The translations under genes were made by a program, and so were the position numbers. A stretch of 37,753 nt of DNA, from the NCBI GenBank assembly GCA_903892675.1, contig CAITJJ010000125.1:1-37753 (forward strand), given 5' to 3'. The stretch comes from an uncultured Hyphomicrobiales bacterium (GTDB lineage: Bacteria; Pseudomonadota; Alphaproteobacteria; Rhizobiales; Xanthobacteraceae). Shown in pieces: positions 1 to 37,753 of the stretch (position 1 is the stretch's first letter; every line of letters starts with the position of its first letter). The notes beneath the pieces were generated by a model. It did no database searches. It was given only the letters and a program-made list of their open reading frames with translations, and had not been told where the DNA came from.

Positions 1-141
1 CGATCACGCACAAGCCCGCGCTCTCGCCGTTTCCGCAACCCCGGCCAGCTCCGACGGCGCGAGCGCTACCGGCAGAACCCGCCGTTCAAAGGGGTCCCTT
101 TTGGATGCCGATAAGGGGTCCCATTCCAATGCCGATTGACA
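1..141. mobile_element. Terminus of an IS21-family-like insertion sequence
   Basis: The sequence up to 141 ends in GCCGATTGACA, i.e. the TGTCA...-type terminus typical of IS21-family elements when read outward. Two imperfect 24-bp direct repeats sit just inside the end, at 89-112 and 113-136, both beginning AAGGGGTCCC and ending ATGCCGAT. Such multiple terminal repeats are characteristic of IS21 relatives. No transposase coding sequence is visible, because the element continues off the window. It interrupts the AraC-type gene that follows. Family assignment rests on terminus architecture only. Confidence 0.75.
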
Positions 142-344
142 TCCCCCTCCCAGGTGTTGATCAGCACGGCCTGGGTGTCGGTCAACGGCACCAGATGGTC
201 GCCGACCGAGAACTGCGTATCGGCGCCATCGGCCTTGATCAGAACGTGGCAATGCGGATGGGCGTGGCGCACGAGCGAGCGGTCCATGTCGAGAAGGGCG
301 ACACGACCAAACGCACCATGAGCAATACGCAACGCTTTCGACAT
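142..344 (-). pseudogene. N-terminal remnant of an AraC-type transcriptional regulator
   Basis: About 67 codons remain, starting at the ATG at 344 and running into the insertion sequence at 141. The translation begins MSKALRIAHGAFGRVALLDM and includes a cupin-like ligand-binding stretch with HAHPHCHVL (about residues 27-35) and ends VLINTWEGD. This resembles the N-terminal sensor half of AraC-family regulators. The DNA-binding C-terminal half is missing, so it cannot act as a regulator. The reading frame continues briefly into IS sequence before stopping. Confidence in the family is moderate because only the sensor part is left. Confidence 0.6.
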
Positions 345-403
345 TACATTCCTTATTGTCCCAAGATTGCCAGCCGAACGGCAATTATCGGCATTAATAC
401 CAG

Positions 404-928
404 CTATTGCAACGAATAGGCAGCGGCTTGGGCGATTATGCGCTCCACTTTTGGTGGCTCTGTACCGTCGGCGTGAGGAGGACTCATGTTGCGCCGCAGC
501 AAAGCCATAACATTGTCCCGGATCGCATCGCCGGCCGTTATTTCAGTTGCGCTGGAGACAAGCTTGTCCGCCATCTCGAATAGGCGGGCCTGCTCGATCT
601 GCTCGGCCCGGATTTCAATTTGAGCGACGTCACGCCGAAGTTCTTTAACGGCATTGTCCTCTATCGCCGGCGACCGCTTGAGTTCGACGCGGATATCGCG
701 CAAGGGCCGCACAACCGCATCATGCCAGGGACGCCCGCGGGCCTCGACGGCCGCGAGATCCTCGTCCGATAGTTTGGTCCTCTTTGCGCTGCCGATCCAG
801 GCACAGAATAGGAGAACATTCACGTCGATATTCAGCCGACGCTGCAATGTCAGACATTCCGCCGCGACTTCGGGGTCCGTATAAATGGCAATCGAAAAAT
901 TCCAAAAGGGATTATCGCACTCGATCAT
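404..928 (-). CDS. TIGR02444-type conserved hypothetical protein
   Basis: This is a 174-residue protein starting MIECDNPFWNFSIAIYTDPE. The opening DNPFWNFS, the following VAAECLTLQRR and the stretch VNVLLFCAWIG are hallmarks of the TIGR02444 (DUF2390) family, whose function is unknown. The C-terminal half is rich in charged residues and looks helical. The open frame extends upstream of 928 to 1321, but that part runs antisense through the DeoR remnant and does not resemble protein. A truncated paralogue lies at 2139-2420, so this copy is the intact one. No convincing ribosome binding site decides the start; it was chosen by similarity to the paralogue, which starts at the same point. Confidence 0.65.
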   Translation of the reverse strand: MIECDNPFWNFSIAIYTDPEVAAECLTLQRRLNIDVNVLLFCAWIGSAKRTKLSDEDLAAVEARGRPWHDAVVRPLRDIRVELKRSPAIEDNAVKELRRDVAQIEIRAEQIEQARLFEMADKLVSSATEITAGDAIRDNVMALLRRNMSPPHADGTEPPKVERIIAQAAAYSLQ

Positions 929-1034
929 GGCCGGGTACTTTCGTAGGTTCGAGTATTTAGCGCAAGGCGTGAATGCGGCCAGCCGCAATTTCGTTGCCGT
1001 TATGCAATCGCACCACAATCTCAAGGGAGAGGGC

Positions 1035-1683
1035 ATGATTCTGGAGATATTGCAGCCGACGGCGCTGCCGCCGTGCAGCAACTCGCCGATGTGATCGGTG
1101 CGTCGTTGGCGACGGTACGGCGCGATCTCGAGACATTGGAAAACAAGGGGTTTCTCGACCGGACCTTCGGCGGCGCCAGTCTGCGCGCGCGGGCGCTTTT
1201 GCGGTTGGAGCCGGCCACGCAGTATCGGCGTATATTCATCACGACGAGAAGGTGGCGATCGGCAATGCGGCCGCCGCGCGCATCGAGCCCTATCAAAGCG
1301 TGATATTCGACAGCAGTTCAACCGTTCGCGAAGCGGCCCGCGCGTTGCTCGAACGCGACGTCCCGATTACCGCGATCACCAACGACATCCTGATCGCGCA
1401 GATGCTGGCGAATTCGAGTGCCATCACCGTGCTGACCATCGGTGGACGCGTGCGCACCGGATCCATGACTCTCTTCGGTCCGCCCGGCGAGGAGTTTCTG
1501 GCTGGCGTGAAGGCGGACCAGGCGTTGATCGGCGCGCATGCCGTCACCGTCGACGAACCGTCCGAAGTGGCCATCGAGATTACACGGATCAAGCAATTGA
1601 TGGCAGACGCGATTCGTGAGAAGACATCAACAATGTTCCAACGACGCTTCAGTATTGCGCCCATGATGGAGAGGGTCGACTGA
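1035..1683 (+). pseudogene. Frameshifted DeoR-family transcriptional regulator
   Basis: Three reading frames together spell a DeoR/GlpR-type regulator. The ATG at 1035 gives MILEILQ. After a shift near 1055 the next frame reads VQQLADVIGASLATVRRDLE, the winged-helix domain, with the family-typical TFGGA just after it. After a second shift near 1215-1235 the third frame gives HDEKVAIGNAAAARI and the sugar-isomerase-like effector domain (VIFDSSSTVREAARAL, NDILIAQML, TIGGRVRTGSMTLFGP). The last part, from about 1560, diverges from the family and stops early. Two frameshifts plus a damaged end make it a pseudogene. DeoR proteins usually sense phosphorylated sugars; its former target is unknown. 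Confidence 0.8.
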
Positions 1684-1923
1684 GCGGAAATCTCTATTAT
1701 ATTCTATGTACTTAGTGCGGATGCGTGAATCTCATGTTGTACGGCTCGGCGTACTTTCTCAATCGCTACATATTGCATGTCGGCATGGCGGAGCGAGTTC
1801 TCGACGCTCGATCCGCTATGGCTGTCTGGCGAGATAGCTGGCGCAGAACGGTACGTTTGCCTGCGACACGGTTATCGACGCTGATCACTAAATGACGGCA
1901 AGCCTGCTCGAATGCGGCTCTGT

Positions 1924-2058
1924 TTAAATCCACAATATTTTCTTGCGATAATTCAAATCATCCCGCAGCTGCTTCGCAGGCCCTTGGTGAAATACGGCGC
2001 CGCGTTCGAGTGCGAAGACACGATCTGCTAAGGCCAATACCAGGTCGAGGTTATGTTG
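1924..2058 (-). pseudogene. C-terminal tail of a LivF-type ABC transporter ATPase
   Basis: The minus strand from 2058 to the stop at 1924 encodes 44 residues beginning [20 protein letters not shown], followed by AVFHQGPAKQL and ending RKKILWI. The start corresponds to the histidine-loop region (usually EHN or EQN) and the remainder to the distal end of a branched-chain amino acid ABC ATPase. Everything upstream, including the Walker motifs, is missing. The fragment meets the tail of a second such ATPase facing the opposite way, which marks an old rearrangement. It cannot make a working protein. Confidence 0.75.
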
Positions 2059-2145
2059 CATTACGGCAGGGAGCTTGCCTCAGGTTCGCCCGATGAAGTC
2101 CTCGCCAATCCCAGTGTTATCGAGGCTTATATCGGCGGTCATTGA
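2053..2145 (+). pseudogene. C-terminal tail of a LivG-type ABC transporter ATPase
   Basis: The plus strand from 2053 encodes 30 residues, [20 protein letters not shown] then [10 protein letters not shown] and a stop at 2143-2145. This matches the distal end of LivG-type ATPases of branched-chain amino acid importers, which typically end with a VIEAYLG-like motif. The N-terminal nucleotide-binding part is absent. The fragment overlaps the LivF-type tail on the other strand by six bases (2053-2058), so both genes were broken and joined head to head. Confidence 0.75.
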
Positions 2146-2420
2146 GTTGGTCTATCCGCATGAAGCATGCCTTTGAGGTTCTGCCGGACTCCTCGCAGTG
2201 GCAGCACAATCGTTTCGCGCCATTCCCGTACGCGCGCGTCGATCTCGGCTAAATTGCTCTCCGTCAGAACGCGATTTTTGCTGCCAAGCCAAGCACAGAA
2301 AAGCAGTATGTTTATGTCAATATTCCACGTGCGTTGCAGGGCAAGACATTCCGCTGCGACTCCAGGTGCCGCATAAACGTCTAACGAGAAATTCCAAAAT
2401 GGATTATCACGTTCAAGCAT
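2139..2420 (-). pseudogene. Truncated TIGR02444-type paralogue
   Basis: Ninety-three residues starting MLERDNPFWNFSLDVYAAPG closely match the N-terminal half of the intact protein at 404-928, including VAAECLALQR and ILLFCAWLGSKNR. The match stops after the stretch equivalent to RGVRQNLK. The last residues and the stop come from sequence abutting the LivG-type tail. The C-terminal half is therefore lost at a recombination junction near 2160. It could still be translated as a short protein but is best treated as a relic. Confidence 0.65.
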
Positions 2421-2499
2421 TATGGCGCCCTCTGCCTCTCAGCACTGTGACGCCGGCATTGCCGAGTTTGGCACGGGCGTGTAGTCTTTCGGCGGCTAT

Positions 2500-3132
2500 C
2501 TAACGCTTTCGCTGGCTCCCGGGGCGGCGCTTCTCGCCGGTCCAACGCCGCACCAAGCCCAGATCGACGCCGAATAGATCAAGCACCCGCCCGAGTGTAT
2601 GATCGATCATGTCTTCAAGCGAACTGGGATGCGCATAGAATGCCGGAACCGGAGGGTAGACAATTGCGCCGGCTTCGGTGACGGCAGCCATGCTGCGGAT
2701 GTGCCCAAGATGAAGCGGAGTTTCACGCAGCATAAGCACGACGCGGCGACGTTCCTTGAGCGCGACGTCCGCCGCGCGCGAAATCAAATTTGCGGTTACG
2801 CCGGTAGCGATTTCCGCCATAGTCTTGACCGAGCACGGTGCGATGACCATCCCGAGATTTTGGAACGAGCCGCTTGAACAAGCCGCTCCTACGTCCATGT
2901 TAGAATGGACATGGTCGGCAAGTGCCTGGACATCGGCAACCTTGAAATTGGTCTCGGCGGCGAGCGTAACTTGCGCGGCCTGGGAAATGATAAGGTGCGT
3001 CTCAATCTCGCTGTCTCTCAAGATTTCGAGCAGACGCACGCCGTACACTGCGCCGGAGGCGCCGCTTATTCCGACGATCAATCGCTTGCGCGAGTCATCC
3101 GATGGTTTCCGTCGGTTGGGTTTCTGCGTCAC
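2500..3132 (-). CDS. ubiX: UbiX/Pad1-type flavin prenyltransferase
   Basis: The 210-residue product matches the UbiX family, which joins a dimethylallyl group to FMN to make the prenylated flavin needed by UbiD-type decarboxylases. The N-terminal flavin-binding motif VGISGASGAVYG (about residues 20-31), the motif APCSVKTMAEIATG (about 98-111) and the phosphate-binding RETPL (about 136-140) are all present. The start is a GTG at 3132 with GAGGG just upstream; the N-terminus is slightly longer than usual. It is the last gene of an operon whose first gene is a UbiD-type decarboxylase, so the two very probably work as a pair. A gap of about 150 bp separates it from the upstream permease gene. Confidence 0.92.
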   Translation of the reverse strand: MTQKPNRRKPSDDSRKRLIVGISGASGAVYGVRLLEILRDSEIETHLIISQAAQVTLAAETNFKVADVQALADHVHSNMDVGAACSSGSFQNLGMVIAPCSVKTMAEIATGVTANLISRAADVALKERRRVVLMLRETPLHLGHIRSMAAVTEAGAIVYPPVPAFYAHPSSLEDMIDHTLGRVLDLFGVDLGLVRRWTGEKRRPGSQRKR

Positions 3133-3281
3133 GAGGCCCTCGATAAAACTCGTTAATTCCGGCGCGCGAAGGAAACGATGGAAACGACCGCGCGTGTCGT
3201 TGTTCGATTCGCTCGCCTGCCTCCAGCCTTTTCCCGAACCGAATCGTTCGCGATATGGTCAGGGCTCCGCGTGTGACCGCG

Positions 3282-4046
3282 CTATGCCGGCCGACGGCCT
3301 GGAATCAGCCATCGTTCCATTTCGACAAGAGCGGTGGTCAACACATAGCCAAGTACCGCGATGGTGAGCAGCCCAACATACATTGTTTCGACACTCAGTG
3401 TCTGCCAAGCGCGCCATATCATGAAGCCAATGCCGCTATTGGCGCCGATCATCTCTGCGATGGTTATGAGAATCAGGCCCATACCGACGCCCAATTGAAC
3501 TCCGGCCAAAATTGAAGGCAAGGCTCCAGGCAGCGCGATGCTGAAAAAGACCATCGTGCGCGACGCATTGAAGTTCGTGCCGACGTCAAGATAGATCGAG
3601 GGTATCTGCCGGACGCCCGATGCCGTGTTGATCAGAATTGGATAGAAGACGCCCATCGCTACCATTACGATCTTAGAAGCCTCACCATAGCCGAATATCA
3701 GTAGGATCAGCGGCAGGATTGCGCTCTTCGGCAGTGGGTAGGTGGCTGCGACGAGCGGCGCCATCATCGCTCGAACGATGGTTGAAAGGCCCATTGCAAT
3801 ACCGAACACAATGGCGGGGAGCGCACCGACCACGAATCCCCAGAAGAGTCTTTGTAAGCTGACGCTAACGTGTTTGAGCAACTCGCCGTTGGCGACAAGC
3901 ACAACGAAGCGGTCGAAGATGCTTGATGGCATCGGAAAGAATTGCGGATTTATGAAACCGGCGCGGCCGCTGATTTCCCATAGGAGGAGAAATACCATCG
4001 GACTTAAAAGGCTGATTAGCCGGTCCGTTCTAAGCCCACTACCCAT
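3282..4046 (-). CDS. ABC transporter permease, SsuC/TauC-like
   Basis: This is a hydrophobic protein of 254 residues from the ATG at 4046, which is preceded by AGGA at good spacing and overlaps the ATPase gene by 8 bases; an earlier ATG at 4079 would give 265. It has several membrane segments, starting with LISLLSPMVFLLLWEISG, and the cytoplasmic-loop region ALPGALPSILAGVQLGVGMG that contacts the ATPase in this permease superfamily. Relatives carry sulfonates, taurine, nitrate, pyrimidine precursors or aromatic acids such as phthalate. Its neighbours, a binding protein and an ATPase, complete one importer. Given the decarboxylase in the same operon, the cargo is probably an organic acid. Confidence 0.88.
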   Translation of the reverse strand: MGSGLRTDRLISLLSPMVFLLLWEISGRAGFINPQFFPMPSSIFDRFVVLVANGELLKHVSVSLQRLFWGFVVGALPAIVFGIAMGLSTIVRAMMAPLVAATYPLPKSAILPLILLIFGYGEASKIVMVAMGVFYPILINTASGVRQIPSIYLDVGTNFNASRTMVFFSIALPGALPSILAGVQLGVGMGLILITIAEMIGANSGIGFMIWRAWQTLSVETMYVGLLTIAVLGYVLTTALVEMERWLIPGRRPA

Positions 4047-4902
4047 TGCTGATATCCTGCTTTCGAGGGGCGACGGCATTGCTTTGGCTGACCTCTTCCG
4101 CGAGGTACTGCCAAATCTCCCGAACCATGGTGCCGTATTCCGGGTTGGCCCGCATTTCGATCACGTTGCGCGGGCGCTCGAACGGCACCGTTAGCAGCGA
4201 CTTGAGCCGACCTGGCGCGGCGGTCATGATCATGATCTGGTCGCCGAGCGTAATCGCTTCGTCCACGCTATGCGTGATGAACAGCACGGTTTTGCGGGTC
4301 TCGTCCCAAATCCGAAGCAGTTCCTGCTGAAGGATCGTCTTGTTCTGCTCGTCGAGCGCGGAAAATGGCTCGTCCATCAGAAGAATTTCCGGGTCATTCG
4401 CAAATGCGCGAGCGATCGAAACTCGTTGTTTCATGCCGCCGGAAAGCTGATGGGGGAAGGCATCGGCGAACGGAGTCAGCCCGGTCCGGTCGAGAAAATA
4501 CTTAACGGTGTCGGTTATCTCGGCATTTGCGACGCGCCGTGCCTTCAGTCCGAAAGCGGCATTGTCCCAGACCGTCATCCAGGGAAAGATAGATTCTCCC
4601 TGAAAAACCATTGAGTTTATCGGTTTTGCTGGGCTCTTCCGGTCGATGTCCACCGAACCTTCCGTGGGCTGGTCCAGGCCGGCCAGGATGCGGAGCAATG
4701 TCGTTTTCCCGCATCCTGAAGGTCCGACAATGACGAAGAAACTCCCGTCGGCGATGTTCATGCTAACATTGTCGAGCGCCGTGACGGTGCCCGAATTTGT
4801 TTTGAAACGGCGCGTAAGGCCCGTGATGGCTATTTTCGGGCGCGTTCCTTGATTATTTACGGCCGGAGAAAGAGACTTTCTCTGTTCCTGCGTCCGCGTC
4901 AA
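4039..4902 (-). CDS. ABC transporter ATP-binding protein, SsuB/TauB-like
   Basis: The 287-residue protein has a complete nucleotide-binding domain: Walker A GPSGCGKTT, signature LSGGMKQR, Walker B ILLMDEPFSALD and H-loop FITHS. The order and spacing fit the nitrate/sulfonate/taurine family of importer ATPases. The apparent start is a TTG at 4902 overlapping the stop of the binding-protein gene (TTGA); no ATG lies close enough to replace it. It powers the permease encoded directly downstream, with which it overlaps. About 25 residues precede the first conserved strand, a little longer than usual. Confidence 0.9.
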   Translation of the reverse strand: MTRTQEQRKSLSPAVNNQGTRPKIAITGLTRRFKTNSGTVTALDNVSMNIADGSFFVIVGPSGCGKTTLLRILAGLDQPTEGSVDIDRKSPAKPINSMVFQGESIFPWMTVWDNAAFGLKARRVANAEITDTVKYFLDRTGLTPFADAFPHQLSGGMKQRVSIARAFANDPEILLMDEPFSALDEQNKTILQQELLRIWDETRKTVLFITHSVDEAITLGDQIMIMTAAPGRLKSLLTVPFERPRNVIEMRANPEYGTMVREIWQYLAEEVSQSNAVAPRKQDISNG

Positions 4903-5957
4903 GGCCGTGTCCGCCGCGGTTCGTAGGGGCCCAATACTGCCAGCGCGTTCTCAACAAAAGTGTTATTAACAGCGGATTCGACGCTGGCTTTCTTGTCCGC
5001 ATCGAACTCCGGCTGACTTTTGAAAAATGCAAAATCCTTGCGAAGGCTGTCTAGATCGACTCGTCCGTCCGGATTGACTGAAGGCCCATCCATGACGTCG
5101 TACATGGACCGATCGGTAATGTTCGTGTTCCGAACGAGGATGTCCACGACTTTTTTCGCATTCGGCCCTGTAAATTTGCCGTCGACCAAGGCGTCATTAT
5201 AGAAGCGAACCGCTTTCACGTAAGCGATCATGAATTTCTTGGCAACATCGGGTCTGTGTTCAATAAATGGGCCGCCGTAAAGCAGAGCAGCGATGACCTG
5301 GTTTGGATAGAGATCCGGCTTGCATAGCCGTGTCCCGATGCCGCGACTTATAATGATGCTGGCGATCGGTTCTGTCGTTAGAATTGCATCGACCGCGTTG
5401 TTCTTCAGCGCGTTCAAATGTTCCGGCGGCGGCATGTTATAAACATGCTGCGCCTCGTCATATTTCAGTCCGCCTCGAATCAGCGCCTCGTTCACTCTGG
5501 AATCGGCGGTCGTCCCTATTCCGTTGGTGGCGATTCGTAGCCCCTTAAGATCCCGGTAGCTGGTGACTTTGCCGCTTTCCGAAAGCTCTTTTCTGATCAG
5601 AAGTTGAATGTAGCTCGACGTGGGCGTCGTGCTTGCGCGATCCGCGACAATGCGAATGTTGATGCCTCTCGCCACAGCGTTGAAAAGGCCGACCGACACA
5701 GCGCCGCCGCCTATATCCAATTGGCCGGCACTGAGCGGAGCTACCATCGCACCGCCAGAAACGAAGGAGACAAGCTCGACATCCAAATTCTGTTCTTTGA
5801 AATAGCCGTTCTTCTCGGCGATATAGAATGCCGCATCGCTGACCAGGCCATTGACTCCGACGGTCACTTTTGCGTTTTGGGCCGATACGCTGCCAATGCC
5901 GGCGCTCGTGGCAATTAGCAAGCTGCTAAGAAGTGTTGCGATTCCGCGTTTAAGCAT
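4899..5957 (-). CDS. ABC transporter substrate-binding protein, NMT1/SsuA-like
   Basis: This is a 352-residue periplasmic binding protein with a signal peptide (hydrophobic LLSSLLIATSAGIGSVSA, likely cut after A-Q-A-type residues near 27). The mature part shows the NMT1/SsuA pattern: VSDAAFYIAEKNGYFKEQNL, GGAMVAPLSAGQLDIGGG and RIATNGIGTTADSRVNEALI. It follows the UbiD-type gene by 57 bp and overlaps the ATPase gene, so it delivers ligand to the importer of this operon. A sulfonate is possible from the family name, but the operon context favours an aromatic or unsaturated carboxylate. Confidence 0.88.
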   Translation of the reverse strand: MLKRGIATLLSSLLIATSAGIGSVSAQNAKVTVGVNGLVSDAAFYIAEKNGYFKEQNLDVELVSFVSGGAMVAPLSAGQLDIGGGAVSVGLFNAVARGINIRIVADRASTTPTSSYIQLLIRKELSESGKVTSYRDLKGLRIATNGIGTTADSRVNEALIRGGLKYDEAQHVYNMPPPEHLNALKNNAVDAILTTEPIASIIISRGIGTRLCKPDLYPNQVIAALLYGGPFIEHRPDVAKKFMIAYVKAVRFYNDALVDGKFTGPNAKKVVDILVRNTNITDRSMYDVMDGPSVNPDGRVDLDSLRKDFAFFKSQPEFDADKKASVESAVNNTFVENALAVLGPYEPRRTRP

Positions 5958-6014
5958 GATGTGTTTCCCACGAATACCCAGAATTCAACGAATGCGCCGT
6001 TAGTAAACGGCATT

Positions 6015-7409
6015 TCATTTTACGTTCAGTGTTTCGCGCCAGTTAGTGCCTATATTTGGAACAAGAATATTCTCAAGAACGACTTCGTTCTCTCCAGGGA
6101 CAAATGTCCGCGTGTAGCGTAATTCCTTTGTGCGGAGCGGCTTTGTCGCATCGAGGCCAAGCTTCGCACTCATGCTGTTCTCGCTAGTCGGTTCAAGTGG
6201 CGCACAGAGAGCGTTATTGACAATAACCAGATCGCGATCGGCGCGAAATCGGGTGGCGGTTGCCCATTCGACCTCTTCCTGTGAGTAGATATCGATATCG
6301 TCGTCGACCACCGTGACTTTCTTCAAAGATACATTGGCGCCGAATGCCGCCATAATAATGTTCTTAGCTTCGCCTTCGGCCCGCTTCCTGAGGCGGATGT
6401 TGGCGTGAAATCGTCCGCTGCCGCCTATCGTCAGGTGAACGTCCAGTACATTGGGGAACGACTGTTGCAGGCTGTTGAGCAAGCTGGCTTCCTTCGGAAT
6501 GGAGCCAAGCAAAGCGTGTTCTCTGCTGCCGCTGACAATCGCTTGAAAGATCGGGTTGCGCCGGTGCGCAAGCAAATCGACTTCGATGACTTCTCTGAGG
6601 CCTTGATCGGCGTAAACCTGTTGAAATTCGCCGAAGGGGCCTTCCGCTTCGCGTACCTTCGGAAGAATGCGGCCTTCCAAAACAATCTCGGCATCGGCAG
6701 GAACGCGCACGGAGTTTGTTCTGCACTTGACGACCTTCAAGGGTTGCCCGCGCATGGCCCCCGCAATTTCCAATTCGTCCTGACCGGCTGGCGCCGATAC
6801 CTGGGAAGCAAGAAGCGCCATCGGATCGGGTCCGATTACAAGGGCAATTTCCAGCGCTACATTGGCGGCCTCTGCGGTCTCGTAGAATAACCGTGTGTCC
6901 CGAGTTGCAATGAGAACGCCGAGGCGGTTCGGTCCGTTAAGCTGGCATCGATTGATAGACGCGTTTTGCGCGCCGGTGACCGGGTTGCGCATGACCAGCA
7001 TCGCGGCGGAAAGGTAGGGCGCGCTGTCCAACTCGTTGAACGTCGGCACGGGAAGATCCGAGGTCAGGTCGAATTTGTTGTGAACGAATTCATAAGCCGG
7101 GGCGTCGTCGACCTCCCGGCATGGGATCGGAGCACTGACTGCCTTGCGAATTCTTTCGATCAGTTGGTCTGGGCGGACGCCAAACGCATCGGAGAACCAC
7201 TCGCGTCGCGACAGAATTCCGCAGAGGATCGGTATGGAATGGCCGCCGGGCGCCGGAAACAAGACGGCTTTCTGCCCATCCAGACGTTTGGCAACCGCCG
7301 CAATCCCGAATTTCAGTGGCAGATTCGGTCGGGTGATCGTCAGTAATTCCTCGCGAGCCAGACGATCCAGCCAATCGTGGAGGGCCGAATTCGATGCTGC
7401 CTCGATCAT
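6015..7409 (-). CDS. UbiD-family prenyl-FMN-dependent decarboxylase
   Basis: This 464-residue protein belongs to the UbiD family, which removes or adds carboxyl groups on aromatic or alpha,beta-unsaturated acids with prenylated FMN. The flavin/metal-binding region NASINRCQLNGPNRLG (about residues 165-180) and the catalytic stretch EGPFGEFQ, carrying the two glutamates of the family's Glu-Arg-Glu set, are present. The ATG at 7409 has GAGGA upstream; the open frame continues to 7490 but those 27 residues are unlike the family. It is the first gene of a minus-strand operon with an importer and UbiX. A tandem family-B operator lies 137 bp upstream. Substrate is unknown; candidates in the family include hydroxybenzoates, phthalates and phenylacrylates. 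Confidence 0.92.
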   Translation of the reverse strand: MIEAASNSALHDWLDRLAREELLTITRPNLPLKFGIAAVAKRLDGQKAVLFPAPGGHSIPILCGILSRREWFSDAFGVRPDQLIERIRKAVSAPIPCREVDDAPAYEFVHNKFDLTSDLPVPTFNELDSAPYLSAAMLVMRNPVTGAQNASINRCQLNGPNRLGVLIATRDTRLFYETAEAANVALEIALVIGPDPMALLASQVSAPAGQDELEIAGAMRGQPLKVVKCRTNSVRVPADAEIVLEGRILPKVREAEGPFGEFQQVYADQGLREVIEVDLLAHRRNPIFQAIVSGSREHALLGSIPKEASLLNSLQQSFPNVLDVHLTIGGSGRFHANIRLRKRAEGEAKNIIMAAFGANVSLKKVTVVDDDIDIYSQEEVEWATATRFRADRDLVIVNNALCAPLEPTSENSMSAKLGLDATKPLRTKELRYTRTFVPGENEVVLENILVPNIGTNWRETLNVK

Positions 7410-7545
7410 AGATTCCTCGCGAGGCGCATTCGGATCACTGCCGCTGCTACCGTCTGTGCCAGCGTGGCCATAAAGCGAAATCCTCCCCAAACCTGCTTAT
7501 GCCTGTAGCGCCACTCTAGCGACGATGAAATCACAGGCTTATGAT

Positions 7546-7583
7546 ATTGCGCAATAGCGAAAGAAAGATCGCATGGGTGAAAA
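7546..7583. promoter_or_regulatory. Tandem family-B operator upstream of the UbiD operon
   Basis: Two 18-bp sites start 20 bp apart: ATTGCGCAATAGCGAAAG at 7546 and the weaker AGATCGCATGGGTGAAAA at 7566. They match the perfect palindrome ATTTCGCTATAGCGAAAT found at 20801 in 15 and 10 positions. The first also contains the 12-bp palindrome TATTGCGCAATA. The same 20-bp tandem arrangement precedes five other units in the window, so this is probably an IclR-type binding site controlling the UbiD operon. Confidence 0.65.
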
Positions 7584-8427
7584 AGGTATGGCATCTCCTC
7601 TTTGGAGTCAAACGGCCGCGCGGCCGCCCCGCCGCTTCAGCCAGCACGACCAGCCGCTGCCGCGCGTACCCGATGCCGACGCCTGCGAGCACGCCAGTAA
7701 TGTTGAATTGAAGCAAGTCAAGTTGGCCAATACGCTCGCCATCGTGTTTGAGACGCCCTTCCGCCAGCGCGTCAGCTGTATGCGGTCGAGCTTCTGAGCC
7801 TGCAGAGCATTACCTCGGCTGCTGGAGCGACCCGGAGAAGCATTTTGACCCGGACCAGTGGGAGCCGAAATAGTGGGGCACAGCGCTGATGTTCGAGAGC
7901 AACGGCACCACGGAGAGAGCGATGGCACGCGAGGATGCCGGACCGATCGCGGCCGTCTCGCGACACCTAGATGGGGAACCACCATGCCGATCGTTGGCAC
8001 CAGAGCTTCATTTAATTTGCATGGCACCGACTCCGCCCGTGCCGTGGCGAGCACGCAGATTGGGCATAGAGCATTTCCAGCGGGACCCGCAATCACGCCC
8101 AACGTGCTATGGAGCCAGAGCCGATCACCCCCGAAAATGGTGTCCTTATTACATGCCGGAACACGGGCAGCGGGCGTTCGCTTGCGTCAGAATGAAGCAA
8201 GTCCGGCAGTTAAGCCATGAACAAGAAAATGAACGCGCCACTATAAACGAGGCGGCTGAATGTGATACGCGACGATAAAGCGTGTGCCGTCGGTAATTCT
8301 TTTGCGGGATGGATTTCCCGGTAAAGGCAATTTCAAGGGCCCTCCTAATCCATCGAAGAAGATTAAGAAAAGCGCCGCGTTTTAACAGCGAAAGGTCGGC
8401 GACGCTGCGCTCGCCGACATTTGATCG
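7584..8427. other. Gene-free stretch between the UbiD and LeuCDB operons
   Basis: About 840 bp carry only short overlapping open frames on both strands with no family I recognise and no ribosome binding site arrangement to choose one. A minus-strand reading around 7640-7760 (containing LDLLQFNITGVLAGVGIGYA) looks somewhat protein-like, and a plus-strand stretch ending SDPEKHFDPDQWEPK near 7870 does too. These may be scraps of decayed genes. No IS end, RNA gene or strong terminator was seen. Confidence 0.4.
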
Positions 8428-10158
8428 TTATTGTAATCGGTCCAGTTGCGCCAGGACCGCATCGCCCATGTCCCGGGTCGATAGAACCTTGTCGCCCGGC
8501 TGGGCGATGTCGGCCGTGCGAGCGCCCTGAGCGATTGCCGCTTCAACCGCCCGTTCCAGCCGGTCTGCTTCCTGCGCCAGCCCGAGCGAGAACCGCAGGC
8601 ACATGGCAAAGCTCATGATCGCGCCGAGCGGATTGGCCACGCCTTTGCCGGCAATGTCCGGCGCGCTGCCGTGAATCGGCTCATACAAAGCGTGACGGCC
8701 GCCATCGGCGCGCACCGGGCCCATCGACGCCGAGGGCAACATGCCGAGCGAACCGGCGACCATGGCGGCGCAGTCCGATAAAACGTCGCCGAACAGGTTT
8801 TCCGTCACCAGCACGTCGAACTGCTTCGGTGTGCGCACCAGCTGCATGGCGCAATTGTCGACATACATATGGCTGAGTTCGATGTCGGGATAATGCTGGT
8901 CGCGCAGGGCCTGCACCGTGTCGCGCCACAGCCCGCCGGTTTCGGTCAACACATTGGACTTGTCGACCGAACAGACGCGGCCGGAGCGCGTTCGCGCCAA
9001 GTCGAAGGCCGAGCGGGCGATCCGTTCCACTTCCGCGGTTGTGTACATGCAGGTGTTCACCGCGCGCTCGCCACCGCTGGCGATCTTCTCCCGGCCGCGC
9101 GGTGTGCCGAAATAGATGCCGCCGCACAGTTCGCGCACGATCATCATGTCGCAGCCGGCGATGACCTCGGGCCGCAGGCTCGATGAAGCGCCAAGCGCCG
9201 CCAATGTCCGCACCGGACGCAAATTGCAGAACAGGTCGAGATCCCTGCGGATGCGCAGCAGCTGATCGACCTTCCGCGCCTCGGCCGGAATCTTCTCGTA
9301 ATCCGGCGATCCGATAGCGCCGAATAAAATGGCGTCGGCGGCGACGATCTCGTCCCAGGTTTCCCGACGCATCAGCGAGCCATGAGCCTGCCACGCGGAC
9401 AGGCCGAAGAGTTCTTCGCGCAGTTCGATGGCAAGATTCCGTCTGGCGACGAACCATTCGGCGACCCGCCGCGCCTCGCCAACAACTTCCGGGCCGATGC
9501 CGTCACCGGCCAAAACCAAAATACGAGCCACGCGCGCGGTCTCCTCTCGTCGGTAAATCCAGGGTCTGCTTTCGCGGTCCCGGTCTTGATGGGCGCGGAT
9601 GCGCGCATCGAGCTTGAGCGTCATGCCGATCTCGTCGAGGCCTTCGAGCATTGCGTCGCGGCGCTCGGGATCGGTGGTGAAGGCAATCGCGCGCCCGGAT
9701 GGCGCGATGATGGTCTGCTTTTCCAGATCGACGGTGACATTGGATTGCGAAGCCGCTTCGATCTCGGCGGCGAGCGCCTTGACCTCTGCCTCCGGCAAAC
9801 GGATCGGCAGTACGCCATTCTGGAAACAATTCCAGTAGAAAATGTCGCCGAAACTGGGGGCGATGACGCAGCGGAATCCGAAGGCCGCCAGCGACCAGAC
9901 CGCGTGTTCGCGCGAGGAGCCGCAGCCGAAATTATCGCTGGCGACGAGGATCTTGGCGTCGCGGAAGCGCGGCTGGTTGAGCACGAAATCGGGGTTCTCG
10001 ACGCCGTCGCTCAGATAGCGCCAGGGCTCGAAACAATATGGCCCGAGATCGCCGCGCTTGTTGCCGATCAGCCGGTTGATCGGAATGATCACTTCGGTGT
10101 CGATATTGATCCGCATCAGCGGCGCCGCGGCGCCGGTCACCCGTATGAATTTGTCCAT
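8428..10158 (-). CDS. Fused LeuD-LeuB: isopropylmalate dehydratase small subunit joined to isopropylmalate dehydrogenase
   Basis: One 576-residue frame covers two enzymes. Residues 1 to about 205 form a complete LeuD swivelling domain (ASDNFGCGSSREHAVW near 90). From about residue 210 a complete LeuB follows: LAGDGIGPEVV, the substrate arginines in LLRIRRDLDLFCNLRPVR, the tyrosine of MYTTAEVERI, the lysine of DKSNV, LFGDVLSDCAAM and HGSAPDIAGKG. LeuC/LeuD isomerise 2-alkylmalates to 3-alkylmalates; LeuB oxidises and decarboxylates these to 2-oxoacids. A GTG at 9531 with GAGGAG nine bases before it could start LeuB alone, so separate LeuB may also be made. LeuC ends two bases upstream. Its place among catabolic genes suggests a branched dicarboxylate substrate rather than leucine synthesis, but this is inference. 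Confidence 0.9.
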   Translation of the reverse strand: MDKFIRVTGAAAPLMRINIDTEVIIPINRLIGNKRGDLGPYCFEPWRYLSDGVENPDFVLNQPRFRDAKILVASDNFGCGSSREHAVWSLAAFGFRCVIAPSFGDIFYWNCFQNGVLPIRLPEAEVKALAAEIEAASQSNVTVDLEKQTIIAPSGRAIAFTTDPERRDAMLEGLDEIGMTLKLDARIRAHQDRDRESRPWIYRREETARVARILVLAGDGIGPEVVGEARRVAEWFVARRNLAIELREELFGLSAWQAHGSLMRRETWDEIVAADAILFGAIGSPDYEKIPAEARKVDQLLRIRRDLDLFCNLRPVRTLAALGASSSLRPEVIAGCDMMIVRELCGGIYFGTPRGREKIASGGERAVNTCMYTTAEVERIARSAFDLARTRSGRVCSVDKSNVLTETGGLWRDTVQALRDQHYPDIELSHMYVDNCAMQLVRTPKQFDVLVTENLFGDVLSDCAAMVAGSLGMLPSASMGPVRADGGRHALYEPIHGSAPDIAGKGVANPLGAIMSFAMCLRFSLGLAQEADRLERAVEAAIAQGARTADIAQPGDKVLSTRDMGDAVLAQLDRLQ

Positions 10159-10160
10159 GG

Positions 10161-11567
10161 TCAGTGACCGAGCTTGCGCACGTCGGCGATGCGGCCGGTG
10201 ATGGCGGCGGCAACTGCCATGGTGGGGCTCGCCAGATGGGTGCGCGCGCCCGGTCCCTGACGGCCGACGAAATTGCGGTTGGTTGTGGAGACGGAACGTT
10301 CGCCCGGCGCGATAATGTCGCCATTGGCGCCGAGACACATCGAACAGCCGGGCTCGCGCCATTCAAAACCGGCGTCGAGAAACTGGCGATGCAGTCCTTC
10401 GCTCTCCGCCGCGCGCCGCACCGCCATCGAACCGGGTACCACCCAGGCACGCACGCCTTCCGCCACTTTGCGGCCGGACAGCACCGCCGCCGCCTCGCGC
10501 AGATCGGACAGGCGGCCATTGGTGCAGGAGCCGATGAAGACCCAGTCGACCGGCGTGCCCTCGATCGCATCGCCCGGCCGCAGGCCCATATAATTGAGCG
10601 CCGCCTCCATGCTCTTGCGCCGGTCGGCATTCGGTTCGTTCGATGGATCGGGAATGCGCCCGGTAATGTCGAGCACATCCTGCGGACTGGTGCCCCAGGT
10701 GATCTGCGGGGCGATTGTGCCGACATCGATGCTGTGCTCGGCGTCGAACGTGGCGTCGTCGTCGCTCGGCAGCGTGCGCCATTGCGCCACCGCGCGATCG
10801 AACAGCGCATCCTTTGGCGCGTAGGGCCGGCCGGCGAGATATTGGTAAGTCGTATCGTCGGGCGCCATGATTCCGGTCTTGGAGCCAAGCTCGATCGACA
10901 GATTGCAGACCGTCAGGCGTTCCTCGATGGTCAACTCGCTCACCAGCGCGCCGGCATATTCGACCGCGTAGCCGCGGCCGGCGGCGGTGCCGAGCCGTCC
11001 GATGGTGGCGAGGATGACGTCCTTTGCCGTGACGCCCCTCGCGCGCGCACCGTTTAATGTGATGCGCATGAATTTCGGTCTGTTCTGCCGCAGCGTCTGC
11101 GTCGCCAGCACATGCGACACTTCGCTGGAGCCGATGGCGATCGCCAGCGCACCGAAGGCGCCATGCGTACAAGTGTGACTGTCCGGGCAAACGATTGTCG
11201 AGCCGGGCAGGGTCAGGCCCATCTCGGGCGCCGCGACATGGACAATGCCCTGACCCTCATCGCCGATATCGAACAGCTTTACGCCCGCGGCGGACGCGCC
11301 GCGGCGCATGTCGCGCAACAGCCGCCCGCCGGTCGGGTTGGTGTCGGTGGTGCGTCCCGGCGCGCTCGATATTGCGTGGTCGGGCATCGCATAGGTCAGG
11401 TCGGGATCATGGACGCGGTAGCCGAGCTTCTCCAGCCGCGTGAAGTTCGGGCCGCCTTCGAGGTCGTGCAGATAATTGCGGTCGATCGCCAGCAACGACA
11501 AGCCGCCGGGCAGGTCCGCGACGACATGTTGCGCCCAGATTTTGTCGAATAAAGTTTGGCCCGGCAT
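10161..11567 (-). CDS. leuC: LeuC: 3-isopropylmalate dehydratase large subunit or homologue
   Basis: The 468-residue protein is a full-length aconitase-superfamily large subunit. It holds the three cysteines for the 4Fe-4S cluster, in IGSCTNGR (about residue 345) and GCSMCLGANG (about 405-408), plus the substrate-site stretch CPDSHTCTHGAFGALA. With LeuD it catalyses a stereospecific hydro-lyase isomerisation of alkylmalates. The ATG at 11567 follows AAGGAC; a GTG one codon earlier is an alternative. It lies between the binding-protein gene (gap about 20 bp) and the LeuD-LeuB fusion (gap 2 bp) in one operon. CPDSH and THTCTH-type variations are within the range of the family. Homologues also act on citraconate/citramalate or maleate-type substrates, so leucine biosynthesis should not be assumed. 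Confidence 0.9.
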   Translation of the reverse strand: MPGQTLFDKIWAQHVVADLPGGLSLLAIDRNYLHDLEGGPNFTRLEKLGYRVHDPDLTYAMPDHAISSAPGRTTDTNPTGGRLLRDMRRGASAAGVKLFDIGDEGQGIVHVAAPEMGLTLPGSTIVCPDSHTCTHGAFGALAIAIGSSEVSHVLATQTLRQNRPKFMRITLNGARARGVTAKDVILATIGRLGTAAGRGYAVEYAGALVSELTIEERLTVCNLSIELGSKTGIMAPDDTTYQYLAGRPYAPKDALFDRAVAQWRTLPSDDDATFDAEHSIDVGTIAPQITWGTSPQDVLDITGRIPDPSNEPNADRRKSMEAALNYMGLRPGDAIEGTPVDWVFIGSCTNGRLSDLREAAAVLSGRKVAEGVRAWVVPGSMAVRRAAESEGLHRQFLDAGFEWREPGCSMCLGANGDIIAPGERSVSTTNRNFVGRQGPGARTHLASPTMAVAAAITGRIADVRKLGH

Positions 11568-11588
11568 CACTTGTCCTTATCCGTGCGG

Positions 11589-12620
11589 TTAGTGGGCGGC
11601 TGGAATCTTGTCGACAAAGCGATCCGTATAAGTCGCGCCGACGTCGATCTTGGCGCTGTTAACGGATTCGTCGAAAGCGCGCAGAACCTTGTAGGCATTC
11701 TCGGCGCCGGCTTTGTTGATGCGGCCGTCCGCCGGGAACATGGCTTTCGATCGCTTGACGATGTCGACATAGAGCGCCGGGTCACTACCGCGGAATTCCG
11801 CCGGCATGGCCTCGGCAATCTGTTCCGGCGTTGCCTTGTCGATCCAGCGCAAGGTGCGAACGATGGCATTCACGATCGCCTGCACGGTGTTCGGATTTTT
11901 CTCGGCGAAAGCGGGGCTGACATAAATGACGCTGGACGGATATTCGTCGTCGAACACGGCCTTGGTTCCGGCGGTCGTGCGCGTGTCGAAGATCGCCTGC
12001 AACTCGCCCGACCGTTCGACCAAAGTGATGGCCGGATCGGCATGCGATAGTGCGTCGATCTCGCCCTTCTTGACCGCGGCGACCGCGGTGGTCGGGCCGC
12101 CGACACCGATAAACGAAACATCGCCGGGCTTCAGGCCGTTCTTCGCCAGAATGTAGTTGACCATGAAATTGGTTTGCGAGCCGGGAGCGGTGACGCCGAT
12201 CTTGAGACCTTTGAGGTCCTTGGGGCTTTTGTAGTCGAGCTTTTTCGACGTCACCAGACCGAGCACGATGCCAGGATAGCGGCCGGTCTCGACCACGGCC
12301 AGGATCGGCTGGCCTTTTGCCTGCATCTGAATGGTGTGATCGAACGAGCCGGACGTCGCGTCGACATTGCCGCCGACCAGCGCCTGCAGGCTCTTGGTGC
12401 CGCTGCCGAAGTCGGTAATCTCGACATTAAGCCCGGCGTCCTTGAAGTAACCGAGCTGCTCGGTGAGAGTGAGCGGCAGATAGATCATGAAGGACTTGCC
12501 GCCGACCGCGATCTTGACGTCGGTCTTTTCCGGCTTGGCATCGGCGCCAAAGGCGGCGGTCGACAGAGCGATCGTTGCGCACAGCGCCGATGCGGTCAGG
12601 AATCCCATTGCAGTTCGCAT
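11589..12620 (-). CDS. ABC transporter substrate-binding protein (orphan), NMT1/SsuA-like
   Basis: A 343-residue secreted protein starting at the ATG at 12620, which has GGGAG upstream. The signal peptide is MGFLTASALCATIALSTAAF with probable cleavage after AFGADA. The mature protein has the NMT1-like pattern IYLPLTLTEQLGYFKDAGLN, SLQALVGGNVDATSG and GVTAPGSQTNFMVNYIL. No permease or ATPase is encoded in its operon. It may feed the importer encoded at 3282-4902, or a transporter elsewhere. It sits between the cupin and LeuC genes, so its ligand is probably the starting compound of the LeuC/PrpD branch. Confidence 0.87.
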   Translation of the reverse strand: MRTAMGFLTASALCATIALSTAAFGADAKPEKTDVKIAVGGKSFMIYLPLTLTEQLGYFKDAGLNVEITDFGSGTKSLQALVGGNVDATSGSFDHTIQMQAKGQPILAVVETGRYPGIVLGLVTSKKLDYKSPKDLKGLKIGVTAPGSQTNFMVNYILAKNGLKPGDVSFIGVGGPTTAVAAVKKGEIDALSHADPAITLVERSGELQAIFDTRTTAGTKAVFDDEYPSSVIYVSPAFAEKNPNTVQAIVNAIVRTLRWIDKATPEQIAEAMPAEFRGSDPALYVDIVKRSKAMFPADGRINKAGAENAYKVLRAFDESVNSAKIDVGATYTDRFVDKIPAAH

Positions 12621-12654
12621 GACGTTTCTCCCGTTTGCTTTATGACCGATCAGA

Positions 12655-13050
12655 TCAGACCTGACCGGCATTCGACGATTCTCGCTTGACGACTTTTTCC
12701 GGATTTTCACCGTAAGGCGGCGCGTAAATCACCAGCAGCTTTATCCGTTCGCTGATCACCTGAATATCGTGGAAGACGCGGGATGGGAAGAACAACAGAT
12801 CGCCTTTGGCTACATGATGCTTGACGCCATCGACCTCGACCGTTGCTTCTCCGTCGATGACATAGGTGGCCTGCTCCATGTCGGGATGCGCGTGCGCGAC
12901 GGCGCCGGCGTGGCGCTCGATGTCGCCATAAATGATTTCCATGTACTTTGCCCCGTTCACGCCGGGGGCGACCAGACGATAATTCCTGGTGCCGCTATGA
13001 TTGGCCGGGCTATAGGGCGTCACATCTTCGGGGCGGATGACATATTTCAT
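12655..13050 (-). CDS. Small single-domain cupin protein
   Basis: This is a 131-residue cupin starting MKYVIRPEDVTPYSP at 13050, 13 bp after the stop of the MmgE/PrpD gene. The first cupin motif is present as HAHPDMEQATYVIDGE (about residues 56-71), offering two histidines and a glutamate as metal ligands. The second motif GDLLFFPSRVFHDIQ gives the remaining histidine. Such small cupins can be isomerases, dioxygenases or metabolite-binding proteins; the sequence does not decide. Its place in the operon with LeuC, LeuD-LeuB and MmgE/PrpD suggests a step on the same substrate. The open frame extends 12 codons upstream, but these lie inside the previous gene's end. Confidence 0.8.
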   Translation of the reverse strand: MKYVIRPEDVTPYSPANHSGTRNYRLVAPGVNGAKYMEIIYGDIERHAGAVAHAHPDMEQATYVIDGEATVEVDGVKHHVAKGDLLFFPSRVFHDIQVISERIKLLVIYAPPYGENPEKVVKRESSNAGQV

Positions 13051-13063
13051 TCTTCTGACTTTC

Positions 13064-14440
13064 CTAGCCGACCCGTGCCGATGCATTGGCGAGCGTCGGA
13101 TCCGTTGTGAGATCGGCGATCGACGTCACCGCCGGCAGGTTCTGCAAGGTAGTGAAAAGGCGCCGCGCCTGCGCGGAAGAGAGATGGCCGGCGGCGCAGT
13201 CGTTGAATTTGGCGGCAAGAGCGTCGGCGTCGATCGGGTTCTTGAAATGACCGCGCGGGAATCTCACCGGCTCAGAGACGAATAATCCCTTGTTCGTCTG
13301 GACGGAAAGGCGATCGAACGGCGACAAAGTCTGCTCGTCGGCGTTCCTGTCGGTTGTCGTCGTCGCGCTCACTTTTGCAAAGAAGTTCTGGACGTCGCGC
13401 CTTTGCACAAACCCGCTCTCCAGTTCGGAGCGGCCGCAACGGCCAGCAATCGCCGCTGCGGCGATGGCGAATTCGAGGCTAAAGCGGGCCTCGTTCGACG
13501 ACCGCGGCGCATGGTTGCGCAGCATGGCCGCCTGGCTGTCGCCGAGTTCAACATCGACGCGGCTGATGTCGTCGGCCAATATCCCGTTATCGCGCCGCAA
13601 CTGGAGCATTGCGTCCACGGCGCGGTGCGCGGCGTAGCAGATCGGGTAAAGCTTGAAGTTCAGCCCGCTCGACAGGATGCGCCAGGCGGTGCCGAGTTGC
13701 GGGGCGCTGTCGACGTCCACCGCGCCACGGGGGGAAATCGCGCGCAGCAGGCCGAGGTGATGCTCGATTGGGTCGGGCGAGGCGGTCAATCCGGCCTGCG
13801 CCCATCGCGCCGCCAGCAGCCCGGATTGAGCGGCGCGGCCGGCCTGGAACGGCTTCATCATCGATCCGAAATTGGCGACGACGCCGCCGGCGAACGAGGT
13901 GGCGATGCCGATTGCATGGCTCGCGAGGTCGGCATCGAGGCCGCGCATGACCGCCGCCGCCCCGGCGGCGGCGACGGCGCCGAACACAGCGGTCGGATGC
14001 CAGCCCTTGCCATGGTGCCCATCGGCGTCGCGACGAATAAGTTCGGCCCAGATTTCGTAGCCGGCGACATAGGCGGCGATCATGGTGCGGCCGTCGACCG
14101 GCATTTCATGCGCTTCGGCGAGGATGGCCGGTACCAGAACGGCGCTTGGATGGCTGGACAGGCCGGTGTCGTCGTAATCGAGCGCATGGGCGGCGGCGCC
14201 ATAGAGTAGGGCCAGATCGGGCGCGGCGGCGGTCAGGTTCACGAAAGCGGCAGCCCCGCCGCCGCGCGATTGCCCAGCAATTGTCCTGGCGACGACGCGC
14301 GCCACCGGCTCGTCCAGCCCGGCAAACAGCACACCGACGCAGTCGGTGAAACCGTCCGCCACAATCGCAACCGCCGGACGTGGAATATCGGCGAATTCGA
14401 TCGCCGAGGCAAATTCTCCGATGGCTCTGGTCAGGCCCAT
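13064..14440 (-). CDS. MmgE/PrpD family protein 1
   Basis: The 458-residue protein belongs to the MmgE/PrpD family, which includes 2-methylcitrate dehydratase and cis-aconitate decarboxylase. The active-site stretch AAHALDYDDTGLSSHPSAVL (about residues 82-101) with D-D and HP is present, as are GWHPTAVFG and the later KLYPICYAAHRAVDA. I chose the ATG at 14440 (MGLTRAIGEF, GGAAAC-like sequence upstream); an ATG at 14461 is possible. It is the first gene of the minus-strand cupin-SBP-LeuC-LeuDB operon and diverges from the IclR1 gene across two family-A operators. A dehydratase or decarboxylase acting on a branched tricarboxylate/dicarboxylate is a fair guess. A second family member lies at 33908. 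Confidence 0.87.
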   Translation of the reverse strand: MGLTRAIGEFASAIEFADIPRPAVAIVADGFTDCVGVLFAGLDEPVARVVARTIAGQSRGGGAAAFVNLTAAAPDLALLYGAAAHALDYDDTGLSSHPSAVLVPAILAEAHEMPVDGRTMIAAYVAGYEIWAELIRRDADGHHGKGWHPTAVFGAVAAAGAAAVMRGLDADLASHAIGIATSFAGGVVANFGSMMKPFQAGRAAQSGLLAARWAQAGLTASPDPIEHHLGLLRAISPRGAVDVDSAPQLGTAWRILSSGLNFKLYPICYAAHRAVDAMLQLRRDNGILADDISRVDVELGDSQAAMLRNHAPRSSNEARFSLEFAIAAAAIAGRCGRSELESGFVQRRDVQNFFAKVSATTTTDRNADEQTLSPFDRLSVQTNKGLFVSEPVRFPRGHFKNPIDADALAAKFNDCAAGHLSSAQARRLFTTLQNLPAVTSIADLTTDPTLANASARVG

Positions 14441-14486
14441 GCTCGTTTCCGGTGGCGACATCGGCAGGCAGAAAAACCGGTTTTGT

Positions 14487-14518
14487 TTGATAAGCCAATG
14501 CGTTGTTTGATATACCAA
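14487..14518. promoter_or_regulatory. Tandem family-A operator between IclR1 and the MmgE/PrpD operon
   Basis: Two 12-bp near-palindromes, TTGATAAGCCAA (14487) and TTGATATACCAA (14507), start exactly 20 bp apart in the divergent region between the MmgE/PrpD gene and the IclR1 gene. Both fit TTGAYNNRYCAA, as do sites at 16360 and 20763. Position beside an IclR gene suggests it is the autoregulated binding site of IclR1 and controls both directions. Confidence 0.65.
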
Positions 14519-14545
14519 CACCTCTGTCAGACCCCTGGCCCCTCA

Positions 14546-15385
14546 ATGACCATGCGACGCAAAGCGATAAAGCGCGACAAGGCGGATGAATCCTCGAAGG
14601 ATGACATCGATCCTCGTTATATGGTGCCCGGGCTGACGCGCGGGCTTACGCTGCTGGCGCTGTTTACCCGCAAGAAACCTGCGCAAACCCTCGTTGACCT
14701 CGCGGCGAGCCTGGGATTGTCACGGTCTGCGGTCTACCGGCTGGTCTATACGCTTGAAAAGGAAGGCTTCCTGACTCGTGACGCAAATTCGCGGCAGTAT
14801 CGCCTGACCTCGCGCGTTTTGACCTTGGGTTTCGAATATCTCAACGCGCGCAGCGTGTTGGAAATTTCCGAACCTGTTCTACGAAGCCTGAGCGACGCGA
14901 CTGCCGCCGCTGCCTATATCGTGCAACTCGATGGCGCCAACGCCGTTTACCTCGCGCGGGCGATGCCGACAGCGGGGCTGGTGAGCAGTCTGCAGGTCGG
15001 CTCGCGGCTGCCGGCCCATGCAACCGCCAGCGGACGGGTTTTGATCGCGCAAAAATCAGGCGACGAGTTACAGCGGATCTTTCGGCTTCTGAAACTGAAA
15101 CGCGAAACAGTCGTCGTTCCGCCGCCGAAGTCGTTTGCCGAATTGCAAACGCAAGCCGATCAGGATCGCAAGCGGGGTTATGTTTTCCACCGTTCGATTA
15201 TCAATCCCGGCGTCGTCAGCTTTGCCTGTCCTGTGCGCCGAAAGAACAGTGTGGTTTCCGCCGCCATTACCGTGGTCGGTCCAGAACAGTCGTTTGCCGT
15301 GCTCGGCGGCGAGAAGCCGCTCCTTCGGATCGTTTCCAATGCCGCGCGAGCGGTGTCGAAGCGGCTCGGCTATGTCGAGCGCTAA
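14546..15385 (+). CDS. IclR-family transcriptional regulator 1
   Basis: This 279-residue protein has an N-terminal winged helix (about residues 27-85) with recognition helix LGLSRSAVYRLVYTLEKEGF, followed by YRLTSRVLTLGFEYLNA and the IclR effector-binding domain containing SRLPAHATASGRVLIA and DQDRKRGYVFHRS. IclR proteins bind small organic acids and act as repressors or activators of catabolic genes. The start is one of two close ATGs (14546 or 14552). It diverges from the MmgE/PrpD-LeuCDB operon over two family-A operators and is followed, convergently, by the lyase gene 15 bp away. I infer it controls the family-A units. Confidence 0.92.
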   Translation: MTMRRKAIKRDKADESSKDDIDPRYMVPGLTRGLTLLALFTRKKPAQTLVDLAASLGLSRSAVYRLVYTLEKEGFLTRDANSRQYRLTSRVLTLGFEYLNARSVLEISEPVLRSLSDATAAAAYIVQLDGANAVYLARAMPTAGLVSSLQVGSRLPAHATASGRVLIAQKSGDELQRIFRLLKLKRETVVVPPPKSFAELQTQADQDRKRGYVFHRSIINPGVVSFACPVRRKNSVVSAAITVVGPEQSFAVLGGEKPLLRIVSNAARAVSKRLGYVER

Positions 15386-15400
15386 GGCTGACAGCGCCGG

Positions 15401-16339
15401 CTAATCGATCTTGATCCGCGCGACGCTTTTGTCGTGTAATTCGGTAGCTTTACCGCTTTTCATGACCATGCCAGGCAAGGTGCGGCCGAGCATTTCCTGG
15501 GCGAATTGCGCCGCGGCGATGAGTTTGTCGAGATCGACGCCGGTCTTGATGCCCAGTTCGTGCGCCATATGCACGAAGTCCTCGGTGCAGATATTGCCGA
15601 CGGCGCGCGGTGCGAACGGACAGCCGCCGAGCCCGCCGACTGAACTCTCGAAATCGCGCAGGCCGAGTTCGAGCCCGGCGAAAGCGTTGGCAAGGCCGAG
15701 CCCGCGCGTGTTGTGGAGGTGAAGTCCGATCGGCTGATCCGGCCAGCGCGCCCGCAGTTTCTCCACCGTACGCGTGATCGAACCCGGATTGGCGACGCCG
15801 GTCGTATCCGCCAGATAGATCACCGGCGAATCCATGCCGACCAACTGCTCGAACAACTGGAACAGCTGGCTTTCCGGCAGCTGACCTTCGTAAGGACAGC
15901 CAAACGCAGTCGCGACCACTCCGACGATGCGGCTTCGCGTGCCCTTGGCGGCCGCCGCGATTTCATCGAGCGCCCGCATGCCCTGAGCCGTGGACATTCT
16001 CACATTGAGTTCGTTGAAGGTGTCGCTGGTCGCAATGCCGGATTTGAGGTCGTCGATGCCGGCAGCGATGGCGCGCTCGGCGCCTTTGGCATTGGGGACG
16101 AAAGCAGCGAAGCGGACGCCATCCGGCTTGCGCAGGCCGGCCAATACCTGCTCGGCATCGGCGAGTTGCGGCACGACTTTCGGATGCGCGAAGCCGGTGA
16201 CTTCGATCTTCTTCAACCCGGTCGCAATCAGCAGCTTGATCAAGGCGATCTTGTCGGCGGTCGCGATCTGCTTTGCTTCGATCTGCAAACCGTCGCGCGG
16301 CCCGACCTCGCTGACCGAAATTTCGCTTGGCAAAGCCAT
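15401..16339 (-). CDS. HMG-CoA lyase-like acyl-CoA lyase
   Basis: A 312-residue TIM-barrel protein of the DRE-TIM metallolyase superfamily. It has the N-terminal EVGPRDGLQ (Arg and metal-binding Asp), the metal-binding LHLHNTRG, and the signature GGLGGCPFAPRAVGNICTED with the catalytic cysteine. Human-type enzymes read HCHDTYG where this has HLHNTRG, so the substrate may differ from 3-hydroxy-3-methylglutaryl-CoA. The ATG at 16339 follows GGAG; a longer start at 16375 would cover the operator. It diverges from the CoA-transferase operon and probably splits a tertiary 3-hydroxyacyl-CoA produced by those enzymes. Confidence 0.9.
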   Translation of the reverse strand: MALPSEISVSEVGPRDGLQIEAKQIATADKIALIKLLIATGLKKIEVTGFAHPKVVPQLADAEQVLAGLRKPDGVRFAAFVPNAKGAERAIAAGIDDLKSGIATSDTFNELNVRMSTAQGMRALDEIAAAAKGTRSRIVGVVATAFGCPYEGQLPESQLFQLFEQLVGMDSPVIYLADTTGVANPGSITRTVEKLRARWPDQPIGLHLHNTRGLGLANAFAGLELGLRDFESSVGGLGGCPFAPRAVGNICTEDFVHMAHELGIKTGVDLDKLIAAAQFAQEMLGRTLPGMVMKSGKATELHDKSVARIKID

Positions 16340-16359
16340 GATCTGTCTCCGCGCCAGAG

Positions 16360-16391
16360 TTGATAGATCAAACATTCCGTTGACATAGAAA
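16360..16391. promoter_or_regulatory. Family-A operator between the lyase and CoA-transferase genes
   Basis: TTGATAGATCAA at 16360-16371 is a palindrome with 5-bp arms and a 2-bp centre. A half-conserved partner, TTGACATAGAAA, begins 20 bp further at 16380. The arrangement matches the sites at 14487/14507 and 20743/20763. The main site lies directly upstream of a promoter-like -35 box, a position typical of activators. Confidence 0.6.
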
Positions 16392-16408
16392 ACACCAGGG
16401 GCTTATTC
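16380..16408 (+). promoter_or_regulatory. Putative sigma-70-type promoter of the CoA-transferase operon
   Basis: TTGACA at 16380-16385 and TTATTC at 16403-16408 are separated by 17 bp and lie 44 bp before the start of the CoA-transferase gene. The -35 box coincides with the weaker half of the family-A operator. It is a prediction from consensus only. Confidence 0.4.
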
Positions 16409-16451
16409 GCTCTGGCAAGGAAAGTCACGCTTTCGTGGCCGGAGATTTAGC

Positions 16452-17603
16452 ATGCCAGCCGCACCGCCACTGACCGGGCTGGTGATGATCGAGATGGGCA
16501 CCAGCGTCGCCGCTCCGATCGGCGCGCAAATTCTGGCCGAAATGGGCGTCGAGGTCATCAAGGTGGAAAACCCGCGCGGCGGCGACGATGCCCGCTCCTG
16601 GGGGCCGCCTTTCGTCGATGGCATGGCGCCGACGTTTTACGCCATCAACCGCAACAAGCGGTCGATCACCGTCGATTTCAAGGATCCGGCGCAATGCGCC
16701 GCACTGCGCCGCCTGATTATCGAGCGCGCCGACATCGTGCTGCAGAACTTGCGGCCCGGAGTGGTCGAAAGCTACGGGCTCGATGCCGAAACCTTGCGGG
16801 CCGAGAAGCCATCGCTGATCTATTGCAATCTCTCGGCCTTTGGCAGCGCGGGTCCGCTGAAATCGAAGCCGGGCTACGATCCCTTGCTGCAGGCCTTCGG
16901 CGGCATCATGAGCGTGACCGGTGAGGAGGGCGGCGCGCCGGTGCGCGTCGGGCCCTCGATCGTCGATCAGGGCGCCGGCATGTGGGCCGTCATCGGCATC
17001 CTCGGCGCGCTGCATCGGCGAACGTCGACCGGCGAGGGCTGTATTGTCGCCACGTCGCTCTATGAGACCGCGCTCGGATGGATGACCATGCACACGGCTG
17101 GCTATCTGGCATCGAATCGGGTGCCGCGCCGCATCGGCTCAGAAAACGCCGGTATCGCGCCTTACAAGGCGTTTGAAGCAAACGATGGATGGATTGTCAT
17201 CGCCGCCGGCAATGACGGGCTGTTTGCGCGGTTGGCTGTCGCCCTTTCGTGCCCGGATTGGATCGCCGACGCGCGGTTCGTGACCAATCCCGAGCGCGTC
17301 AAAAATCGCGAAGCGCTCAACGCGCAGGTCGCCGAGGTCGTCAAATCGCAGTCCGTGCAGCACTGGACCGCCAAGCTGGAGGCCGCCGGCGTTCCGCACG
17401 CACCGATGCTGACGCTCGACCAGGTGCTCGCTCATCCGCAGTTCGAAGCGGTCGGCATGTTGCAGCAACCGCCGGCCGGCGATATGCCGCTGCTTGGGCT
17501 GCCGATCCAGTTCGACGGCGAACGCCCGCCGTATCGGAGCCTGCCGCCCGTCTTGGGCGAGGCGAATGCGACGATGATGCCGTTATCGGAGGCCAAAGCA
17601 TGA
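16452..17603 (+). CDS. CaiB/BaiF (family III) CoA-transferase 1
   Basis: This 383-residue enzyme belongs to the family III CoA-transferases, which move CoA between a donor such as succinyl-CoA and a carboxylic acid. Seen motifs are the N-terminal VVIKVENPRGGDDAR-like stretch, NRNKRSITVDFKDP, QNLRPGVVESYGLD, and GPSIVDQGAGMWAV, whose Asp (about residue 168) is the expected acyl-anhydride nucleophile. The ATG at 16452 follows GGAG. Its stop overlaps the start of the hydratase gene (ATGA), so both are translated together. Its neighbours (hydratase, acyl-CoA dehydrogenase, lyase) suggest that it activates the acid degraded by this branch. Confidence 0.9.
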   Translation: MPAAPPLTGLVMIEMGTSVAAPIGAQILAEMGVEVIKVENPRGGDDARSWGPPFVDGMAPTFYAINRNKRSITVDFKDPAQCAALRRLIIERADIVLQNLRPGVVESYGLDAETLRAEKPSLIYCNLSAFGSAGPLKSKPGYDPLLQAFGGIMSVTGEEGGAPVRVGPSIVDQGAGMWAVIGILGALHRRTSTGEGCIVATSLYETALGWMTMHTAGYLASNRVPRRIGSENAGIAPYKAFEANDGWIVIAAGNDGLFARLAVALSCPDWIADARFVTNPERVKNREALNAQVAEVVKSQSVQHWTAKLEAAGVPHAPMLTLDQVLAHPQFEAVGMLQQPPAGDMPLLGLPIQFDGERPPYRSLPPVLGEANATMMPLSEAKA

Positions 17604-18394
17604 AGCCCGTGCTCAAGACAATGCAATTGAGCGAGCCGGAGCCGGGGCTTTGGGTTGTATCTTTCAACCGCCCGGAAGTCCGCAATGCTCTCAACACGGC
17701 GACGTCGGAAGACTTGCGCAGCATTTTTGGTCCGCTTGCCTTCACGCCGGGAGATTTGCGCTGCGTCGTGCTGACGGGCGTCGGCGATCAAGCTTTCAGC
17801 GCCGGTGGCGATTTGAAAGAGCGCCAGGGCATGAGCGACGAGGACTGGCGGCTGCAACACGCGATCATCGAGGAATCGGCCTACGCCATCATGAACGCAA
17901 CGGTGCCGGTGATCGCGGCGGTCAACGGCGTAGCCTTCGGCGGCGGCTGCGAACTGGCGCTCTGCTGCGACTTTATCTACGTATCGAGCACAGCCCGTTT
18001 TGCCTTGCCGGAAGTGACGCGCGGAATCATGCCGGGCGCCGGCGGCACGCAAAACCTGCCGCGCGCCATCGGCGAGCGGCGCGCCAAGGAAATCATGTTG
18101 ACCGGCCGGCCGTTCACGGCGCAGGAGGCCTATGCCTGGGGCATGGTGAACGCGGTGTGTGAGCCGGCCGAACTGATGACGCGGGCGCTAGATACGGCGC
18201 GCACGATCTGCCGTAACGCGCCGATCTCTGTGCGCCAGATCAAGAAAGCCGTTCATCACGGCCTGCAGACCGACCTGACCACTGGGCTGCTGATCGAAGT
18301 GCAGGCCTATGAGCGTACGATCCCGACCGAGGACCGGCGGGAAGGTGTACGTGCCTTCAATGAGAAACGCGCGCCAAATTTCAAGGGGCGATGA
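17600..18394 (+). CDS. Enoyl-CoA hydratase (crotonase) 1
   Basis: The 264-residue protein is a crotonase-fold enzyme with the oxyanion-hole motif AFSAGGDLKER and the signature AVNGVAFGGGCELALCCDF. Both catalytic glutamates of true hydratases are present, in GGGCE and, 20 residues later, in FALPE. It should therefore add water to a 2-enoyl-CoA. It overlaps the upstream CoA-transferase gene by four bases and precedes an acyl-CoA dehydrogenase gene by 26 bp. The exact enoyl-CoA is not evident. The second crotonase in the window lacks the first of these glutamates. Confidence 0.9.
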   Translation: MKPVLKTMQLSEPEPGLWVVSFNRPEVRNALNTATSEDLRSIFGPLAFTPGDLRCVVLTGVGDQAFSAGGDLKERQGMSDEDWRLQHAIIEESAYAIMNATVPVIAAVNGVAFGGGCELALCCDFIYVSSTARFALPEVTRGIMPGAGGTQNLPRAIGERRAKEIMLTGRPFTAQEAYAWGMVNAVCEPAELMTRALDTARTICRNAPISVRQIKKAVHHGLQTDLTTGLLIEVQAYERTIPTEDRREGVRAFNEKRAPNFKGR

Positions 18395-18420
18395 GTGCCG
18401 AGAAAGCCACCGAGTAAACA

Positions 18421-19614
18421 ATGACCGATCGCGAAAAGACCGACTCGCCAATATCCGTCGTCCTGGGCGAGGACTATCCGGAGATCCGCGCCGGGGTGCG
18501 CGCCATCTGCGCCAAATATCCTGGCAAGTATTGGCGCGATCTCGAGGATGAGGACGGCTATGCCGAGGACTTCGTCAACGAGCTGAGCGCGTCCGGCTAC
18601 CTCGGCGCGCTAATCCCGGAAGAATATGGTGGCTCCGGCCTGCCGATTCGCGCCGGCGGCGTCATCCTCGAAGAAATTCATGCGAGCGGCTGTAGCGCCG
18701 GTGCCTGCCACGCGCAGATGTACATGATGGGCACACTGCTGCGGCACGGTAGCGAAGAACAGAAGCGCCGCTATCTGCCGAAGATCGCCACCGGCGACAT
18801 CCGCTTCCAGGCCTTCGGCGTCACCGAGCCGACGACCGGGTCGGACACCACGCAATTGAAGACCAAAGCCGTGCGCGACGGCGATTATTTCATCGTCAAC
18901 GGACAGAAATTGTGGACCTCACGCGCCCACAAGTCCGATCTCATGATGCTGCTGGTGCGGACCACACCGATTGAGGACGTCAAACGGCGGACGGATGGTT
19001 TGTCGGTTTTGCTGGTCGATATGAAGGACGCGGTGGGCAAAGGACTGACGATCCGCCGCCTCGACACCATGATCAATCATCAGACCAACGAGCTGTTCTT
19101 CGACGATCTGCGGGTGCCCGCGGAAAACCTGATCGGCGAGGCCGGGCAGGGGTTCCGCTACATTCTCGACGGCATGAACGCCGAGCGTATCCTGGTCGCC
19201 GGCGAGTCGCTCGGCGACGCGCGCTACTTCATCGAGCGTGCTTCAAAATATGCGGGCGAGCGAATCGTCTTCGGCCGTCCGATCGGACAGAACCAGGGCG
19301 TCCAGTTTCCGATCGCTCGCGCTTACGCCGAGTGGAAGGCCGCAGACATGATCACGCGGGCGGCGGCGGCTCTGTTTGAAGCAGGCGCCCCTTGCGGCGA
19401 GGAGGCCAATACCGCGAAGCTGCTCGCTTCGGAATCCGCCTGGCACGCCGGCGAAGCCTGCATGCAGACCTTCGGCGGCTTTGCCGCAGCGCGTGAATAC
19501 GACATCGAACGCAAATGGCGCGAATGCCGGGTCGCCCAGATCGCGCCGATCTCGACCAATCTCATCCTGGCCTATATTGGCCAGCATGTCCTTGGTATGC
19601 CGCGGTCCTACTGA
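18421..19614 (+). CDS. Acyl-CoA dehydrogenase 1
   Basis: A 397-residue flavoprotein of the acyl-CoA dehydrogenase family, which introduces a 2,3-double bond and passes electrons to ETF. The first signature FGVTEPTTGSDTTQLKTKAV (about residues 132-151) and the FAD-binding QTFGGFAAAREYDIER near the C-terminus are clear; the Glu of REYDIER sits where short-chain members keep the catalytic base. It ends GMPRSY. It is the last gene of the CoA-transferase/hydratase operon and is followed by a hairpin. It resembles the enzyme at 36231, which shares the TTPIE-K block and the GMPKSY end, so the two are paralogues. The substrate is unknown. Confidence 0.92.
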   Translation: MTDREKTDSPISVVLGEDYPEIRAGVRAICAKYPGKYWRDLEDEDGYAEDFVNELSASGYLGALIPEEYGGSGLPIRAGGVILEEIHASGCSAGACHAQMYMMGTLLRHGSEEQKRRYLPKIATGDIRFQAFGVTEPTTGSDTTQLKTKAVRDGDYFIVNGQKLWTSRAHKSDLMMLLVRTTPIEDVKRRTDGLSVLLVDMKDAVGKGLTIRRLDTMINHQTNELFFDDLRVPAENLIGEAGQGFRYILDGMNAERILVAGESLGDARYFIERASKYAGERIVFGRPIGQNQGVQFPIARAYAEWKAADMITRAAAALFEAGAPCGEEANTAKLLASESAWHAGEACMQTFGGFAAAREYDIERKWRECRVAQIAPISTNLILAYIGQHVLGMPRSY

Positions 19615-19638
19615 GAGTTGCCGCTCGTACAAACGCAA

Positions 19639-19664
19639 ACCGCCCGAGCCAAGGCCCGGGCGGT
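19639..19664. terminator. Bidirectional hairpin between convergent genes
   Basis: ACCGCCCG at 19639-19646 pairs with CGGGCGGT at 19657-19664, extended inside by GCC/GGC around an AA loop with one mismatched pair. It lies between the ends of the acyl-CoA dehydrogenase gene and the Bug gene, which converge. There is no U-tract, so strength as a terminator is uncertain, but the position fits a shared transcription stop. Confidence 0.6.
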
Positions 19665-19683
19665 GTCCCCATGGAGCGGTCGA

Positions 19684-20661
19684 TTATTCCGGCAGGATGC
19701 CGAGCGAGGGCATGATCTTGCCCCAACTGTCGAATTCATCACTGACGAGTTGGCCCAATTCTGCCGGTGTGCTGCCGATGGCAACCGCGCCCTGCAACTT
19801 GAGTTGCGCGATGATATTGGGCTGCTTGAGCGCGTCGACTGCCGCCTTATTCAGCTTGTCGACGATGGCCTGTGGCGTTCCCGCCGGCGCGAAGATGCCA
19901 ATCCAGGTTGCCGTCACGACGCCGGGTACTGTTTCGGCAATCGTCGGCACGTCGGGCATATCAGGATCACGTTTGCTCTCCGCGAGCGCGATGATCCGGA
20001 TTGATCCCGCCTTGGCGTGCGGGAGGACCGCCGGCGTGGTGCCGAAGGCGATCGGGACATGACCGGCGATCAGGTCCTGAATGGCCGGCCCGCCGCCGCG
20101 GTAGGGAACATGCAGGATATTGATGCCCGCTTTCAGGTTCAGCAGCTCGCCGGCGATGTGATGCGCCGATCCGATGCCGGCGCTGCCGAAGCTCAGCTTG
20201 CCAGGGTTCTGTTTAGCGTAGGCGATCAACTCCGGCACGGTTTTCACCGGCACCGATGCGTTCACGGCCAAGGCCAGCACGACCGAGGCCGCGTTGGTGA
20301 TGGGGGCGAACGCCGTCTTGGGGTCGAGCGAATAGCTCTTCTGAAAATACTTGTTCATCGTGATCGGCGCATTGACCGTTATCAGCAGCGTGTAACCGTC
20401 GGGCGGGGCGGCAGCCACCATGTTAGTCCCCACAGTTCCGCCCGCGCCGGGGCGATTCTCAACGACGATCGGTTGACCTAACGCGTCGCTCATCGGGCCG
20501 CGGAGAACGCGCGCAATGAAATCGGTGGAGGCGCCGGGCGGATAGGGAGCGATCATCGTGATCGGCCGCGACGGATAGGTTTCCGCAAAAGCCGGCGCTG
20601 AACCGAACGCAGCCGTCGCAACGATGATGGCAGAGAATGTGATGGATCGAACGGCGTGCAT
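19684..20661 (-). CDS. Bug/TctC-type tripartite tricarboxylate transporter substrate-binding protein
   Basis: This 325-residue secreted binding protein starts at the ATG at 20661 behind GGGAGGAA. The signal peptide (FSAIIVATAAFGSAPAFA) ends before ETYPSRPI. The mature N-terminus has the Bug hallmark YPSRPITMIAPYPPGASTDF, then GQPIVVENRPGAGGTVG and GSAGIGSAHHIAGELL. Bug proteins bind carboxylates and often lack adjacent TctA/TctB membrane partners, as here. The region before it carries operators of both families, so its expression may integrate both regulators. Confidence 0.92.
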   Translation of the reverse strand: MHAVRSITFSAIIVATAAFGSAPAFAETYPSRPITMIAPYPPGASTDFIARVLRGPMSDALGQPIVVENRPGAGGTVGTNMVAAAPPDGYTLLITVNAPITMNKYFQKSYSLDPKTAFAPITNAASVVLALAVNASVPVKTVPELIAYAKQNPGKLSFGSAGIGSAHHIAGELLNLKAGINILHVPYRGGGPAIQDLIAGHVPIAFGTTPAVLPHAKAGSIRIIALAESKRDPDMPDVPTIAETVPGVVTATWIGIFAPAGTPQAIVDKLNKAAVDALKQPNIIAQLKLQGAVAIGSTPAELGQLVSDEFDSWGKIMPSLGILPE

Positions 20662-20742
20662 CCTGATTCCTCCCAATTCAAAACACCGGCTCTTTTTAAA
20701 CCCATGGCGATGTTTGATTGCGGCAAATCGTATCAGCCCCGA

Positions 20743-20774
20743 TTGAGCTTTCAATGCTTGCGTTGACTGGTCAA
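20743..20774. promoter_or_regulatory. Tandem family-A operator upstream of the Bug gene
   Basis: TTGAGCTTTCAA (20743) and TTGACTGGTCAA (20763) start exactly 20 bp apart. The second is a palindrome with 5-bp arms and a 2-bp centre, the first has 4-bp arms. They match the sites next to the IclR1 gene and lie 80-115 bp upstream of the Bug start. Confidence 0.6.
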
Positions 20775-20800
20775 ACAAGCAGGTGCTGCCGTCAGTCGAG

Positions 20801-20818
20801 ATTTCGCTATAGCGAAAT
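20801..20818. promoter_or_regulatory. Family-B operator, perfect 18-bp palindrome
   Basis: ATTTCGCTATAGCGAAAT is a perfect 18-bp palindrome and the best example of the family-B site seen in front of six other units. It lies 140 bp upstream of the Bug start and 54 bp beyond the cupin stop. Here no convincing partner is found 20 bp away, unlike the other family-B sites. Confidence 0.7.
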
Positions 20819-20871
20819 GAACGCGTGCGAACGTGACGCCGAGTTAGAAGGAACGTCCCTACCTCGTAATG

Positions 20872-21375
20872 CTACCGAATGTCTGCATTTTGCGCGATCG
20901 CCTTGCCGATGCCGAGCGGCTTGGCATCGATCAGAACGAAGGCGATCCGCGCGCGTTCGGTTCCGCGATTGGCCCATGCGTGCTCCGTGCCCCGCTGCAC
21001 GATGATGTCGCCGGCTTTCAGCTTCACCGTCGATCCCGGCATGTCCATTTCGAGTTCGCCCTCAAGGACGATGGCGTAGTCGATTGTTTCGGTGCGGTGC
21101 ATCAGCGAAGGGCATCCGGGCAGGAGGTCGAGCACCGCGATCCGCGTGCCACCTGCTGGCGGCGTACCGGGCGGCCGCGTGCCCATGTCGTCGATAGATT
21201 CGCCAATACCAATATCGGCCGGCATTTCGTCCGTACCCCAGATCAAGGTGAGGCCAAGGCCTTTCTTGGAATGCCGTGTATGAGGTGAAGCGCCGTCGAT
21301 CAGGACTTTGGGCGCGTTGTCGTCGCCATGCCCGGTCACGACGCGCCGGACCGGCGGATAAATCGTTTCTGTCAT
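20872..21375 (-). CDS. Cupin-domain protein 2
   Basis: The 167-residue protein starts MTETIYPPVRRVVTGHGDDN at 21375 behind GGAGAA. A single cupin barrel spans about residues 80-155: the first motif LPGCPSLMHRTETIDYAIVL is a variant with one histidine, and the second QRGTEHAWANRG supplies another. The reduced metal-ligand set suggests a binding or regulatory cupin rather than a classic dioxygenase, but this is inference. It is the second gene of a minus-strand pair with the thioesterase and lies between the molybdenum hydroxylase and Bug genes. Confidence 0.82.
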   Translation of the reverse strand: MTETIYPPVRRVVTGHGDDNAPKVLIDGASPHTRHSKKGLGLTLIWGTDEMPADIGIGESIDDMGTRPPGTPPAGGTRIAVLDLLPGCPSLMHRTETIDYAIVLEGELEMDMPGSTVKLKAGDIIVQRGTEHAWANRGTERARIAFVLIDAKPLGIGKAIAQNADIR

Positions 21376-21418
21376 CGCATTCTCCGTTCGAAAGGAAGCT
21401 GAAGCGTGCAGCCGTCGC

Positions 21419-21850
21419 CTAGCCGCATTTCTGCTTACTGCCGTGCAACGCGGCGAACTTCTCCGCCTTCGCTTTCAGCCGTTCGCCCGATTTCGACAAA
21501 TCGACGACGAAACGCTTGTGCGAGCCGGTACCGATCGGTTCGATCTCATCCCGGGCGAACACGTCGAAGGAGACCTTGCGGCCATCGACGGCGGTGATCG
21601 TCGCGATGATGTCGACTGACATTCCGATCAGCGTCGGCGCGATATGCCGCAGCACGACTTCCATGCCGACCGAATCCTCGCCGGTCTCGCAATGCTCGAC
21701 CAACAGATCACGGCAGGTGCGTTCGATATCGCGAACGAACATCGGCGTGGCATAGACGCGATTGGCTTGACCGATGATGCCGGTCGCGCGCGCGTCGTCG
21801 ACGGTATAGCGATTGGTCCGCGAAGCACCCGGTCGCAGAGTTGGCTTCAT
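21419..21850 (-). CDS. FlK-like acyl-CoA thioesterase
   Basis: A 143-residue hotdog-fold protein from the ATG at 21850, which follows AGGAG. It resembles the fluoroacetyl-CoA thioesterase FlK group: a threonine in VYATPMFV, a glutamate in VRDIERTC and a histidine in LRHIAPTLIG fall where FlK keeps Thr, Glu and His. It would release a free acid from a CoA thioester or protect CoA pools from a toxic acyl-CoA. The open frame goes to 21892, but the added 14 residues lack support. It diverges from the molybdenum hydroxylase genes and precedes the cupin gene by 43 bp. Confidence 0.8.
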   Translation of the reverse strand: MKPTLRPGASRTNRYTVDDARATGIIGQANRVYATPMFVRDIERTCRDLLVEHCETGEDSVGMEVVLRHIAPTLIGMSVDIIATITAVDGRKVSFDVFARDEIEPIGTGSHKRFVVDLSKSGERLKAKAEKFAALHGSKQKCG

Positions 21851-22006
21851 CAGAGGCTCTCCTATGATACGGTGCGATATGTTCATCGTCACATTGCCTG
21901 TTTGCAGTGTGCCAGCCGTTCAACCGACGAGAAATACAGACCGCGATGAGACGGGGGTCCAAAGCGTCGGGCTGGTCCTTGACTCAAACTATACCGCTTA
22001 TTAGTC

Positions 22007-22044
22007 TTTTCGCATAGGCGATATATGTTTCGCCCGGATGAAAT
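22007..22044. promoter_or_regulatory. Tandem family-B operator upstream of the molybdenum hydroxylase operon
   Basis: TTTTCGCATAGGCGATAT (22007) and GTTTCGCCCGGATGAAAT (22027) match the perfect family-B palindrome in 12 and 11 of 18 positions and start 20 bp apart. They lie in the divergent region between the thioesterase gene and the hydroxylase large-subunit gene and cover the upstream candidate start at 22025, which argues for a later start. Confidence 0.55.
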
Positions 22045-22051
22045 ACAGAAT

Positions 22052-24547
22052 ATGCCAGCCCCCGTGGAGACGCAACTGAAAAGCCAGAAAACGGATGCGG
22101 ATAAGGTGTCGCATGTCGGCGCCGGGGCAGGGCTGCGTTCGTTTCCGCAGATGGTGGGCCGTCTGGAAGACACACGGCTGTTGTCGGGCCGCGGCCGCTA
22201 TATCGACGACATTCCGGTCGGCCCGCAGACGCTGCACGCCGCGATCCTGCGCAGTCCGCATGCCCATGCCTGGATTCGCGGCATCGATCTCGCTCCGGCT
22301 TTGGCGATCGATGGCGTGGTTGCGGCCTATGCGGGCAAGGACCTCGCCGAACTCCTCGATCCGTTTCCCAACATCGTGCGCGCCGCCCCGGCCTATCGCG
22401 CCATGGCGATCGATAAAGTGCGCTACGTCGGCGAACCGGTCGCCGTCGTTCTCGCGCGCGACCGCTATCTGGCAGAAGACGGAATAGGGCAAATATCGGT
22501 CGATTACGAAGCGGTAAAGGCGGTGGTCGACTCAGAGGCTGCCTGCAAGCCCGGCGCACCGCTGTTGCACGACGACTTCGGCTCCAATCTGGTCTGGGAG
22601 CGCAGCTATCGTTACGGCGACCCCGAGCGCGCTTTCGCCGAAGCGGACCAGGTGGTGCGAGTCGACGTCAGCTTTCCAAAATACAATTCTACGCCGCTCG
22701 AAACCTACGGCATCGTGGCGAACTATACGCCCGAGAATGACGGCTATGAGATCCAGGGAAATTTCCAGGGCCCGTTCTCGCTTCTCCCGGTAATGGCGCG
22801 CGCGCTTCGCGTTTCGCCAAGCCGGCTACGGATTATTCTGCCACAAGATGTCGGCGGCAGTTTCGGCATCAAGGCCATGATGTATCCCTATATGGCGATG
22901 ATGGCCGCTTGCGCGCGCATGGCCGGTCGCCCGGTCAAATGGATTGAGGACCGCTCCGAGCATCTGCTGGCCAGCGCCAGCGGGACCGATCGCAAGTCGA
23001 CGCTTGAGGCGGCGATCACAAAGGACGGCCGTATCCTTGGCATTCGCATGAAGCTGTTGGAGAACGTCGGCGCATACTTGCGCGCGCCGGAGCCGTCTTG
23101 CGTGATGCGGTCGCTTACGACTTTCTCAGGCCCGTATCTGATAGAGAACAGCCAAATCGACGCCGCCTGCGTGATGACCAACAAGTTGCCGACCGGGCTC
23201 AACCGCGGCTATGGCGGCCAGCAGTATATGTTTTCGCTGGAGCGCCTTGTCGACCGTGTCGCCAAGGTGACCGGGCTCGACCGCATCGACGTTCGGCGCC
23301 GCAACTTCCTCAAGTCGGATCAGTTTCCCTACCGCACCACGGCGGGCAGCTATTACGACAGCGGCGACTATGAAGGCTGTCTCGCCCGGGCGCTGAGCAT
23401 CGTCAAAGAGCAGGGCTGGGAAGCCGAGAAGGCACGGCTGCAAGCGCTGGGAAAACTTGTCGGGATCGGATTGGCGACTGTAGTCCACTCCGCCGCATCC
23501 AATATAGGATATGTGACGCTGGCACTCGATCCCGAAGACCGGACGCGGCCGGATTATTATGAAAAATCGGGAACGGGCGACTTCGCCCAGGTCGCTTTCG
23601 ATCCGTCCGGGCGCATTCGGGTGCAGATCGGCACTGCCGGCGCCGGCCAGGGGCATGCGACCACGGTCGCGCAGATCGCTGCGCTGGAGCTGGGCGTTGC
23701 GCTCGGGGAAGTCGATGTTGTCGATCACCTCGACACGGCGATTACGCCTTGGGCGATCACCACCGGCACCTACGCCAGCCGGTTCTCTATCGTCGTTGCC
23801 GGCGCCGTTCAGCGCGCTGCCGAGCGCCTCGGTGGAAATATCCGGCGGATTGCGGGACATATCCTTGGCGTCGAGCCGGGCGAACTTGAGCTCACCGATG
23901 GCATGGCGCGCGTGAAGGGCGGCTCCAACAAGTCGATCTCGTTCCGGCAGATCGCCGGCGCCGTGCAATGGAATCGGGCCAGCTTTCCGGATTCGGTCGA
24001 CGTTCAGCTCCAAGTCAGCGAGACCTATGGCGCGCCTAATCTTCATTCGCCCGATTCCGAGAACCGGGTCAACGCGGCGGTGACCTACGGAATCATGGTC
24101 GATCTCGCGATGGTCGAGATCGACCGGCGGACCTTCGTGCCGAAAGTTCTCAAATATATCGCGGTTCACGATGTCGGCCGGCCCATCAATCCGCAGATTA
24201 TCCGCGGCCAGATTGCCGGCGGCATCGTGCAGGGAATTGCCGGCGCGCTCTACGAGCACATCGACTACGATGACAACGGCCAGGCGTTGTCGGCTTCGTT
24301 CATGGATTATCTGTGCCCGACCGCGATGGAAGCGCCGCAGATGACCATCGAACATCACGGCGAGGCGTCGCCATTTTCGGAACTAGGCACCAAAGGCTGC
24401 GGCGAAAACAGCGCCATGTCGGCGCCGGCGGTCATTGCCAGCGCTGTGGACGACGCCCTGGGCGAATTCGGCATCGAGATCAGAGAACTGCCGATTACGC
24501 CGACCAGCATCTGGGCCGGCATTGCAAAAGATCGGTCGCCGGCATGA
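22052..24547 (+). CDS. Xanthine dehydrogenase-family molybdopterin-binding large subunit
   Basis: This protein of 831 residues (840 if the ATG at 22025 is used) is the molybdenum-cofactor subunit of a CoxL/xanthine dehydrogenase-type hydroxylase. Visible landmarks are MVGRLEDTRLLSGRGRYIDD, DVGGSFGIKAMMYP, LNRGYGGQQYMFSLERLVD, GAGQGHATTVAQIAA and the C-terminal GTKGCGENSAMSAPAV with the catalytic glutamate. The AYRCSFR loop of true CO dehydrogenases is absent. Such enzymes insert water-derived oxygen into C-H bonds of N-heterocycles, aldehydes or aryl-CoAs. Its stop overlaps the FAD-subunit start (ATGA). The start is uncertain because a tandem operator covers the first candidate. Confidence 0.92.
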   Translation: MPAPVETQLKSQKTDADKVSHVGAGAGLRSFPQMVGRLEDTRLLSGRGRYIDDIPVGPQTLHAAILRSPHAHAWIRGIDLAPALAIDGVVAAYAGKDLAELLDPFPNIVRAAPAYRAMAIDKVRYVGEPVAVVLARDRYLAEDGIGQISVDYEAVKAVVDSEAACKPGAPLLHDDFGSNLVWERSYRYGDPERAFAEADQVVRVDVSFPKYNSTPLETYGIVANYTPENDGYEIQGNFQGPFSLLPVMARALRVSPSRLRIILPQDVGGSFGIKAMMYPYMAMMAACARMAGRPVKWIEDRSEHLLASASGTDRKSTLEAAITKDGRILGIRMKLLENVGAYLRAPEPSCVMRSLTTFSGPYLIENSQIDAACVMTNKLPTGLNRGYGGQQYMFSLERLVDRVAKVTGLDRIDVRRRNFLKSDQFPYRTTAGSYYDSGDYEGCLARALSIVKEQGWEAEKARLQALGKLVGIGLATVVHSAASNIGYVTLALDPEDRTRPDYYEKSGTGDFAQVAFDPSGRIRVQIGTAGAGQGHATTVAQIAALELGVALGEVDVVDHLDTAITPWAITTGTYASRFSIVVAGAVQRAAERLGGNIRRIAGHILGVEPGELELTDGMARVKGGSNKSISFRQIAGAVQWNRASFPDSVDVQLQVSETYGAPNLHSPDSENRVNAAVTYGIMVDLAMVEIDRRTFVPKVLKYIAVHDVGRPINPQIIRGQIAGGIVQGIAGALYEHIDYDDNGQALSASFMDYLCPTAMEAPQMTIEHHGEASPFSELGTKGCGENSAMSAPAVIASAVDDALGEFGIEIRELPITPTSIWAGIAKDRSPA

Positions 24548-25425
24548 AACCTGCTCCGTTTCTGTACGTCGCCCCCGAAACCGAGGATGAGCTGTTCGCG
24601 TTGATGCGGCAGCACGGCGCGGATGCGCGCCCGCTTGCGGGCGGCCAGAGCCTGGTGCCGATGATGAATTTTCGTGTCGCCGCGCCGATCGTCCTAGTCG
24701 ACATGAACCGGCTGCCGGGTTGGTCTTATTTGCGTCCTTCGGCGGATCATTTGGAGATCGGCGCGCTGACGCGGTACTCGACCATCGAAGATTCGGAGAT
24801 GGTCGGTGCGGATTGGTCCGTCGTCGCGGAGGGCGTGCGGAACATCGCGCATCGCGCCATTCGCAACCGGGGGACCATCGGCGGCAGCATCGCACTGGCC
24901 TATCCGGGCGCCGAATTCCCGCTGCTCTGCGTGGCTTTGAACGCGGTGGTACAGTTGCGCTCGCATCGCGGTGCGCGGGCCGTTCCGGCGCATGAGTTCT
25001 TTGTCGGCGAACTCAGCACGCTGCTTGATGACGATGAGGTGGTTTCCGCCGTCCATATTCCAAGACTTCCGAAAGGTGCGCGCAGCGCATTCTGCGAGGT
25101 CACGCGGCGGCACGGCGACTTTGCCATCGCGGCGAGTGCTGCGGTGCTCGATGTAGATGGCGCTGGAAACATTCGCGGCGCGAATATCGGCGCATCCAGC
25201 GGTACGGGCGAGCCGAAACGTCTGACGACAGCGGAACATGCGCTGGCCGGCCATCGGCCGTCGAAGGATCTGTTTTCCGGCATCGCCCGCGACGCCACGC
25301 GACAACTCGAAATCGGTGGTGATCTCCATTACCCGGCCGAATACCGGCGCGCGGTCCTCGAAGGGACGATCCGCACTGCACTCGAAACCGCGCAAAGCCG
25401 GGCGGAGCATTGTCATGTCGGATGA
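24544..25425 (+). CDS. Molybdenum hydroxylase FAD-binding medium subunit
   Basis: A 293-residue CoxM/XDH-medium-type subunit that carries FAD and relays electrons from the iron-sulfur subunit. The FAD-contacting motifs GGQSLVPMMNFRVAAP (about residues 33-48) and IRNRGTIGGSIALAYPGAEF (about 107-126) are present, followed by the CO_deh_flav_C-type domain. It overlaps the large subunit gene by four bases and the small subunit gene by eleven, so all three are translated as one operon. The ATG at 24544 is the natural start; the frame extends upstream through the previous gene. Confidence 0.93.
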   Translation: MKPAPFLYVAPETEDELFALMRQHGADARPLAGGQSLVPMMNFRVAAPIVLVDMNRLPGWSYLRPSADHLEIGALTRYSTIEDSEMVGADWSVVAEGVRNIAHRAIRNRGTIGGSIALAYPGAEFPLLCVALNAVVQLRSHRGARAVPAHEFFVGELSTLLDDDEVVSAVHIPRLPKGARSAFCEVTRRHGDFAIAASAAVLDVDGAGNIRGANIGASSGTGEPKRLTTAEHALAGHRPSKDLFSGIARDATRQLEIGGDLHYPAEYRRAVLEGTIRTALETAQSRAEHCHVG

Positions 25426-25918
25426 AACCAGCGTTCAGATTCAAGTCCGGGTCAATGGACGAATGGAATCCGGGCGGGCCGAGCCGCGCATGCTGCTGTC
25501 GGATTTTCTTCGCCACGCGCTCGGCGTCACCGGCGTTCATGTCGGTTGCGAGCACGGCGTCTGCGGAGCCTGCACGATATTGCTGAACGGCGCGATGGCG
25601 CGCTCGTGCCTGATGTTCGCGGTGCAGGCGGATGGCGCCGAAATAACAACGATTGAAGGGGTTGCGAGCGGCAAGACTCTGCATCCCGTGCAGGAAGCCT
25701 TCCGGGAGAACCATGGTTTGCAGTGCGGCTTCTGCACGCCCGGCATGGTCCTGACCGCGATCGATCTTCTGCGGCGTTATCCTAATCCTGATGAAAGCCG
25801 CGTGCGGGAAGAGCTGTCGGGCAACCTTTGCCGCTGCACCGGCTACGAGGGCATTGTCGCCGCCGTTTTGGACGCCGCCAAGAAGATCAATCTCGCCAAA
25901 TTGCCAAGCAAGTCATAA
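25415..25918 (+). CDS. Molybdenum hydroxylase 2Fe-2S small subunit
   Basis: This 167-residue ferredoxin-type subunit holds both 2Fe-2S clusters of the enzyme. The plant-type cluster motif is GCEHGVCGACTILLNG with a later cysteine in MARSCLMFA, and the second cluster is CGFCTPGM with CRCTGYEGI. The start at 25415 is preceded by GGAG eight bases upstream. With the two upstream genes it completes the heterotrimer; the Moco insertion chaperone usually found nearby is not in the window. Confidence 0.95.
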   Translation: MSDETSVQIQVRVNGRMESGRAEPRMLLSDFLRHALGVTGVHVGCEHGVCGACTILLNGAMARSCLMFAVQADGAEITTIEGVASGKTLHPVQEAFRENHGLQCGFCTPGMVLTAIDLLRRYPNPDESRVREELSGNLCRCTGYEGIVAAVLDAAKKINLAKLPSKS

Positions 25919-25927
25919 GCGGCGCTA

Positions 25928-25940
25928 GGCGGAAGCCGCC
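25928..25940. terminator. Short hairpin between convergent genes
   Basis: GGCGG, AAG and CCGCC form a 5-bp stem with a 3-base loop between the stop of the iron-sulfur subunit gene and the stop of the CoA ligase gene. It is small and has no U-tract, so it is only a possible convergent terminator. Confidence 0.3.
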
Positions 25941-25942
25941 CG

Positions 25943-27559
25943 TCATGACGCGGAAGAATTCTTCTCGTCCGAGCGCAATCGAAACCGCTGGATTTTGCCG
26001 GTCGCCGTCTTTGGCAGGTCGGGCATGAACGCCACCCATTTCGGACATTTGAACGACGCCAACTGCGTCCTCACATGTGCGAGAATGTCCTCCTGCAGCG
26101 CAGGGGACGCCGTGTGCTGCTCGCGCAGAACGACGAAAGCCTTGGGCTTGATCAGGTGATCCTGGTCGCTGGCGCCGATCACCGCGGCTTCGAGGACCGA
26201 CGGATGGGTCGTCAGCGCGGCCTCGACCTCGGAAGGCGATACCCAACGACTTCCCACCCTCAGCATGTCGTCCTTGCGGCCGCTGAAATAGAAGTAACCT
26301 TCCTCGTCTTGGTAGGCGGTGTCACCCGTGTAAAACCAGCCGTCGCGCATGCATTGCGCCGTTTTTTCCGGCTTGTTCCAATAGTAGGTCGCGACGCTGT
26401 CGCCGCGAATGACGATCTCGCCGAGTTCGCCGGGCGGGAGCGGTTTGCCGTCACTGTCGGCGACGATGACGTCGTAGCCAGGCACAGCGCGGCCAAGACT
26501 GCCGCGCTTCACGTGCCCGATCTGGTTCGAGATATAGATGTGCAGCGCCTCGCTGGAGCCGATGGCTTCGAGCAGATCCCCGCCGGTCACCCGCTTCCAG
26601 TTGTCGAACAGGCTGGGGGGAACTACCTCGCCGCCGCCCAGGCTGACGCGCGCGGAGCTCAAATCGGCCGCAAACCCATTCTCGATCGCGGCCACCTGCT
26701 GAACCATGAGGGTCGAGACGGAGAAATAGATGGTCGGGCGCATGCGGGAGATGAACGCCAACGAATTCTCGGGCGTCACCCGTTCTTCCATCAGCAGGGC
26801 GGTCGCGCCGGTCCAAAGGACGAAGCCGAGCGAGTTATTGATGCCGAAGGCGAAGAACAGCTTGCCGACTGAATAAATCAGGTCGGTTTCGTTTATACCG
26901 AGCACACCCTCGGCGAAATGGATCGCTGTATAGATCATGTCCTTGTGCTGATGCACGGCCGCCTTCGGATCGCCGGTCGACCCGGAGGAGTAGAGCCAGA
27001 AGCATTCAGTCTGCGGCGTGGTCGGTTCCGGCTCCAGTAGCGGCATATGCGCATGCAGCAAATCCGGCAGGCGCAACCACCCGGCTGGGGCGTCCCCGGT
27101 TGTGATGCGATGTTCGACCGCGACGCCGTCGCCTTGCAGCGCGGGAGCCAGTTCAGCAAGGCAGACGGGCGAGGCCACGACCACCTTCGCCTGCGAATCC
27201 GCGAGCATGTAGGCGTAGGCGGATTGCTTCATGTAAGTGCTGACCGGCACCGCGATGGCGCCGAGGCGCGCCGTCGCCAGAAACGCGAAGTAAAACGCCG
27301 GCGTATCGCTCACGGCGATGATCACGCGATCTCCGGCCTTGACGCCGAGGCCGCGCAGCGCCGCTGCCATGCGGAAAGTGCCGTCGGCAAGCGCGGCATA
27401 GGTCATCTCGGACGCTTCGGACTTGACGGCGACCTTGCCGCCGCGACCGGCGGCGAGGTGGCGGTCGAGCAGCGCGACCGACAGATTGAATGTGGGGGCA
27501 AAGGAAATCCGGGCCGGCACCGCCGACCGGTCGACGACGACATCATGCGGATTTATCAA
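25943..27559 (-). CDS. Benzoate-CoA ligase-type acyl/aryl-CoA synthetase
   Basis: A protein of about 538 residues of the ANL superfamily that activates a carboxylic acid with ATP and CoA. Motifs: YSSGSTGDPKAAVHQHKD (phosphate loop), GSSEALHIYISN, FYTGDTAYQDEEGYFYFSGR, KDDMLRVGSRWVSPSEVE and the C-terminal PKTATGKIQRFRLR with the catalytic lysine. The pattern is that of benzoate-CoA ligases. I favour a TTG start at 27559 behind GAGGTGAGG, since the longer ATG-started frame (27601) would cover the operators. It converges on the hydroxylase genes and has its own operator pair. Confidence 0.9.
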   Translation of the reverse strand: MINPHDVVVDRSAVPARISFAPTFNLSVALLDRHLAAGRGGKVAVKSEASEMTYAALADGTFRMAAALRGLGVKAGDRVIIAVSDTPAFYFAFLATARLGAIAVPVSTYMKQSAYAYMLADSQAKVVVASPVCLAELAPALQGDGVAVEHRITTGDAPAGWLRLPDLLHAHMPLLEPEPTTPQTECFWLYSSGSTGDPKAAVHQHKDMIYTAIHFAEGVLGINETDLIYSVGKLFFAFGINNSLGFVLWTGATALLMEERVTPENSLAFISRMRPTIYFSVSTLMVQQVAAIENGFAADLSSARVSLGGGEVVPPSLFDNWKRVTGGDLLEAIGSSEALHIYISNQIGHVKRGSLGRAVPGYDVIVADSDGKPLPPGELGEIVIRGDSVATYYWNKPEKTAQCMRDGWFYTGDTAYQDEEGYFYFSGRKDDMLRVGSRWVSPSEVEAALTTHPSVLEAAVIGASDQDHLIKPKAFVVLREQHTASPALQEDILAHVRTQLASFKCPKWVAFMPDLPKTATGKIQRFRLRSDEKNSSAS

Positions 27560-27577
27560 AGACCTCACCTCACGTAA

Positions 27578-27615
27578 ATTTCGTAATAGCGATAAATACA
27601 ACGCTGGTGCGAAAA
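27578..27615. promoter_or_regulatory. Tandem family-B operator upstream of the CoA ligase
   Basis: ATTTCGTAATAGCGATAA (27578) and ACAACGCTGGTGCGAAAA (27598) start 20 bp apart and match the family-B palindrome in 14 and 11 of 18 positions. The nearer one ends 18 bp before the proposed TTG start of the ligase. Confidence 0.6.
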
Positions 27616-27665
27616 ATACGGAGTGCCGGAGAGCGAGTCAAGGAGCCCGCGCGCGGATATCGGCG

Positions 27666-28862
27666 CTAAACCGTCTCTTCCTGACGCGTGATACGCAGGA
27701 CGAACAATGCCGCGAAAACGGCGACCAGGGTCGAGCCCAGCATCACCAATAACAGCGGCATCGGGCCGGTCTCCACCGAAACGAGCGTGGCCGCGAAGAA
27801 CGAGAGGGTGCCGCCGCCACCGACCTGCATCGCGCCGCCGAGCCCGGACGCAGTCCCGGCCAGATGCGGCCGCACGCTGACGATGCCGGAATTAGCGTTC
27901 GGCAAAATCAGCCCGTGGCCGAACAGCAGCATGACCGGTCCGAAAAACAGGATCGGGCTGAAGTAGCCGGCGGCCTTGAGCGTGATCGACAGTAGAGTAC
28001 CGGCCAAGGCGACGCCGGTGCCGACGAGTAGCATGACGTTGATGCCGTAGCGGCGGGAAAATCGCGTAGTACAATAGTTTCCTGCGATATAGCCGACCGA
28101 AATCAGCGCAAAGTAAAGACCGTAGCCGCTCGGCGACATGTTGAGGATCTGCGACGCGACGAACGGGGCCGTGCCGAGAAAGCCGTAGAATGTTCCGGTG
28201 GTCGCCGCGGCGGCGAGCGTATAGCCCCAGAAACGGCGCGAGGCGAGAAGTTCCGGGTAGTTGCTGATCTGGGCGACGAAGCTGGCGGATTTCTTGCTGT
28301 TGGTCTCTCCGAGATCGAACCAGACGATTGCGAAGGCGAAGATGCCGAAAGCAAACATCAAGGCAAAAGTCGCCTGCCAGCCGAACAGTTCGTCGAGACC
28401 GCCGCCGATGGCCGGTCCGATCATCGGCACGAGCGACATGCCCATCGTTATGTAGGCGATCTGGCTGGCCGCCGCGTCGGTTTCCATCGTATCGCGGACC
28501 ACGGCGCGGGAGAGAACCTGACCGGCTATCGCCGAAGCCTGCAGGACCCGCAAGAACAGCACCCATTCGATCGAGGGCGCGATAATGGTCGCGCCGGCGC
28601 TTAGGACGAAGATCATGAAGCAGCAGAGCATCACCGGCCGGCGGCCATAGCGGTCGGAAAGCGGGCCGATGACCAGTTGAAGAATGCCGCAACTGACGAG
28701 ATAGATTGACAGAGTGAGCTGGACGACGGCGTAGCCCGTCTGAAAATGCTGCGCGATGCCCGGTAGCGCCGGCAGATGCACGTTAATTGCAAGAGACCCG
28801 GTCGCAGCGGCGATCATGAGCGTGAAACCGCGCGGCGGTGTCGTGCGGTCGAACAATCTCAC
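27666..28862 (-). CDS. Bcr/CflA-type MFS transporter
   Basis: This 398-residue membrane protein has about 12 transmembrane helices and the DHA1/Bcr-CflA pattern. Motif A is GPLSDRYGRRPVML after helix 2, and the proline-rich SLVPMIGPAIGGGLDELFGWQATF ends the first half. Bcr/CflA proteins export drugs or metabolites by proton antiport; in a catabolic operon it could instead move the substrate or a toxic intermediate. Its start overlaps the stop of the dehydrogenase gene by four bases. It is the last gene of the operon starting at 33653. Confidence 0.87.
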   Translation of the reverse strand: MRLFDRTTPPRGFTLMIAAATGSLAINVHLPALPGIAQHFQTGYAVVQLTLSIYLVSCGILQLVIGPLSDRYGRRPVMLCCFMIFVLSAGATIIAPSIEWVLFLRVLQASAIAGQVLSRAVVRDTMETDAAASQIAYITMGMSLVPMIGPAIGGGLDELFGWQATFALMFAFGIFAFAIVWFDLGETNSKKSASFVAQISNYPELLASRRFWGYTLAAAATTGTFYGFLGTAPFVASQILNMSPSGYGLYFALISVGYIAGNYCTTRFSRRYGINVMLLVGTGVALAGTLLSITLKAAGYFSPILFFGPVMLLFGHGLILPNANSGIVSVRPHLAGTASGLGGAMQVGGGGTLSFFAATLVSVETGPMPLLLVMLGSTLVAVFAALFVLRITRQEETV

Positions 28863-29827
28863 GGCAACTCGACTTCATTGTTGAGCGGCAGGCCGTCGCG
28901 AAAGCGGGCCGCATTCGTGAAAATCGCCTGCATCTTTCGGCGAAAAGCATCGGATGTCCCGCCGCTGTAGTGCGGCGTCAGCACGACATTGTCCAGGGCG
29001 CAGAGCGGATGATCGGGGGAAACCGGCTCGACCGCGAATGCATCGATACCAGCACCAAGCAGATGCTCTGATCGCAGCGCCTCGCAGAGGGCTTGCTCAT
29101 CAATCAGCCCGCCACGTGCGGTATTGATGAGGATTGCACCCGGTTTCATTTTGGCAATGGCGGCCGCGTCGATCATCCCGGCCGTATCCGGGCCGAGTGG
29201 AACGTGCAGCGTCAGCACATCCGAAAGCCGCAGGATGTCGTCAAAGGTTCGATAGGAAATTCCCAGCTCGCGCTCGCGCGCGGGCGGCAGCGGGCCTGAT
29301 CTGTTCGTGTAGATGCCTTGCGTGCCGAATGCCTTGAATCGCTCAGCCGCCGCCAGGGCGATGCGGCCCATGCCGACATAGCCGATCGTTCTGCCTGTGA
29401 GTTCAGGAGAAGTCGGCCGCAGGTCATGCCGATGAAAGCGCCCTTGCCGCAGTTCCTTGTCGGCGAAAACCAGATGACGGCAGACGGCCAGAGTGAGAAG
29501 CACGGTATGCTCCGCAACACTTTCCGCCGTTCCGTCCGCGGTCAGCGCCAGGCGGATGCCTCGGCCCTTGAGGGCAACGAGGTCGACAGTGTCGTGATAG
29601 CCGACGCCCTGATGGATCACGAGTTGCAGTTTCGGCGCTGCCGCGACCAGACTGGCGGGAAAGGTCGCGTTCGCCTGGATCGCGATCTCACAATCGGCAA
29701 TTTTTGCGTACCGCTCGGGGTCCGAATTGCGGTCGAGCGTGACGAGCGTCATTCCGGGCGGAACCATGGCACGCATGATGTCGTAGAGCGATTCGGAGGC
29801 GTGCGCAGTGTAGAAGACCTTCATCAT
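28859..29827 (-). CDS. D-2-hydroxyacid dehydrogenase family protein
   Basis: A 322-residue NAD(P)-dependent dehydrogenase of the 2-hydroxyacid family, reducing 2-oxoacids or the reverse. The Rossmann motif is GYVGMGRIALAAAERF (about residues 149-164); the catalytic Arg (NTARGGLIDE), Glu (DAFAVEPV) and His (LTPHYSGGT) are all present. The acidic residue that usually follows the second strand and favours NAD appears replaced in GIYTNRSG, hinting at NADP use. It follows the AtuA-like gene with no gap and overlaps the transporter gene. In this operon it may act on an oxo- or hydroxyacid released by the pathway. Confidence 0.9.
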   Translation of the reverse strand: MMKVFYTAHASESLYDIMRAMVPPGMTLVTLDRNSDPERYAKIADCEIAIQANATFPASLVAAAPKLQLVIHQGVGYHDTVDLVALKGRGIRLALTADGTAESVAEHTVLLTLAVCRHLVFADKELRQGRFHRHDLRPTSPELTGRTIGYVGMGRIALAAAERFKAFGTQGIYTNRSGPLPPARERELGISYRTFDDILRLSDVLTLHVPLGPDTAGMIDAAAIAKMKPGAILINTARGGLIDEQALCEALRSEHLLGAGIDAFAVEPVSPDHPLCALDNVVLTPHYSGGTSDAFRRKMQAIFTNAARFRDGLPLNNEVELP

Positions 29828-31651
29828 TTACTCGCGCCGCGTTGCCGTCATGTCCTCGGCAAGGGGAGCCGCGAGCTTCCTGGCGAGGGAAAGCGGCACC
29901 GGAATTTTCATTTCCAGCGCCATTTGACCGAAAGCCTTGCCTTGCGGATCGATGCGGCACGACGCCATGCCGCCGCCGCCGAGGGCATTGGACAGCAGGA
30001 AATTGAACGCATTCAGCCCCGGCGCCTCGAAGCGCACCACGGGACCCTGTACGAGCTCCGCGAAATGCGCCGCCAAGCGTTCCGGCGTCAGCGCGTGCCG
30101 CAGCACCGGCACGTATTCTGGCTTGCGGGCGAAGATAGCGATATTGGACGAGTCGCCTTTGTCGCCCGAGCGTGCATAGGCAAGGTCAAGCAGATTGGCC
30201 TCGACCGTCGGTTCGTCAGATTTCATCTCATCGGCGGCCTGCGTTGGTTGCATGGGCGCGTATCCGCCATCGGTCGGGACCTTAACCTCAAAGGCGGGGT
30301 CATGGGCGACTTGAACCCGTGGCGGCAGAAGCACCGCCTTGTCGATAAAGAACGTGAAAAGTTTCACGACTGGCGTCGGTTTCGGGCGGCCGTTGTAAAT
30401 GCCGGTCGTGCCCGGCGCAAAGCTCAGGCCGATAGAGCCGATCTCGCGCGCGAAGATGTCGATGGCCTCGCGGTCGTTATGCTCGACGACAACGCGCAAT
30501 AGAACTTCGCGCGTCGCGCGCGCGCGGGCCTTGGCGCCATAGGATGCTTCCGACCCGAGCGCCTCGGAATGAGTGGCCGAGAAGTCCGCGATGTTTCGTT
30601 CCCGAAACAGCATGCGCGCTCGCGCAATAATCGCTTCCGCAGTGCGCTCCGCCTTGGCGACGGCGTCGGGACCGACGATCGATATCGAGGCCACGGCGCG
30701 GTACCCGTCCTGGTGGGTCGCGGAAACCTTGTATTGCTTGGTCGATGGATTGCCGCGAGCACCACCGACCTTCACGCGGTTCGCGCCATCCTGCGCGACC
30801 GTTACATGAGACCAGTCGGCGACGACATCGGGCAGAATATAGGCAGCGGGATCGCCTACTTCATAGAGGACCTGTTCGGCGACCACGGCCGGTACAATCA
30901 GTCCGCCGGTGTTGGCGGGCTTGGTCAGGACGAATGTACCGTCCGCGTGACATTCGGCGATCGGGTAGCCGATATTGTGCCAGTCGGGCACATCACGCCA
31001 ATCGGTATGGGTTCCGCCCGTCGCCTGCGGCCCGCATTCCAGAACATGTCCGGTCAGACTGCCGGCCGAGAGTTTGTCGTAGTCGTCCACCGTCCAGCCG
31101 AATTCGTGCATCAGAATGCCGAGCGCCAGGGCGCTGTCGGCGCAGCGGCCAGTAACGACGATGTCCGCGCCGTTCTTCAGCGCCGCGGCGATGGGCAGTG
31201 CACCGAGATATGCGTTCGCCGTCAGCAGACGTGGCGGCAAGGCGTCGCCCGAGCACGCCTCGCGAATGCCGCGCGCGCGCAAGGTCTCGACCATCGGCAT
31301 CAGATCATCGCCCTCGGCGACCGCGACGCGCAATTGCAGCCCCAGTTCGGCGGCGAGTGCCTCAAGCGCCTTCTTGCAGCCCTGCGGATTGACGCCACCG
31401 GCATTGCTGACGATTCTGATGTTGCGCCGTGCGATTTCCGGCAGCGAGCGCTTTAGATAACCGACAAAATCGGGCGGAAAGCCGGCGTTCGGATCCTTCA
31501 TCTTGGCGCGCGCCAAAAGCGACATGGTCACTTCGGCCAGATAGTCCATCATCAGATAATTGACATCCGCGCGCAGCAATTGCGGGACTGCCATGGGACT
31601 GTCGCCCCAGGCTCCCGATGCGCCGCCGATCCGAACAATCTTGTCACTCAC
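29828..31651 (-). CDS. AtuA-like (DUF1446) protein
   Basis: The 607-residue protein matches the acyclic terpene utilisation AtuA family. The N-terminus IVRIGGASGAWGDSPMAVPQ and the following DYLAEVTMSLLARAK begin the large AtuA domain (to about residue 450). The C-terminal domain begins near VEANLLDLAYARSGDKGDSS (about residue 480) and ends as a small alpha-beta unit. In Pseudomonas, AtuA is encoded with a geranyl-CoA carboxylase cluster for citronellol/geraniol use, but its reaction is not firmly known. No biotin carboxylase is encoded here. It overlaps the crotonase gene by eight bases, so it belongs to the CoA-ester operon. Confidence 0.9.
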   Translation of the reverse strand: MSDKIVRIGGASGAWGDSPMAVPQLLRADVNYLMMDYLAEVTMSLLARAKMKDPNAGFPPDFVGYLKRSLPEIARRNIRIVSNAGGVNPQGCKKALEALAAELGLQLRVAVAEGDDLMPMVETLRARGIREACSGDALPPRLLTANAYLGALPIAAALKNGADIVVTGRCADSALALGILMHEFGWTVDDYDKLSAGSLTGHVLECGPQATGGTHTDWRDVPDWHNIGYPIAECHADGTFVLTKPANTGGLIVPAVVAEQVLYEVGDPAAYILPDVVADWSHVTVAQDGANRVKVGGARGNPSTKQYKVSATHQDGYRAVASISIVGPDAVAKAERTAEAIIARARMLFRERNIADFSATHSEALGSEASYGAKARARATREVLLRVVVEHNDREAIDIFAREIGSIGLSFAPGTTGIYNGRPKPTPVVKLFTFFIDKAVLLPPRVQVAHDPAFEVKVPTDGGYAPMQPTQAADEMKSDEPTVEANLLDLAYARSGDKGDSSNIAIFARKPEYVPVLRHALTPERLAAHFAELVQGPVVRFEAPGLNAFNFLLSNALGGGGMASCRIDPQGKAFGQMALEMKIPVPLSLARKLAAPLAEDMTATRRE

Positions 31652-32444
31652 GGCTGTTGCCTCCGCCCTCGGCCCAGCGCGGCGGCCGCCGCTCGTTGAA
31701 TGCGGCTAATCCTTCGCGTGCATCGTCGGTGCGCGATGCGACAGCGATCAACGACTCGGCCAACGCCAGCGCCTCCGAGAAGCTCATCGTTTCCATCGCA
31801 GCTATGGCATATTTGCCGCGCCGTAGGGCAACCGGCGACATCTCGCTCAGCCGCGTCACCAGCCAGTCGACTTTGGCGTCCAACTCGGCGGCCGGCACGA
31901 CGTAATTGGCGATGCCGATCTCTTTGGCGCGCGCTGCGTCAATGAGCTCACCGGTGAGGCAAAGCTCGTTGATGTGGCGGGCATGCAACATGCTGCGCAA
32001 ATAGACCAGCACCTGCATGGCAAAGACGCCGACGCGCGCCTCCGGCAAGCCGAATCTGGCATGGTCGGCAACGACGGCGAGATCGCACAGCGACATCAAG
32101 CCCATGCCGCCGGCGACACAAGCGCCATTGACTCGGGCGACGAGCGGCAAGCCGACGTCGCGCACGGCGCGGGCAAGCCTGCCGAAGTCCGTCATCGGTT
32201 CGTCGAGCCCGAGCGTGAACGTGCCGGTCCCGCCGGTAAGGTCGGCCCCGGCGCAAAATGCCTTGTCGCCCGCTCCGGTCAGGACGATTGCGCGCAGCGA
32301 AGAATCCTGCGCGGCGTCTAAGATCGCGCGGTGAATTCCGGCAATCACATTGGGGTTGATGGCGTTGCGCCGCTCTTCGCGATCGATCCAGATCCAGAGC
32401 GCTTTGCCGCGCGTCTCGCAGCGAATTTCCGGTTTGTCCGGCAT
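31644..32444 (-). CDS. Crotonase-family protein 2 (methylglutaconyl-CoA-hydratase-like)
   Basis: A 266-residue crotonase with oxyanion-hole motif AFCAGADLTGG and core VNGACVAGGMGLMSLCDLAV followed by ARFGLPEARVG. The glutamate that hydratases carry at the GGGCE position is a glycine here (GGMG), whereas the second one (LPE) is kept. The same change is common in LiuC-type methylglutaconyl-CoA hydratases, so a tertiary-alcohol-forming hydratase, isomerase or other crotonase chemistry is possible. The ATG at 32444 follows GGAGGG and is immediately adjacent to the stop of the CoA-transferase gene. Confidence 0.85.
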   Translation of the reverse strand: MPDKPEIRCETRGKALWIWIDREERRNAINPNVIAGIHRAILDAAQDSSLRAIVLTGAGDKAFCAGADLTGGTGTFTLGLDEPMTDFGRLARAVRDVGLPLVARVNGACVAGGMGLMSLCDLAVVADHARFGLPEARVGVFAMQVLVYLRSMLHARHINELCLTGELIDAARAKEIGIANYVVPAAELDAKVDWLVTRLSEMSPVALRRGKYAIAAMETMSFSEALALAESLIAVASRTDDAREGLAAFNERRPPRWAEGGGNSRE

Positions 32445-33653
32445 TCAACCCTCCTGCTTTAGTTCGGAGAGAACCTCGTCGGTGTGCTCGCCCAGATTGG
32501 GCGCAAGCCGCCGGATGGACGCGGGCGACTTGCTGAACTTGACCGGGAAACGGCAGACCTTGAGCGTTCCTTCGGTCGGATGCTCCATGTCGATGAAGAA
32601 ATTCACCGCCTTGAGATGTGGATCGTCGAAAAGCTCGTCGATCTTGTTCACCGCCGAGGCTGGAATGTCGTTCTCATTGAGAAGTTCGATCCATTCGCGG
32701 GTCGTGCGGGCCGGAAGAAAAGTCGCCAAGAAGCGGCCCATGTCCTCCGCATGCTGTGTGCGCGTTTCCTGACTCTTGAAGCGATCGTCGGTATCGAGCA
32801 GTTCGGGACAGCCGACCAGCCGCGAGAAGGCGCGCCAGTGTTTGTCCGTATAGACGACCAGCGCCAGATGGCCGTCCTTGGTCGGATAGGGCCCGCGCGT
32901 TCGCGACAGCAGGCGCTGATAGCCCATCTTGCCTATCGGTGGCACGAAAGCGCCGCCGCCCATGTGATCGGCCAGAACGAATTGCGCCATCGTCTCCAGC
33001 ATCGGCACTTCGATCTCCTGGCCTTCGCCGGTCATTGCGCGATGATGCAGAGCGCTGATGATGGCGATCGCAAGATAGAGGCCGACGACGCGGTCGCAAA
33101 TATTGACCGGCGCATAGCGCGGTGCGCCATCGACCGCCTGGAACAGGCCGGCAATACCGGACCCGGCCTGCGTCAGGTCGTCATAGACGGCGCGGCCGGC
33201 ATAGGGCCCGTCGGAGCCGTAGCCGACCGCGCCGCAATAGACGATCTTCGGATTGATGGCCGAGACGCTCGCATAATCGAGGCCGAGCCGCTGCATCGCC
33301 TGCGGGCGTATATTGTAGGTTAGCACATCCGCATCGACGATCAGCGCGGACAGCGCGGCGCGGCCCTCCGCCGATTTCAGATCGAGGACGACGCTGCGCT
33401 TGTTCCGGTTGCTTTGCAGGAAAAGCGGGCCCATTCCTTCGTGTCGAAATGGCCCCACCCAGCGCATGGAGTCGCCCGGACCCGACTCGATCTTGACGAC
33501 ATCGGCGCCGAGATCGCCCAGAATCTGGGTTGCCGCCGGCCCCATCACGACCGTTGTGAGATCGAGCACCCGCACTCCGCTGAGCGGGCCGGGCGCGCTA
33601 TCGGAGTGTTGCCGGCGAGGCTTGAACGGTCCCGCTCCCGAAGCCTCCACCAT
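32445..33653 (-). CDS. CaiB/BaiF (family III) CoA-transferase 2
   Basis: This is a 402-residue family III CoA-transferase. Seen are the N-terminal GVRVLDLTTVVMGPAATQIL, DVVKIESGPGDSMRW, NRNKRSVVLDLKS, and APVNICDRVVGLYLAIA with the expected catalytic aspartate. It begins the minus-strand operon that continues with crotonase 2, the AtuA-like protein, the hydroxyacid dehydrogenase and the exporter. GGAGG lies just upstream of the ATG at 33653. Compared with CoA-transferase 1 it is of the formyl-CoA/succinyl-CoA:carboxylate branch but differs in many positions, so the two probably activate different acids. Confidence 0.9.
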   Translation of the reverse strand: MVEASGAGPFKPRRQHSDSAPGPLSGVRVLDLTTVVMGPAATQILGDLGADVVKIESGPGDSMRWVGPFRHEGMGPLFLQSNRNKRSVVLDLKSAEGRAALSALIVDADVLTYNIRPQAMQRLGLDYASVSAINPKIVYCGAVGYGSDGPYAGRAVYDDLTQAGSGIAGLFQAVDGAPRYAPVNICDRVVGLYLAIAIISALHHRAMTGEGQEIEVPMLETMAQFVLADHMGGGAFVPPIGKMGYQRLLSRTRGPYPTKDGHLALVVYTDKHWRAFSRLVGCPELLDTDDRFKSQETRTQHAEDMGRFLATFLPARTTREWIELLNENDIPASAVNKIDELFDDPHLKAVNFFIDMEHPTEGTLKVCRFPVKFSKSPASIRRLAPNLGEHTDEVLSELKQEG

Positions 33654-33675
33654 CGACCTCCACCTGTGTACTCAT

Positions 33676-33713
33676 ATTTCGCGATAGCGTAAGATATATC
33701 GCAGCTGCGAAAA
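33676..33713. promoter_or_regulatory. Tandem family-B operator upstream of the CoA-transferase 2 operon
   Basis: ATTTCGCGATAGCGTAAG (33676) and ATATCGCAGCTGCGAAAA (33696) start 20 bp apart; the second contains the perfect 12-bp palindrome TCGCAGCTGCGA. They match the family-B consensus in 15 and 13 of 18 positions. The near edge is 22 bp from the start codon at 33653. Confidence 0.7.
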
Positions 33714-33857
33714 AATATGAGGTGGCGGGGGGCAAGTCAAGTGCGCGGATGCCCGGCCGTAGCGCCTAAAAGGCAAATATTTTCCGGATCATAAGGATAG
33801 CAGGAAATGCGATTTGACGCCCGGCCGATTGACAGCGTTGCCCCTGCGTGCGAGCCA

Positions 33858-33895
33858 ATTTCGCTATTGCGAATATTATTTCGCATCTAAATCTG
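33858..33895. promoter_or_regulatory. Tandem family-B operator upstream of MmgE/PrpD 2
   Basis: ATTTCGCTATTGCGAATA (33858) is a near-perfect family-B site. Its partner 20 bp on, ATTTCGCATCTAAATCTG (33878), keeps only the left half. They end 12 bp before the start at 33908 and lie inside the longer open frame from 33848, which supports the later start. Together with the sites at 33676 they form a divergent control region of about 250 bp. Confidence 0.65.
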
Positions 33896-33907
33896 ACGGC
33901 ATCGGAC

Positions 33908-35263
33908 ATGCAACCCTCATTGACCCAGGTACTCGGCGATTTTGTCGCCATGACGAAAACGTCCGATATTCCGGCTGCCGTCGTGACGCGCGCGAAGGTC
34001 AGCCTGGTGCACAATCTGACCATGGCAATGGCCGGGCGTTCGCGAGAAACCGTCGCCCATGTGATGGCCAAACAGTGCTGGCCGCTGCCCGCACAAGCGA
34101 CGCTGCTGCACGACGGAACTCTTGTAAGCGCCGAAGCGGCGGCCTTCGCCAATGGCGCCTTGATGCATGCGCGGTCGCAGGACGACACCCACGCCGGATC
34201 GACCTCGCATCCGGGCGCGGCCGTTATGCCGGCCGCCCTGGCGATTGCCGAAGCGGAAGGCCGCACCGGCGCCGAATTCCTCACCGCCGTTGTGCTTGGC
34301 TACGAGATCCTTGCGAGGATCGGTCGTGACTTCGATCATCTGGTGACCGCGCGCGGCTTTCGCGCCGCCGCGGTGTTCGGCGGCTTCGGCTCGACGGTGG
34401 CGGCGACAAAGCTATTGAGGCTATCCGCCGAGCAAAGCGGGCATGCTCTCGGACTTGCGGCTCATCTCGCGGGCGGACTGACGCAGGTCTGGGAAGAGGG
34501 CAGTGCCGAAGGCCCGCTGCAGCTTGGCTTTGCCGCGCGCAACGGCCTTCTGGCGGCGCAGGCCGCGCAAGCGGGCGCAACTTCGGCACGCGCGATATTG
34601 GAAGGTAGGCGCGGGTTCTATCGCGCCTATGCCGGCACCAGCGAACCTGCCGTCGAGGCCTTGGACGGCCTTGGGGAAACCTGGCAGTTCGCGGAGATAA
34701 CGGTCAAACCCTATCCAGTCTGCGCCATTCTGCAGGGCCCGGTCGATGCGATGCTGCATCTCTTGCGTACCCATGCCATCGCGCCGAGCGCCGTGCAGGA
34801 GGTTGTCCTTGAGCTCAATCCCTATGAAGCCGCCTATCCCGGTGTCGATAATCCCGGCCCCTTTGCAAGCAATATTGCGACCAAGATGAGCGCGCACTTC
34901 TCTATGGCGCTCACGCTCAGCGACCGGCGCATGACCATGGACGATCTTTTCCGCTTCGGTGACAGCACAATCGAGGCGCTTGCTTCGCGCGTGCGTGTGG
35001 TCCCCGATGCGACGGTCCCGATGCGGTTAAGCCGGTTGCAGGTTCATACGCTGGATGGTCGTACCTATGTGCGCGAGGTCGTGGTGCCGGTCGGCCAGCC
35101 CAGCTTCGACGAAGTCGCGGCCTTTGCTCGGTCCTTGACGGTCGAGATCGGCACAGGCGTTGAAAGGATCGACCGACTCGTTGCCGAGATTACGAACCTG
35201 GACAAAGCCCCCAACCTGGCCGGGTTGATAACGAGCCTTTGCGCCGACCGGTCGAACGTTTGA
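33908..35263 (+). CDS. MmgE/PrpD family protein 2
   Basis: This 451-residue MmgE/PrpD-family protein shows the active-site stretch ALMHARSQDDTHAGSTSHPG (about residues 84-103), AAAVFGGFGSTVAA and VKPYPVCAILQGPVDAML. The D-D-T and HP pattern is shared with the family member at 13064, but the rest differs enough for a different substrate. The family contains 2-methylcitrate dehydratase and cis-aconitate decarboxylase. The start at 33908 was chosen because the upstream ATG (33848) would put the operators inside the gene; no strong ribosome binding site is visible for either. It is followed by the IclR2 gene 51 bp downstream. Confidence 0.85.
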   Translation: MQPSLTQVLGDFVAMTKTSDIPAAVVTRAKVSLVHNLTMAMAGRSRETVAHVMAKQCWPLPAQATLLHDGTLVSAEAAAFANGALMHARSQDDTHAGSTSHPGAAVMPAALAIAEAEGRTGAEFLTAVVLGYEILARIGRDFDHLVTARGFRAAAVFGGFGSTVAATKLLRLSAEQSGHALGLAAHLAGGLTQVWEEGSAEGPLQLGFAARNGLLAAQAAQAGATSARAILEGRRGFYRAYAGTSEPAVEALDGLGETWQFAEITVKPYPVCAILQGPVDAMLHLLRTHAIAPSAVQEVVLELNPYEAAYPGVDNPGPFASNIATKMSAHFSMALTLSDRRMTMDDLFRFGDSTIEALASRVRVVPDATVPMRLSRLQVHTLDGRTYVREVVVPVGQPSFDEVAAFARSLTVEIGTGVERIDRLVAEITNLDKAPNLAGLITSLCADRSNV

Positions 35264-35314
35264 GGGCGGCAAGATTTTTCTTTTGAATTCCACGTCGATA
35301 AAGTAGCTTTTCGC

Positions 35315-36055
35315 ATGTCAAAAATCGTCGCCCGCACCCTGGATTTCATCGAACTCTTCGCGAACGAGAAGCGGCCACTCACGCTTTCGGACATCTCGCG
35401 GATTCTCGATATTCCGTTCTCCAGTTGTCACGACGTACTGCAGGAATTGCAGGCGCGCGGATATGTCTACGAGATAGGCCCGCGCGCTGGCTTTTATCCG
35501 ACGGTGCGCCTGAGCAACCTTGCCAAGATCATCAGTCAGCACGATCCGATTCTCCTGCGGGCGGAAGCTCAGTTGAAGAAGTTATGCGATGAGATCGATG
35601 AATCGGTATCGCTCGCCATTGCCGGCGATATGACAGCGAGCTATCTGATCGTGAACGAGCCGTCGCATCCCTTGCGGTTTCTGGTTCGCGTCGGCGACAG
35701 CGTCCGCAGCCTGCACGCCACCTCCGCCGGCAAGGCCTACTTGGGAAGCCTCTCGCCCGAGAAATTGGAGGCTTATCTGAAGACCGCCAAGCTCGCGCCG
35801 CTCACACACAACACGATCAAATCGAAAGCCGGCTTGCGGACGGATCTGGAAAAATCAAATCAACGCGGCTGGTTCCTGAATCGCGAGGAGAGCTTTGAGG
35901 ACGCGACCACGATCTCGGCGCGGTTCAACTGGAATAATGCGGTGTATATCATCACCATCGCCGGAACCACGTCGCGCATGGACAGCAAACTCGAGCGTGC
36001 CATCAAGCTGCTGACCCAAACGGCGCGATCATTGGATAGCTCGGCGCGTATCTGA
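35315..36055 (+). CDS. IclR-family transcriptional regulator 2
   Basis: A 246-residue IclR-type regulator with a winged helix at residues 5-65 (SDISRILDIPFSSCHDVLQE contains the recognition helix) and an effector domain holding VGDSVRSLHATSAGKAYL and RTDLEKSNQRGWFLNREES. It lies in the middle of the family-B operators and is co-oriented with MmgE/PrpD 2, whose promoter carries such a pair. I infer that it is the factor binding family-B sites in the window. It has few residues in common with IclR1 beyond the fold, in line with the different operator sequences. Confidence 0.92.
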   Translation: MSKIVARTLDFIELFANEKRPLTLSDISRILDIPFSSCHDVLQELQARGYVYEIGPRAGFYPTVRLSNLAKIISQHDPILLRAEAQLKKLCDEIDESVSLAIAGDMTASYLIVNEPSHPLRFLVRVGDSVRSLHATSAGKAYLGSLSPEKLEAYLKTAKLAPLTHNTIKSKAGLRTDLEKSNQRGWFLNREESFEDATTISARFNWNNAVYIITIAGTTSRMDSKLERAIKLLTQTARSLDSSARI

Positions 36056-36168
36056 ATAACGGCTTCGCCCGAAGCTGTATCCCGGGCCGGCCATCGGTTC
36101 GGAGTCCTGCGCGGTCCGGCGGACGACGTCCCAACAGTCTGATTGACTTAGCTCCGCCCTCAGCTTAA

Positions 36169-36206
36169 TTTTCGGCAGTGCGATAGAAATATCGCTGTGG
36201 CGAAAT
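36169..36206. promoter_or_regulatory. Tandem family-B operator upstream of acyl-CoA dehydrogenase 2
   Basis: TTTTCGGCAGTGCGATAG (36169) and ATATCGCTGTGGCGAAAT (36189) start 20 bp apart and match the family-B palindrome in about 11 and 14 of 18 positions. The near edge lies 24 bp before the GTG start at 36231. Confidence 0.6.
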
Positions 36207-36230
36207 AATGCCATCCCGGGGAGCAGGCGA

Positions 36231-37403
36231 GTGATCGACGAAATTGCAAATACGCCGGAGCGCGTCGAAATCAAGAATGCCGTGCGCGCCATCTGCGACC
36301 GCTTCGACGACAATTATTGGGCCGAGAAGGACCAGAGCCACTCGTTCCCCTACGAGTTCTCCAAGGCGATTGCCGACGGCGGCTGGCTCGGTATTGCCAT
36401 GCCTGAGGAGTATGGCGGCGCCGGGTTGGGTGTGACCGAGGCCGCCATCATGATGCAGGAAATCGGCCGTTCGGCCGGCGCGTTCGCGGCGTGCTCGACT
36501 GTTCACATCAACATTTTCGGACTGCATTCGATCGTCAAGCACGGCTCCGACAAGCAGCGCCGCGAGTGGCTGCCGTCGATCATCGATGGCTCATCGCGCG
36601 CCTGCTTCGGGGTGACCGAGCCCGACGCCGGTCTGGATACGTCAAAGATCAAGACCCGAGCCGTGCGCAAGGGCGATCACTACGTCGTGGACGGCCAGAA
36701 GATCTGGACCAGCACCGCGCAGCAGGCCGACAAGATCGTGCTGCTGGCGCGCACGACGCCGATTGAGGAATGCAAGAAGCCGATCGACGGGCTTTCGCTG
36801 TTCTATACCGATATGGATCGCAGCAAGATCGAGGTCCGCGAAATCCTGAAAATGGGCCGCCACGCAGTCAACTCCAATCAGACTTTTTACGACGGACTAG
36901 AAGTGCCGGTCGAACATCGCATCGGCGAGGAAGGTAAAGGCTTTCGCTATATCCTCGACAGCTTGAATCCCGAACGTATTCTCAATGCCGCCGAGATCGT
37001 CGGCATGGGGATGCGCGCCCTGGACAAGGCAGCGCAATATGCCCGCGAGCGCGTCGTTTTCGGACGGCCGATCGGGCAGAATCAGGCCATTCAACACCCG
37101 CTGGCAGAATGCTGGTCCGAGCTCTACGCCGCCAACCTTATGACGTTTCACGCCGCCGAGATGTACGACGCCGGCAAGCCCTGCGGGGCGCAGGCCAACG
37201 CCGCGAAATATCTCGCCGCCGATGCCGGCTTTCACGCCTGCGACCGGGCCATCCGGACGCATGGCGGCATGGGCTATGCCGCTGAGTTTCATGTCGAACG
37301 CTATTTCCGTGAAATGATGGCGACGCAACTCGCGCCGGTCTCACGCGAAATGATCCTTTGCTACATCGCCGAGCGCGAGCTCGGCATGCCGAAATCGTAC
37401 TAA
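36231..37403 (+). CDS. Acyl-CoA dehydrogenase 2
   Basis: A 390-residue acyl-CoA dehydrogenase starting with GTG at 36231 behind GGGGAG. The first signature is CFGVTEPDAGLDTSKIKTRA (about residues 125-144), and the C-terminal FAD/base region is RTHGGMGYAAEFHVERYFRE with the Glu of AEFHVER in the position of the catalytic base in short-chain members. It ends GMPKSY. It resembles acyl-CoA dehydrogenase 1 throughout, including the RTTPIE-K block and GRPIGQNQ, so the pair arose by duplication. It has its own operator pair and probably oxidises the acyl-CoA formed by CoA-transferase 2 or the CoA ligase. Confidence 0.93.
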   Translation: MIDEIANTPERVEIKNAVRAICDRFDDNYWAEKDQSHSFPYEFSKAIADGGWLGIAMPEEYGGAGLGVTEAAIMMQEIGRSAGAFAACSTVHINIFGLHSIVKHGSDKQRREWLPSIIDGSSRACFGVTEPDAGLDTSKIKTRAVRKGDHYVVDGQKIWTSTAQQADKIVLLARTTPIEECKKPIDGLSLFYTDMDRSKIEVREILKMGRHAVNSNQTFYDGLEVPVEHRIGEEGKGFRYILDSLNPERILNAAEIVGMGMRALDKAAQYARERVVFGRPIGQNQAIQHPLAECWSELYAANLMTFHAAEMYDAGKPCGAQANAAKYLAADAGFHACDRAIRTHGGMGYAAEFHVERYFREMMATQLAPVSREMILCYIAERELGMPKSY

Positions 37404-37420
37404 ATCGCGGAGAGAGTTAC

Positions 37421-37650
37421 ATGCGTGTCTTGATTACCGGTGCCGCTGGCGACGTTGGCTCCGTGCTGCGTACCGGCCTTGCCGGGCGTTACGATGTTCT
37501 GCGGTTAGCCGATATCCGCGACTGCGGCCCGGCAAAGCCCGGCGAGGAGGTCATGGTTTCCGACCTCTCGGATCCGGCGGCGGCCGCGCGCACGGTCGAT
37601 GGCGTCGACGTCATGATCCACCTCGCCGGCATCCGCGAGGAAGCGCCCTG
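37421..37650 (+). pseudogene. 5' fragment of an NAD-dependent epimerase/uronate dehydrogenase-like gene
   Basis: About 76 codons remain from the ATG at 37421, which follows GGAGAGAG and lies 17 bp after the acyl-CoA dehydrogenase stop. The translation MRVLITGAAGDVGSVLRTGL holds the Rossmann GxxGxxG motif, and VDVMIHLAGIREEAP is the next conserved strand of NAD-dependent epimerases, closest in feel to uronate dehydrogenases. The frame then runs into IS sequence at 37651, removing the catalytic Y-x-x-x-K region. It was probably co-transcribed with the dehydrogenase before the insertion. Confidence 0.7.
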
Positions 37651-37753
37651 TGTCAACGGCGGAGCAAAAGTAGGCCAGCGCGGCGGAGTAAAAGCAGGCC
37701 AGTGGCGCGAGGATGCGCCGACATGCAAAGGGGCCCGATCGGGCCCCTTTGCA
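37651..37753. mobile_element. Terminus of a second, different IS21-family-like insertion sequence
   Basis: The interrupted gene meets TGTCAACGG at 37651, again a TGTCA-type end. Two near-identical 22-bp repeats follow, at 37657-37678 and 37681-37702 (CGGCGGAG then AAAAG and AGGCCAG), the multiple-terminal-repeat layout of IS21 relatives. The repeat sequence is unrelated to that at the left end of the window, so two distinct elements flank the region. No transposase frame is visible. Confidence 0.7.
37724..37753. repeat. Perfect 30-bp palindrome at the window end
   Basis: The last 30 bases form a perfect inverted repeat centred on CGATCG, with arms TGCAAAGGGGCCCGA. As RNA it could form a 13-bp or longer GC-rich stem. 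It lies just inside the insertion sequence terminus and ends exactly at the window edge, so it is either a real hairpin in the element or an assembly effect at the contig end. Confidence 0.6.

Follow-up and report, generated by a model that had tools for sequence, protein, structure and literature searches.

Operators described for the IclR family

Regulators of the IclR family generally control themselves and one or two adjacent operons (PMC8222616, introduction), and predicted IclR regulogs range from 1 to 55 COGs (PMC8222616). Group 1 operators share the core KTYCRY-W3-4-RYGRAM within GKTYCRYW3-4RYGRAMC, and tandem palindromes with centers 18-22 nt apart, i.e., two DNA turns, were described for 94 orthologous groups (Suvorova and Gelfand 2021, PMC8222616). 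Tetrameric DNA binding is possible for IclR proteins, and the same work cites the TtgV structure in this context (PMC8222616). The IclR repressor PheR of Sphingobium sp. SHPJ-2 has a 44-bp footprint from -21 to +23 with substrate-dependent derepression; this footprint lies over the start site like the predicted operators reported here, whereas the PheR core GCAACG differs (PMC13273656).

The window analyzed here is the whole 37,753-nt stretch of DNA, part of a 3,605,245-base draft genome. Its regulators, target genes, and the operators carrying the motif termed family B are listed below.

2500-3132, minus strand: UbiX-like flavoprotein, downstream in the UbiD unit, putatively cotranscribed (as are the next three genes, together 2500..5957)
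3282-4079, minus strand: permease, downstream in the UbiD unit
4039-4902, minus strand: ABC ATPase, downstream in the UbiD unit
4899-5957, minus strand: NMT1-like binding protein, downstream in the UbiD unit
6015..7490, minus strand: UbiD-family decarboxylase (nearest solved chain 6h6v)
7546..7583, minus strand: tandem operator of the UbiD operon (sites 7546 and 7566); TTGACT starts at 7611 (minus), 28 bp before
14627-15382: IclR1
19684..20778, minus strand: TctC-type periplasmic receptor
20801..20818, minus strand: lone perfect palindrome upstream of the TctC-type receptor gene (palindrome search, matrix)
22007..22044, plus strand: tandem operator of the molybdenum hydroxylase operon (22007, 22027); TTGACT at 21979, 28 bp before
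22025..25918, plus strand: three-subunit molybdenum hydroxylase (large, FAD, 2Fe-2S)
25943..27601, minus strand: benzoate-CoA-ligase-family protein
27578..27615, minus strand: tandem operator of the CoA ligase (27578, 27598); TTGACT starts at 27641 (minus), 26 bp before; -10 TATTTT
27666-28862, minus strand: MFS, CaiB2 operon (27666..33653)
28859-29827, minus strand: 2-hydroxyacid dehydrogenase (2HADH), CaiB2 operon
29828-31651, minus strand: AtuA, CaiB2 operon
31644-32444, minus strand: ECH2, CaiB2 operon
32445-33653, minus strand: CaiB2
33676..33713, minus strand: tandem operator of the CaiB2-ECH2-AtuA-2HADH-MFS operon (33676, 33696); TTGACT starts at 33740 (minus), 27 bp before; -10 TATTTT
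33848..35263, plus strand: MmgE/PrpD 2 (MmgE2), first gene of the iclR2 unit
33858..33884, plus strand: three-box operator of MmgE/PrpD 2-IclR2 (palindrome and half-site 20 bp on); TTGACA at 33829, 29 bp before
35315..36055, plus strand: IclR2, IclR-family regulator (HTH_IclR and IclR_C), proposed binder and autoregulated repressor
36169..36206, plus strand: tandem operator of acyl-CoA dehydrogenase 2 (36169, 36189); TTGACT at 36143, 26 bp before
36231..37403, plus strand: acyl-CoA dehydrogenase 2 (ACAD2)

Sequence, spacing, and promoter register of the family B sites

The family B motif is an even-length palindrome, ATTTCGC-N4-GCGAAAT. The first-pass annotation had described it as recurring in 13 18-mers; all 13 were found at their coordinates, and the copy at 33878 proved to be a half-site only (whole-site score, -7.1), which gives the MmgE2-iclR2 operator three boxes. 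With ≤3 mismatches, the exact palindrome had 5 matches in the window versus 0.03 expected from dinucleotide shuffling; all 5 genome-wide matches lay inside the window, and the backwards control gave none in the genome. The looser pattern TTTCGC-N4-GCGAAA with ≤1 mismatch gave 36 genome sites, 7 in the window and 29 outside, and its backwards control gave 18. At the outside rate, the window would carry 0.31 looser sites (Poisson P 4e-8). The family B sites are genuine and greatly exceed chance expectation; a single palindrome is not specific to the cluster, as 29 of the 36 looser matches are located outside it.

Using a leave-one-locus-out matrix trained on primary sites only, all seven primary sites ranked 1-3 among the nontraining window positions. 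The best second position of 98 offsets was +20 or -20 in five of the six tandem loci (binomial P about 2e-8), which places four alternating half-sites, spaced by about 10 bp, at each of five promoters. The second copies at 7566, 22027, and 27598 scored 8.0, 3.3, and 9.6 bits, weak alone and supported by their position. The exact 20-bp distance claimed for six loci thus held for five; at 33858/33878, offset +17 (-2.3) was slightly better than +20 (-4.2), and neither is a full site. The spacing supports the earlier suggestion of two dimers bound two DNA turns apart. A shuffle count of matrix hits (9 matches of ≥14 bits versus a mean of 0.75) was circular and was set aside, since the matrix had been trained on those same sites.

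On the gene strand of all six tandem loci, the operator began 26-29 bp downstream of the first base of a -35 box, TTGACT or TTGACA; the TTGAC pentamer occurs 70 times on both strands of the window. At this distance, the operator borders on or overlaps the predicted -10 box and extends over the predicted start in 6/6 loci, which points to repression. This TTGAC-operator register is new in this analysis. The lone site 20801 lacked both a partner 20 bp away and a TTGAC at the usual distance, and the nearest promoter-like match on the TctC gene strand (20754-20727) is located downstream of it. The molybdenum hydroxylase reading frame starts at 22025, within the operator, and has an alternative in-frame ATG at 22052. 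The true start of MmgE/PrpD 2 is probably an in-frame ATG near 33908, after the operator.

Among the 29 outside looser sites, 8 were examined and none had a 20-bp partner. The best three of these 8 (L056, L057, and L060; 18.6-22.6 bits) were considered as extra regulon members and rejected, since they lacked a ±20 partner (scores, -37.0 to -8.9) and TTGAC was absent at 24-29 bp. A promoter-plus-site pattern, which misses the UbiD and CoA-ligase operators, matched six times in the genome, four times in the window and twice outside (C189 and C248); in both outside matches, position +20 carried no site (-24.6 and -20.8).

Compared with group 1 operators, the TTTCGC/GCGAAA half-site fits the published core, the best site being TTTCGC-N4-GCGAAA, while other family B sites deviate from it and their spacer is not always A/T (PMC8222616). 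The outer G...C is absent, with A/T at 21 of 26 outer bases; the WTT subgroup also lacks it but has a 3-base spacer instead of the 4 bases found here, and the even-length subgroup is NGT, in contrast to the A/T outer bases of family B (PMC8222616). The 20-bp distance at five of six tandem loci, with a half-site at 33878 in the sixth, falls within the published 18-22 nt between centers (PMC8222616). Operators of PcaU/PobR likewise combine a palindrome with a third half-site, as in the MmgE2-iclR2 operator (PMC8222616); their motif is of the GTTCGAT type, unlike family B. For the family, this type of motif, 20-bp tandems, and overlap with promoters have already been published, and this locus is a further example; with the tandems and half-site described as general features (PMC8222616), it is not novel in kind. 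Catabolic targets and autoregulation are common to group 1 systems and the proposed IclR2 regulon, and its seven units contrast with the usual self-control plus one or two adjacent operons (PMC8222616). Given regulogs of 1 to 55 COGs, this size alone is not exceptional.

IclR2 as the proposed regulator

IclR2 (246 amino acids) has the architecture of the family, i.e., N-terminal HTH_IclR (PF09339, E 9.3e-11), C-terminal IclR_C (PF01614, E 1.2e-27), and a length of about 250 amino acids. On the pcaR_pcaU model TIGR02431, it scored 82.9 bits versus a cutoff of 284.75, outside the PcaR/PcaU/PobR group. TtgV is an efflux-pump regulator. It is the nearest solved sequence to IclR2 (PDB 2xrn/2xro; E 2e-15), and its recognition-helix residues differ.

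Orthologues of IclR2 were found in G648 (69-70% identity), the Neorhizobium sp. SOG26 plasmid (L050, 60%), G060/L052 (56%), and G473/L051 (55%), and the recognition helix SSCHD is invariant in all five proteins, IclR2 of the window included. When the loci of G648, L050, L052, and L051 (60.0, 40.7, 12.4, and 17.7 kb) were scanned with the window-trained matrix, the first-ranked site was ≤160 bp from iclR2 in 4/4, with top scores of 18.2-25.6 bits versus 11.1-16.7 in six control loci of distant IclR homologues. This phylogenetic footprinting argues for IclR2 as the likely binder, as had been proposed. The suggested comparison of intergenic regions also bore out the pattern: the 20-bp tandem before CaiB2 was kept in all three orthologue loci with CaiB2 (G648, L050, and L051), with TTGAC 27-29 bp ahead.

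The best 38-bp tandem of each locus was compared with the largest of 20 shuffles. It scored 38.3 versus 19.0 in G648, 27.1 versus 19.0 in L050 (unit at 5216, 15 kb from iclR2), 21.4 versus 16.0 in L051, and 16.7 versus 16.4 in L052, where the unit in promoter register reached just 15.5. The L050 units before CaiB2 (18.7), MmgE2 (17.8), and TctC (5.7) and the L051 unit before the MFS gene (15.3) did not beat the largest shuffle and are supported by position. Two of the six control loci did, L053 (17.6 versus 14.3, at the homologue's own promoter) and L084 (29.3 versus 7.7), so other IclR proteins probably use tandems of a similar kind. Two figures were set aside: TTGAC in 8/8 units of the relatives, because the presence of TTGAC had partly guided the choice of units, and a pattern search of four genomes or records with two matches, both in iclR2 loci, because those matches were already known when the pattern was designed.

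From the sites, their spacing, the promoter-like geometry, and the like sites beside iclR2 in other genomes, all read directly from the DNA, we infer binding by IclR2, a tetramer, repression, and an inducer. IclR2 would be a dedicated, tetrameric, effector-released repressor of seven transcription units, a reading to which we give a probability of roughly 0.8. Dimers on the tandem palindromes, two per operator on one helix face, would form a tetramer over the predicted -10 box and start and exclude RNA polymerase. The inducer, which would free IclR2 from DNA, is probably a pathway intermediate (an acid or CoA ester), and the units, iclR2 included (autoregulation), would then open together; the lone site upstream of TctC may act differently.

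That IclR2 binds but mainly activates, or represses without and activates with inducer, is unlikely: activators and dual regulators are known in the family (PMC8222616) and site 20801 lies upstream of its nearest promoter-like match, but a protein bound on the predicted -10 and start of 6/6 tandem loci is expected to exclude polymerase, and PheR protects the same region (PMC13273656). Still less probable is binding by IclR1 or another paralogue, with IclR2 controlling something else. The window also encodes IclR1, and IclR2 has six matches in the genome, counting itself; some of the five further proteins might bind similar sites. However, candidate tandem sites of a different sequence, GTTTGATATACCAAC and its variants at 20-bp spacing, are present at 14485/14505 before iclR1 and at 16373/16393, and in four other genomes, where the neighboring genes differ in part, family B-type sites adjoin iclR2. 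The IclR1-type sites were spotted by eye and then counted, giving five window matches with ≤4 mismatches, the fifth (15206) unpaired inside the gene; an inverted-repeat search around iclR1 had missed them. Even-length motifs go with Ser30 (strongly) and Asp33 (weakly) and strongly avoid Arg33 (PMC8222616); Ser37 and Asp40 of IclR2 align to these positions via the TtgV alignment, and IclR1 has Arg at position 33. IclR1 is disfavored as the family B binder because of the different tandem sites at its own promoter and this Arg. Repeats arising from promoter-region composition, a small mobile repeat, or chance would also account for the 29 of 36 looser palindromes outside the window, yet the enrichment, leave-one-out ranks, 20-bp partner, gene-strand promoter geometry, and the same layout ahead of orthologous genes in other genomes make this explanation negligible.

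Proposed regulon membership, pathway, and meaning

The shared sites, 20-bp tandems, and promoter geometry support the proposal that the units form one regulon under IclR2. It had also been held that the operators define the members of a pathway; they indicate coregulated genes, and a single shared pathway does not follow from coregulation. In the relatives, CaiB2, AtuA, and ACAD2 recurred near iclR2 (G648, L050, and L051); L050 and L051 also have ECH2, and L050 additionally has MmgE2 and TctC. None of these six was found within the 12.4 kb of L052. UbiD, the molybdenum hydroxylase, and the CoA ligase had no match in the four orthologue loci (E 1e-8; >38% identity shown in one comparison). A 51% UbiD is encoded elsewhere on the G648 contig, and UbiD was rejected as a conserved regulon member, the 4.3 kb around that gene carrying no family B site (best, 7.6 bits).

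The hmf pathway for furan dicarboxylate/furoate comprises HmfF-type UbiD with UbiX, furoyl-CoA dehydrogenase HmfABC, furoyl-CoA synthetase HmfD, and HmfE. Relative to the hmf-like cluster of Caballeronia (L098), identities were 48% for UbiD, 60% for UbiX, 42/39/60% for the molybdenum enzyme subunits, 30% for the CoA ligase, and 27% for ECH2. The match to a full hmf pathway is partial: UbiD, UbiX, and the molybdenum enzyme subunits fit, and the ligase and hydratase do not. A word search of one open-access library found no paper joining an IclR regulon with AtuA, CoA-transferase, and acyl-CoA dehydrogenase, and in that on HmfF/furoyl-CoA regulators the term IclR was absent. Tentatively, one IclR repressor with a stereotyped cassette (TTGAC, 26-29 bp, four half-sites) may join an HmfF-like UbiD/UbiX decarboxylase, a molybdenum hydroxylase, and a benzoyl-type CoA ligase to an AtuA-CaiB-ECH-acyl-CoA dehydrogenase-MmgE module, in an undescribed route for furan or other heteroaromatic (di)carboxylates, with peripheral operons recruited to an older mobile core regulon.

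The operator set provides a testable list of coregulated genes for a catabolic route, with a regulator named with comparative support and the sign of control and transcription starts predicted. A sensor for the proposed inducer could be built on the iclR2 or CaiB2 promoter. For the biology of regulation, the locus adds another case to a published rule.

Family B operators and their predicted promoters

All seven locations and 13 18-mers of the palindromic operator family B were found in the sequence where the first-pass annotation had placed them. Its claim of two copies 20 bp apart at six loci held at five, UbiD, Mo hydroxylase, CoA ligase, CaiB2 and ACAD2, where the best partner among 98 offsets was at exactly ±20. 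At MmgE2, offset +17 scored -2.3 and +20 scored -4.2, and the second copy is a clean half-site only, with no full second palindrome; the TctC site had no partner among the offsets scanned. An extra fair match (15.8 bits) was observed at 33942-33959, 84 bp away from the operator and within the MmgE2 start.

Searched with up to three mismatches, the exact palindrome matched five times in the window against 0.03 expected, and had no match outside the window in the organism's own draft genome (3.6 Mb, 85.5% complete, 404 contigs). A looser 12-base core with at most one mismatch gave 36 sites genome-wide (18 for its backwards control), seven of them inside the window, which is 1% of the genome (P ~4e-8 against the outside rate). 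Each locus was also left out in turn and its primary site (first copy) ranked among non-training window positions by a matrix built solely from the primary sites of the remaining loci.

Candidate family B units: genes; rank of left-out primary site; TTGAC-to-operator distance; predicted -10 hexamer
UbiD, NMT1-type ABC importer, UbiX; 1; 28 bp; TACCTT
TctC; 1; single site
Mo hydroxylase; 3; 28 bp; TAGTCT
Benzoate-CoA-ligase-family enzyme (CoA ligase); 1; 26 bp; TATTTT
CaiB2, ECH2, AtuA, 2-hydroxyacid dehydrogenase, MFS; 2; 27 bp; TATTTT
MmgE2, IclR2; 1; 29 bp; GAGCCA
ACAD2; 1; 26 bp; TAATTT

Every tandem operator starts 26 to 29 bp past the first base of a TTGAC on the target-gene strand, a feature absent from the earlier annotation. 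The predicted -10 hexamers, read by eye with an assumed 17-bp spacer and graded weak to fair, are overlapped by 1 to 3 bases of the operator at five loci and abutted at MmgE2, and the operator covers the expected start point of these predicted promoters. A consensus promoter scan of 20700-37753, which leaves out UbiD, gave 8 promoter-like sites versus 4.5 in shuffles and picked up only two of the five covered tandem promoters (CaiB2 and CoA ligase), so the predictions rest on geometry, not on consensus strength. For Mo hydroxylase, MmgE2 and CoA ligase the ORF starts lie inside or ahead of the operators, and the first two have later in-frame ATGs.

IclR2 as the proposed binder

35315-36055, IclR2, the proposed family B binder
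14627-15382, IclR1, an IclR-family protein in the same window
14485-14519, iclR1/MmgE1 divergent promoter, GTTTGATATACCAAC at 14485 and 14505 (3 and 0 mismatches)
16359-16393, minus strand, HMGL/CaiB1 divergent promoter, GTTTGATATACCAAC variants at 16373 and 16393 (2 and 4 mismatches)

IclR2 carries IclR-family domains and has relatives at 55-70% identity in three other genomes and on one Neorhizobium plasmid, all four sharing its recognition-helix SSCHD. The window-only matrix was run over 60.0 kb (G648), 40.7 kb (L050, the Neorhizobium sp. SOG26 plasmid), 17.7 kb (L051) and 12.4 kb (L052), and in each locus the best-scoring site lay within 160 bp of iclR2.

Best-scoring site in the loci of IclR2 relatives
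G648, 29529, 25.6 bits, 3' side of iclR2, ahead of CaiB2
L050, 19848, 19.5 bits, ahead of iclR2
L051, 12089, 18.2 bits, ahead of iclR2
L052, 1086, 19.4 bits, 3' side of iclR2, ahead of ABC operon

The two best sites in the 60 kb of G648 are paired at 20 bp, and this tandem lies 29 bp from TTGAC. CaiB2 in L051 and L050 also has a tandem, with TTGAC at 27-28 bp, and the same layout precedes the L050 MmgE2 and TctC homologues, the L051 MFS gene and the L052 ABC operon. In-register scores stayed at or below the maximum of 20 shuffles for the L050 MmgE2, TctC and CaiB2, L051 MFS and L052 ABC units, which count by position only. A tandem operator at L050:5216-5253 (27.1 bits, above all 20 shuffles) lies 24 bp past TTGAC; the following 332-aa ORF, with no Pfam match at 1e-8, is another candidate for the Neorhizobium regulon.

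Six control loci with distant homologues (32-37% identity) gave top scores of 16.4, 13.9, 13.1, 11.1, 11.5 and 16.7, and four had no tandem above their own shuffles. L053 (10639) has a TTTCAC-type palindrome at the promoter of its own IclR homologue, and in L084 (6411) a strong tandem of the TTTCA type, lacking TTGAC, lies some 4 kb away from the homologue; the tandem style is therefore probably a property of a wider group of IclR proteins. The CGC core of the palindrome probably goes with IclR2. In L053, the change from CGC to CAC accompanies a helix change from HD to FN (STCFN versus SSCHD), a possible specificity switch.

On the numbering of PMC8222616, transferred through a TtgV alignment, IclR2 has Ser at position 30 and Asp at 33, and IclR1 has Arg at 33. 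In that survey, even-length motifs are strongly associated with Ser30 and weakly with Asp33, and Arg33 is avoided, rules that agree with predicted IclR2 binding to the even-length family B sites. The odd-length GTTTGATATACCAAC pairs, likewise 20 bp apart, are probably the IclR1 operator.

Candidate regulated genes, spread and known IclR systems

The candidate regulon comprises 18 genes if the units, of predicted extent, are transcribed as drawn. The closest solved chain to UbiD was 6h6v (E 1.4e-117; variant 6h6x 9e-115; next 1.6e-52), which we take to be the furan-2,5-dicarboxylate decarboxylase HmfF, the search output itself giving just a generic UbiD name. Identity to the counterparts in an hmf-like cluster of Caballeronia was 39-60% for UbiD, UbiX and the Mo subunits but just 30% for the CoA ligase. 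As a reasonable guess and no more, the substrate would be a furan or another, related heteroaromatic carboxylate. The hmf cluster listed in PMC12064950 has regulators of the LysR and AraC types.

The nearest UbiD in G648 (51% identity) is far from iclR2 and no family B site was found around it; UbiD may thus have been recruited into the regulon within the window's lineage. Two further genes were observed. The DUF2390 protein at 404-1321 shares 42% identity across 110 aa with a protein of the TIGR02444 family, encoded by a Bosea plasmid (L097) between UbiD and UbiX. The single ORF at 8428-10362 joins an aconitase C-terminal (small-subunit) domain to an isocitrate/isopropylmalate dehydrogenase domain, just downstream of an aconitase large subunit (10161-11570), and looks like an unusual fusion.

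IclR2 matches at E ≤ 1e-30 occurred in 14 of 296 family genomes, its own included, and in none of the 20 same-genus genomes among those listed; besides its own, only one family genome had a close match (70%). This rarity, together with the copy on the Neorhizobium plasmid, suggests horizontal spread of iclR2.

PMC8222616, a survey of 181 groups, gives the group 1 motif as GKTYCRYW3-4RYGRAMC, reports for 94 orthologous groups tandem sites with a spacing of 18-22 nt, and describes IclR tetramers and three-box sites; PMC13273656 describes an IclR repressor that protects -21 to +23, with substrate-dependent derepression. Since these features are already published, the proposed IclR2 regulon would be a further example of a known IclR operator design rather than a new type.
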